Below are positions 1-64,000 of a stretch of 64,000 nt of DNA, one piece after another. How positions within the stretch are numbered: position 1 is the stretch's first letter; each line of letters begins with the position of its first letter. Source of the stretch: Brachionus manjavacas. Its lineage: Eukaryota > Rotifera > Eurotatoria > Ploima > Brachionidae. The notes below the pieces were generated by a model that searched no databases, had not been told where the DNA came from, and was given only the letters and a program-made list of their open reading frames with translations. A program made the translations under genes and the position numbers. The stretch lies in the NCBI GenBank assembly GCA_019054805.1, contig JAHQIY010000003.1, forward strand, positions 4,030,001-4,094,000. Reading direction: 5' to 3'.

Positions 1-326
1 CTATGTAATCATCCTCTATATGATACAAGGCTTGAATCATACATTCAACTTTCCAGTAATAAAAATCTGAGTATTTAGTAAATAAATCTTGAGAAATAAC
101 CATTTCTTTTTCATTTAAGCCAAATAAAAAAATAGTTTTATCAACTTCATCAATATTTTTCCAACTATTCAGCGATCCAGATTGAGACACTTGGACATCA
201 AATGTGTACAGGATTTCTATTGATTCCTGGCATCCATCAAAACATTCACTTTCAATTGATAACTGATTTTCAGCAAAAATTCTTGTAGATTTAACTGAAC
301 TAATGCACAAATCTGGAAATTTGCAT
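1..326 (-). CDS. REJ-like gene, exon 21: REJ region, continues beyond window
   Basis: Open to position 1. Starts Cys-Lys-Phe-Pro, then CISSVKSTRIFAENQLSIES and Cys-x3-Cys followed by an aromatic strand (ILYTFDV). This is the conserved REJ pattern of paired cysteines followed by Y-x-F/W. About 108 residues are visible. Confidence 0.8.
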
Positions 327-3300
327 CTAATTTTTTTGTTAAATTAATTTCTAGTTAAAAATAATTTTTTCAGTAAGCTTACTGTAGTCGTAATCTGGGT
401 GCTTGAGGAGCTGGGACCACATCAATTTTGATAAATTGATAAAATTTAAAATCATGATATTTCAGTACAGTCAAAAACAAATGCAACCTTTTAGGTCGGT
501 ATATTAATCCACCTGGAAGAATTTTTAGAGTTGTCTGTTTTGAATCGATTTCAAAACCAGCTAAAAAATCCGAAAATATTTATAATATTATCATAAGAAT
601 TATTCGACTTGGCGACTAAAAATTTGTTTTGAAAAATTTTAAAAAATACGAGTTTTTAATTTTTTTTCAACCTATTCATCTAAAATTCGAACAAATCATT
701 AAAAAATAGGGTCTATCTTTTTCAATGAGCCAAAAAATTTCAGGATAAGTTGAATGATTGCCTTTTATTAATAAAAGCTCTTTAAATACATTAGAACTGA
801 AATTTTCTTTGATCAAATTTAAAAAAAATTTAACACTTTTATTAGACTCATTTTGTGTAGAGTTAAATTTTTTTGTAAAATTTATTTTTGAAAACAATTT
901 TTTGAATATTCTTTTTTTGAAAAAAAAATTGTGTGCTGAATTAATTGAAATAAAAAAATTGTTTAATTCCTTGAAATTTTTTTCTTCATCCTTAACTTAA
1001 GGTTTTTGCTAATATTAATGTATATTTAATAATAATGTTTGAAGAATAAAAATTGCACAAAGCTTAATTAAAATTAACTCAATGGATACAAATTTTTTCA
1101 CATTTTTTTAAATTTAATCAGACTGATCCTTACTTTTAAAAAATATTTTACAACTTTGAGAAAACTATCCAAGGTTTACTCCAAAGATGAATCTGTCAAG
1201 CAATTTTTCTTTTGGATTCTGTTTGCTGTTGACTAGATAGTATATAAAAGAATGAAATCCTTGATAGAAAAAAGAGTCGAAACTAATCAGGATGGCAGAT
1301 TAAGCTTCATTTGAATATCATCATTGAAAAGAATGACAAGGTGATGAATCAAATAAAGATCTGACGAAAATGAATGAACTTCCTAAGCTCGATTTCTCAC
1401 GCTGCAATGGGGATCAATGCATTAGTTGATATTTTTTGATGGAAAAATAGAAAAATTTTTCCGAGAATTCATATTCAATTAAAAAATTTTCATATGATCC
1501 ATTTTTAAATTAAAATCATCTAATAGTTTTAATAGTCATCAAATTTTTTAAATCCTAAATTTATTATTATTGATGTTCTATCAGATATTAAATTGTCATT
1601 TAGATGGAATACATTTAAACAAAAAAAACATAAACAAAAGTTGTCCCTAAAAATTAATTAAAAAAATAAACATTTAAATTTTGGGCAATTCATTCTTAAA
1701 TTAAGTTTAAACAGAAAATCTGTTTTTGAATACGGAAAAAAAACGTTTTTTAAATTTTTGTCGGAATATTGGCCACCGAATTCCGGATTTTTTGTTCTAT
1801 TCTTAAATTTAATATCTCTAAAAAATTAATTCTTTTTTATGTAATAATATTTATAAAAAATAATAATAAACTAAATTAAATTTAAACGATTAAGATGTGA
1901 GATTTGTTCAAAAATTATTTTTATTGTAAACAATTAACTAAGTCGAATTTTTTTAATAATTATATAGTCACCTAGATCTAAAAAATAAAAATAAATAATT
2001 TTACCTGGATCAGTAAAGCATTCAGTAAATGATGCCACATTTTTGGAAAAATCGAATAAACTATGAGTCAGAGTAAAGTTTTTTAAATTCAATGAAGTTA
2101 AATTTTCACTTTTATTTTTAATGAAACAAAAAAAATCATAACTAAGCTCATCAAATTTAGCAATTTGATCATAATCATAAGAAAATCTTGCTGGTTCTAT
2201 TTCAAAAGATTGATTAAATCCGACCTTAAGATAGTCAAGATTATTTTCAAGAGTGAATAATTCGATTCCAGTCGGTATTATGCGAATATAAGCCTCAGTA
2301 GAGTTAAAAAATAAATTATTGATATTTTTTATGTAACCTGTATCGACAGTCAAATTTGCCTCAAGCTTAATTTTATGAATTCCATATAATAAAGTATCAT
2401 GAAGTATTCCTAGAAAAAGAGTATCTAAACTCGGATTGTCTTTGATAATTATTTCGGTTTCGTTTCCATTCGAATCTAATTGTAAAATAGTCCATTTGTA
2501 TGTTAGTGAATATTCTTCCAAACATTGTGGTATTACTGTTCCAGGAATACTAAATGATTCATTTCTGAATATTTGAATTGGATGAGAAAAGTTTGTATAC
2601 TCTTGAGGAATTTCGATCAATAAATTACAATCAACACCTTAAAAATAAATTATAAGATCTAAAAATTTAAAGCATAAAATTAAATAAAAATTAAAATGGT
2701 TTAATTTTTGTGTATGAATTACAAAATGTACCCAATGTTGAATTAACATTGAAAAAGTGCGATGTTTCAAATATTTTTTTTTTATAAATTTGACTTTGAG
2801 TTTGTGATATGATTATCCTTAAAATAATTTTTGTATAAAAACTATCTCCGCTCTGTTTTTCATTTTTAATAAATTGATATTAAAATGCATCAAATGAACC
2901 TTGATAATCACTAAAGTCAGAATTTATAAAGAAAAAAATAAAGTTTTTCGGATCTAGTCAATTAGCTGAACTATGGTTCACCTGTTACTGGAACAATTCT
3001 TGTTCTCAGGTTTTATGAACTTTTACTTCGCCTAATCTAAAATTTGTTTACCTATTTTTAAATTTTTTCATCTATTTAGAAAAAAGCTAAATGGAATATT
3101 ATTCAAAAATAAGATAAAAAAAAAAATTAAAAGTTGGGTGGAGTAGGTAAAATTTTCAAAATTTATGCAAATATGTTCCCTAAAGTCAAACACTTGAAAG
3201 GTGAAAAATTAATTTTAGTTATCTTTAATTTTTATAATTTTTGTTTAAAGGCAAAGATTTAAGTAGAGAGCTCATTTGGGTATTTAGGATTGTTGAAATG

Positions 3301-6300
3301 GTAATACCAGGTCAAACCGATCTTAGCAAATAATATTTTTAGAGCTCTTTCAAATTAAAAAAAAATCATTTACTTCAATTGTTTATTTTTAAATCAGCTT
3401 TGAACATTAGGCATTATATTAAATAGTTTTATTCAATTTGTTCACATAAACTAAAAATTTTTCACCTAATTTTAATTCTTTTTTAATTCGAAATTAAGTC
3501 TTTGAGTCCAGTATGTTGCAACTGCTAATGATGTGAACAAACTCTACACGAATGCACGAAGCTAGAAAATATTGAAATTTAATTTCTGATAAATTTGCAG
3601 TTTTACCAGCATTTGGTAAATTAATAAATAGATTATGTAAAATTTAAAAAAATAATTTTGAATATTTTTTTCAAATTTCCAAATAAAAATTATATTTATT
3701 CTATTTCACTATCAAGTTTAATTTCAAATATGAAAATGCTTGCAATATTAACTTAAAATTACTTTTTTATTTGAGACTGAAAAAACAATTTGAAACATCG
3801 CACTTTTTCAATGTAATTTCAACATTGGATTCATCTTGTAATTCAAAAATAAAAAATTAAACCAAATTTATTTAAATATATTTTAAATCAGACTTGTTTT
3901 TAAGTTGAGGCCAAAAAAATTCAAGTCTGACTTAAACTTATGTGACGTTTTGGGTATTTTTAAATATTGTAAGTCAGACTAATCGAGCTACCCTTTTTTT
4001 TTTGATATTTTACATTTGAGCTCAGTAAAGATTAAAAACTCAAAATTTTATCATCCCTTTTGCCACATGCTTTTGAATCATCCATTTAGTACGATGAGTA
4101 AACGGTGTTAGGGCTAAAAGGGTTAATAAGGTTAGTCTCATTTTCCTATTTTTTCCGCTTTGCCGCAAAAATCAACCTAAATTTCTCTCCTTTACCATTG
4201 ATTTTTTGTTTTTTTTTAATTTTTAAAGTTTAAAAAATTTGTGTTTGAATCAGAGTTGCTTAAAAGTCCCAAATTAAAGTCTAAGTCCAGACTTTTTATT
4301 TCCTTTATTTTCAAAAGTAATGTGTTTGACTTAAAAGATGAGAGAGATTTAAATGAGTTACACTCATTCGAGGTTTGAATTTAGCTAAATCGAATTCATG
4401 CAAGTTTAGATTTAACTGGTTGAATATGCATGCGTCTTCACCCAAAACCCAAAACCTGAAGATTTTTTTTGTTGAATTATTCTTGAATAAAAGCTTAAGT
4501 TTCAAAGCAACCAAGATTTGGACAATTATTATTTTAGCACAATTTGAGAATTTTCTAGTATTCATCGCAAAAAAAATTATTAAGTTTTTGGACTTTTGCA
4601 AAAAAATCAAAAAGAAAATAAAAAAAAGTCTGGACTTGACTTGAGACTTTTAAACAACTCTGGTTTGAATATTTTTAGGTGATTTTTTTTTTGAAAAAGA
4701 CTTAAAACTTAAGAATTTTTTTTAAAGAAATTATTTCACATTGCAGTTAGTTTGTTAGTTAAGATATCTATCGGGGTTATTCTAATGTGCTGATATACGG
4801 GTTAAATGAGTTTTTGTTAATTTGGTAAAATTTAAAACCCCATTAAAATTAGTAACTCAATTCTAAACCCCTTAATAACTCTATTAGATATCTGAACCAA
4901 GAAGCTATGTTATGAAATAATTTTTTTTGAAAAAAATGCTTTAGCTTGTTCTTAATTTAAAGGGAAAACAAGGTTAGGCGATGCAAAAAATTTGTGTCAA
5001 TTTTTTGATTAAAATTACTTTGGAGGAGATTTTACCTATTTAAATTTAATAAATTAAACAGCTTAGAATTTTTTTTATCAAACCCAGTTAATGTCAATAT
5101 TTTTCAACATTAATTTATTAAATGTAAATAGGTAAAATCTCCTCCAAAGTCACCAGATTTGAATCCTTTCGAAATGATTTGGAATGAATTGAAAGAATTT
5201 TTGAGAAAGAGAAATATTCAAAATGATGAGGAAGCAGTTGAGGCAATTTTAGAGTTTCAAAGAAAACTTACTCCAGCTAAATGCCAAGCATACATTAATC
5301 ATTTAAAAAAAGTATTTTTTTTTCAAATAAGATAATAAGAGGCAATGTGAAATATTAGTACAAAAATTACAGTACAAAAAGTAAAACTTTTTTTCAAATA
5401 TATTGCAAATATTAATCATATATTTTTTAATGGTGTGCATTATACAGAAAAATGCAGAGTTTTTGCAGAGCTTGGTATTCGTGTCTAAAAAATTTGTACA
5501 ATATTGTACTGTTTACAGAACCATTTTTACACAATTAGAAAAAAAATTATAGCGTTTTTACTTTTTGTACTGTAATTTTTGTACTAATATTTCACATTGC
5601 CTAATAAGAATAAATTAATAATAATAAACCTAATAAAAATCGTGATAAAAAAAAATGGAGATTGGTCAAACTGCTAGGTCGAACAATGTCTTTGAAAAGC
5701 ATTTTTTTATTAAATAAAATTAATTTACAAAATTTTACCATTTTTTACAAGAAAAAAAGTCAAAATTTACGTAAATTTTCGTTAATTTTCTTTTTGTCAA
5801 AAAAAGCTATAGAAACTCGGAAATTTTTTTTTGAATGAAAATTTACCAAAATTTGCATAAATTCGGCCATTTTTTGGCCAAATTAAAATATGGTAAATAT
5901 ACGAAAATTTAAGTAAAATATCGACAAATTTCGTAAATTTACCTTATTTTACGTAAATTCCACGTGACGAATCAGTACTGTAAATATAAATATGATGATA
6001 TGTTAACAGTAATTAAAAAAAATGAATTAATGAATTTAGCCTTTAAATATCACATTAAATTTTTAATTTAATTTATATTTAAATTTAAATTTTCAATTTT
6101 TGATTGTTCCTCTATCATCCAGTTAATCTGAATTAATTGTAATTTAATTTTGTCTCAGTCAAAATTTCGAGACTTTTATCTGAATTTAAACATTTCTTAA
6201 ATTAGTTGAGTTTAAAATTAGGAAATTTAAAAAACTTATAATTTAAAATCGATTTTAAGCAAAATAAAAAAGTCACCAATAAGTTTTTTGCTTAAAGTTG

Positions 6301-9300
6301 TCGTTTTAACGCTTCGAGAAAATGGAAGAGACTTAAGCTAAAAAAAAATTTTGTCTTTTTTGACGTTGCCAGTTGAAAAAAAAATTCAGTAGCTTTTTGT
6401 TTTAAAGATTTTTTTTTTAATTTATTTAAGATTTTAACCACTTACTTAGATAACAATTTGGTGATAAATCATCAATTAAACTTGATGATAAGTTGGTCAC
6501 ACATGCTTCATTTTCATATTCGTATTTTTTATCGAAGTTTTTCTTTTCAATAAAACTAAAATCTTTTACACTTGAATTTTCTTTTAAGTTTTTAAAAATT
6601 AGAGAATTTTGCTAAGAATAAAAAATGAATTGCTACCTTTTTGAATTTCGGCAACACTTGTATAAAGTATGACCGAATTGGAGAGTTGGACAGAAAAGTT
6701 GTAGTGGGCGAAAATTGGATATTTTTTGCTGATTCTAATTTGACCGTAAAAGTAGCCCGTATCTATTAGAGAATTAATTAAAAAACGATATTTAATTCCG
6801 GCTGTGTCCAAATTAGATATAGTTCCATTAGTGTTGTATATTAAATCCCCAAACTCATTTTCACCATTAGACTCCAAACCAAGTATCTCGTTTTCTAAAT
6901 GTCCCAAAAGAAGAACCGCACCTTTAGGGATTTGAACGGGCGTTTGTAATAATATCTGATTGTATCCTTCATTTACACTTAATGAGTAATTAAAAATAAA
7001 GCTTAAATTTGCTCTATTGTTATTGATAAAGTAGCTTGAACACGCGATTGTATCTCCACAATTTGACAGCTTGACAAACTTTTTACAAAAGATTTTAATT
7101 AATTTTTTTTAATTTTAAATTTTATTTTTTACGGATAATTGGATAGTTCCGTTTTGATTTGCAAATAATTCAAAACCTAGAAGATTAGCGGAAAATTTAA
7201 ACTCATTATTTATGATCAAAAAATGACTGGTGGTCGAGTATATTGTCGCTTTTGTCGATGAACTTGGAATTGCTGGTCCAAAATGTTCAAAATACGAATT
7301 TCCAGCAACATTTAAAAGGTCAGGAATTTGGCAATCTCCATAATCTATCAAGATCGAATTTGTCTGAGTTTGAGAATACAGATGCAAATTACAATCAAGA
7401 GTAAAGCCTTCAATTATTTTGCACATTATCTCCATGCTTTTTGCTGGCAAAAAATTAGAAAAACTCAAAAAAAAACTTTAAACTTACAGCTGGTCACACT
7501 GAAGGATTTGCTAGTGTTGAAAATAGTAATTTTATAAGGTCCTTCGAAGCTATAGGTTTTATTAAATAAATATTCTTTTGAATAATAAAAATCATGAGCT
7601 GTCAAAGCTTTGAATAAAAAATTCAATTGTCTATTCGAATCTATTTTTATTATGTTTCCAGAGCTAAGATAATAGTCTTCGAAGTAGCTTCCATTTAAAG
7701 CTTGAAGTCCCACTCGACCGGTTGAATCAAATCTTATGGTAACAATCCAACCCTGAGGCGCTGGTAAATATTCGTTTATCCAAAAAAAGTTCTTCCCCAA
7801 ATTTTGCGGATTTAACGTAAATGTTTTCTCTATGACTTTTGCCGAAAATGATGTCGTTTTTAGAAAAAAATTTCCGCAACTTTCATTTAGTTGACCATTT
7901 CCGCATTCTGTTATTCTATTTAGAAGGACTGTAAATTGTCCGATTGCACTGACGTAATACTCAAAACCAGCCAATATTGTGTCGAATTTAAATTCTGTAT
8001 TTGGTAGAATGAATTCAGGAGATATCGAAGTAAGTGGAATAATTGTATCGATCATTTCGGGTATGTTAACTCCAAAACCATCGAAAAATTCACCTTAAAA
8101 TATTATTTAAAATTACGTTTATATTTATTGTTTTAAATTTGTTTTAAATTTTTTTTAAGGAAATAAAATTTTAACAGTGATGAATTGGGAGAAAAAGGTG
8201 TTATAAAGGGAATGGATTAGGACACAAAATTTTTTAAAAAATCATCGAAAACTACATCTAATTAAAAAAAAATTAATAAAGTATTATCTTAAAATATTTA
8301 TATTAATTAGTTATTATTAAACTAGAATATTTTGGTCAATATTTCTTTCGTCAGATAGATTTTTTTTGTACCAGCAATTTTTTTTTTAAATGGCCTGATG
8401 TCAATGATCAAAAAACAGTGCAATTTAGATTACTTCAAGAAACAGTGGTGCACTTCTTTAAATGGATGGTATGAAGCTGTTGCTCTTGGGCTACCAAGTC
8501 ACAATAGCTCATCAAATAATATCATTAAAAAATAAGGAACCTTGCGTGAAAGAAAGGCGGTTGAAAAGTTTCTTGCAAAATTTAAAAATTAAAAGAATTG
8601 ATCAATTTTCTAGAATTAGAAATCATAATCATTTAAATTATAAAAAATTTTACACAGAACCCATTATAAAACATTATTGTTTGGATTTTTTGTTTAACTT
8701 TACCAATTTGAAAATCGATCTTGATGGATTGACAAAACAACAATGCAAAAATTATTGCGACAACATGCGAAATATATCTTAGCCTTTGAATCTTATTTAA
8801 AAGAGATAACCACAGTTTGGAGAATTGATATCAAGCTGAAAAGTAGTTGAACTTATAAATTCTGGCTAAAAGCCTTCTTTTGTAATCATATCATAGCGGT
8901 GTTAAGTTTTTTTTTTTTTTTAATAGTTTATTAAATAAAAAAAAAAAGGTCTTTGAGTAATGAAACTCCTTTCGCTATTGGTATTTAGAATTTTAAATAA
9001 GTGTCCATGTAAAAAAGCGGTGTTAAGTAGGCTAAATCTCATTTAAATACCTCTCCAGCCAAAATGTCTACCAGTAGGCCAAAAACGTAAAAGAGGTCAA
9101 TCATCAAAAACAAGGTCTGCATTTAAACGTCTGCCAAGTGGAAATAGTGAATATTTTGCAGTGAATCCAAATCCAAAACCAGCAACCTGTTTCTCGGAAT
9201 GAAAATGCAATGAAAACAATTCAACATAACCAAGCTTATCAAACTATTTTAGCAATGGTTAATGAATGAAATCTGTCAACCAGCAAGAAAAAAATGGAGA

Positions 9301-12231
9301 AGGCCAAAAAAGAATCAGAATTTTTTTTGTCTTTTTATGCTTCACATTTTTGGTTTCTTTGCTTTTAAAATAAAAAATTAAATTAATTAAAATAAATAAA
9401 TTTTTCTGGTGAAAATATTTCAATAATTGTTCTTATATTTTGGAATCCTAAAACTTAATCTTAAAACTTAAAATATTGAAATGAATGAAATCGAGCAAGA
9501 ATTTTTTTTTTCCTTTTGAAATTAATTAATTAAAAAACAAACTTATTTAAAAAACATGCTAAATTTTTTAATTCACTAGAAAAATAATTTTTTATTTTAA
9601 AAGCAGATCAGAGCAAGTGCTATTTCTAAAGCTCCTTCAAATTAAAAAAAAAACAAAATAATTAATAACTAATTTTTATATTAGTTACGAGAATTAGGCA
9701 TTCTATCTAAAAGCTTTATTCAATTTGTTCACCTAATTCTATTTTGGTTCACCTTTACGTGAACAAAAAAATTAGATGAACTAATAGTTCAGAAAACCTG
9801 AGAACAAGAATTGTTCGCATAATAGGTAAACTATGGTTCACCTAACCGACTAGACCAAGTTTTTCGACGATTGAATATAAATTTTAATTTTTTTTCGTAT
9901 ATTTTTATTTTGAAGGAGCATTAGCTCGGTACAGATAAACAAATAAATTAATAAATTATTTAAAGGCTAAATAATGAATTTAAATATCTTTTTTAAATTT
10001 CCATTAAAAATTAAAATCATTCAAGAATAATTTGAGAGAAAATAATAAAGATTAAAAATACAAAGCCTTACCATTAAATGACAAGCTACTAGAATTACAA
10101 TCTCCATAATCTACCAAAATATTTGTTGACAAATCTGTCGTTAATATTTCGCCAACACAATTTAAAGAGTTTTTGGACATTCGATTCGAATTTGAGCAAT
10201 TAAAATCAATTTTTTTAACTAAAAATTAAAAAATTAAAAATATAAAGCTTTGATCAAAAATAAAATACCATTTGTAATATTGATACTTTTTGTTACTGTA
10301 GTATTCGAATCAATAAATGTTGCTGATATATTATAAGTATTGACATTGGCAGAATTTTGTGGTTCAAAACTTTGATTGAAATAAAAATAGTCGGCATAGT
10401 AAAAATTTTTAATCAGAGCGTTGAAATAAAATCTCCAGTTATATTTATTATTTATCTTGTTCGCTCGACTGGACAGATGATAATCTGAGTTCAAAAAATC
10501 GTTTGTGGAATCGATTGCAATCGGAAAGTTAGCCCATATTACAATCATTTGTCCTTTGTTAACTTTTCTTTCAGTGAACAATATATGCCTATTGTAGCCA
10601 AATGAAGTAGAGAAACTTTGCAAGGTGACTCTAGATGAATAGGTATAGCTTGATTCTGATTCAGAAATCCATTTTAGGCATGATATTGTTTCACCACACG
10701 AATCATAAGTATCGATCTATTTTTTTCATTCAAAATTTTTAAAAATTAAAGATAAATAAATTCAAAATTTACATATATCAAAAGCGTAGCAGGATTGGGA
10801 TTCATAGAGTATATTTCAAATCCGATCAAAGTAGTTTCAAATTTAAACTCAGTCAATGGCAAAGCATAGTATCCAAGTGCATCAAACTTGACTGGATTGA
10901 CTATATGCTGCGGAACATACATTCCGACATGAATAATCGGCACAGCTAAAAATAAGAATTATTTTCGAATTTATTTTTAAATTAAATCGTCATTTAAAAA
11001 ATATTTATTGCCAAAAAAAATTGAACGGGGGATTCAGGCATGTTGTAGATTAGAGAACTATTAGTTAAAATTAAAATTAATAATTAAACTTTTAATAAAT
11101 TAAAATCTTCAATTTAATTATTCATTTGACGATTTTATTTATTTTTATTTGACAGTTTAATTATTGATATGACGGGTAAAAATGTATCCTTTATTTTTTC
11201 TAATATTTTGGAAAATTTTAAACAAGTTTGATCGCTTAAAAATTATATTTAACAACTTCCCTGTCTTGGAAAAGAGTGTAATTTCAAATGAAAAATTAAA
11301 AAACTTTTACTTTTTATCAGACTTGTGCAAAAGTAAAAATAAAAGTCATTTTAAAGTCTTTTCACATTCAAGTCAGTAAACTGGCTTTAGGTTTTTTTTA
11401 CCTCAATTGGCTTAGTCCAATTCCTTTATAATTAAAAGTGTTAAAAAAAGGGTCTGAATAGCATGGGGAGAAGCAAGGGTAAAGTAAAAAGATCGACTTT
11501 AGTGGAAATCAAAAGTAATAATCCATTACTCCACAACTTTTTTAAAAGCAAATTTTAAGGAAATTTTTTTTAATTAAGTCAAATTTAATTTCTAATGGAT
11601 TTTAAATTTAATTATTTTTTTAAATTGTTTCGAAAATTATTTTCTAATTCTTAAATTAAATCTAAGAGAAGCTTCAATTTATTTTGTACCAATTTGAGTG
11701 TCATTAAAATGGCTTATAATGGCTATTTATATGGCTGCAGTTTAAAGACCTAAATCTAGTCTTTTTGAAAAATTTAAATTTAAAGCCTTTCTATTTCAGA
11801 GTAAAAGCATTCTTAACTTCAAATCTATAAGTCAAAATTTAAAATCAATTAAAGTGACTACTTAAATTTATGTAACTTTTATTGCTGAGTTTTAAATTAA
11901 AGTTGCATAAATTTAAGATGAATATGACTCATGATGTCCACACGGTTATACCTATTTTTAAGGAATCCATCTCAACTTTGGCCACCAGCTCGCAATTTTA
12001 ACTTATGTAAGTATTCTTGTCTTATAATTTAATTATTGAATTATTTACGAAACTAAATTAATTAACTCCTACAATTCGCCTATCCAAAGCCAATGTAAGA
12101 CAAAATTCCTAAAGGACTCGGTGCTAACTACACTTTGTATCTTATTTAATTTTATCCATTTAGATATAGACAAAGAAATGATCAACAATCTTATGGATGA
12201 AAATGATCAAAAGTAAAATTAAAATTCTCAA

Positions 12232-12262
<31 letters not shown>

Positions 12263-15200
12263 TATTGATTTAAGTCTCATAGGCAAAATAAAAAAAAAGA
12301 AAAAAAAAAAAAGAAAAAGTTAAGTTAAGTTCTTCAAATTCTACAAAATTTGAAAATAAAAATAATCAATTCACAAATTTGAAATAAAAATTAAATGATA
12401 AAGCAGAATTTTTAATCTTGGACATTAATCAAGTATTAGAAAATTAAAAATTGATTTCAAATAAACTCGGACAAGCAGAAAAAAATCAAATTTCCAGAAA
12501 ACATTTTTAACACTTAAAGGCCGGAGGGCTTTTTCGACCTTTTTTGCTATAGTAAGACAGCCTAATTATTTTATGTGTGAACGGGGTGACAACTTTTAAA
12601 TTAGTTTAGAAAATTGTTAATTTTCTATAGGCATTGGGATTTTTTTTCTAAAAATAAGTAATTGAGTGTACAGAGAATTTAAATAAAAAAACAGCTTGTA
12701 GAAAAAAGAATTTTTTTCTAATTTTTTTTGAGTCAAAAAATAAAATTTGTCAAAATGGGTGATTTTCTATCAAATTATGTATTTGGTTTAGGGTTTAAAT
12801 CTCAGATATTTTTATTTTATTTAAATCACCTTTTTTGCCATTTAATCTAAAAAATGTTCAACGAATTTGCTAAAGAAAAAAAATATTGCAATTGTTTTTT
12901 TTTAGACGGACTTTTTAAAGGGGTGAATTTTTGGGTCAATTCTGTTAATAGGGTATCACCCTATTAGGACCAAAATTCACCCAAATACTGTCAAAATTCA
13001 CACAATAAACCTTGAAAATAACTCATTTAACTCATATTAACCTTTGTAAAAATACATGGCAACCCCATCTGTGTGATTTTCAGGGCTAACCGGTTGAAAA
13101 AATTGTCAAATTGGGTTAACAGGATTAACCGAATTACCCCTCATCTCATTAACCCCAGTAGCTAACCGGGTGACCCAAAAATTTCGGACTAAATGGGTGA
13201 TTAAATTTCGCGTTTTCTATCGTTACTGAGTCTTTAGGAAAATTATCAAAAAAATAGGTGACCCGATTAGGCCATCTTACTATATTTATTTTGCTTTTTA
13301 TTCACTGAACATTTTTTTTCTATCTAGTTTTAATTCAAAACTCAAGCTGATTTAAATTATTTCTAAAATTAACACTGTAAAGACCAAACTCAAAAAAATA
13401 ATTTTCTAAAAGCTAACATCAACAAAAAATCTCCTTTTAGAATTTGATAATTTTTTATTTAATCTTATAGATTCTAGTTAAATTAACCAAATAGGGTTTT
13501 GTGAAATTCAAAACAACAAAATGATAAAAAGAACAGAAAAAAATGAAAATTCTAAAGGTTCAAACTTAGGGCCATTAAAATCCATACCACAAAACTTGAT
13601 TAGAATACCCCAAAATTTAATTTTTTCCCCAAAATATTAAATAAAATTCCCCAATTATTAAGATTATACATAAAAAACTAATTAACAGCAAATCAAAGAA
13701 AATTTTTTTATAAGTTTTTTTTCTTTATTTGTTTTCTGTTCCGAGATAGAGGTCCTTCAGAATAAATTATAAAAACCTAAAAATTTGTGGTAGTCGAAAT
13801 AAATTTCTCTTAAACTTAATTCTTTGAATGCAACATAATGCAAAATTCAAAATTGTTTCAAATATCAAGGTCTGCCAGATTTGCAGAGCTTAGCAGAAAT
13901 TAAATTTCAATAAAATTGAGCCTAGTGCATTTTGCAACATTAGCAGACTTTTACACTTGATGCAACTTTGAATGTTGCACCATGCTGCATTCACAGAACT
14001 AATTTTAAACTTTTAGAAAGAAAGTTATTAAATTTTTATACACTTCGCTCCATTCTAATGTACTGAACTTCACAAAACCCAAAATAGAATTATTTTTTAA
14101 CAAGTCCAATAGAGCTTCCTTAAGTTATTCATTATAAAAGACGGTGTAAAATTGGCACCGGTCATTCTAGTGAAACGAAAAAATTTGAACCAAAGAAAAG
14201 CTTTGTCTCGAAGAAAAGCTGTCTTACAAAACCTTGAACCTCTTAAAAGGATTATTGATTTTTTAAATGCATATGATGCTCAATCAGAACTCTCTGATGA
14301 TAATTATAACTATTATGAAAAGAATGATGACTTAAATAATGATTTTGAAGAAGAAATGGAAACATCAGATCATTCTAATACTGAATATGACTCATGAAGA
14401 AACATTAAAAAAAAAGAATGACATAACTTCCAAAAATGGAACGGTATGGATTAGATTGAATGACGTATAAGAGACAATTATAAGACAGGAAAGAAATTTT
14501 ATTAACTGGAATTAACCGCTGGATCTTGTGTAAAACTTGTAATAGAAAAAGATTTCTCGTCGAACACATTTGAGGTCGTTGGGCGATGAATTGCTGGAAA
14601 CGATTAATAAAAGCGTACAGCCTAAAACTCCAATCACTTTAGTTACTTGTAGAAAGCACTGAACTGATTCATCTCAAAAATTTTGAAAAAACGTGACAAT
14701 TCAGATTACGTAAGGGAAGGATATCTAGCTTTACTTATGACAAATAAAAAAATTTACATGTGATCCTAGTCTAGAGGAAAAGGCATTTAAACTGATATGT
14801 AAAATTTGCTACATATAAGGAATCTATAATAGAATTTATTTCTTGTATTTATATTATATATAAATAATTTCAAATTTTTATCTAAAAAAAAATGACAAAA
14901 ATGATTAAAGACAATCATTTATAAATTCAGTAGCTTTTTTAACATATTATAAATAATCATGACAATTTATATCGCCTTAAAAGCATATTTAATTTAAGGA
15001 TTTTTGTCTTAAATGAAAAAAAAATTGGTCTTTGAGTGCTAAATGAATAAAATAAGATCAAATTTAAAAAATTACTTTTTTAATAAATTACTCAAAATTT
15101 ACGAAGAATTACGTTGAAAAAAAAAGATTTTTTTCCATTGATTTTAATTAAAAAAATTAAAAAAAAATCGAAAATCATCGAATTTCTCGTAAAAATTATG

Positions 15201-18200
15201 AAATAGGTTTTGCAATTATCAATTATTTTTTTTAGATATTTTTTTATTTTTTTGTTTTAAAATCTCATAAAATTTACTTTCTGACAGTGAATACAAATTT
15301 TGGTTGGAAGCTACCACATAATCTGATTTTGAGAATGAAGATGCAATTACCACGCAATTAATTGTATTATTTATTGTTCTGTTATTGTCCTTACAGTACA
15401 AATCAATGGTCTGATCTAAAAAATTAAATTAAATCTTTTTCTTAAATATATTTTTATTTACTTTTTGAAATTGTTAACTTCTCTGTGATCAAGTTTTCTG
15501 CATTCTCATTTCTCACAGTAATATTATAGTTTCCAGTTGAAGAGTAATTTACTGAAAAAGGAATCGCATCCGAGTATAACTTTGGTTCAGTTAAAGCATT
15601 AATTAAAATATTCGACTTTTTCCATAGCTCAATTTTATGCAAATAATTAGCAGTTCCATTTATTACCATATCTTCGTACAATTCATATCGATTGGTATCG
15701 TAGAAAAATCTAGCCGTAAAACCAACTGATTCCAAATAAACCATATCGCCTTTCTTTGCCAAAAATGGCTGGGTCAAATAGAAACGACTTTTGCCTTCAA
15801 CGACTGTTGTTACCCAGATAGTGTAAGTAAAAGTAAGCGCCTTGATCGGGTCTTTCAATAGCTGATCAGCGCAGCGACTTGTCCTGACACAAAGTGTTGG
15901 TGAATACAGCACAAATTTTACTGTCCCTCCTAGACTGGCAAAGTATTCAAATCCATAAATCCAAGTATCATTTACAAATTCAGTATTTAACATTAAATAA
16001 TTTGCGCTCCAAGTAGTTTTTGTAGGCGCTTCATCAGGTATTGTCAAGCCAACATAAGTTTTGATTTGATCTATTTTTATTTTTTTAAATTAATATTTAA
16101 CCTTTTCTTCAAACTTGTAAAAATCACAAGTTGAACAAAACTTTTTCCTTTTTTAGAGCTTTATAAAATATATTTTAAAAACATAGTGCAACACACTGTG
16201 CTGCATCTTTTTTGCCTAAAATACTTTTTCTATTGTTAAAATAAAACAAAAATAGGACATAAATAAATTTAAATTGATTATTGTTTTACTAAGAAAGATG
16301 AAAATAAAGATTTTATTTTGGGCAAAAAAGATGGAGCCAAGTTTACTGCACCATGTTGTAGTATTTTTTAAAAAATATCTTATTGTCTTTAATTTATCAA
16401 TAAGGAAGAACTTTTGTTCATCTAGTATTTGAAATTCACAGCTCCTTAATTTTTTTTTACCATTAAATGAAAAATTTCCAATTTGACCATTTCCATAATC
16501 GACTTCGAAAGAATCTGATTTAGATCTAGATTTAATAAAGAGGGTGCAGTTGACCATTAGATCTAAAATGTAGTCTAAATCCCAGCAAATCAAATGGTAC
16601 CAATTTTCTGAAAAGAAAGAAGTAACAAATTTTTAAATCAAGAATAAAAATTTTACCATAAATTAAAGTGAATTGGCGAACTAAATTAACCGTGCTGTTG
16701 GAGATGTTTGCCTCAATTGAATGAATGACTGAACTTTGATTATTGAAAGGCTGGTACTGTTTATCAAAGAAAAAGTGATTTAAGAAATATTTTGTTTCTA
16801 TGATCATATTGACATAAAGTCTCCAATTTTCTGTCATGTTTAGTTTTCGAGAGGTTGTTGAAACGATCAGATAGTCTGACATTATAGTCGAATCATTGGT
16901 AGCATTCACAGCCAAAACTCTATTATAATCAAGAACGTTTAGAATGTAGCCTTTTTTAACAGATAAAGGGGTGACAAGAATTCGATTATAGCCTGGTACT
17001 AAATTAAATGCCCGTTCATTAATAATCAATTTTGGATTGAAAGCAGGCGAATCTTTGAATATTTTACTAAAGCATGAGTCTTCTAGACAATCGTCATATT
17101 TAATTATCTAATTAACATTAAAAAATAATAAAAATTTAAATTTAAAATTTTTTTTATCTACTCTAAATGAGACTGATCCTGCGATAGCTGCAAAAGCTTC
17201 AAATCCAATCAAATTTGTGTCAAATTTAACTTCGGTGCTTGCAAGACTAAAGATTCCAGACGCTTGATTTCGGAGTACTTGTGTGATGTTTTTACTCGGA
17301 TTGTATGAGCCAAATCGAGAAATTAGATTTCCTTTAAAAGTTAAATTTAATTTCAATTTAATTTCTAAATAGATTAATAATTAAAAATTTTGAACTTCAA
17401 GTCAAACTAGGGTCTTTTCAGTAAAATAAATCTGGATTGATACATCTGAGACATAGCAATTTTGTTAGAAATTGAATTATCGCGGAGAAAGATTAAGGAA
17501 ACATATGAAATGTGAATCTAAAAATTAACAACATAAACTAAAATTTTTATTTTTTAATCTTTAAAAAAGTGAACTAAAACAAAAATATTTTTGAGAGAAT
17601 TTTAATGACCAAAGTTAATTCTGAGGTTGACCTTGAATTTATTTTTATTTTTTAAAAAAAAATTTTAAAAGTCCTGACTTGGACTTTTTTTTAAAGACTT
17701 TTAAACAACTCTGAAAAAATCAAAATGACACTTTTCTAATGTTTTAATTTAATTTATTTTTAATTTTTACAAAAAAGTTAGTCTTTTGCCATCAATTAAT
17801 GGACTGACAAATTAAATTAAATTTTACTGACAATAAGACTAAATCTCCTGACGAAAAAACTACACATGATGACAAATAAATTAATTGACTGATAAAATAA
17901 TTATTTGAGTGACAAAAATACTTTTTTGATAAATTAATTATTTTTTCAACAAATTAATGATTTTGAGGTCACAATAAAAATCAAAATCTTGAACTTTAGC
18001 ACCAAAATCAGAAGGAAGCTTCAGACAATTATGACAAACCGTTTTGTCCAAATCTCATCATCAAGTTAGAGTCAACTATGAGAAAACGTCACAATTTAAG
18101 TTCATTCCTTACAATCTTAGAGAATTAAAGTACCAAATAGCTTTTCTTTTTTTTTCTCTTATTCACTCCTTGTGAAGCATAGGGTCATTAGTTTTGATTT

Positions 18201-21200
18201 CCACTCAAGTCGAACTAAATAGCTTAATTAGAACTAAAATAAAATAAAAATGAATAAAATTTTGTCAGTGCAAAATTATTAAATAGTCATCTCAATATAT
18301 ATATATTTGTCAGTCGTTTCGTTTTTTTTTGTCAGCTAATATAGATTAAATTAGTCCCCACTTTTAGTTATTTTTGTCATCTTAAAAAATTAGATTTGTC
18401 ACCCCCAAAAAATTTAAGCCTTAGTCGTTTATAAACATAAATGAAAAAACAAATCAACGTGTTTGGTAACAGTTTAAAATATAATTTTATGTTTATGATT
18501 GATTCACTTTTTATATGTTTCTTTAATCAATTATGACATTTCCTATAAGTTAGATGTACCTCAAGAATTAATCCTAAATAATTTTAGACTATTGAAAAAC
18601 CATGATTTGGCCTGCATAAATTCATGAAGAAGTTGTCATTCTGCATTCACTTGGTTGAGATTTGGTACTTCCAGTTTCTAGCTCTAGATACGAATTTAGA
18701 GGCTTTTCTTTGCTTAGTCTCCTAAAGTGTCTTTGATGCCCCTTTTGCTTGACATTGACAAGACAGCTGCAGCTAATTCGATACTGGCCTTATGTATGTG
18801 CAGCCTTACAGATATGTTTTTAAGTGAAAAAAAGAAAAATATTCTTTAAGTATATTCTGTATAGCCGAGTGGTTTGTGTGTTAGACATAAAAGCAGAGGA
18901 TTAAATGTATCTTTTCTTAGCATTGTGAATTTAGGAAAATTTTCGTATATTTTTTTCAGAAAAAAGCTTAGAAAATAATAAAATATACATTATTCTAAAA
19001 AGAGCGCTAGCAAGAGACTATTTTTTGCCCTTTTACAATACGCGAAAAATTAATTAAAATCTCGTTATTAAAAAAAAATTTACCATAGCAATATTACAAA
19101 AAAATTAAAGATCATTTTTATCAATTCGTTGAAAAAATATTTTCTTTAAATTATTTTATTTTTTGAATCTACATAACATGTAAAGAATGTTACACTAAAA
19201 TTATTTAAATTAATTTGTACTCTTTTTGCTGAAAATAAGAACTAAGTACCATTCTGAGTGGCATGAGGTTACCTTCAAATTATAAACTAATTATTATAGC
19301 TAATTTGCAATGAATGGTAATTCGTAGACCGCAAACAGAAATTAATAATGAAAAGAACTTATTTTTTTCTTTATTTATTAGTTCTGTATTTTTGGCAATT
19401 CTATATTTTTCTCTTAATTTTTTCATTTTTTTTTAGCTAAACTCAAAAGCTAAACACAATTTAGTCCCAAACTGTAACTATTTACCTGAAATACTATTGA
19501 CAGTCGCATTTTCTTCTATATCAAATTTAGTCTCAATTAAATCGTTGATATCATTTGTGGCTACAATCACAGTACAATGTATTGTAAAATCCACATTATT
19601 TCTTGAATCACCACAATAAATTTCTAAATTTCCGACTTGACAAAAATCACATAAATTTTTTTTCTTAATTTTATTAAAAATTTACTTTTAGGATCAAAAT
19701 TGAATTTTTTATTCAACGTATATGTTTCAATGCTAAAATTAGCGTCAAAAATTTGTTCACCTACAAAATTAACTTCAAAGTCTAAATAACTCAAAAATAT
19801 CCAGTGATCTATTATCGGATTGATGCAAAATCTATTTCTCTTGTTCATATCAAGCTGTGTTAAAAAATATTTTGGTGAAACAAAATCAATCATAAAATCT
19901 TCGAAAAAATCCGCACTACTATCAATACTGATTCTGCCAGTCGAATTCTGTTTCAAGTGCAAAAGATAACCTTTTTTAACTTTAAACCCATAAGGTAATC
20001 TAATCATGTTGTAACCCTGTTCAACTCTGATCTTCCATGTGTGTAATTCATTAAACGTTTCATAATAGAATACATTGTCAAAATAGGTCCTACAGCTTGA
20101 GCTTGTACCACAAAAAGAAAAACTTCGAATTGATAGATAAATAACGCCTTCAGTCCATGCATTCACTTCAAATCCTATCAATTTATGGTCATCTATAAAT
20201 TCGGTACTAGTTAGCAAATATTCCATTCGGCCATAGTCCAAGGACTCTGTTCCATAAAAACTGAGGTATGTGCTATAGCTGAGTTCACTTATTAACCCAT
20301 AGCCTTGGCTCGAATTTGTTTTGTTAACATAAAACTCAAAATCAGTCAAGTTATATTGGGATAGAATCAGCATCAGACCTTTGACTTGTTGGTAGCTAGA
20401 ATTTTTAAAAAATATGTCACCCTTAAATTCTGAAAAAATTAGTCACAAAAAGATAATTTTTTCAAACAAAAATATATTTACTTTTTGAAATACTGATATT
20501 TTTATTCAAAGTTAAATTGTTAAATGTAGCCTTAATCGAATGTATCCCAAATGACTCAAATTTTTTTTCAAAATAAAATTGATAAAATTTAAAATCGGAT
20601 ATAACTGGACTGATGGCAAGCCGCTGTTCTTCCATAAAACTTAGTTTTGAAAGAAGAATACTCGATTGATTTTCATAGATAAAAAAATCGGATAGAACAT
20701 GACTTGAATTTATTGCTACCATTCCATCATAACTTTGGTTAAGAACCAACATGTCTCCTTTTGACACATTAACTGAATTAATTGAATAATTGCCAAATCC
20801 CTCTGTAATGTTTAGTTCCCAAGTATGCTTCACTGTATATGTAGGAAACACCTCTATGTTCTTGTTAGTCAAATAATTCGAACAAGAAGAACCACAATTG
20901 GCAAATGATACCAGCTAAAAATTTAAAAAGGAAGTTAAAGAATTTATTCAAATTTTTGGTTAAATTGATAAATAATATAAGATTATTAATGAAAAAATGA
21001 AATGGTTTTAAAACATTTAAAAATTGCATAAATGAGTTATTACTTTTGAGAAATGAAAAAAAAATGATAATTGGAAATTTAGTTTATGAAATAGAAAAAT
21101 AAATAATTAAATTTTAAGAAAATTTCTAAAACAAAAATATTCAATTCAAAATTTAAATTAAACCAATAAATTTTAATAAGAATACTGGCTTTAAAAGATG

Positions 21201-24200
21201 TCTTAATAAGAATTTTGTGAAATTCAATGTAAAATGATAAAAATAACATAAAAAAATGTAAAAAAATTCAATAACTTTTTTTCTAGTGGCTTAAGCTTAG
21301 TTCTTTGAATGCAACTAATGCAAAATTCAAAGTTGTAACAAATATCAAGATCTGCTAAATATGCAGAGTTTATCTGAAATTTAATTTGAATGTTGGACCA
21401 TGCTGCATTTACAGAACTAATTTTAGACTGTTAGAAAAAGGTTATTTATTTTTTTTCTAATTTTTTCTTTTTTTCTATCATTTTGTACTGAACTTCACAA
21501 AACTCACAATAAGGATTAATATTAAAATCGCCTTGTTTTTTAACTATCTCTATTATTATCTCATAAAAAAATAATTTTTTTTTTAAAAAAGAATAAATAT
21601 AATTAAATTCCAAGTATTTAATTTTTTTGAATGATAAGAAATTTGTATTGACTATCGGTAGAGTTTTGATAAACAACAGCTTTTGGATAAGATTCACGCA
21701 GTCATACTACAACTACTACTTAGCATAAAAATAACAGAAGAATTTTTTATTTTTTTAAATATAAATTTATTTTATTCAAAATTCATAGAAAGCTATTAAA
21801 AAAAAAGAACTTATGTGTTTAAGAGTTCAGTAGACAAAAGCGTATTAGGGTAAAAAAAAATAAAAAATCAGCAAAGTAAAATTTTATGAAAATTCATATT
21901 TTTAAAAAGCTAACACTGTACATCAAATAATCAGTTCATCGAATTCTCTAAGGGTATTGAAAAAAAAATTAAAGGTTCTTTAAAAAATTTCCGTTGGAAA
22001 GTTTATTCCGAAATAATTCCTTTTTAAATATTTTGATTAGTTTCTGTGAAAAAAATTTAATTTCTTAGTCTTTGAGTCTTTTCAAATTTAAGTCAGTAAT
22101 TCGACTTAAAAAAAATCTTTTAAAAAAATTGGCTTAACTTCTATTTTTTTGTTTTGGAAATCAAAATAATTTTAAAAAGAAAGTAAAAAAAAATGAAGCC
22201 AAAATTTGAAAATCATCATTATTTCCAAAAAAAATTCCTTTTAAATTTTTTTTTATTTTTCAAGAAAAAAATTTGATCGTCAACTTAAGAAACTTTATTT
22301 TAAAAAAAATTGGAGTAATTAGGATTTAATTATAAGGATTCTTTTTAGTGCACGAATACAGTAAAAAGAATCGTTGAAAATAACTTGAAATTGAAACGTG
22401 AAAAAAACATATAGAAATATTGTATAACTGTTGGAAAAACATTAGTCAATTTTATTTATCAAAGTAAAAAAGTGAATTAAAAACAACAATTTTTTAAGTC
22501 ATAATTCATTTTTTTGTTCACTAGAGGTAACCATAAAGCATATAGGAAAGAATTTACGCTTAATATCTGTCGCACCAAACACTATAAGTGAAAATCCGTA
22601 CTTAACGACTTTTTAAGTACAGTTAAAAACTTAAATTAAATCAGTCAAGTTATATTGGGATAGAATCTATGTATGTAAGTCTTTCTCATTTTCATGATCG
22701 CTAAGACCTTCGATACTATTTACAGATGAAAAATAAACTTAGGTATTTTTCACTATTGAAGAAAAAATTTATGTTTTTTAACTTTTTTAAATAATAATGC
22801 TTAACTTTATGTTTTTTTCTCTGCTCTTGTATGTTCAACTTTCATTTTCATGTTTATGTGGTGTTTTTAATTTTCACTTTTTTTATGTGAATTTAATCCT
22901 CTACCCCTAAAGATTGCTTTACATAAATAAAAGTATTAATTTACCAAACAGTTTTAAAAATTTGAATCATTTTTGTGGTAAGCTAGACGATTTTTCGCTC
23001 AAAAACGGAAGAAAATTTACGGAAGGAAAAACAAATGGCAAAAAAATATTGCGAAAAAAAATTTAAAGAGGGAAAAAACCAAAATTACTGAAAAAAATAT
23101 TATTCAATTAGAAGGTTTGAAAAAAAGGTAAAGATATAGAGTAAGTCGGCTAAATTTTTAATGACATTGTCGAGTTTGAGGTAAATTTTGAACTAAAATA
23201 TAAAAAATATATTATATCATCTAAAAAAACGTCAAACTTTTGTTGCCGTTTTCTACGTTTCAGAAAATAATTAACAATTATCCTTTCTGAAATTTTTTAA
23301 ATATTTTTATCGTTTTTATGAATTAGATTTGTAGCCATTTTTGTAATATTTTTCAAAAAAATAAATATTTTAATTAAAAAAAAAATAATTGTTAAACTAT
23401 ATTTTTTTAGTCTAAAGGATTTAAATAATTTTTCATATTTTTAAAAGATTTTTTTTGATTAACGATGAAAAAATCCTTTACTAAAACATTTCCATAAAAG
23501 ATATCCTTTAAAAAAGGCGACCTCCTAGTAGACCCTTCCGCAAGCCTGCTTGCTGTAGCTTTTAATTATTATTATTATTAAAAGGAGAACTTGTACAGAA
23601 TTTTTTTAATAAAATATATTCAAAAAATCGTTAATTTTAGTTGACTAGGTTTTGAATGGAAAAGACTATAAATTTAGGAATTTTTTATGAAATTAATTTT
23701 ATGCCATTTTGTATTCTACACACTTAATTTTACATATTATTTATTTACTTTTATTTCAACAAGCCCAGAATTGATTGCATAAATCTCAAAGCCATTTAGA
23801 GAAGAATTTCGCCTAATTTCAGAATTAAGGAGTAAATATTTGACCGATTCCTGCGGCTCTAGATATTCAGCCGCTTGGTTATCAGTTGTAACTTAATATA
23901 ATAAAAATAATTTAAATTTAACAGTTTCTATACAAAAAATACTATAATTTAGCAAAATTGATTCATTGTTTCCAAATTGTATTCCAATTGTTGGATCGTC
24001 TAAATCAGTTTCTAAGTCAATTTTGCAACCAATTGTAAAATCAAGAGACTGATCCGGATCAGAGCAAAACATTTCCAAAAATTGACATTCTTAAGGCAAT
24101 TTTTAATTTAAAAAAGTTTTTTCTTTGGGTTTTAATTCTTTTTAAATTACGAATGTCTGATCCAAAGCAAATGCCCATAAATAAAATGAAAATTTTCCAT

Positions 24201-24205
24201 AACAT
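1..24205 (-). CDS. Polycystin-1/REJ-like multi-module receptor (21 exons, 3' part outside window)
   Basis: My spliced model on the minus strand. Exons: 24151-24205, 23943-24089, 23749-23891, 20482-20914, 19686-20429, 19486-19635, 17162-17364, 16657-17107, 16461-16607, 15462-16070, 15278-15415, 10773-10945, 10269-10716, 10072-10218, 7488-8093, 7133-7443, 6637-7078, 6446-6580, 2005-2637, 383-560, 1-326. All introns are GT-AG and the phases agree throughout, giving about 2206 residues still open at position 1. Order: signal peptide (1 to about 16), seven modules of 241-268 residues (19-1782), a linker (1783-1827), and a REJ region (1828 onward). REJ modules are known from polycystin-1, PKDREJ and sea-urchin sperm REJ receptors, where a GAIN/GPS site, a PLAT domain and membrane helices follow; those would lie left of the window. 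Many N-glycosylation sequons fit an extracellular protein. Likely an adhesion or ligand-binding ectodomain; ligand and tissue unknown. Splice sites were placed by eye and the gene may be alternatively spliced. Confidence 0.82.
383..560 (-). CDS. REJ-like gene, exon 20: REJ region, middle part
   Basis: A 178-bp exon with no ATG. It has TTLKILPGGLIY, a Leu-rich strand, then YQFIKIDVVPAPQAP, the segment expected in REJ modules between the Cys-rich part and the next I-x-C. It enters in phase 1 and leaves in phase 2, which is the only way to join exon 19 to exon 21 in frame. Confidence 0.78.
561..2004. other. REJ-like gene intron 19, no gene seen
   Basis: 1444 bp of AT-rich sequence between exons 19 and 20. 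The short open frames overlapping on both strands at 676-1000 are low-complexity Phe/Lys/Asn runs and look like chance. No element boundaries recognised. Confidence 0.6.
2005..2637 (-). CDS. REJ-like gene, exon 19: REJ region, N-terminal part
   Basis: Residues 1828-2038. Opens with Cys and a stretch of SIPGTVIPQC followed by LTYKWTIL, typical of the start of a REJ module (Cys then Y-x-W). Later it has YIRIIPTGIEL and a stretch ending LSYDFFC, matching the second REJ repeat, where a hydrophobic-Asp/Ser-rich segment leads to Y-x-W/F-x-C. Phase 1-1; donor at 2003-2004. Confidence 0.8.
2692..3869. mobile_element. Non-autonomous element with about 80-bp terminal inverted repeats
   Basis: The segment 2692-2773 and the reverse complement of 3789-3869 are nearly identical, sharing for example GAAAAAGTGCGATGTTTCAA. 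The 1.18-kb interior has no credible ORF. Its 3325-3480 part resembles the dispersed repeat at 9615 and 24770. A third arm of the same family lies at 63751 to the window end. Inserted in intron 18 of the REJ-like gene. Confidence 0.65.
4251..4662. mobile_element. Non-autonomous hAT-type element (MITE) with 8-bp target duplication
   Basis: Begins CAGAGTTG and ends CAACTCTG, with imperfect inverted repeats of roughly 45 bp (both arms carry TTAAAAGTC and GTCCAGACTTTTT). It is flanked by a perfect 8-bp duplication GTTTGAAT (4243-4250 and 4663-4670), the size made by hAT transposases. 412 bp. The open frames inside, on both strands, are not protein-like. Related arms occur near 17667-17716, 24938-25053 and 33879-34010. 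Confidence 0.8.
5132..5335 (+). pseudogene. Tc1/mariner transposase, C-terminal fragment
   Basis: One frame reads PPKSPDLNPFEMIWNELK, then an LTPAKCQAYINHL segment, to a TAA at 5333. SPDLNP(F/I)E-x-(I/V)W is the signature around the third acidic residue of Tc1/mariner DDE transposases, and LTP-x2-C-x2-YI is their usual end. Everything upstream of the signature is missing: an in-frame stop sits at 5129-5131. It lies in intron 18 of the REJ-like gene on the opposite strand. Confidence 0.85.
5340..5602. mobile_element. MITE with perfect 47-bp terminal inverted repeats
   Basis: The first 47 bases (5340-5386, starting AGGCAATGTGAAATATTAGT) are the exact reverse complement of 5556-5602. Flanked by the direct repeat AATAAG (5334-5339 and 5603-5608). 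The 263-bp element has no ORF. The left duplication overlaps the stop codon of the transposase fragment. Identical arms suggest recent insertion. Confidence 0.85.
5690..5975. repeat. Repeat rich in TTTACGTAAATTT motifs
   Basis: Contains several short palindromic TTACGTAAATT and ACCATTTT motifs, like those in the inverted-repeat element at 43154-43780. Probably a degraded relative. Boundaries unclear. Confidence 0.35.
6446..6580 (-). CDS. REJ-like gene, exon 18: linker between modules and REJ region
   Basis: 135 bp, phase 1-1, residues 1783-1827. Charged and Ser/Asn-rich with two cysteines near its end. It matches no module block clearly and may be a degenerate block A. Supported by phase agreement and a good donor (GTAAGT); the acceptor is weak. 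Confidence 0.55.
6637..7443 (-). CDS. REJ-like gene, module 7 (exons 16-17: 7133-7443, 6637-7078)
   Basis: Residues 1532-1782. Exon 16 fuses A and B, unlike any other module: the A cysteines are 9 rather than 12 apart, followed by ILIDYGDCQIPD, then NNEFKFSANLLGFELFA. Exon 17 is block C with CGDTIAC. The acceptor of exon 17 was set at 7079-7080 because it gives the same strand length before the first cysteine as in module 2; an acceptor 9 bases further on is possible. Confidence 0.78.
7488..10218 (-). CDS. REJ-like gene, module 6 (exons 14-15: 10072-10218, 7488-8093)
   Basis: Residues 1281-1531. Exon 14 (147 bp) is block A, with C-x12-C and ILVDYGDCNSSS. Exon 15 (606 bp) fuses B and C: NTEFKFDTILAGFEYYV, a longer cysteine loop CGNGQLNESC, and YLFNKTYSFEGPYKITIFN. 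The fused B-C layout matches module 4. The intron between (1978 bp) contains a Mutator-like remnant and a truncated retrotransposon. Confidence 0.82.
8395..9200 (+). pseudogene. Mutator-like (MULE) transposase remnant
   Basis: Scattered frames read WYEAVALGLPSHN with NNIIKK, then TLRERKAVEKFLAKF, then FWLKAFFCNHIIAVLS and CLPVGQKRKRG. These match in order the WYEG-x-PSTNN motif, the LRER segment, the SWIM zinc finger (C-x-H) and the Lys/Arg-rich tail of animal MULE transposases. Several stops and frameshifts. The SWIM part is split by a 108-bp insertion at 8908-9015. In intron 14 of the REJ-like gene, opposite strand. Confidence 0.7.
8908..9015 (-). mobile_element. 5'-truncated non-LTR retrotransposon insertion with 13-bp target duplication
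   Basis: On the minus strand it ends with GGAGTTTCATTACTCAAAG, a T-rich stretch, and a poly(A) run (poly-T at 8908-8921 as printed). The same 3' end is found at about 52640-52690. Flanked by AGCGGTGTTAAGT at 8895-8907 and 9016-9028. A classic dead-on-arrival copy, inserted in the MULE remnant. Confidence 0.8.
9615..9960 (+). repeat. Dispersed repeat ending in a retrotransposon-type 3' tail
   Basis: Begins CTAAAGCTCCTTCAAATT and ends GAAGGAGCATTAGCTCGG followed by CAGATAAACAAATAAATT; the start is roughly the inverse of the part before the tail. Interior contains TTCAATTTGTTCACCTAATT. A second copy is at 24770-25112 and a partial one at 3325-3480. No ORF. Confidence 0.6.
10269..15415 (-). CDS. 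REJ-like gene, module 5 (exons 11-13: 15278-15415, 10773-10945, 10269-10716)
   Basis: Residues 1028-1280. Exon 11 is block A (C-x12-C; CKDNNRTINNTINC). Exon 12 is block B (LTEFKFETTLIGFEIYS). Exon 13 is block C (CGETISC, VNKGQMIVI, YFYFNQSFEP). The A-B intron is 4332 bp, the longest in the gene, and holds at least two inverted-repeat elements. Confidence 0.8.
12229..12315. repeat. (TTA)n microsatellite and A/G-rich run
   Basis: About eleven TTA/TAT units, then an A-rich tract with scattered G. Inside the 4.3-kb intron of module 5. Confidence 0.85.
12548..13284. mobile_element. Inverted-repeat (foldback) element
   Basis: Ends TATAGTAAGACAGCCTAAT (12548 onward) and ATTAGGCCATCTTACTATA (to 13284) are inverted repeats with two mismatches; terminal TA bases could be a TA target duplication. 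The centre (12926-12980) is itself palindromic, built around AATAGGGT-ATC-ACCCTATT. 737 bp, no ORF. Confidence 0.65.
13494..14080. mobile_element. Inverted-repeat element, family of three (copy 1)
   Basis: Left end GGGTTTTGTGAAATTCAAAA is matched in inverse by the right end TACTGAACTTCACAAAACCC. The interior has TCAAGGTCTGCCAGATTTGC and TGCATTCACAGAACTAATTT. The second copy (21211-21505) shares ends and interior; a half copy lies at 35408-35532. No ORF. Confidence 0.65.
14152..14397 (+). CDS. Unrecognised ORF with basic start and acidic tail
   Basis: 81 codons without ATG (opens at TTG). Basic residues dominate the first 35 positions and the last 35 are Asp/Glu/Asn/Tyr-rich, ending TEYDS. 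No recognised domain. It follows the inverted-repeat element and lies in an intron on the opposite strand, so a fragment of a transposon protein is as likely as a real exon. Confidence 0.2.
   Translation: MAPVILVKRKNLNQRKALSRRKAVLQNLEPLKRIIDFLNAYDAQSELSDDNYNYYEKNDDLNNDFEEEMETSDHSNTEYDS
15462..16607 (-). CDS. REJ-like gene, module 4 (exons 9-10: 16461-16607, 15462-16070)
   Basis: Residues 776-1027. Exon 9 (147 bp) is block A with C-x12-C and FEVDYGNGQIGN, the most PKD-like version. Exon 10 (609 bp) fuses blocks B and C: NTEFVNDTWIYGFEYFA, CVRTSRC, AKKGDMVYL, and a final FSVNYSSTGNYNITVRN that closely matches the end of a PKD domain. Confidence 0.83.
16657..19635 (-). CDS. REJ-like gene, module 3 (exons 6-8: 19486-19635, 17162-17364, 16657-17107)
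   Basis: Residues 508-775. Exon 6 (block A) reads CGDSRNNVDFTIHC, the same C-x12-C spacing as module 1, and was found by alignment to it. Exon 7 (block B) has STEVKFDTNLIGFEAFA. Exon 8 (block C) has CLEDSC, LSVKKGYIL and the terminal FFFDKQYQPF strand. Longest module (268 aa). The intron between exons 6 and 7 is 2121 bp. Confidence 0.78.
17365..19485. other. REJ-like gene intron 6: repeats, no gene
   Basis: Holds a right arm of the CAGAGTTG hAT-like family (17667-17716), a stretch at 17780-18420 with many TGACAAA/TTTGTCA motifs in both orientations, a less AT-rich 230-bp segment at 18600-18830 with no recognisable protein, and a tRNA-like A box near 18863. Confidence 0.5.
18858..18920 (+). 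other. tRNA-like / SINE-like relic
   Basis: TAGCCGAGTGGTTTGTG matches the pol III A box of class II tRNAs, followed about 25 bases later by a weak B-box-like GAGGATTAAATG. No acceptor stem pairs and no anticodon arm is convincing, so it is not called as a tRNA gene. Confidence 0.3.
19686..20429 (-). CDS. REJ-like gene, module 2 (exon 5, intronless module)
   Basis: Residues 260-507 in a single 744-bp exon of phase 1-1. All three blocks are present: a weak A block without its two cysteines, a B block with STEFIDDHKLIGFEVNA, and a C block with CGTSSSC and FKVKKGYLLHL. The other six modules have one or two internal introns, so this is the only copy without any. Confidence 0.85.
20482..24089 (-). 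CDS. REJ-like gene, module 1 (exons 2-4: 23943-24089, 23749-23891, 20482-20914)
   Basis: Residues 19-259. Block A (exon 2) has two cysteines spaced C-x12-C and ends in a PKD-like strand-turn IGIQFGNNES. Block B (exon 3) has the repeat signature NSEIRRNSSLNGFEIYA followed by a G-x-V-x-I strand. Block C (exon 4) has CGSSC, then VSKGDMLVL, and ends with YFEKKFESFGIHSIKA, which resembles the last two strands of a PKD fold. Exon 3 is not obvious as an ORF; it was found by homology with the other modules and exact phase agreement. The B-C intron is 2834 bp. Confidence 0.75.
21211..21505. mobile_element. Inverted-repeat element, family of three (copy 2)
   Basis: Starts AATTTTGTGAAATTCA and ends TGAACTTCACAAAACT, inverted relative to each other. 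The interior segments GAATGCAACTAATGC and ATGCTGCATTTACAGAACT match copy 1. 295 bp, about half the length of copy 1, so internally deleted. In intron 3 of the REJ-like gene. Confidence 0.65.
22639..22667. repeat. 29-bp duplicate of an exon 5 segment inside intron 3
   Basis: Identical over 29 bases to 20340-20368, which is coding sequence in module 2 (exon 5), in the same orientation. Flanking sequence is unrelated. Confidence 0.7.
23515..23590. repeat. Short GC-richer segment followed by (ATT)n
   Basis: About 45 bp of mixed composition (GACCTCCTAGTAGACCC and TTCCGCAAGCCTGCTTGC) ending in an ATT microsatellite. It stands out from the surrounding AT-rich intron 3 and could be the 3' end of a short retroelement. 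Confidence 0.35.
24151..24205 (-). CDS. Exon 1 of the REJ-like gene: start codon and signal peptide
   Basis: ATG at 24205-24203, preceded by CTCAAA. The exon encodes MLWKIFILFMGICFGSD followed by a split codon: one basic residue, a hydrophobic core and a small residue before the likely cleavage point, i.e. a classic signal peptide. The donor (GTAATTT) and the acceptor before 24089 join in phase 1, giving an in-frame Ile-Gln-Cys. No TATA box is evident upstream. Confidence 0.75.
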
Positions 24206-26574
24206 TTTGAGAGGAAATTTTTTTGTTATTTAGAAGAATAAATAAATTCTTAATTTTTAGCTATTTAAATCTAGAAAAAAAATTAATTTAAAATTCAAAA
24301 GCCATTAGATTTGATTTAGAAATAGCTTGAGAACAAAATGTTAAGCGAAAAAAATAAAGTTAAGCAACTACTGTAAATAAAATTAATGACTTAAAACCCT
24401 TAGGAATTAACTTTCAATATAATTTCCTTTTTAAATTTGCAAAATAAATATTTTTCTATCGTCAAAAATCGCTTTTACCTTGAATTTTTCAAATCAATAA
24501 AAATTAAAAGCCAAAAGCTTGAATTTTTATTTTGTAATATCTTGATTTGATTTCAGGTTTTTCTAAATAGATTGCTTATTTTTATGATGTAAATAAAGTC
24601 TTTCAAAGATTTTACGTTTTAAATTAATTAATTATTAATTTTTATTTATTTTTTTTTTAAATTTTATCCAATGCATTAAAAAATTAGTTACGTTTTTAAT
24701 TAAAGTGGAAAAAAATTTTCTTACCAATCTAATACATACGGTTCTATGAAGATTCAGATGTTTTTATATAAGATATATTTCTAAAGTTCCTTCAAATAAA
24801 AAAAAAACAAAAAATTATTAATCAATTTCTTTATAAGTTTGGAGAATTAGGCATTTTATTAAATAACTCCATTCAATTTGTTCACCTAATTCTATTTCGG
24901 TTTACCTTTACGTGAACAAAAAAATTGAGTGAAACAAGTCTTAAAAACTTAAAGTCTTAAAAAAAGATAAAAGTCTTTGGCTTGGACTTTAGAAAAAAGA
25001 AAGTTCGGACTTGGACTTGACTTGAAAAGTGTGACTTTTAAACAACTCTGAGATGAACTATGATTCACCTAAGCTCGGTACAGATAAACAAATAAATAAA
25101 TAATCATTTAAAAGTTAAAAAAGAATTTTCAATTTTTTTTTTAATTAAACTCATTCTATTTATATACTAAGTTCCAAATTATGTTGACATAATGAAAAAG
25201 GCTCTCCTGGATTGACTTAACAGCTTCATTTAACCAAAGGTTTTTAATTTGTCTTGTGACGGTAGCTGAAAATCGTCAAAGATTAAATTTTAGTTTTAAT
25301 TTTTTTTTTAATTTTTTGCCTCAATTGCATTTAAAACCAAATTTTAGGTTTTTAATAAACAAATTGCATTAAGTGAATTTAATTACATGCCTTTAAGCTT
25401 TTAAAAATAAAAAATTAAATCTAACTTTTTAATGAAAAGTTTCATTCTAAAAATAAACACTATGAGCTAACATTCAAGATCCATTTGCGTTTATAGCAGA
25501 AAGAACGGACTTAAAATTTCTAAATGTAAAATTAACAAAAGCGTTTTCCATTAAAAGAATGTATTTAACGAGGAAAAAAATATGTTTAGTCCTAAAATTT
25601 TGATTTTAAGTGTTTAAAAACTATTTTAAAAAATATTTACAATTACCATTATAAATAGCTTTGTGACTCAGATAATTGAACCTAGATTTCATTATATTTA
25701 CAAATTGATCAATAATTTTTTTCAGGACTAATGTTTTCGTCTAAAAAATTAAACAGAAATTTTTTCTCTAAAACTTAAAGAAAATAGAAAAATCTGTTTC
25801 TAAATTATTTTAGTAAAAGTTTAGATAAACAATTCATAGTTTATTTTGAAAAATTTTTTATATATTTACCTTTTGAATTTATTGGATTTTTAATTAATTT
25901 TTAATTGCATATTGAAAAAACACCGATTAAGAAATAATCAAAAGTAAAATAACCATAAAATGACCATAAATATATTCCTCTGTTTTTGGTCATATCGATT
26001 GAATTTCTGATTTAATATTTAGAAAAAAAGACATACTTTCCCTAAAATTAATTTCAAACGCTTGTACAAATAAAATTTTTTTCTCCTTTAATTTCGCTGA
26101 ATAATATTAAATATCTAATGAAAAAAATTTTAATTTATTTTTTATCGTTTTATTGAATTAAATTAATCTCCATAAGGAGAAATAAAGGTATAAAATGTTC
26201 AATTATAAAAATAAAATTTACAATAAAAAGAAATTTTAAATAATTTTTTTTAATTTTAGTCAAGTTTTGGACCAACTTTAATTTTTTTTAAATTTTTCAA
26301 TTTCAAATTTGAAACCAATTTCTAGAATAACTTGCTTGGGGTTGGTGATTATTGATTTTTGTAATATTCGCAATTATTTAAACTGGATCAGCTGGACCAC
26401 GGTCCAAGTCTGGTATTGATACTTGAACACTATAACCTATCTTGGCTTCACTTTTGAATATGATTTTTTGCCATCAAATCGGCATCATTTATTAGAATTT
26501 AATGGAAGTTGTTTAGGACTTAGATTTTTATGGAGTTTATCTCAAAACATGACTGCTAAGCGGACGCATTATAA
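24206..26574. other. Upstream region of the REJ-like gene
   Basis: AT-rich. No clear TATA box or CpG cluster. The only structured part is the repeat at 24770-25112; the rest has no ORF or repeat that I recognise. Confidence 0.5.
24770..25112 (+). repeat. Dispersed repeat, second copy, with nested hAT-like MITE arm
   Basis: Starts CTAAAGTTCCTTCAAAT and ends AGCTCGGTACAGATAAACAA with an AAAT tail, like the copy at 9615. The middle (24938-25053) is replaced by a piece rich in AAAGTCTT/GGACTTGACTT ending CTTTTAAACAACTCTG, the terminal sequence of the hAT-like family at 4251. Confidence 0.6.
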
Positions 26575-28050
26575 TTCAATTCTTCTCTTTCTATTTATTT
26601 TTTTATTATTTTTTTTATTTATTTGTTAATCTGTGCCGAGCTAAAGCTCCTTCAGATTTAAAGAATAAAAAATAAAAATCAAGAAAAAATAGAATAAAAT
26701 TTAAAATAAATAATTTTAAATTTAATATAAAAGAAAATTAAAATAGCAAGAGGAATTAATGTCAGGAGCAACATGTTTAAGTATTGAACAGATCAGAAAA
26801 GAAAGAAGAAATAATGAGTTCCATTTCGAAACCAGTTCCTCCACCAGTCTGACAATCAATTGAATAGAATGACTCAGTCCGGTCCTAACATATCTCTCAC
26901 TCAACTCAAAAAGTCGATTAGAGACTGTTAGTAATTTAAGTTTATTTAAGGTTTCGTTATGCAAAATGTTGGAAGGGGTTTCGTATTTTTGATTTAGAAT
27001 AGGCCGAACTGCTGGATTTTGAATCACATGTATTCTTTTAATATTATTTTCTGAATTAAGGCATGGGAATGTAAGATCCAAAATGGAACCATCGAACAAG
27101 ACTTTTAAACTGATATTTTTATTTTCCACTTGCAAAGCCACTGTTCTAGTTCATCTAAGTTCTTATTGATCCTAATTTCTAAATAGCCCTGTTTCTTATT
27201 AGTAAAAAAAGTGATAAGGTTCTCAGCAAAAAAGAAAGATTTTATTTGCGAACCATAATTCATTTATTCCAGAATCCAACAATTTCCTGATGATATTGTC
27301 AAAAACTTTTTTCAATATTTGATCATCAATAACTTCGATAATTTCCTAAATTTCATTTTTATCAACGCTAAAGTGTTGATGTTTTAATTTGGAAAAATTT
27401 TCATCTTCCATTTGCATAGCCATGGCTCTTTTTCTTTTAAGTAGTTATTTATTTCTCTTTCAACTCTGTCTGTCTTTGAAAAATTAAGAAAGTACTCAAA
27501 TCATAAGCAAAAAGGAGCGAGTATTTTTTTCGAAAGATAATCTTTGGGAACATCATCAATATATTAGGTAAGGAGCGTATAATTGAGCCTTGTGGAACGC
27601 CTGCTCTAATTGGAAAAGAATTTGATGTGAAGTCATTAATTTTTACTTTGAAAGATTTGTGGGACAAGAATGAGCGTATCCAGAGGATAAGATAGTCAGG
27701 TATTTGAGCTTTAATTAGTTTATAGAAGAAACCTTCATGCCAAATCTTACCAAATGGCCTAGAAATATCAAAAAAGAGATTGCAAAGCTTTTTAGATCTG
27801 CCAAAAGACTCAGATATTTTTTGAATCAAAAAGATAAGGCTGTTTGCAGTCTTCTTTAATCGTCTAAAGCCAGATTGTTCATTTGCTTTTAATTTATTAT
27901 TTTCAACATTTGAATAAAGTCAGTTGTTAACAATTCTTTCCAGTAATTTTCCAAAACAACAGGTAACACTTATTGGTCGGAAGGATAAACTTTTTTTTTA
28001 AAAGCATTGAAATTTTCGCGATCTTCCAGGCTTCAGGAAAAAAATCAGCC
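26575..28050 (-). mobile_element. Non-LTR retrotransposon remnant, RT to 3' end
   Basis: Minus-strand frames give FFPEAWKIAKISML, then ISVTCCFGKLLERI, QSGFRRLKKTANSL, LFFDISRPFGKIWH, RAGVPQGSI and SLLFAYDL (catalytic FADD changed to FAYD). A later frame (26722-27141) has TVSNRLFELSERYVRTGLSH, part of the C-terminal tail. The 3' end carries GAAGGAGCTTTAGCTCGG and an AAAT-rich tail. A Jockey/CR1-type reverse transcriptase, broken by stops and frameshifts and therefore inactive. Confidence 0.8.
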
Positions 28051-28090
28051 TAGAGAGGTTGGTCTTTGAGACTAGAATAGGAATGAAAAT

Positions 28091-29360
28091 ACTATAATGA
28101 TGTTATTTGGATTGACGTTTTTCAAAATTTGTTTAAATTTCATCCAAATTTTAGACAATTTTATTTAAATATTGAATTCAAACAAAAATAAATTTAACTT
28201 GGAATAACAAATAAATTTTTATTTGATTCCAAAGTTTGAATAAATGAATGATTCAATTACTAAAACCAAATAAAAAAATTTAAATAAGAAAAAAAATTAA
28301 TTATATATTTGAATTTTAAAATCGAATTTATTTAAAAAGAAAAAAAACGAATCGAATAAAAAATTGTCTAATAATTGTTTTTTAAAAATTTGAATACAAC
28401 ACACTATAAACTCTCTTGAATTACCATAATTTTATCTAATTTGTTAGGCGACAATCTGTTGCGTCTATTCCGAAGAGTGACGAGGAAAATCAAAGAAGAA
28501 ACAAAGTGATCATGACAGTGCTTTATTGAAAAATAGAATAATTTTGTTGATTTTTGTGTAGTTTTTAATTAACCTGTATGTGAAAAAAGCTGTTCCGCCG
28601 GAACTGATGTAGCTGGAATGCAAAAAAGATGTTGCACAACTTGATAAAGAATAGGATAAGACTTATGGTTCTGTTGCCAATACTCGAGTGGCTGAACATT
28701 CTTTGAAGGCTCAGAATTATACCGTACACTTTCTAAATCTACTTGGTCCATTTCTTCATCAAAGTCACTGTTTTTATTTATTTCAATGTTTTCTAAATAT
28801 TCCGGGTGGGTGATTTTTATATGATCAAGCATATTTTTTGTTGACCCAGAATATATATATTTAGTTATACAATAATTACAAAAAAGGTATATTTGACCAT
28901 CTAAATCTACTTGTCTCGAATGAGTATGAACTGGAGAACTTTTCTTATAATTGCGTTTTTTTGATTGTGTGAAACACGGTGTGATATTTAAAGGCAGTTG
29001 ACCAGAACTTGGAGTTTCCATCATTTAGTATTTTATTAATTATATTCAAGAATTTAACTTTAATTTAAACAAATAATAAATCACTTTTTCAAATTACAAA
29101 AATTTTTTTTGTGCATTTAGTCAAATTTTAGGCAAATTGCACATTTGATTTCTTTTTTAACTGATTTTTGTTTTCAAATAAAAAAATAATTTGTCTTTTA
29201 AATTTGGATCATATTTTATTTGAATAATTAACTTAATTTAAAAAAAAAAAATTTAGTTTCTAATTAAAATATTTAAAAATTCGAATTTTTGATTTAAACA
29301 AAATAATTTTTCGAATCTGATTTATCCGAATAAAAATTGTTCAAATAACATCACTATAAT
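28091..29360 (-). mobile_element. hAT element, internally deleted, with 8-bp target duplication
   Basis: Element 28099-29352, ends GATGTTATTTG in inverted orientation, flanked by perfect ACTATAAT duplications (28091-28098, 29353-29360). It contains the 151-codon ORF listed separately. It sits inside a reverse transcriptase remnant: the minus-strand reading LIGSIIDY before it continues with SIFIPILVSKTN after it, matching IDYSFFIF in the copy at 51.3 kb. Confidence 0.88.
28569..29024 (-). CDS. hAT transposase deletion derivative: BED finger joined to dimerisation domain
   Basis: 151 codons from ATG at 29024. Residues 41-75 form a BED zinc finger: Cys49, Cys52, His68, His73 (C-x2-C-x15-H-x4-H). 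After an acidic spacer, residues 110-151 are the hAT C-terminal dimerisation motif, with PLEYWQQN, then YPIL and IPATSVPAEQLFS. The catalytic DDE/RNase H core of about 400 residues between these is gone, yet the join is in frame. The product could bind ends and dimerise but not cut. The frame stops shortly after FSHTG at a GT that may have been a splice donor. Confidence 0.8.
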   Translation of the reverse strand: MMETPSSGQLPLNITPCFTQSKKRNYKKSSPVHTHSRQVDLDGQIYLFCNYCITKYIYSGSTKNMLDHIKITHPEYLENIEINKNSDFDEEMDQVDLESVRYNSEPSKNVQPLEYWQQNHKSYPILYQVVQHLFCIPATSVPAEQLFSHTG

Positions 29361-30110
29361 CAATAATAGAGCCAATTAATTTTTCATATTAACCAAAGTA
29401 TTGTAGTCAAGTTTCCATGACTTTTGTGCCAGAAATTTTAAAATGTTAATAGGATCAATACATCCTGATCTAATAAAGTATCCATGCGAGTCGAAGCAAA
29501 GGTTTTCATCGAAAGTTATGCCTAGAAAAAAGGCTTTTTTTATAAGGTATATTTTTTCCAAAAAGTTTTAAAGTTAGAGATTGGTTTTTACTTGGATTTC
29601 CAGAGAAAATAGTATAGCTACACTTTTCAAGGGCATTTTCATTTTACATTTAACAAGCCAAATTTAAATCTTTTTCAAATAGCAATTTATTGATTTGACA
29701 ATTTTACCATATTTTTTGAACATAAAGAAGGAAACAAGATCATCGTCAATAGAAGAGAGTAGCTATTATTTTTTGAGTTCAATTTTTGAATATCATTTAT
29801 GAATATTGTAAAAAGAAGAGGACTAATTACAGCTCCTTGGAGTACACCTGACTGAATGTCACTCTAAGCTGAAGAATAGTCATCCACTTCTACAAAAAAT
29901 TTCCTATTATTGAGAAAATTTCTTACCCATTCCAATATTTAGAATGTTAATTTTAATTGGGACATTTTGTAGAGTATTCCATTGTGCCAAGTTTTATCAA
30001 AGGCTTGAGAAATGACAAAAATAATGATCACACTTTTTTTTTCCAATTGAAAATTTTAGATATTTTTTGAGTCGTGATAACAAGATTCACACCAAGTTTT
30101 GTTTATATCT
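29361..30110 (-). mobile_element. Non-LTR retrotransposon remnant (RT domain), interrupted by the hAT element
   Basis: Minus-strand pieces read ISQAFDKTWHNGILYK, LEWVRNFLNNRKFF, SGVLQGAVISPLLF, TIFINDI, a one-base-broken SLL-DDD active site, and LGITFDENLCF with a KSWKL tail. Same family as the copy at 51.3 kb. Continues past the hAT element to about 28050, where it abuts the remnant at 26575-28050. Confidence 0.75.
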
Positions 30111-30907
30111 CAATTCATTTGTTAATTTTTTTTATAAAAACCTAAATTCCGAATTTTTTGTTTTTAATCTTTTTGCTTTTCTTCTTTATCTAATTGTATC
30201 AGCAATGTCTCTGTAGGGAGTGTTTGCCTAAATAACTCACAAGTCTATCTCAAATCTAAGAAACACATAATTACAACTGGCTGACAAATGAATACTTGAT
30301 CATTCTGAGATATATAATTTAAAAAAAAAGTGAAAAAAATTGGGAAACTAATCTTGAATTAAATAAAACATTTTAAAAAATCATTTTATTTTTAAATTGA
30401 ATTTTAATGTAAATGACCAAAGCTTTATAGTAAAAAATAATAAAAGATGAAAATGAAAGATTTTAGCGAATAAAAATTCTTAAGCTCTCACTTTTTATTC
30501 GAGTAACTTTATATTTCGAATTGGTAAATACCACAAAGCTAAATAAAATAAAAAAAAAACTAGAATTTAAGACAATCAATCACACACACGTAATCACTAG
30601 GTTATTTAACAAGGAGAAAATATATATTCAATGAAAAATCGATTTAGAAATTAACCATCAAATTATATTTTACAATATTTGGCATACCCTGGACTCTCAG
30701 ATTTTTGTTGAACTGAAAAACAAACGGTAATAACATCAAGAGTCCAGGATACTTTAAATTCTTAAATAATTGTTTAATTTTGATTAAATTTTAATTTTTA
30801 CATAGTTTTAATAAAAAATAAAAATTCGTTGTCTAGAATTAACTTAAATTAACAAAATATTTTCTAGTCGTTCCTTTTGGTCAGCCAAAAATCAACATTG
30901 CTTCGTT
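30111..30907 (-). other. Downstream region / 3' UTR of the MRCK gene
   Basis: AT-rich with no ORF. Inverted segments 30684-30697 and 30739-30752 (CCTGGACTCT / AGAGTCCAGG) could form a 13-14 bp stem in the MRCK transcript about 155 bases after the stop. A polypyrimidine-AG lies in the loop. The polyadenylation site could not be fixed. Confidence 0.45.
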
Positions 30908-30981
30908 TTATGTATTCGATGCACTGCTGCTGTGACTTCGATTGGCAAGGCTTCCTTGTGAATTTTTGCCCATCATTGAGT
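30908..30981 (-). CDS. MRCK: MRCK exon 8: last coding exon
   Basis: 74 bp. Phase-1 entry gives [20 protein letters not shown] then ASNT and TAA at 30910-30908. Low-complexity Ser/Asn end fits the preceding tail, and the codon total becomes an exact multiple of three. The 1439-bp intron 7 before it holds nothing recognisable. Confidence 0.75.
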
Positions 30982-33900
30982 CTTAAATTAAAATATTAAA
31001 AACAATTATAAAAAATATTTCATTCAAAATATAAACTAATTTTTTTTAAATTTTTTATGTAAAATTTTTAGAAACTAAAATTAAGCAATCATTGTAAGTA
31101 AACATTTTCAGAGTTAAATAAAATTCAACTACTGAATATGAAACTTTTATTTTAAATAATCTTCAACTAAAATTCAAGTATTCAATATCTTGCATATGCA
31201 TAAAATTGTTTTCTATTAAAAAAATATGGCTGATATTCTTAAATAGACTTATTTATTAAAAAATAGGTAAAATTTTAATTTGAAAGAAACAAAATAAATA
31301 TAAAATAAAATCTTCAGTGTGACAATACACTTCTAATATCTAAAAATCATTCAACGCTGTGAAATTCGGTACAAAACAAATAAATATATCCTTTTTGAAA
31401 AACTAGAATTAAGATTAAAAATTTTTTTCTATTTTATTTTGATAATTATAACTAATTACTTTAGTCTTCTTTAGATTTTTTGTAAATTTACGTAAAACGA
31501 TTCCGATTTTTGGCGCTGGGTTAAAAAATAAAATATTAAAATTAATTTTGTAATAATTTAATATTATTTTTATTATTTAATTTAAAATCTTAATTATAGA
31601 GCCAGCTTTACAATAGAAATTTTCAAATAAAATAATTAGTTTTATTTTCATTAATTAGAATTTAATTAGAATTAATGAAAATTTTCTAGAATTATCTTCT
31701 TTTGCGATTTATTTATCAAGTAGACTTACTTAACACGAGCAGTTTAATTTATATAACATCTACTCAAAGCATTGTAAAAATTAGGAAAATTAGGTTGAAA
31801 TCAGAGCAAATAATAGACAACAAAAGAAGAGACCTAATTAAAAAAAATATCATCAATGATTTAATTTAAAAAAAAAAGAACTGATAAAAAAATAAATTTT
31901 TAATTCTAAATTTTGTAAAGATCTTTTTTTTTTGCATTTTCTACTAAGTTTAATTTTTTTATTCGATGCAAAAAAATAATTTAAAAATCAAGATTTTAAA
32001 TAAAAAAATAAATAAATAAATTGTTATAAAATAATAGTTTGATTTTTAACCCAACACCAGGGCTAATGCATGCTCTAAAATTTAGTATTTAAGTTTTAGT
32101 GCACGAAACTGCTCGCAAGGGTTTAAAGTAAATTTTTTAAATTTTGAATTATTTTTGCATTCTTTGTTAGCTGAAAAAAAATTAAAAACTTAATTTTCTC
32201 ACACTTTAAGACTGTTTATTAAATCTATAAGTAATGCTCTTTTGACTTTTTTTGCTGTGCTTTAATTTCCATTTTTTTTAGTTTATTAATTTAATGAACT
32301 TGAAATAAGCATGTTGTTCCTAATAAAAAATCAGAATTTTTCAGCAACTAAATTGTTAACACCCATAGCACCTTTCCTATTTCCAAGTTCACTTACATCT
32401 AAATCGAATAAACTAATTACCATTGTACAAAACCGAATGATTTTTTAAAGTATTCGGGATGGATTGCGCCAAACTTTCGTTATTATTCATGTTTCCATTT
32501 TGATTGCTAGTGTTGACCGAGGAATTGAGCGAATTGGGCGAGTGGAGAATGGACGACGAGGATGAAGAAGATGAAGAGAGAGAAGAGGATTTGACTTGGG
32601 CTTGTATATTAGGCAATTGGTGAGCTGTCGTTGGTGAAATGTTCGATTTATTGAGAGTAGGGCTTGATGGAACTTTTATGGAAACATTTTCTTTGGCTAG
32701 TCCAAATTCCTCGAGGCCTCGAACCACATGTCTGAAATTAGTCGGTGCCGAAATTTCGTTTTTTGTTATTTGTCTCATGCCGCTTGAAGATTGGGACTTT
32801 TTTGGTGGCGGATGATAATTTTGGTTGAAAGAACTGGCTTCATTAAGAGAAATGTTAACTAGACGGCTTGTGCCGGATAATGGTGGCAGTCCATTGGAGT
32901 TGTCCGAAGACATCAGACTTTTGCTTTCATTTGGACCAATGTGCTGAATGTGCTGGAAGTTAATTGGACCAGAGATGAGCGATTTTCGCGAGTTGGCACA
33001 AGTTGACGCACTTGAGCTCGAATAGTTCAATGCAGTTGAACCTTGGTGTCCTGTATGGTTCAGAGTGTTATTGTTCAGAGTTGTATTTGCCAAAGACAGA
33101 TAAGTTTCTTCGCTACGATTCAGTGAGCTTTTGCGAAATTTACTCTTAATTAATGATCGATTTCGAGGTGCTATAGATATTATGTCATCTTTTAATTTAA
33201 TCAGCATTAATCAATTATTATTATTTAATGAGCTATTGGTGATTATTTAGCTTACCTTCACCTATATGCTTGAAGTGTATTAAACTAGTGGCATCTTGTG
33301 ATTCAACTGATATGCATAAAGAACCGGATCTATCAAGTGGTTTTGTCTACGAAGACAATTAGTAAAAAAATCTTTTAAATTAATTTTATACTTTTGAAAA
33401 TTGTAAAATTTGAATCCATTCTCCTTTAGCTACATTGAAAACGTCTATTCCGCGTTCACAAAAACACATTAGGTACGGGTCTTTGTAAGCTACATGCAAT
33501 GGCCTACTAGGCCACATTATCTCCTCCATTCGATTTCGGCGTCCATTAATATTTACATAAACTCCTAGATCTAGATTGAAAATTTTTAGTTGAAATTTTT
33601 TAAAAATTTTTTAAAATTTGATCTAAAACGTAAGCACATGGTTTGCTGAATAAATGATATTTAAATTGCTATTCAATTTTCTGTATCAAAGTTTTTACAT
33701 CTTTATGTCATTATATTTTATGTTATGTTTTAACTTTACAAAAATGACATTGCTGATTTTCTAAATAAATAAAAAGGTTACATTGCTGCTTCTTTTTATA
33801 TTTTTATTTAGACATGATAAACAATCAAATTTTCTTTTTAGATTTTTAAAGGAAAATAATTTTAAATAAATATTTTTTAGAGTTGTTTAAAAGTCACATT

Positions 33901-36900
33901 TCTCTAGTCAATCCCAATTCTTAACTTTTATTTTTTTTTAGAAAGTCTTAGTGAAAGACTTAAATTTTAGTAAACTCGACTTTAATTTCGGACTTTGAAG
34001 AACTTTGATATTTTTTAATAAAAAAACTCAAATTTTCAAACTTGATTAATTTTAAATCATTTTTGTCTTTTTACTTGATTGTTTAGTAAAAGTATTTATT
34101 ATGTGACCGATTGTTCTATTTCAATTCTTATAAACATTTAAGTTGACCAGATTTTCAAAGTACCAAAGGTTCAAGACTCACTCAAGGAGAAAAATCTTTC
34201 AAATGTCTCTACATGGGCGGCATGTTTAACCCCTATCATCATAAAAAAGGAGACCGGTTCTGACTGTAGTAATAATTGCGGTGAGAAGATCAACTTGATG
34301 CAGTTACCTCTGGTTCGGATCGGAGCTGTCGTTCTGGAAAGAAGATGAGCAATTATCCGTCAGGATAGAATTATTAAAGAGGAATAATTTTTAGATACCG
34401 CTGTTTTAATAAACTTCACTTTAATATAATAAGCTTGCTTTATTTTAATAAAAACTCATCTAAATTAATTAAAAGTACATCTAAATGAAAATTTAGTAAA
34501 AAAAAATTTTTTTTATTTTTATGGGCTGCATCTACAGCGGTTCTAATATAATCGTAACTCAAAAGGCTCGGCCACGGCCATTTCAGAGGTGCAGGTCCAA
34601 ACGACCTAGTCGGCCGTCCACCTGAATGCTAAAATTGATTCTTATTTAACAATAACATCATGGTTTAAGAGCAAAATTATAAATGGTCAATTTTTAAATG
34701 TTAAAATTAGCTTTGCTTAAATAAAAGAAATTTTTTAATACGATTTTGGCATTCAAGTGGACGGATCTGGCGCGCCGGACCGCAAAAATGGCCGGGACCG
34801 TTCGCGTTACGATTTTATTAGAACCGCTGTAGATGCAACTCAAAAAAAGGTATAGATGAGTTGCATTAACCTAATTTTTCCGAGAATACATTTTGATGCA
34901 TCCTCAGATACATGCCAAAAATGAGGTTAATGGGACTCATATTTACCCAAAAAAATGATAATTTTTTTTTTATTTATCAAATTAGATATTCTTTATTAAA
35001 TTATATGTAGTTTTTTTTAAATAGATTTAACTTTGATAAATTAGATTTCTTTTATAATATTTAGCGAAGAAAATGAACTTAATGATCAATTCTTGGTACC
35101 CAAAATGATCAAAACAAGTTTTAATTATGAAATAAATTGGGTTTTCTTAATAAAATTAATTAATAGCTTGATTTTTGGATTTGACATACTTTCTTAAATC
35201 TAAAGGCAAACTCTGAAGAACATAAGGTTAGAGTCTTTTTAATAGATTAGTCTTATTTTCAATTTAGGGGTTTATTTTTATTAAATTAGCGGTGAAGAAA
35301 TTATGGGACAAATACATTTCATAATTAAAACCTGGTTTAATCATTTTAAGCATCAAAAATTGATCATTAACTTCAAAATACCCACAAACTTCATTTTGCC
35401 GCCACAATACTTTGAATGTTGCACTATAATGCATTTATAGAACTAATTTTAAACCTTTTAAAAAAGCTATCCAATTTTTTTACATTTTTTTCTGTTCTTT
35501 TTATCATTTTGTACTGAATTTCACAAAACCTTCCATGTAGCTAATTTGGCCGCCACATTAACTGCTTGGGACGGCAAAAAATTCATGTGGCCGCCATTTT
35601 AACTGCTTGGGACGGCAAAAAATTCATGTGGCCGCCATTTTAACTGCTTGGGACGGCAAAAAATTCATGTGGCCGCCATTTTAACTGCTTGGGACGGCAA
35701 AAAATTCATGTGGCCGCCATTTTAACTGCTTGGGACGGCAAAAAATTCATGTGACCGCCACATTAGCAAAATAACTAAAATAAAACCCAAAACTTACTTT
35801 CAAAAACGAGTAGATACTCTTCGTTGGTGATTTGAACGGCCAAGAGTGCATTGATGGGATTTTGTGCCAGAAAATGAAGCGACGCATCCTTATCCGGCTG
35901 ATTTAGAGCAATGGGCGCACTTTCTTGAGCAATTGAATAGAGCGCAAACTCGGACTGAAAGCCGATGCACAGCTGACTGTTGATTATCTGAATGGTCTGG
36001 ACATTCATGGTGAGCTCGATTTCGCGCAGCTTTTTCACCTTGGGTCTCGTCGAAAGACAACTAATCTCGTAGATGAGCACACACTTTTTGACCGCTACAC
36101 ACATCAGCGTGCTGACGGCCGACGAGTACGACGAGCCCGACGACGATACAGAGCTGGACGTGGCCGTCGACGAACTGCTCAGCGTCTGTTCGCCGCTCAC
36201 CAATTTGCCCAAGCAGAACATGCTGCAGCCTTTGGTCTCCTCTATCTTCACCACTTCCACGCTCAAATTGTCCACAATCATTGCCGGAAAGAGAAAAATC
36301 TGGTGATGCTTGCCCGATATGGCCACTATCAAATTGGCCGCTCGGCACACGTCAATCGAAAAAGTCTTTTTGTCATGAAACCTGGATATGGTGCAGTCGC
36401 CTTTGAGGTCAATTTTTTCGATGCCCTCGTCGCTGGCGATCAGCAGCCTCTCGTTGTCGAACACACATGCCGCGTTCACATTGCGGATGGTGCTCGCGTC
36501 GCATATCTCGCGCGCCTCTATTTTGTTTATGTTGGAGATGTGCGGGTCCGAGGACAACTTGGCCGCCTGGACCAGTCGCTCGTTCAGCTCTTTCAGCACA
36601 CTGATCCAGTAGGAGCGGTCTTTTTCGTCTTTGGCGCAGAACAAAAACTTCTGGCGACACGGCGGCGCCTTCAGCTTGGACACGCTGGTTATGAATATGC
36701 AAGGCAAGTCGCGTTTGTTCGCGTGGATCACGTCCGACTCGGACACAGTGTCCACGCAGAAGAGCGGATCGCGAATGTCAATGATCAGCACCGGGTTCAG
36801 ACTGGGCTTTTGGTCGACCAGAGGACACACAAAGAGACGAGCATCGGACAAGAACACGTAGTGCTCCATCCAGCCTTTTTTGACGCCGCCAACTTTGGGA

Positions 36901-39900
36901 ATTTTCAAGTGGCCCTGCATGAGGGTGCCGATGCCGCGCGCAAAATCAACGCCCTTTAGTTTCACGCGTTGATTTATGCTGAGCGGACAGTTGGACGGCA
37001 AATTTTGCCTGCACTTTGGATGGCACTTGAAGCCGCAGTCTTTGCGCTTGCAGCGTATGCCCTGTCTGGTAATGCCGTACATGATCGCACAGCAGTACTC
37101 GCACCGCTCAATCGTGCGAAACGAAATAACTTCGAATTTGTGCTCGCTGACCGGCTCGCTGTGCGAGATGTGCGTGCACGAGGAAGTGGTCGACGCTGAC
37201 CGCTCACTGCCCGCTTGAGTGTCCACCTTTTCCTCGGCGTTTGCCTTGGGCTCGTTGATTGTTTCACTCGAGTAGTAGGAGCCTGTCATGTTGGTTGCGT
37301 GAGATTTTTGGTCGATGGTGGCTGCCGTGGTCTTGTGCATCTGGACCTCGTCCCTAAGCTCCTTGATTTCGTGCTGGTAATTGGCAATTTCCACGCGCAT
37401 CTCCTCTATCTGGCCTTGCAGCTCGTGGATTTTTGTGTGCTTGTGGTCAAGCTCCTGCTTCAGCTGGGTGTTCTCCTCGGCGTACTGCTGCTTGACTTGG
37501 ATCTCCTTTTTGAGCGTGACTTGCAGGTTCAGGACGTTGATGCGGTCGCGTTTTTCCGAGCACCGGTTCTTCCAGCCGGCCGGGTTGGCCGCCTGGCCGC
37601 TGCTGCTGCCGCTGCCCGTTGTCTGCATCTTCAGGTTGTCGACTTCTTCGATTAGTTTGGAGGCCAGAGAGCGCAGGTGGCCGCGCACAGTCTTCTCGTC
37701 GTTCAGCATGGTCAATATTTCGTTCATTTGAAGGTCGTATTTGTTCATGGCTTGTTTGGTCTCGTTAAATTGGTTCATTTCTTCCTCTAATGAGTGCTTT
37801 TCCAATTGAAGCCGGTTGATCATGTTGTTAAGCTTAAAACAAATAGTTTTGGGTCATTTTTGAAAAGGATTTGACCAGATAGGAAGCTCTTAAATCGTGA
37901 TGAACAAAGCAAAGGATTTTTTGTTTTTTTTTTATTGAGGATTTATTAAAATAAAGATTTTGTTTATTGATGGATTGAAATTATTTTGCTTATTTTTTCC
38001 TCTTAAATTAGTTAGTCTAATAGACCGAGAGAAAATGTCAAATTGACCATCAAGTTTCGTGACGGTTTCAAAAGAAAAGAAACTACATTAAGAGTTCGTT
38101 TTTTGTTTTATGGGGAAGAAAATTATTTTGAATTTAAAAAAATATAAAATGAATTTTTTTTTCTTTCAATATCTGCTATCAATTTTTATCTATGCTTGAA
38201 TTTTAAAATTTGAAAATAACTGGTATTTAGAAAAGCGCTCAATAAAACACTTAGAGAAAAATAAAATTTTTTAAATAATTGGTATTGTTTTATTTTTTTT
38301 TTTGAAAGTCAATTTAATTACTTAATAATCACGGATCTAAATTTTAATGACTCTTGATTATTTTTCAAGCACTCAAGTGGACATCTTGACCTTATTTTTT
38401 AAATCCAAAAATAAGCAAACTGATTAATATCTAATCACAAATCGATCACTAGAAAGATTGCTAAAAAGAAAATCTATTCTCATGATTTAAAATTACTGGA
38501 ATTAAGAAAAATTAATTTATTTTATTTTGAACGCTAATAGAACAAAATAAAAAGTAGCAGAACTATCATTGCTGGGTGAGGATTATAAACAAATAAAAAA
38601 GTGACTCTTTTTAAATTTTTTTTCATTTATTTTCCCAACTTCTTCTATTTCTAAACAATACTTTGATCATTATTTTTGTCTCTCATCTTCTCATTAATAA
38701 ATGAACAAAACTTACTTCAATTTTAAAATATTTTAAAACTATTTTAATTATATTATTTTATTTTTTTTACCTGCAGGAGCTTATGCTCGAATATAAAAAC
38801 AAATAAATAATAATGATAATAATAAATTAAATATTGAGAATTAAAAAAAACTTAATAACTTTCAAGAGTTATTGACTAGTAACATTCCACAATGATAATT
38901 GACAAGAGTCTTGAAATTTTTTTGACTCAATTTTATAAATAAAAATCAATTTATGTAATTTTCACATTTCAATAAATTTATTCTTCATTTTTAATTTTTC
39001 ATCTTTTTATTTGTTTTCAATCCTCTTCCATCATTGTTTTATAAATTAAAATAGCCTTGTTCAATTTAAGTTTCTTTAATTATATATTAAATTATAAATT
39101 GTAGACAGCATCAAGTTGTTTTGTATTTTTAAAAATTTTAGATTACGTTTAACTAGATTAAATAAAAACAAAAAAAAATTCAAGTTAAAAATTAAAAATT
39201 TTAAAGAGAATAAATATTTAAAAAATTTTTCAAACATCTGAAGCTAGAAATCAAACTAAAAATGCTTCCAAATGTTTTAGCAAGAGCGACTCCTAACTAA
39301 AAAAAATTTATCGGTAATTGAGAATCAAAATTAACTATTGATGGTAATCTAAGGATGCTATATTTAAGTAATATAGGAAAAAAAAGTTCAAAAAAAAGAT
39401 TTCTTTGGAAAACGGTGTGCAGTTTTACACTTAAAAAATGAACAAAACAATATACTTTTGAAATGGGTCGGATAAAGTTAGCTAAATTTTTTATTAGCAA
39501 TTTAAAAATTTTACTACTAATTCGAATTGTTTTTGGAACTATAATAGAGCATAGAGTCAAGAGAAAATTGCAAAATGATAATTAGATTTTTGAAGAAGTT
39601 GTAGTAAATAAAGTTAAATTTGTTAAAAAAAAAACAAATTTTTTATATTTAAGTTCAACATATCCAAAAACTCAGCCTTTTCTCTGAAATGAGCACACCA
39701 TAAAAGGCTAAAAAAATTATTTGTTAAATCATTTCTATTTTTTAAAAATTTGTGATCAAATATTAATTATGTAATGAATATATAGTTTTGGTGATCATTT
39801 TGAAAATTATGTGATCACTTGAAATTTTTTGTGGTCAATTTAAAATGTGATCCTGTGATGATCTCACATATTATGTGATCAACTGATTACATACACTATG

Positions 39901-42900
39901 AGACTCACATGAGTTTGTTTGCAAGATTGTACGGTTAGTTATTTTAATTTAAGAAAAAAAAAATTTAGGCTTTTTACTTGTAAAACTAAACCAAGTTAAA
40001 ATTTTTCTTAAAAATTCATAAAAAGTTGTATCGATTCCTATTAAAAAAAAACCTTAAAAAATTTTATTTATTTTTTTACAATCATTTAAAAACTCTCGAT
40101 TTAATCATCAACGATTTAATAAAACTGAAAAATAAAATAATAAATACCTTTTCATTCTCTTCTAGATGCTTATTCATTTCGTTTTTTAAAAGAAATATTT
40201 CTTTGTCTTTGTGTTGGACGGTTTCTTTAATTTGTTCTTCGTATTTGTGAATACTCTCTTTGAGTTGAGACGAATTTCGGTCTTTTAAACTTTGAATTTC
40301 ATTTAAAAAATTTGAATTAGTCTCCCTAAGCTGACTGATCTCATTTTCACAAATTTCTAAATTCGATTTTACTAAATTAAGATCTAAGCTCAATTGATTG
40401 TTCAACTCGGCTAAATTGGACTCCTTGCCGGTTTTGTCCAGGCCAGACTCGTCAGACAACTGTTTCATATAATCAATTTTTTCATTCTCCATATTGGCTA
40501 CCACTTCATTCAAATTTTGAAGTTTTTGCCTCAAATCTTCAATTAGTCGATCTTTTTTTTCCGAATCATGCCTTGAATCCTCAAGTTCTTTTTTAACATT
40601 CAAAATTTCATCCTCTCTATTCATCGATTCGTTTTGTAACTTTACATTTTTAGATCTCAACTCATTAAATTTTTCATTTAAATCAGTAAACTCTTGAACG
40701 ACTAGTTTTCGTTGCTGCTGAGCATCCTGCAAATCTTTAGCTTGAGTGGTCACACGTTCTTTCAAGTCAGCTACTTGCATGGTCAATTGCTCTTTTTCTA
40801 TTTTAAGCGCCCGTACTGTTCTCTCCAAATGCTTGTTTTTATTTCTTTCTTCGACCTCGCATTGTTTCGTTGAATCGTACAAATTGCTAATTTCGTTGAG
40901 CTGTGAGGTCAATTGGGCAATTTTGGATTCCGATTCGGTGTTCGAATCGACCTGGTCAAGTGGCTTTATTTCTTTGAACCTACTTTGCAATTCTTGCTTT
41001 TCAGATTCTAATTTTGTAATTTTGGATTCATATTCACCGATTAGTGTAGTCGAATTGGAGTCAATATGAAGTGATTCGGTCGTTTTGGTTATGGTAATGG
41101 ATGCCATGTCTGCATTGAACCCGTCATGGCTATTTAGTTTTTCAAAGTTTATGTAATTGATCATAGAATGACAATCGTTTAGAATGCTATTTTTGGTGTA
41201 TGTATAGCCAATGAATGGCAGATGATACCCTTTGAATGCGGCGTTTTTGTTAGGTGGCAGGGTTTCCTAAAATTAAAAGAAGGTAAATTTAGCAATTTTT
41301 TCCTTTGACACATCAGATCAGATTTGGAGACAAACAAATGCAGACTTGGAGACAAATGGAAAAATTAATGTTAATTTTAATCTTAGAATAATTTTATTTT
41401 TGCTTCACTAAAAATTTTAGTTTGAAAGATTTTTTCAAGATTTTATTATTCTATAGAACTTAAATTAATTTTTAAAAATTTTAAAATTTTTCTTTTTATT
41501 TATTATTTGGTTAGCTTTAAAATTTAAATCTATTGTGTCATTTTGAATAATTTTTTATTGAAAATTAAATTTAGCAACCTTGTCCTTAAAAAAATTAATC
41601 ATCTCTAAATTTTGTACTTTAATCGTTAATTTTAATGCTACATTAAAGATATACGATCAACTATAATAACTGACTTAATTGATATTTTTTTTTCAAAAAT
41701 ACCATCTTTATTCTTTGTCAAAATTAAAAGTAAGTAAGTTTATTATTTTAAGCAAGTTTTAAATTTATTTACTGATGCAAATTTTTTAAAATATCAATAG
41801 TCACAATTATTTAACCTATAATCATTGAAATATAATTAAATCTTGATTTATTCAAATAAAATTTCCAATTTTAAGTCCCATAAATGGTCATTGTAAATTT
41901 TTAAAATAATAATTGAAATACGATAATAAATTAAATTAAATTTTTTAAATCACTATCCTAATTTCGATTCAGATAATTTTTCTTTATTTTTTAAAATTTT
42001 TTAGGTTCTGTTGTATTTTTTGGTGCCTTATGTTGGTTTTATTGTCCAAGTAAATGATTTTTATGTGTCGATTGAATTGAATACATCCAAAGAATGATTA
42101 AAATAATATTTTCTGTTACCATTTTTCGATAGCCAAATAATTGCGTCAGGATTTGAAACTCTCAATTCTTTTTCAAAATTAGTGAATTATTTTAAAATTT
42201 CACTGATTTAATACTGCGCTACTAAAATAGACTATTTAAAAAAAAATTTAATTTTCTACTCAATTTGCGGTATAGTATCGCAGTATTTTTTCACAGAAAT
42301 TCAAGCGGAAATGCTTCATTTTTTTCAAAAAAATTTAACTTTTACCGCGCTCTTAAATTTGAAACATGATTTTGGCGCTTCAGCTTAAGTTAAGAATGTT
42401 TTAACATGGGCGAAATCGTAATTTTATTGCCTGCGTCAAAATCGTAATTCAAATTATGAGACTGTCATCGAACGAGAGAAAACAGTATAATGCTTCAAAA
42501 TTACATTGAAGAATATTTGTAAAAGATAAATTTAGAAGATGCAGTAAATGCAATAGCTGATACAATTATTTAGTTTTCTTTTATGAATTGTTTTTTTTTC
42601 TCCCAAAAACCTTCATGCTCATATCATCTGGACTCTTTCTTAATTATTTAATTTAAAATATTTTAAATTTCAGAAGTATAATTTTAATGAAGTATGCTTT
42701 TCATGTTAGGTAAATTCAAAAAAAATAAAACTATATTAACTAGTTGATAAAATCGATTTTTAAATTTAAATGTATTAACTATTTTTTGGAGGATTATTTT
42801 GAAATTTTCTATTTGAAAAGTTTTAAAAGAAATTCCAAATAAGTAATAAAATGAAAAGATTGATCTTTTCTGACAATATTTTTAAAATATAAAAATTCAA

Positions 42901-45900
42901 AATTAATCCTACAAAAATAGTGATACATTTAAATTTAAAAATCGATTTTATCAATTGGTTTAGAATTTTTTTTTGAATCTACATAACATATAAAGCATGT
43001 TACATTTAAAAATTATTTAAATTAATTCAAAGATTAATTTTAATAAGATAAGCTCTTAGAAATTTAAATTATATTTTGAATTAATTATTGACATCAAGAT
43101 GTCAAATGTTTCATCAAATTTATTTAAATCAACGTATATCTATTTAAATGATACAGTTTTGTTCCGGATTTAGTAATTTACGATAATTTACGTAAAATTT
43201 GGTAAATTCCGAACATGTTACGTAAATTTATGTAAAAAAATGTCCAAAAAATTGAAATAATTTGGCACTTTTAAAAAAAAAAATGAATTTTTTTATCCTT
43301 CAATATTTATTTTCAATATTATGTAAAAAAAAATTTACCATTATTTACGTAAATTTTGGTAAAATGTAATCAATTTAATGGTAAAAAATGGTAAAATGTC
43401 AAAATTACATTAAACATTTAAAAAAGGTTAAATTATAATTGATTTAAATTAAAATCTAGATAATAATTAGATTAATAGAAAATCAAGGAAGTTGGTCAAA
43501 CAATTAAAAAGCATTAAAATTATTTAAGATATTTTTTTTTACCTAATAAAATTTAATTAAAAAATTTCTTTCAATTTAATTAAAAATTTTAATGAACCAT
43601 TTTTTACCATTTTTTACTATTAAATTGATTATCGTAAATTATGGTAAATTTTTTTTTTCAAAAGTGCAAAATTATTTCACTTTTTTGGACATTTTTTTTT
43701 ACATAAATTTACATAAAATCTAGTAAATTTACAAGATTTTACGTAAATTTTCGTAAATTACCAAATCCAGAACACCACTGTATGTTTTTAAAAATTTATA
43801 TATCATGCCGTAAAAATGGCATTTTCTTATATTTCAAACTTAACTAGTTTTTTAGCAATCTAAGATCACTTAGTTTTGATAAAATTTTCCTTCTTGTTAA
43901 AAATTGGTATTAAAAAAAAAGGGTCTCATTATTGCACATTGAAAAAATGTATACACCCCAAAACAATTTTATGTTCATTACCTAGAAATATTTTTAGGTT
44001 AAATCATTTTGATTTAAAATTTAGATTAGCACTTCACAAATAAAAAAAGAGATTGTTCAAAATTGATTCATCATTGATCCTTATTTAAATAGACTTAAAA
44101 TTTGACAGTAATTTTTATTTTTTTTCATTTTTTAAAATGAGTATAATTTTTATTAAAAAAAATTTTCTCTAAATTGTGTGCAGAAATCGTGTGTATTAAA
44201 TAGATTTGTGTTTGCAGGCTTTAATCGTGGGAAACAAGTGAACTCTTTACAAAATTTTTGTAAAGAAATCATATTATTGTAACATCTAATTTTAGACTCA
44301 ATTTTAATTAAAAAGTTTTTTTAATTTAAATCAAAGACGCAACACAATTTACGTAAAAAAATTCAAAAATTTTAAATTTAATTAAAGACTCTTAATTATT
44401 TTTATTTTTTTCCTTTTAAATATCAAAACAAATTTAACTATGTAACATCCTATTTTAAACTTAATTTTAAATAAAAAAAATTTTTTTATTAATCAAATTT
44501 TTTTAAATTTTAATCAAAGACGCAAAATAATTTACGTAAAAAAATAGAATTTTTTATTCTTTGGAACCTTAATTTTATTTCACGACCTACTAATCTCATT
44601 AGCAATTTGTTCATGACATTAAAACCAAAATAAACAGTTAGTTCGATTTGCAAGTGGGTTCAGGCAAAAACAGTCTACTAAATTAAAAAAATAAAAAGAT
44701 AAACAAAGATAAAGGAATCACCTTACGACGATTAATAATCTACGCAAAAAATAAAATAGAAAAATAATTAAGAAAATCAATTGATTACCTTTAGCTTTAT
44801 CTCGTCTTCGGTGTCAAAGTTGGAAGTGTCATAAGGACTGCTGACTTCGGGCTTGTACGGAGGGGTCATGTTACGAATATTGTCCCAGTCGATGCCTTCG
44901 AAAAACGGGTGATTCTTAAAATCGTCCAAACCATTCTTTCCCAAACGCTTATCATTGTGGCATACAAGCTGTCTGAGAAGACTTTTGGCCTCCTCGCTCA
45001 CCGGCGCATAATCCGGGTCATCATCTTTCGGTATCAAAAACTTGTTCTCGTGGTTCATTATTTTACCATAGGTGTCTACCAACGACTCGGCATAAAACGG
45101 CGTTTCGCCGTAAAGCATTTCGAACATCACTATACCCAGGCTCCACCAGTCGCACTCTGGACCGTACCGGCCCTGGTTTTCCTCCATTGCTCGCAGTATT
45201 TCTGGCGAAATGTAGTCGGGCGTGCCCACCGCTACATTCGATTGCACAGTGCCGTCGGCAAACATTTTTAAGCACGAGCCAAAGTCGGCCAGCCGAATGT
45301 GACCATTGACGTCCAGCAAAATGTTATCGGGCTTGATGTCTCTGTGCACGTAGCCGAGTTTGTGCAGCGAGTCGATGGCCAGCACTGTCTCGGCCAAATA
45401 GAACTTGGCCATGTCCTCGGGCAGCCGGTCGAATTTGGACAGCAAGGTGAGCAAATCGCCACCGCAATAATAGTCCATTACCAGATACAAGTTGTCGGTG
45501 TCTTGGAACGCGTAGTGCAATTTTGTTATCCACAACGGGTTGCCTTTGACCAGCACGTCCCTTTCCTCTCTGTAGCATGCTGTCTTGAAAAAAATTAAAT
45601 TTGAAAAAAAAATTTTTTATTCACATTTTCTTATTTTTTTTTAATAAAATGAATTTAAAAAAAAATTTATTTTTGGTCATACCTCTGCCCTTTTTAGGAT
45701 TTCCCATTTGTTCAAAATTTTCATGGCATAAATGTCGTCGGTGTTTTTCATGCGGACAAAAGCGACTTCGCCGAAAGCGCCGCGGCCAATTACTTTGATG
45801 ATGTCGAAGTCGCCTCGAGTGAGACGCAGCTGCCTGATCTTGTCAACGTACTGTTTGGCATAGTCGAGAAAACTGTTTATGTGCTTGTCTCGTCTGGGCG

Positions 45901-46036
45901 CCAGGCTCAAACATTCGTCGTAGAGAACTATGAGAGCGTCCAGCAAGCTCTCGGCACTGAATTTGTTAATGGACGGCTCGACGTCATCGTTAGACAGCAC
46001 GAACCGCTCGATACTGTCCGAATTGTTCGCTAGCAT
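30908..46036 (-). CDS. MRCK: MRCK / Genghis Khan-type Cdc42-binding kinase (8 exons, complete)
   Basis: Exons: 45683-46036, 44789-45583, 40148-41266, 35798-37832, 33392-33570, 33256-33346, 32421-33188, 30908-30981; total 5415 bp, exactly 1805 codons. Serine/threonine kinase of the DMPK/ROCK/MRCK group, an effector of Cdc42 (and in some animals Rac) that drives actomyosin contraction through myosin light chain and its phosphatase. Layout: N-terminal extension 1-76, kinase about 77-345 with tail to about 410, coiled coil about 440-925, C1 987-1038, PH about 1057-1177, CNH about 1199-1530, CRIB 1596-1610, Ser-rich end. Vertebrate MRCKs are about 1700 residues, so the length fits. ATG at 46036 is the first in frame after an AT-rich stretch. 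Single invertebrate orthologue of the CDC42BPA/B/G group; Drosophila name gek. Confidence 0.96.
32421..33188 (-). CDS. MRCK: MRCK exon 7: CRIB motif and Ser/Asn-rich tail
   Basis: Residues 1525-1780. CRIB at 1596-1610 ([15 protein letters not shown]) matches I-S-x-P-x(2-4)-F-x-H-x2-H-x-G, the Cdc42/Rac-GTP binding motif. A second CRIB-like motif [13 protein letters not shown] follows at 1670-1682, lacking the second histidine. A run of serines lies at 1725-1737. The donor (GTAATT) is used in phase 1; without splicing the frame would stop two codons later. Confidence 0.9.
33256..33346 (-). CDS. MRCK: MRCK exon 6: end of CNH
   Basis: 91 bp; starts [13 protein letters not shown], as expected after the CNH turn, and ends [11 protein letters not shown] with a phase-1 donor. 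The intron before it is only 45 bp. Confidence 0.92.
33392..33570 (-). CDS. MRCK: MRCK exon 5: CNH continuation
   Basis: 179 bp; reads [18 protein letters not shown], then [18 protein letters not shown], and ends [14 protein letters not shown]. These are the last blades of the citron-homology domain. The acceptor at 33571-33572 was chosen over one six bases downstream because it gives the expected FENLGVY join. Confidence 0.93.
33879..34010. mobile_element. hAT-like MITE, short copy
   Basis: Starts AGAGTTGTTTAAAAGTC, the terminus of the element at 4251, and ends near TTCGGACTTTGAAGAACTTT, a degraded inverse of it. No clean target duplication. Confidence 0.5.
34527..34837. mobile_element. GC-richer inverted-repeat element
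   Basis: Left end TGCATCTACAGCGGTTCTAA and right end TTAGAACCGCTGTAGATGCA are exact inverses over the outer 20 bases. The arms extend imperfectly to about 95 bp, sharing CGGCCATTT, CCGTCCACTTGAATG and related stretches. 311 bp, no ORF, no target duplication seen. Confidence 0.75.
34855..34940. repeat. 86-bp hairpin
   Basis: ATGAGTTGCATTAACCTAAT at the left and ATGAGGTTAATGGGACTCAT at the right form a near-perfect inverted pair with a loop of about 38 bp, directly beside the element ending at 34837. Confidence 0.65.
35408..35532. mobile_element. Half copy of the three-member inverted-repeat family
   Basis: Shares TTTGAATGTTGCAC, ATAGAACTAATTTTAAAC and TACTGAATTTCACAAAACC with the right halves of the copies at 13494-14080 and 21211-21505. 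The left arm is missing. Confidence 0.6.
35548..35767. repeat. 41-bp tandem repeat (minisatellite), five full copies and a partial
   Basis: Unit contains GGCCGCCATTTTAACTGCTT and GGGACGGCAAAAAATTCATG. Copies start at 35548, 35589, 35630, 35671 and 35712, with a partial at 35753. The three middle units are identical; the first and the last partial have CACATTA in place of CATTTTA. It ends about 30 bp from the exon 4 splice donor and is GC-rich in an AT-rich intron. Confidence 0.95.
35798..37832 (-). CDS. MRCK: MRCK exon 4: coiled coil, C1, PH and most of CNH
   Basis: Residues 757-1435. Coiled coil to about 925; C1 zinc finger 987-1038 ([17 protein letters not shown], then [16 protein letters not shown]), a probable phorbol/lipid or atypical C1; PH 1057-1177 ([19 protein letters not shown]); CNH from 1199, carrying a Ser/Thr-rich insertion at about 1305-1330. 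At 2035 bp the longest exon and by far the most GC-rich stretch in the window, so many spurious frames open across it on both strands. Confidence 0.97.
37833..40147. other. MRCK: MRCK intron 3, no gene seen
   Basis: 2315 bp of AT-rich sequence. An open frame on the minus strand at 39297-39560 has no recognisable domain. Near 39780-39900 the motif TGTGATCA recurs several times. No element ends found. Confidence 0.6.
40148..41266 (-). CDS. MRCK: MRCK exon 3: kinase tail hydrophobic motif and coiled coil
   Basis: Residues 384-756. Begins ETLPPNKN, then [14 protein letters not shown], the hydrophobic motif region of the AGC tail. From about 440 it is a long Glu/Lys/Leu heptad coiled coil used for dimerisation. 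Phase 0 at both ends. AT-rich, in contrast to exons 2 and 4. Confidence 0.95.
41267..44788. other. MRCK: MRCK intron 2, mostly unremarkable
   Basis: 3522 bp, AT-rich, containing one inverted-repeat element (43154-43780, listed separately). The rest shows no ORF of note. Confidence 0.6.
43152..43782. mobile_element. Tc1/mariner-type MITE flanked by TA
   Basis: Ends CAGTTTTGTTCCGGATTTAG (from 43154) and CCAAATCCAGAACACCACTG (to 43780) are inverted with few differences and flanked by TA on both sides, as for Tc1/mariner insertions. Long AT-rich arms full of TTTACGTAAATTT. 627 bp, no ORF. Confidence 0.7.
44789..45583 (-). CDS. MRCK: MRCK exon 2: kinase catalytic domain
   Basis: Residues 119-383. 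Starts [12 protein letters not shown]. Contains [13 protein letters not shown], His198-Arg199-Asp200 in the catalytic loop (HRDIKPDN), Asp218-Phe-Gly in [16 protein letters not shown] in the activation loop, and CDWWSLG. All catalytic residues intact. Ends in the AGC-kinase tail (SNFDTEDE). Notably GC-rich for this window. Confidence 0.97.
45683..46036 (-). CDS. MRCK: MRCK exon 1: N-terminal extension and glycine loop
   Basis: Residues 1-118. [14 protein letters not shown] is the conserved MRCK N-terminal helix. Glycine loop IGRGAFGEV at 83-91; catalytic lysine Lys106 in [15 protein letters not shown]. The phase-0 donor follows KRAE. Intron 1 is 99 bp. Confidence 0.97.
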
Positions 46037-46800
46037 AATTCGTAATAACAAAAAAAGATAATTTAAAAAAAAAATTTTTTTAATTTTTTTTTTATTTGAC
46101 TGATATTTAATTTATTTTTATGTATTTAGAAGCAGTTATAATTAATTTTACATTTTATCTAAAAAAGAGAAAAAGTTTAAATAAAATGGTGATTAGGGGC
46201 GTATGTGAGTAATAGATTGCGATATGGAAGAAAAGATGCCTAGTAAGAAAAGATAAAGCTCCGTTGTAGTCCATCTGACCAGTTGAAATTGAGAATGGAT
46301 CGTGTTAGATTTCAATCAAAGTCTATTAGTGTGTGTGTTGTGTGTGTGTGTGTGTATAGATTAAAAATTATGAATTTGTTCTCATTTTCTCTCCATCTCT
46401 CTCTCTCTCTCTGTCGACTAGCATTGAATTAAGTCTATGTTTATTATATATTTTATGTATGTTTCTAAATGAAGATAGACCTGAGTCTATTTATGTTGTC
46501 TTTAGATTAGTTTCGAATTATAATTTTGTTTATGATCAATGAATAGACTGAGCTAGTTGTTTGCAGTGATTAGAAGGGGGCTTTATTCGCTCAGTCGACC
46601 GGAGCACGTTTCGACTCTTATTTGTGTAAAAATTCTCATTGTGAACTGAACGCTTTATTCGCAGCTGACGAATATTCATCCGCATGTGAACTCAAATGAC
46701 CGATCGGCTCGGCTTAATTCTCTAATCCGAACACTCAACATAATTTGTGTAAACAAATAGGCTTGTTCAAAAAGCACTGGTCAATCAATTGAAAATAGGA
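46037..46800 (-). promoter_or_regulatory. MRCK: MRCK upstream / 5' UTR region with microsatellites
   Basis: Contains a (TG)n tract near 46330-46356 and a (CT)n tract near 46392-46412 in plus-strand terms. A less AT-rich stretch at about 46560-46740 has GCTTTATTCGC twice. By position it should hold the promoter and 5' UTR; no TATA box, initiator or upstream exon could be identified. Confidence 0.35.
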
Positions 46801-46983
46801 AAAATTGTTAAAGTAATGGATTATGACTCACTATCCTATAATCAAAATTCTCCTGTCATATTCCGAACTAAGTTTGTGTTGTCATAACTTCCTCATTTTA
46901 AATGCAGAGTTTGTTTAGCATATATAACTTGAAATAATAATTTTATTGACTTGGTGAAGCTAAAAAAAGAATCAAAGGAAGGC

Positions 46984-49160
46984 CCTTATTTATTTATTTT
47001 TTTTTATTTGTTTATCTAAACCGAGCTAATGCTCCTTCATAATAAAAAAATCAAAAAAAAATTTGTTTTTAGGAAAGTTAAAAAAGACATGTTTAAATAT
47101 TTGATAGTTCAGAAAAAAAGAAGAAATTGTAGGTAGCAATTACACAATGGAGTTGGAATCATCGATTTATCTTGAGTCGAAACCTTCTGAATATTCTTCT
47201 ACCAGTCAGACAACTAATGGACCAGAATGACTCAATCCTGCCCTGACATGTCTCTCGCTCAACTCAATGAGTCGATTTGAAACTGTTAGTAGTTTAAGTT
47301 AATTGAAGGCCTCTTGGTTCAAAATATTGAAGAGGGTATCATATTTCAGGTTCAAAATAGACCCAAGTGCTGAATTTTGAATAACTTGTTTTTTTTGATG
47401 TTAGCTTCTGAGAATGAATTTAAACTAGGAAAAGAATAATCCAAGATTGATGCTATCAAAAATTTGTAAAGATTACCCAATGTTTTTGGTTTAGACCCCA
47501 TTTTCTATTTGAAAGATATTTTACAGCAGTCTTTCAATTCATCCACCATTGGACCAAATGTAAGTTTTGAGTCTAATGTGATTCCTAAGAATTTGAATTT
47601 TCCTCGTTGTTTAAATTGCTTTCATTAACTTTAAGGTCAAGATTGATTTTAATTTTAGTTTTTATCTCAAAGATCATGTAACATGACTTTTCAGTAGAAA
47701 TTTTCATTTTCCATTTTAAAAGCTATCTTTAAGCTTCTCTCAGGTACTTAATCATGTTTTCAAGATTTCCTATCTTTTTAATAGTAAAAAAGGTAGCCAA
47801 ATCATCTGCAAAAAAGAGGAGAATATTGGCAGTTTGTTTTGTTTCTTTTTGGTATGTCATTTGTAAAAACGCTAAAAATAAGTGGACTGACTACTGACCC
47901 TAGTGGAACTCCTACTTTAATAGGGTATTGATCACTTAGATGACCATTTACATTTACTCTAAAAGATCTTAAATGCAGAAACGATCTCATCCAATAAGTA
48001 AGATAAAGGGGTAGATTGATTCCAATCAGCTTGTAAATTAGTCCATCGTGCCAAACTTTATCAAAGATTTAGAAGTGTCAAAATATAGAGAGCAAACTTT
48101 TTTCTTTCTATTAAAAGACTCTACTGTGCGTCTATGTTTTCTAAATCTTGATTGCTAATGTATAACTAATTTATTGTTCTCAAGGCAATTATATTTTCTG
48201 GTGTAAATAATACGTTCAAGTAACTTTCCAAGACAACTTGTCATACTAATTGGACGACAATTATTAGGGTCTTGAGTATGAGAAGATTTCTTAGGGATCA
48301 TGGTTATACTTGCTATTTTCCATGATTTTGGGACTTGAACTAGTTCTAAACTCGTGTTAAAGAGTCGACTTATTTCAAATTAAGTCTCTATTGGTAAATT
48401 CTTTAATATTAGGTTGTGGATTCGATCCAGACCACACCCCGCTAGTTCTTTGAGTCTTTTTAAGGCTTTTGTAATTTCTAAGAGAGCGATGAGCTCGTTT
48501 AAATTATTTTGAATCTTATTTTAGAAATCTCTTATTTCTTGTGATACTTCATCTTTATCCTGCGATTCTACAAAATCGAAGTGAGGACTTAAAGTAGTGG
48601 CTAATAGATCGCCAAAGATTTTTCCTTAATCTGTATCCGTACCAAATTCTTTACCATATTTAAAAAGTGACGGGATGTGATTTGATTTAAACTTATTTAT
48701 TTTCCTCCAAAAAGGCCTATTTGACAGTGGATTTTTTCCTGTTTGTGTCCATGAACTCGAGCCAGTTTTGGTTCCAAAATTCTTTTAGACTGAAACGAAG
48801 TTCAGATGTTAGCTTATTAAAAGCTACCTTAAGAAAAGGAAATCTAGATTTTTGGAAAAGTCTTCTTACTTTTTTTCGTTCCTTAATTAATGTAACACTA
48901 TTCGTTGGTAACCTAGATTTAAAAAAACTTTTGAGAATGGAGGGGTATACTTTTTTGAGTAGCATGAATGATATTTTTTAAGATCTGTTCATTTAGCTAG
49001 TCAATATTTTCCGTATAACTATTGTGCTGACTGGAAGACTATCATCGAAAGCAGTGCACTTGAGTGGGCTTCTCTTATTAATTAAAGTTTTTTTTTCTTC
49101 ATATATAGAAGTAAAATGTAAAAAGTTATTCAACGATTGTAAGTCGGAGGACATTTAACT
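46984..49160 (-). mobile_element. Non-LTR retrotransposon remnant
   Basis: Minus-strand pieces in order: RKKVRRLFQKSRFPFL with FWNQNWLEFMDTNRKK (linker upstream of RT), VPKSWKIASITMIPKK, PISMTSCLGKLLERI, VCSLYFDTSKS, VGVPLGSVVSPLIFSVFTND, and NRLIELSERHVRAGLSHSG at the end. The 3' end is GAAGGAGCATTAGCTCGG with an AAAT tail. Same family as the copy at 26575-28050; heavily mutated. Confidence 0.75.
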
Positions 49161-51289
49161 TTTATTGTGTTTCATAATGAATTATATTTCATCAAATTTT
49201 AATTTTTTTCAAATTTGAATCCTCGAAAAATTATTTTGAAAATATTTGTCCTAAATTACCCTTAAGAAAATTAAATGACACTCTTAATCACATATTTTAG
49301 CATATATGAGCAGTACTGGTCACCTATCACTATAGACCGAAAAATCAAGCAAAAAATTTTAATTTAAATTAAAATTAATAAAATCAATTTATATATATCG
49401 ATAATGAAAAGAAATAATAACTTTTAACACGTGACTTTTTTCTTAATAAAATAGTGAAAATCAAAAATTCAATTTAAAAAAAAAAATACAAATTTATGGA
49501 CTGTAAAGTCAAAATTTAAAAAAAGTAAGCTAGTCTGTTCAGAATTTTGTTGACACATAAAAAAATTGAAAATTCAAAAATTTTTGATATCGGTTATCAT
49601 ATTGGTGTTAATCTTTAAGAGGTGATAGCAAAAAAATTTTTTTTACTCCTTCTGAAAAATTAGCTTTCCTATGTTTTTATAAATGCAGAATAAGAATTGG
49701 TGGTTGAAAAAGTCAAATTCTTTGAAATTATACATGAAAATGCGTATTTTTATAATTTGGATAGAAATTGTTATAAATAACAAAAAAATTTACTTTTAAC
49801 TATAAAATGATCTTTAAAATAACTTTTTATAAATCAACAGCTTTTTTGATTTGAGAATTATTTCCAAAATTAAAATAGAATTTTTCACCAAATTATAAAA
49901 TGCTTGATTTGGAATGTGAATCCGATAGTAGTTTTATTGAAAGAATGATTACTCAAGCAAATGCTAGATAAAAATAAAGACCAAATAGAAAGAAAAAAGT
50001 GCTCAGTATTTTGGAGTTAACATTCATTTAGAGATATTTAATTTTTTTTTTACTTCGAAAAGGTCTTAAATATATAAAAAAATTATTTTTTTCTTAATAA
50101 AATCGTTTTATACATTAACATTTATTTTAGTATTTTTACAACTTTATGATGAAATTTACGTAAAAATAGCAAATTTTCATCAAAAAATTAAAAAATAACA
50201 TAAGAGAATTTTGTTGGAAAAAAGATGGCTCTAAAGATTTGAAAACTTCTTAAATTTTTTTAAAATTTTTCCAAATTATGTTGCAGTAAAGCGCAAATAT
50301 AAAAAAAATTGGAAAAAAAAACATATCATTAACGATTTCTTCAAGTGGTTTGACCACCAACCATCAATACAAGAAATAGAATTTTTATTACCCTTTTTTA
50401 AATACTTAATTTCTTTATTAATTTAACATTTTTAAGTGAGGAATAATATTTGGACATTTTTCTGAAGCCAATAATTCCTGGAACGTCTTGTTTTGCTTCT
50501 AATTCACCTTGTAGGTTTATTTTCTTCATAATCCTTTAATCCCTTTAGTTTGTTTCACAAGCTAGAAAATTTTTCTTCTATGATTTTCTAACAAAAATTA
50601 TTAAAATTCTTTTTATTGCTTTATTAATTTATATTATTGAAATGAAAAATATAAAAATAAGCTCCTTTTTCGTTTCATCTTAATATTTTACAATAAATTA
50701 AAAAATACTTTGACAAAAAACAAATAAAATTTAATTTGAAAAATCAATTTAGAACATGTAATGAATCTCAAATATTGCTAAAAATAGTCTTTTTCAAACT
50801 TGTTAAATTTTCATAGAATAATTTATAAATAAAAAATAGCCAAATATAATATTATTCATTATTTAGATAAAATTTGAAGCTAGCATTGTTTCAACTATTT
50901 TGCATCAGTTACTTACCAGTTATCAGTTGAAAATGAATCACAGATAGATAACATTTTAATTTACATCACTAAAATTTAAATTTTTTAAAAATTTAAAAAT
51001 TAACCCTTTTGTTACATAAAATAAGAAAAAAAATATATAATAAATTATGCTAGATCGGAATTTTCAAATGACTCGGTTAAGCTAATTAGTAGGTATTTTA
51101 AAAAATGATTTGTTATTAATATTGAGTCATTTATCATTCTCTTGATTGAATTGAAATTCGAGACCCTTCTAAAGAACATTTACTCTAGAATTTATTTTAT
51201 TCCTGATAACATAACTTACATGATTCTATAAAAATTACCTGACTCGTTTTTAGTAATTTTGATAAAATTTTTTAATATATGTTTGGAAT
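49161..51289. other. AT-rich stretch, nothing recognised
   Basis: About 2.1 kb with no ORF, repeat ends or RNA gene that I can support. Confidence 0.6.
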
Positions 51290-52703
51290 TAAGCGATATT
51301 CCAGCTTGTTGGAAAATTCCGAAAAAAAATTAGTACCGACCCGACTAACTACCGTCCAATTAGTGTTACAAGTAGTTTAGGAAAAATTCTAGAAAGAATA
51401 ATCACTAAAAGGCTTTACATCTTTCTAGAAAATAAAGGTTTAAATTGTAAGGAACAATCTGGTTTCAGGCAACATCGTCGAACTTCCGATAATCTTGTTT
51501 TCCTAACACAAAAAGTTTCGGAAACTCTTACAAGAAAGAAAAAAGCTTGTACTCTTTTTTTTGATATTTCTAAAGCCTTTGACAAAATTTGGCATATTGG
51601 TATCATTTATAAACTTATTAATACTGAAGCCCCTCTTTATATCATAGAATGGGTAAAAAATTTCCTAAATAATCGTAAGTTCTTTGTAAATCTCAATAAC
51701 TATTAGTCTGATCATGTTTATATTGAAACCGGTGTCCTTCAGGGTTCGGTAATAAGTCCTCTTCTATTTTCAATTTTTATCAACGATATACCTAAACAAA
51801 GCTCAAAAAATACCTCATACTCTCTCTTGTTTGCTGATGACCTAGTCACCTTTTTCATTTTCAAAAAATATGAAAACATTTCTAAGCAGGTTACCTTAAA
51901 AAAATCGAAATTTGGTTAAAAAAATGGAGGCCAAAGATGTCTCCTGAAAAATGCAAATATACAATTTTTTCAGGGAATCCCTTCAAAATTCAAAACCTAA
52001 ATTTAAGTCTTAATGATAAACAAATTCCATTTAGTGACTGTCCAATCTTCTTTGGATAAAATTTGACGAAAGCTTATGCTTTAAACCACATATTGAATTT
52101 ATTCGATCTAGATGACATGACAGGATAAATAAAAAAACACTATCGAGTATTTATAATGCTCTAATACGGTTTTTAATTGATTACAGCTTCTTCATCTTTA
52201 GTTTAGCTTCACACTAATTTTCATTAATTACAAGTACTTCAAAATATATCCTTTAAGGCGATTTATCATCTCCCATATGAAACACCCTCAGAAATCTTCT
52301 AATTTTTTTTTGAAAATCAAAAAATTGACACAATCAAAATCAGGCTTAAAAAACTCTTTATAAAATATGTTAAAAACTGCTTTCTCTTCAAAAATGAGTT
52401 AATTTTATCACTCATAAAGGACTATGAAGATGTTTTGGTTGAGAGCTCAAGAGATCCTGAAAAAAAGTCTCCCTTATCAATTTTTGTCCAAGAATTTCCA
52501 CGTGAGTGACTTGCAACAGTCAAATCTTTCAATTTTCTAGAAGTTTCCCTTCTTAATATTACCATATCTAACTGAATTTGTTTAGATATTGTGAACCCAA
52601 CTTTGTAATACTATATATCTGTTTCAATTTTTCTTAATATACGAACAATAGCTAAAGGAGTTTCATTACTCAAAGTCTATTTAATAATTAAACAATTTAA
52701 AAA
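51290..52703 (+). mobile_element. Non-LTR retrotransposon remnant, RT domain and 3' end
   Basis: The plus strand reads PTNYRPISVTSSLGKILERI, EQSGFRQHRRTSDNL, ACTLFFDISKAFDKIWH, GVLQGSVISPLLFSIFINDI and SLLFADDLVTFF, all core motifs of Jockey/CR1-type reverse transcriptase with an intact FADD. An in-frame stop lies at 51704-51706 and frameshifts follow 51910. The 3' end has GGAGTTTCATTACTCAAAG, as in the truncated insert at 8908-9015. 5' part absent. Confidence 0.85.
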
Positions 52704-55700
52704 AAATAATTATTTTATTGATATTTTTTAGGAATTGAGTAAATGAGATTATACTTCATTTAATTAAAAAGGGTTACTTATTTGCAAGGCTAAACGGAAA
52801 AATAAAAGAATAAGATAAGTGTCAAAATATTGAAATGATTTTTTAATTTATGATGCTTTTTTGTTTTTGTTTTTTGTTTAATACTTTTGAAAGATTAATT
52901 TAATGATCATTGTTTTTTTCTACTAAACTTCTCAAATCTGTAACCTAAAAAACTTTCTTTACTTTTTAATACTAATCATCCTTCTATTCATAATTAACGT
53001 ACCTTTTTTATTTTAAAATTTTATTTTTAGGTAATAATTTTTTCATTTAAAATAAAAACACAAAAACCCAAAAAATTTTATTTTTATTTTTTGTCTCTTT
53101 TTTTATTTTTTTCTTACTTCTCCTTAAAGGAGGTTAATTCAATTCAATAAATAAATAATGGGTCGATCACAAAGTTGAATCCATCAGATTTAATATGAAT
53201 ACCAAGCAGTGTTTATGGTGACCAAATGTAAGAATTGAGTTAATGACAATTACTAACCTTTAGGACTTAAATCCAATCAACTTTTTATTGCTCCAATTGT
53301 CAATAGTATTTATTTTTCCTTTTAGATTTAAGATGTTGAGTGTTTATGAAATTTTGTTTTATCTAGTCTTGTTTAATTGAATCGGCAGAATTGGTCACTT
53401 GAAAATATAAATGAAATGTGAGATATTGTTTAACTAAATCAAAAATTTGAAAAAAAATTTTCTTTTACAAATTTTATTGTATTTAGTTTGTCTGAAAGTA
53501 AGTCAATTTAAGGGAATATAAAAACTCTAAAAAGTAAAATTAGTAGATTTCTTTAGAAGAAAAATATTTTAATAAAAAGATTATCATATTTTGTGACTTA
53601 AGATTAATAATTAAAATTGAAAAAATTAAATTTTCTCAGTCAATTTTCTGATCAAATTATATATGTTCATTCATGTTATATACCAACTAGTGAACTAGGA
53701 TGAAAAAAAATCTAAATGGATTACAAAATTTTATAGACCATATATTAGTTAGAAAAAAAATTATACTAAAAAAATAAGCTTTTTAAATATTATTTTTTTA
53801 TTTAATACAAACCTCAGATTAAGTTGCCAGAAATAATCAAAAAAAATCTTTTTCAGTTGCTAATAAATCAAAATTTTTAAATATGTTCTGAACGTTTAAC
53901 ATGATAAATTGAAAAAAAATTTACAAAATACTTTTATTCAAAATAAAATTAGACACAATACACATAACGTGTTCTTGTGGTTAATTTTTTTATTTTATAT
54001 TTTGATAGTTTGATAGCAAAAATCTACCAAATTCTAAAAATTTTTTATTTTTATGCACCATGTCTGAAACCAGATTATAAGTCTTGTTAAAATTGAAATG
54101 ATCGAAATTTCAAATTAAATCTAAATAATTTGATAGAAAAATTACTATTAAAAAATATCTTTAAAAAATGTGACTAATGAAGTAACCTAGCTTTGTTTTG
54201 TGACCTAAAAATAATATATTTTTATTATCTCTTAAATCCTAAACCAATTCATGACCAAATGTTTCTGAATTTTAGCTCAAAAAAATTTCTCGTTTCCTTA
54301 TAAACAAAGCTTAAGTATAAAGACTAAAAAAAATCTTCGATTTGTATAATAAAAATTTTTTTTTTTTAGTTATTTAAAGCAAAAATAGAACTACTTGAAC
54401 ACAATATTTTTAATTTTGTCTAAAGATATAATTTTACTTGAAAAATTAAAAAAATTGACATATTAGGGAAAATTATAATTAAAAAGTTAAAATTCTTCTA
54501 AATTCATCTTTTCGGATGAATACCGTAACAATAATTGATTTTTAATTCTGCAATATTTAACCAAAAAAATATTTTTACCTACAGAAACAGTTGATTAAAA
54601 TTTTTATTTACAGTATTTCAGATGGATCATTTTTTAAAATACTACACCTGGAAATTTTTTTCGAGGCACCAAAATCAAATTTTCTTTATCTTAGTTCTGC
54701 TTTAAAAAAAACAAGTACTTATGTTATAAAAAATAAAAGTGAAAGATCTAATTAAATTATTAAACTAGAAATATGTAAAAAATAATCATTATATTTTTTG
54801 ATTATTTTCTTTAAATATTCTGAGAGATATTTTATTTAAATAATTTAGTATAATTGTATTATATTAACTTATTATTAGTATAATCAGATCAATAGTTTTA
54901 AAAATTTTTATGCAAAACAAATAATTTAAATTCTGTTTATTTAGATAATTACACGAAAAATACAAAACAATAAGGGAGATAAAAACTCCATATTTTGAGC
55001 TTTATTTTTAATAGCCATACCATATCGATCTATTTATTTTATTTTTTATTTACGGACTATTCACCTTTTAGTATGAACAAAAAGCATTATGATTAAAATT
55101 TTCATATAGTTTTATTTTTTTAAATTGTTCTAGCATTAATCTTTAAGTGAACCCTAAAATTTACGCCTAAAATTTGTAGCTTAACTTCGCCAATCATTCC
55201 AATTGAGTTTGATAGCCAATAAATCATAATTTTATTTTTATATTAAATTATTACCAAGAAAATAAGCTAGAAAAGTATTCAGTTTTACTAATTTTTTTAA
55301 AGCATATCGAAGACATTGTTTCACTTTGTGTCAATCAAACAATGACAAAATTTTTAATTTTGTTTCATTCAATTTATGATTTATAATTTTTCAAATAATA
55401 CAAATAATTTTCTCTTCAAGTCTTCCTAAGAAATATTTTCTTTGTACAAGGAAAGGTTTTTTCAAAAGAATTTTATCATCTTCTTTTAATTGTATGTGGC
55501 ATCAATATATTTATAGTTAAAAAAATTGACTTAAAAGCTTCTTGAGTGGAGCACGTACATTTTAAACAAAACATTCTTAATTAAAATGGTATTTTTTTAA
55601 TAAATTAAATGTGAAAATTTCAAGTTTTAATTAAATTTAATAAATCGAATTAATTAATATTTAATTGAATCTTGAAAAAATTGTAATTTTAATGGGTAAC

Positions 55701-57109
55701 TTCAAATTTTTGATCGTGATCATATGATCAAAATTTAATTAATCAAAATTTAATTAATCAAAATTTAAATTTAAATTGCGAAATTAGCTTTTAATTTAAA
55801 TACTAAGTGTTTAATCTTTAATATAAATTTCATTCAAATTTATGTTTAATTGATTGTTCAAAAATATTCATTCTAAAACATTAAAGACAAATTAAAGACA
55901 ACAAAGATTAAACAAAGGTATAGAAAAAATTCAAAAAACTCCTAGAAAACCAATTAATGATTCTAATAATAAGATTAGATTCAATTTAAATTAAAGTAGA
56001 TTACGGCGAAACTAAGTTAAATTTTATACTGTAAAATATCAGAATATTGATTAATATTACTTTTTTACTTTTGTTTAAAACTAATGATATTTTTTCTGAT
56101 TAAATTAATTAAACAAAAGTGTTAAATAAACTTTTAATTTGAAATAAAGATTAGATCATGAACTTCAATATGTCATTTTTATAAACTATTTATAAAAAAA
56201 CAAGAATTAATAAATTATTTTGACATTAAATAAAAAATTTTGAATGAAAATTTTATAAAAAAAAGCGTTCAAAAAATCAAAAAGAATAGTATTAAATTTA
56301 GCTGCTTAATAAATATTTATAAAAGAGAAATTTTAAATTTTTATACTTAATTTCATATTTTTCAATATTTACTCTGTTTGAAAAAAATAGTTATTCTTCT
56401 GAAAACTATGAGCGTAGTAATGCTCAACATAAAAAGCCCTAATCCCAGATCAAAAATCACACCCTTGACAAGAAATACCTATCTTCTATTTGGAGTTGTT
56501 ATTCTTTTTTGTGATCAATCGTCTAACACGATAAAAATGGTAAAAAATTGTAAGAATTAAAATATATAACAAAAAATTTAATTCGATTTTGTTCAATTTT
56601 TTTTTTAATTTTTCTCTCTTTTTTAATTTTCTTGTCACTCATAATTTTTTTAATCAGAGTTAGACCCGAAAAAAATAACTTAAAGCTTAGGTAATTCTTT
56701 TGATAAAAGAAATCACGATCGACGATTTATTTTTTTCTTTATTTTTCTTTGAGCCATTTTAATTTTTTTATTTTTAAATAAGAAAAACTTAAAGCTTAGA
56801 TAATTCGATTGATAAAATTAATCACAATAGACCGGGAAGAAAGCTGGATTAAAATTGAATTTTAAAATTGGTTGCTTATTTTAGCTAATTTCTAAAAAAT
56901 TGTTGATTAAATTTTTGATCACCAAAAAAACACAAAATCAAGTTATAAAAAAGAACCTAGTCTAAATTATATTTTTAGTAAAATATATCAAACCAAAAAT
57001 AAGGATTATTTAAATGTTATTTAATCTTTTAAATTTGAAATGAACATATCATAATTTTGCTATTTTTTTCCTTTCTACCAAGTAAAATCAACAAACACAA
57101 TATTTTAGT
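52704..57109. other. AT-rich stretch with minor repeats
   Basis: No gene recognised. A tandem AATCAAAATTTAATT lies at 55727-55770. A direct repeat containing AACTTAAAGCTTAG and TTGATAAAA occurs at about 56678 and 56788. One possible short exon is listed separately (56408-56539). Confidence 0.5.
56408..56539 (+). CDS. Possible first exon with signal-anchor-like segment (tentative)
   Basis: ATG at 56408 followed by a basic stretch (NIKSPNPRSKITPLTR), then a hydrophobic YLLFGVVILF and ATG-GTAAAA, which could be a splice donor. The composition is richer in GC than its surroundings. No continuing exon was found and no family recognised. Confidence 0.2.
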
Positions 57110-57450
57110 AGTAGTAGTAGTAGTGTAAGCTGTAACACATAAAGTGTGAGTGCAGTTTATAACGCTGCACTTTGTCAGCTTGTGGTTTTGGTTATGGCCA
57201 CATACTTCTTAAGTTCATCAATTTCAGCTTCGGTAGACCGATCTCCTCCAAGTCTCCGAGGTCATATGTCGGTCAATTCTGGTTTTAAATTGGTTAACCG
57301 TATCCGCCTCTGCTATCTCCGAGGGTAACATATTCCAGGTGGTAGCGTTGCAGTTCAGTAAAAAATTATCCCTCATGGGTGCATTTACAAATTTTTCCCT
57401 TATTATCTGACTGTTGTGTCTTCTATTAGCTCCTACTGTTTTCAAATTTA
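57110..57450 (-). mobile_element. L2/CR1-like retrotransposon 3' fragment with (TAC)n tail
   Basis: Minus-strand frame with TVGANRRHNSQIIREKF, ATTWNMLPSEIAEADTVNQF and KTRIDRHM: the end of an L2/CR1-type ORF2 (W-N-x-LP, then A-x-x-VN-x-FK). It terminates in a TAC/TAG microsatellite at 57107-57124. Confidence 0.7.
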
Positions 57451-60400
57451 AAGGTCCTACTGTTTTGTTTCATTTTATTTTTTTTATCGGCTCAACTAAT
57501 TCATCCGTTTTTATGACTACTCTTGACAGATCAAGGTTTTTCATTCAACTTCGTTGAACATAGTCCTCATTAATTTGTTAATTTTGAATTAGGAAAATAA
57601 CGCAATTTCATTCCAAATGTTCTTCCAAAATTTCTTCCATAATAAACCAAAATTCACTTCCTGATTATTAAACAATAAAAATCCATGCATGTTTATTATA
57701 TATATAAAAAAATATGACTAAATTTAACCCATAAAATTTATTTTTTTCTTTGTATTTTTCAAAATGAAATTATAAAAAAAATCTAATTTTTTATCCTTGC
57801 AAATAATATTGGAAATAGAAATTAAGATTGCGATGAAGAAAAATTCTAAGCCAGTGTCTTGAAAAATTACTGTAAATTACTTTTTATCAATTTTAAAAAT
57901 TTAATGATAAATTTTAAAAGCTTTTTAACTATCTTGAAGTACAATTTAGAAAAAAAACTACACAATTTTTTTCGTATTCTTTATTTAGTTCTATTCGTTT
58001 CACATTAAATAATTTAATTTTTAAGATTCTATTTTAACAAACAATTGTCAAACGAAATTTTTTACACTATTCAACTAAAATAACAGTAATCTGAATAAAT
58101 CTCGATAAAAAACTTTAAGCTTAAATAAACATTTAATTTTTTCATAGTTAAAGCTAAATATTGTAAATCCTTCGAACAAATTTTTTTTTAATGCTCTAAA
58201 CAAGCTTAATTTATTTGTAAATCATCTACATAATAAGGCAATTCGCTCTTAGACAACCAAAGTAACCTAAATTGGACAAGATATAGCACTCTTAATTTTT
58301 ATTTCTAAACCATCTAAAATTTTATAATTATTGAATAAAATGATTTTAAATTTGAAAAACGATCACTTTTTATAATATTTTTTAAATGCTTATATTTAGA
58401 TTGTTAATTAACTATCTGAGATGCTTAAATCATTTCAAAAATAGATAGTTCTAAAATTAAAGTATTTTTTTTGCAATGACTTAAAAACCATTCTTTTTGC
58501 GTAAGAATTAAAAAAAGACCGAAAATTAAAAAAAATTTCTAGCTACTTCTAGCGAAAAAATCGAATAGCTTGTTTACATTGAAATATTTCTAGCTGATAT
58601 ATATTGGTAAAGTCTTGATGGATCATTTGGAAAGTTAAATCACCTTTTATTTTTTTAAGCTTTTAAAATATTTGAATAAATAAGATGAGGTTCGATTAGA
58701 TCTTATCAACATTTTCTCACAGAATTAACTGATTAGAAACCTTGATATTCCTTAGGGTGGAATTTAAGACAATTGTTTGAATAATTTTTGCCAAGAGCTG
58801 AATTTCTTTACTTTTAAATATGCATTTTTAACTTTCATATTGAAAATCTATACTAATTCAAACGCTTTCAAAAGCCATGGGTTTTAAATAACAGAGTTTA
58901 TCTAGAATAAATGTTATGACGAACAGTTTTATCCAAATGAGGATAGAATTAGCTTAGCTTAAGTAGAGCTTTTGTCTGGAAAAAAAGTTGAATTAAGTTA
59001 AAGAATAAAAAATTATGGTAATTTATCCTTTTTGATTCGTAGCGAGGCTTATTTAGTAAAGAACCAAAATATGGTATCAACTAAACCAAATGATTTATTT
59101 TTTTTAGTAAAGCCGAAAAATTTTTCCTAAAATTAGTTATCATCTTTGTACATCTAATAAATCATCGAAAACAAAGATAAAATGTTAAGATTTGTTAACT
59201 TTTATTTATTGTTAAAAATGGAAAATATCAATCATAAAATTTCGGATGAAATTTTTTAAATTTTGCTTTTTGAGTGCTTTTTTTTTAATATAAAAAGGTG
59301 GAAAAATAGCGTTCAAATTTATTATTATGTAATGAAGAATGTTAAACGTTTTTTGAACCTCTTGAAGATTGAGCTTAATTTTTCAAATTTTTTTATCTTA
59401 ATCACCTTTAAGTTTGCGATCTCACTAACTCACTTATTAAATTAGCTTTGTAATTTATACAGGTAACTAAAATTTTTTTTTTAAATTTTGCCCAAATTAG
59501 GACAACACGTTTATTTAAAGTGCAATATCATACAGGAATTTTTTAAATTGAGCTTGGAATTTTTTTTCTTATCTTATCTTAAATTAGTAGAATTATTATT
59601 GCAAGCTTAAATTATACATAAAACCAGAATCTTGTTATAACACAAATGTTTATAAGATTTTAATGTATTGTTAATGACTTTATGATAGATTGGTTATGGA
59701 GAAGTTAGTAAATTATCTCTAAAATTAAATTAAATGCGAAATTTTTGAAATGCTCTTAAAAAAATATCTTGTAAACAATTTGAACTAAGTCTAAGAAATG
59801 GCTAAAAAAAAGCCGGAGGATTTTAAAGATCTGAGGTGTGCAAGCGGAAAAAATGCTTATTTATTTATTTTAGTAACACAAATTTTTGTTTAGACTTGAA
59901 AGAAGAAATAATTTGATGCATAGATAGTCGAAATTCTTATTTTATATAATCAAAAATAAATTAAGCAGATTTAATCTCATGAATTTTAGTTTTTATGAAT
60001 TTCATTCCTGTATCCAAGAGTTTGATTATAATTTGGAATAAAAACCTATTGCTCCGTAATAAAATTCAATTATTGCTTTTTTTTTTAAACTAAAAATATA
60101 GATAATGCTCAAACAAAAAGATAACATTTTTTTTGGATTATTTCAATCCGAAGGATTATCTAGATTTTAGATATTATCTTTTCAGGGAATTGTGAATTTT
60201 GGAGTAAAAAACAAAAAAAGAATATAAAAATTATAATAATATATTATTTTTGTAAATTATCCAAAATTTATTATTAATTCTTAATTGAATAAAATTTTTC
60301 ACATTTTTGGTGATCAGAAGAATTACAAATATTTTGTTTAAAATTATAGTTATTTATGGGAAATGTAGCATCAATATACGGATAATGCTTTTGAAAAATA

Positions 60401-60609
60401 TTTAAAGAAATTTATAAATTTATCTCAGAAAATGAGTTTTCAAAAAATAATGACTTGACTTGTTATAATTTGTGACTAGTTTACTCGCATATTATTAGAT
60501 TAAGAGAAATCCTTAAAAATTTGTATACTCCTAACGATGTCTTTTCCTTAATTGTAATTAAAAAAAATTATTTTAAGTGCATGTAGCATTTTTATAAACT
60601 AAATTTATT
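57451..60609. other. AT-rich stretch, nothing recognised
   Basis: About 3.2 kb without a credible ORF, repeat boundary or RNA gene. Confidence 0.6.
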
Positions 60610-63600
60610 TTAGAAGTTGTAGTAGTAGTTTAAACTGCAGCTTAGAGGTTATAAGCATAGCTCAAAAGAGCTGTAGCGGTCGCTTCTTTTTGTTTCGACA
60701 TCCGAACATCAAGCTTTGCTTTGAAACTATTCAGGTTTTTTGCATTTACCACATCTTCCGAGAGTATGTTCCATCCATTCACGACTCTATTTTAAAAAAA
60801 GTTAAATCTAGGAAGACAATTTTTACATGTTCACGTGTTAGACTATAGCTATTTCTCCTTAATTCATATCTTCGGTTCCCGGATCTTTTGTTTTGACTAA
60901 AGTTGATACCTTTATTAAATTCAATTTGTTCGTAATTGCTTACTACTTTTTTCATTTGGATTTATTCACCCCTTAATCTTCTTGTCTTCAGGTTAGTTAA
61001 CCCTAGCTTTGACAAACGTTGTTGATAATCCAAATCACGCAGTTCTGGAATCAACTTTGTTACTCTTCGATGAACTTTCTCAAGCTCATTTATATTCTTT
61101 TCCAGAATGGACACCATGCACTGACAGCATATTCCAGGTGCGGTCTCTTACACATTTTGACTTCCCCAGGGGCTTCAAATCAATCTTGTACTCGAACTCC
61201 GTTATAAACTACTTTACAATTTTCTACATTTAGCTGATCGACCACTCTTTTGACCACTTGCAAACCTTATCCATATCTGATTGTAGCTAAAAAAATCGAG
61301 TTGAAATTATTAACTATTGATAAGATGTTCGTGTCATCAGCATAAGCTTCACAATTGTTTTGAACAATATCCAAAATATCGTTTATAAGAATAATAAAGA
61401 GTACAGGACCGAGCAATGAACCTAGTGGAACTCCACTGTTAGCTTTAACCCTATTTGAGCTAGTGTCCCCTAAAACTACCCTTTGACAACGTTCTAACAG
61501 AAACGCTTTTATCCAATTGTTCAGGCCATCACCAAAACCAAAAAACTTGAAGTTGTACAAAAGCTTACTGTGGGGGAATTTGTTACACTAATTTCTTGTT
61601 TTTATATAGTTTATCTTCTTTGACTCACACCAACCACTGACTTCGAAAGACTTCCAAGCTGATTATTTTTTCTTAATAATAGATTTCGTTTCTTCAGACA
61701 TCCATGGCTTTTCATTACAATGTTAACTCTTCTTTTGAATTAAACGCTCTCAATCAATTTCATAAAACGTTATCAACTTATTGTAAATTAGCTCAACGGT
61801 CAAGCCTTCAAGTGTTTGAATCCAATTTACTTTGTCGATAAAATTAGATATGGAAACGAAGTCCCCTTTTCCGTTTTTAAAATCCGACGATCGAAAACGT
61901 TTTGAATTCCCTTTCGTTTTTTTTAATTCATAATCCCACATAGGAAAATGATGACCTTATTCGTCGAATCAAGAGGAGTTGAACTAATAAATACGCTCTT
62001 TATTCTAGCTTATTGCTAAATCAACTAGACTACTAGGTCTTACGATTTAGGTTTGGAAAGTTGGTTCGATATTTAGATTATAGAATTAACAATCACTAAA
62101 GCAGTCAATTAAACAATTTTCAAAGGAATTTTTACCAGCTAGAAATGAACTAAAAAGCCCGCCGGGTAAATTTATTTTCGGACAATTTAAATCTCCACAT
62201 AATAACAATCCAGTGAATTTGGACTCGTACACAACCTCATTTGCTCCTTTGATACTATTTAAAATATTCTTATCGTTCTGACTTCCTGGAGGTCTATAGA
62301 CACCACCTGAAAGAATTAAATCACCAGGTGTAATAACTGTACAAAATATCTGCTCCACTTCCTCATCGCACAAAACTTTTTTCAAGATTTCGTAACAGCC
62401 GATATCCAATATATTTCATCCACCTACTCTGCTCTTGCTATTAAAGTTTAACATTTCATTGCCACTCAAACACGGACAGAACAACTCCGAGAACCAAGTC
62501 TCAGTTACAAAAATAATATCCAAATTGCCAGTCTTGGCGATTAATTCTAGCTCATCGAACTTGTTTCCTAATGAAGTGGCGTTAATATAAAAAAATTTGA
62601 TAGAACTTGATTGACCTTTATTATTCGTCGATTTCTCACATTCAATTGAAATATCTAAACTATATACAGAAATCTTAATTAGGTTTTTTACTTTACGTTT
62701 TTTAGGATTTAACGGGACGTTATTTACTTTTGAACTTTTTTCGGTGTGATTAATGCTGCATCTGAGTCTGTACTGACTCAGTACCTGGCTCGAGAGTAAA
62801 TCTCCGAAAGCTATCCTCTCTAATACTATAATGGACATCAGTTGAGTTGTTGCGTACATTTTAGTTCAAGTTGTATCGGTCTTCTCTTCGTTTTTAGTCC
62901 AAATGCCTCTTAGCTTCTTTCATGTCTGAATTAACGTAAACTTCACTGTGTTCGCTTAGTTTGCGTAACTCTTTAGCTGCCTCCTTTTGACATCTGCTTT
63001 ATTTGATCCGAACGTTTTCTAAATAAAACCACGATCGTCAGCTTCTTGACTTACTTTTGTCTTTTTGGAGCTAACCGCACACCAAAAACTATTAAATTCT
63101 TCATTCTTCTTTCTCGTTTATCTGTTCAATAAAAACAGAGTATAGTACCTCAATTTGTAACGCTGGACGTACAAACTTTTTATCTTCGACTTGTGCAACT
63201 GCTCGGCTAGCAACCGTTCCCCAGCTGGAGATTAACGGTTCTCTGTTTTGTGGCTTTCCAATTCGGCAAAAACCATCTTTGATTTTTCTCTTTATTCTTT
63301 CAATTCGTTTTCTAGTTCTTCAACTATTGGACTAAGTTCAGTTTTTTTAGACGAAAGATCAGAAATAGTCGAGTTATTTCATTTACAACTACATTTGTAT
63401 CCTTGATCATTTGTATAAAGTTGATTCTACAGTTTTTCCATTTTACTAGTTAAGGTTCGAATAAATGATTCTTGTTGTTCGAATCTCAGTTGAAGAGATA
63501 AAATTTTCGACGTCGCATTTCTTATACGTTCGAATTCTTCAGGTTCTATTTCCAACACTTCAGATGACTTATTAACCACGTAAATTTTTCTCCAAATTCA
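60610..63600 (-). mobile_element. L2/CR1-like non-LTR retrotransposon, nearly full coding layout, degenerate
   Basis: Minus strand, in order: a coiled-coil ORF1-like end (63430-63590, LEIEPEEFERIRN); endonuclease (62416-62859: FFYINATSLGNKFDEL, IIFVTETWFSE; 62086-62409: VYRPPGSQND, LLLCGDLNCPKIN); linker (61750-61941); reverse transcriptase (61267-61560: SGVPLGSLLGPVLFIILIND, YADDTNIL); C-terminal tail (about 60640-60800: VVNGWNILSEDVVNA) and a 3' end with a short TAC run near 60615. Several frameshifts and stops; not active. Confidence 0.85.
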
Positions 63601-63750
63601 TAAAAATAATAAATATGTGATATATTTTTTTATTTGAAAAAAAAAAAATCGATCTCAATTCCACTTTTAATAAAACTGAATTCTTGCACAGTGGTTCGTG
63701 ACCAAAATGCGAAAATCATGTTTAAACCGAAATGGAAAATAATTATCAAA

Positions 63751-64000
63751 TTAAAATGGTTTAATTTTTTGTGTTTGAATTACAAAATGTATCCATTGTT
63801 GAAAAAACGTTGAAAAATTAAAAAAAATATTTTAAAGTTAGTATTGCAAGCATTTTCATTTTTGAAATTGAACTCTTTGGTGAAATAGAATGAGTTTAAT
63901 TTTTATTTGGAAATTTGAAAAAAAAAATTGAAAATTCTTTTTTAATTTTAAATAATTTCAATATAATAAATAAATAATTCATTTATTTTTTTTTCCGAGC
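63751..64000. mobile_element. Arm of the long inverted-repeat family, cut by window end
   Basis: Starts TTAAAATGGTTTAATTTTTT and follows the reverse complement of 3660-3869 (shared TTGCAAGCATTTTCAT, and a GAAATAGAAT stretch). The last 30 bases carry an AAAT tail and CCGAGC in inverse, the 3' end of the retrotransposon family seen at 26.6 and 47.0 kb. Confidence 0.55.

Follow-up and report, generated by a model that had tools for sequence, protein, structure and literature searches.

Gene structure of the locus

The window is a stretch of 64,000 nucleotides (contig C3:4030001-4094000) from a searched genome of 114 Mb; other places in this genome are named below by contig and position, or by contig alone. 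A minus-strand gene starts at window position 24205 and exits the window leftwards at position 1. In-frame joins throughout connect 19 exons between 24205 and 2004, and two more open stretches (579-382 and 343-1) reach position 1, so that the 21 exons in one frame of the initial annotation are recovered as 19 joined exons plus two open stretches. Splice sites were chosen by a simple score and by frame, which leaves some freedom, and the splice dinucleotides are not independent evidence because only GT-AG joins were tried. The parts of the gene inside the window are listed below.

24151-24205, minus: exon 1, holding the start codon and a hydrophobic start (MLWKIFILFMGICFG) that by eye resembles a signal peptide
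20482-24089, minus: module 1, exons 2-4 (24089-23943, 23891-23749, 20914-20482), from the exon chain
19686-20429, minus: module 2, held entirely by a single exon, from which its structure was predicted
19798-20232, minus: beta-sandwich domain inserted in module 2 (residues 66-210 of the model), from the predicted structure
16657-19623, minus: module 3, exons 6-8 (19623-19486, 17331-17162, 17107-16657); alternative acceptors 19635 and 17364
15462-16607, minus: module 4, exons 9-10 (16607-16461, 16070-15462)
10269-15415, minus: module 5, exons 11-13 (15415-15278, 10945-10773, 10716-10269)
7488-10218, minus: module 6, exons 14-15 (10218-10072, 8093-7488)
6637-7443, minus: module 7, exons 16-17 (7443-7133, 7078-6637)
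6446-6580, minus: exon 18, linker joining module 7 to REJ; acceptor uncertain
2004-2637, minus: exon 19, carrying the start of REJ (25.5 bits against Pfam REJ, cut-off 25; 23.7 bits in the genome scan)
382-579, minus: exon 20, REJ region with approximate borders, assigned by eye and without a match of its own
1-343, minus: exon 21, later REJ region, extending to about C3:4029745; resembles the REJ region of the C12 paralogue (protein match, E 6.8e-18)

The span given in the initial annotation holds just the ectodomain, and the gene itself runs about 20 kb further to the left of the window. We give hardly any credence to the reading that these open stretches, spread over 24 kb, are an artefact and not one gene. 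Some splice sites are weak or ambiguous and the exon chain is predicted from the DNA, but the frame is maintained across 19 exons, intron positions and phases recur from module to module, and four further arrays, as well as the C5:5164 kb gene, repeat this order of parts, seen there as matches and unspliced open frames.

Elsewhere in the window, minus-strand frames at 32413-46111 resemble an MRCK-type kinase gene, with kinase, coiled-coil, C1/PH-like and CNH-like parts. The exon frame at 35775-37853 covers most of the most GC-rich 2-kb block of the window (36001-38000, 51% GC; 20-36% in the other 2-kb blocks) and is adjoined by a 41-base tandem repeat at 35547-35760 (5.2 copies, 98% matches). 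Minus-strand fragments at 26722-29024 resemble, by eye, a reverse transcriptase and a BED/hAT-type transposase. In the left flank, a short minus-strand frame of nearly the same ~38 residues (KCLGPYHVECTGS...) occurs at least seven times within 40 kb (window coordinates about -10586, -12518, -14095, -17021, -20668, -21219 and -35829) and is probably part of a dispersed repeat.

Domains downstream of the modules

Judged by its predicted domains, the product of the window gene is a brachionid rotifer receptor of the polycystin-1 (PKD1/REJ) type. Domain matches gave the order signal-peptide-like start, seven modules, REJ, GPS, first transmembrane segment (TM1), PLAT and polycystin channel. The initial annotation had proposed a REJ-family receptor and had pointed to the sequence left of position 1 for its remaining parts. 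We examined 40 kb left of the window for GPS, PLAT, membrane helices and the channel, and this prediction was borne out: GPS, a membrane helix followed by PLAT, the polycystin domain and the PKD channel are all there.

REJ was matched in two exons (25.5 and 26.5 bits, cut-off 25). The second match, in exon 21, lies at C3:4029876-4029998, just left of the window, and scored 25.2 bits in the genome scan; window positions 2-343 alone gave no Pfam REJ match. GPS, located before TM1, scored 28.7 bits (cut-off 22.5) with two exons joined by eye and 15.2 bits unjoined. This join was placed where the frame of the C12 paralogue runs unbroken, a frame that itself scores 19.7 bits. The GPS motif keeps HLT in the window gene. 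PLAT scored 59.2 bits (cut-off 23) and is preceded by one hydrophobic peak; Polycystin_dom was matched in two pieces (29.5 and 82.5 bits) and PKD_channel with 106.4 bits. Ten hydrophobic peaks, two of them overlapping, were counted in five exon frames of an incomplete C-terminal exon chain (members of the family have 11 transmembrane segments), and the gene ends near C3:4010.2 kb. None of the 12 genome matches listed for the canonical PKD repeat (PF00801) lies before REJ in the window gene; in the family, such repeats are frequent at this place but not obligatory. N-glycosylation sequons number 59, against 31.4 +/- 4.9 in shuffles, and heavy N-glycosylation is predicted.

Two other groups of related domains were seen in the genome. 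At C5:3135393-3155608, 25 PLAT matches lie on one strand within ~20 kb and form a poly-PLAT gene or a cluster. At C2:9402096, 9411035 and 9421197, three GPS-TM-PLAT-like copies follow one another at intervals of ~9-10 kb, and every copy contains a single internal TAG.

Lengths, conservation and introns of the seven modules

Modules 1 to 7 comprise 240, 248, 253, 252, 253, 251 and 251 residues. The lengths in the initial annotation agree for modules 2 and 4-7, and are one residue longer for module 1 (241) and 15 longer for module 3 (268). The latter length results if the upstream acceptors 19635 and 17364 are used; the resemblance of module 3 to module 6 favours 19623 and 17331, which give 253 residues. 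Pairwise identity among the seven modules is 18-29%, and eight columns (E, G-F-E, C, G, G, D) are invariant in all of them. Phase 1 introns lie at both ends of every module, another phase 1 intron lies at profile column 46-52 in five of the seven, and a phase 0 intron lies at column 102-103 in four. Module homologues occur elsewhere in the genome (best E 5.9e-21). Because the intron positions recur in modules of such low identity and homologues exist elsewhere, chance is excluded, and the tandem modules first observed in the initial annotation are confirmed.

Intact modules matched no significant family among Pfam, NCBIfam, PHROGs and PDB sequence profiles; the Pfam, NCBIfam and PHROGs scans covered 17 of the 19 complete modules (all except C1:5368617 and C8:5116233). 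PKD at the ends apart, weak matches of the module middle in the family and PDB searches had E values of 0.02 or worse. Single modules found no relative in the viral and prokaryote contigs scanned.

The middle of each module is a separable domain

The middle ~165 residues were confidently predicted to form a separate beta-sandwich. In the model of module 2, ten-residue blocks had pLDDT values of 78-93 over residues 71-210, and the fold was all-beta with one short helix. The underlying alignment contained 10 other exon fragments of the same gene and gave a pLDDT of 68; the model made without them reached 39 and was discarded. Structure prediction of one module, a check proposed in the initial annotation, thus succeeded for the middle and left most of both ends below 50.

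The middle was also found without the ends. The C5:5164 kb gene matches the module profile over columns 45-215 and no further (C5:5164096-5164704, 110 bits), directly before canonical PKD repeats, and no N-terminal half was found in the ~1.1 kb examined upstream of this copy. Because the match is confined to these columns and ordinary PKD repeats follow it, the middle is a separable domain, referred to below as the insert. A weak insert match also lies in the C5:5135 kb gene (5134.8-5135.5 kb), in two exons before PKD repeats, with domain E values of 0.0055 and, where the sequence is biased, 2.8e-5.

Like the intact modules, the insert matched no significant family in Pfam, NCBIfam or PHROGs. 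Foldseek searches of the PDB with the module 2 model gave no match at E <0.001; the top two were the Cwp84 lectin-like domain (4ci7, E 0.042, probability 0.96) and CBM4 (1gui, E 0.055, probability 0.85). In BFVD, the best match was unnamed (E 6.1e-5) and the second was a Lactococcus phage neck passage structure protein (E 1.8e-4). In its predicted overall beta-sandwich the insert resembles the Cwp84 domain and CBM4, but it differs from them in that identity is 9-12%, the query TM-score is 0.21-0.37, PDB E values exceed 0.04 and no sequence family is shared. The low TM-scores are probably due in part to the poorly modelled ends included in the query. The model is consistent with a jelly-roll-like insert, which may bind sugar. 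Within the Pfam, NCBIfam, PHROGs and PDB searches and the literature searched, the insert is an undescribed domain.

The module ends resemble a split PKD repeat

The N-terminal part of the module contains two cysteines and, in the clearest cases of the complete-module alignment, a strand ending in DYGDG, DFGDG, DYGDC or similar. The C-terminal part contains K/H-x-Y-xxxG-x-Y-x-I. Borders at columns 46 and 210 leave 80 of the 245 columns outside the insert, which is the length of PF00801. The module ends (~45 and ~35 residues) probably correspond, by their sequence, to the two halves of a ~80-residue PKD repeat, and we think it fairly probable that each module is one PKD repeat, of Ig-like fold, with the ~165-residue beta-sandwich inserted. 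This reading is least secure where it takes the N-terminal half to be PKD. As for the module that the initial annotation called unfamiliar, its middle has indeed no significant family in the databases searched, but its outer ~80 residues resemble a known repeat. The absence of PKD repeats before REJ, implied there, likewise holds for canonical matches; since the outer residues look like a split PKD repeat, such repeats are probably present in disguise.

Four modules were joined by hand after removal of the insert, and one of them exceeded the Pfam PKD cut-off of 23.5 bits. This C6 module matched Pfam PKD over both halves with 26.5 bits (23.9 bits with fixed columns), compared to 12.6 bits in a control in which its N-half was replaced. 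A C12 module reached 20.7 bits on PKD_4, window module 4 reached 19.1 bits on PKD, and window module 7 matched nothing. With fixed columns, PKD was matched by 2 of 19 insert-less modules, the best only narrowly over the cut-off, compared to 2 of 19 C-half controls and none of 19 N-half controls. The match counts therefore give PKD no advantage, and what speaks for it here is limited to score and span. One control set also drew an unrelated Pfam family (E 0.00045). Among intact modules, 2 of 17 matched PKD at all (best E 0.0007), and the window modules, scanned exon by exon, all stayed below the Pfam PKD cut-off; the C-terminal 30 residues of window module 4 gave a sub-threshold match of 14.2 bits.

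The profile built from the 19 insert-less modules was compared with 57 frames. Its top match was the canonical PKD repeat at C5:6066 kb (E 2.4e-5), which it matched across the join; the control profiles gave E 0.0037 (C-half) and 0.23 (N-half) on the same repeat. One of the six canonical PKD places examined was found at E <0.01, and one more of these places had a domain E of 0.021. The N-half control profile matched an antisense frame with E 2.6e-4, which sets the noise level. Because that control scored 13.1 bits, the 16.1 bits of the insert-less profile are only modestly above noise. In hhalign comparisons with six PKD sequences, P was 0.0023 for the joined form, 0.0023 for the C-half alone and 0.18 for the N-half alone; both halves were placed at the right positions of the PKD profile, and the joined form was no more significant. 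A loose [YFW][GD][DNTK] pattern is kept, as a raw count, in only 19 of 41 N-halves.

We consider it rather unlikely that the 250-residue module is instead a single novel domain, or else a jelly roll flanked by strands of its own, whose PKD likeness arose in Ig-like strands by convergence or chance. Such a domain would agree with the lack of intact modules seen over the PKD cut-off, with the weak support for the N-half on its own, with the insert-less profile missing most canonical PKD places, and with the ends being poorly defined in the module 2 model. It fits less well with the middle occurring by itself and sharply bordered in the C5:5164 kb gene, with a PKD match that spans the join above the cut-off in one paralogue module, with an intron at the border between N-half and insert in five of seven modules, and with arrays sitting before REJ, where the C5 paralogues have canonical PKD repeats. 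By title, our search of the literature on PKD domain, domain insertion and jelly roll combined found nothing on point.

Module copies across the genome

A module profile iterated three times over the stretches examined found at least 50 core copies at seven places.

C12: 16 core copies
C6: 13 core copies
window gene (C3): 7 core copies
C1: 5 core copies
C3:5301-5312 kb: 5 core copies
C8: 3 core copies
C5:5164 kb: 1 core copy

Fifty is a lower bound, as a further copy lies at C6:657.5 kb (E 1.3e-7) and weak ones at C8:5104 kb (E 0.068) and C5:5135 kb. At six of the seven places (C12, C6, C1, C8, the window gene and C5:5164 kb) the copies are followed, in the 3' direction and on one strand with them, by matches to REJ, GPS/PLAT and the channel; the single copy at C5:5164 kb consists of the middle domain only. 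The seventh, C3:5301888-5312010, is an array of at least five modules without REJ, GPS, PLAT or channel match nearby in the scans for these domains, and is a candidate for an orphan, truncated or diverged gene.

Canonical PKD matches among those listed (E up to 10) number 12, of which 10 are in three C5 REJ genes and 2, both weak, at C9; none of the matches listed falls in a module array. The arrays therefore hold the place that PKD repeats take in the C5 genes and in human PKD1. Other PKD_channel genes are present in the genome, and a strong PKD_channel match at C1:288700 has no PLAT nearby, as expected of a PKD2-type partner.

History of the arrays

A tree was computed from the 50 module cores, and much of its deeper part is unsupported. 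Twelve small clades (up to six leaves) had support of at least 0.8, and none of them is confined to one gene. The first modules of the window gene, C1, C6 and C12 form one clade (support 0.90); the last modules of the window gene, C1 and C12 form another together with one third module of C1 (0.82). C6 and C12 share clades of their third, fifth, ninth and eleventh modules (0.97, 0.94, 0.96 and 0.91), the last of which includes a copy from C3:5301-5312 kb.

Comparison of C6 with C12 gave 11 reciprocal best pairs, all 11 in order (1-1, 2-2, 3-3, 5-5 to 11-11 and 13-14), and none of 5000 shuffles matched this. For the nine other gene pairs, with 2-4 reciprocal pairs in each, the order test gave no significance; two of them (window gene-C12 and C6-C8) were not fully in order. 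As the gene pairs of the window gene are not significant, its module order rests on the tree alone. For 30 of 41 modules the closest relative is in another gene, a count for which the pool of other-gene modules is the larger one.

From the tree clades, the 11 collinear pairs and the 30 relatives in other genes, it follows at the sequence level that the C6/C12 array was built before the duplication of these genes and has not been homogenised since. Tree and collinearity rule out concerted evolution or recent expansion for C6 and C12; for the window gene, both are ruled out by its module identities of 18-29%. The lineage-specific expansion of the initial annotation is accordingly better described, on tree and collinearity, as an old array whose order has been fixed at least in C6 and C12.

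Proposed mechanism and function

In humans, polycystin-1 is the principal protein of polycystic kidney disease. As the probable origin of the modules, a PKD repeat would have been opened between the 'YGDG' and the 'H-x-Y-xxxG-x-Y' strands to take up an insert. The split repeat would have multiplied in tandem, and the genes carrying it would have been duplicated, with the module positions of C6 and C12 kept in order, as their collinearity shows. In the receptor, the PKD halves may form an extensible stalk, as in polycystin-1, from which the inserted sandwiches would stand out as glycosylated side lobes binding ligand or matrix. GPS cleavage would leave the ectodomain non-covalently bound, and pulling or binding could be relayed by REJ/GPS to the multi-TM part. 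Together with a PKD2-type partner, this part would admit calcium in a ciliated sensory cell. We infer that the protein serves as a long sensory receptor in which lobes that bind ligand are repeated.

Relatives provide some precedent. As reported in PMC1934368, both parts stay together after GPS cleavage in this family, and PKD repeats unfold and refold under force. C. elegans LOV-1 is reported to be cleaved at GPS, with its N-terminal part secreted into the matrix (PMC9829181), and Platynereis PKD1-1 is associated with the hydrodynamic startle (PMC6294549). Polycystin-1 proteins serve water-movement sensing and chemosensation too.

The fuller scenario is that a PKD repeat took up a lectin-like jelly roll, that the hybrid reached up to 16 tandem copies, displacing the ordinary PKD repeats of five receptor genes or more, and that each copy became fixed in position like the letters of a code whose order has been kept since gene duplication; we put its chances at even. 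If it is true, the receptor presents a succession of different binding lobes on a rod that extends mechanically and is linked to a calcium channel. A sensor of flow or touch, placed on protonephridia or ciliated sensory cells, with lobes that anchor matrix and do not choose a ligand, is a serious possibility, if not one we would bet on: the PKD_channel match without nearby PLAT at C1:288700 would supply its PKD2-type partner, but such a sensor leaves the upkeep of position-specific lobes unexplained. We regard it as distinctly unlikely that the modules form a fast-evolving array which expanded recently and serves to recognise mates or gametes, in the manner of the MMR repeats or the sperm REJ receptors. 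For SpREJ1 and SpREJ3, a part in the sperm acrosome reaction has been proposed (PMC1934368), and LOV-1 is described as needed to sense the ascaroside mating pheromone (PMC9829181), which would suit a role in recognition. However, the window modules are 18-29% identical and C6 and C12 are collinear, unlike the nearly perfect repeats of 87-92 codons reported for MMR (PMC2746195). An old array could still serve recognition, and mate recognition is a possible role of the receptor encoded by the window gene.

Under the split-repeat reading, stalk repeats that carry an extra lobe, with their order kept in two paralogues, allow one to ask whether such a stalk is only a spring or also reads ligands. 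The module genes are also a candidate receptor family in an animal whose mate-recognition signal is known at the gene level, its receptor to our knowledge not.

Comparison with known systems

The searches of the literature for a rotifer REJ domain or a rotifer receptor for egg jelly returned nothing, and those for Brachionus polycystin or rotifer polycystin-1 returned only work judged unrelated. With the polycystin-1/PKD1 family (human PC1, PKD1L1 and PKDREJ), the window gene shares REJ, GPS, PLAT after TM1, the polycystin domain and channel region, and repeats 5' of REJ. It differs in having seven modules of 240-253 residues in place of canonical PKD repeats, which in human and sea urchin proteins are 50-70 residues long (PMC1934368). 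At the level of the repeat, the outer ~80 residues share with PF00801 the YGDG-like strand and the H/K-x-Y-xxxG-x-Y strand; the differences are that ~165 residues split the PKD-like part and that matches were obtained for only two of the 19 modules even after removal of the insert.

The sea urchin SpREJ proteins are likewise a multi-gene REJ/GPS/PLAT family with varied ectodomains. PMC1934368 lists 10 SpREJ genes in S. purpuratus, with C-type lectin, EGF, SUEL, WSC or PKD domains in the ectodomains; a PKD repeat with an inserted domain is not among the SpREJ features described in its passages cited here.

The mate-recognition (MMR) proteins of brachionids come from the same kind of animal and are also made of tandem repeats, in their case secreted. 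In the searched genome, the primer MMRBF of the B. manjavacas mate-recognition gene (PMC2746195) has one exact match and two with one mismatch, and the reversed primer, used as a control, has none; the host is therefore most likely this Brachionus species or a near relative of it. As reported in PMC2746195, MMR repeats comprise 87-92 residues, are nearly perfect and predicted to be helical, and are kept nearly identical through concerted evolution; the MMR-B genes have no introns, unlike the modules of the window gene. With 240-253 residues and 18-29% identity, the window modules lie outside this repeat type.
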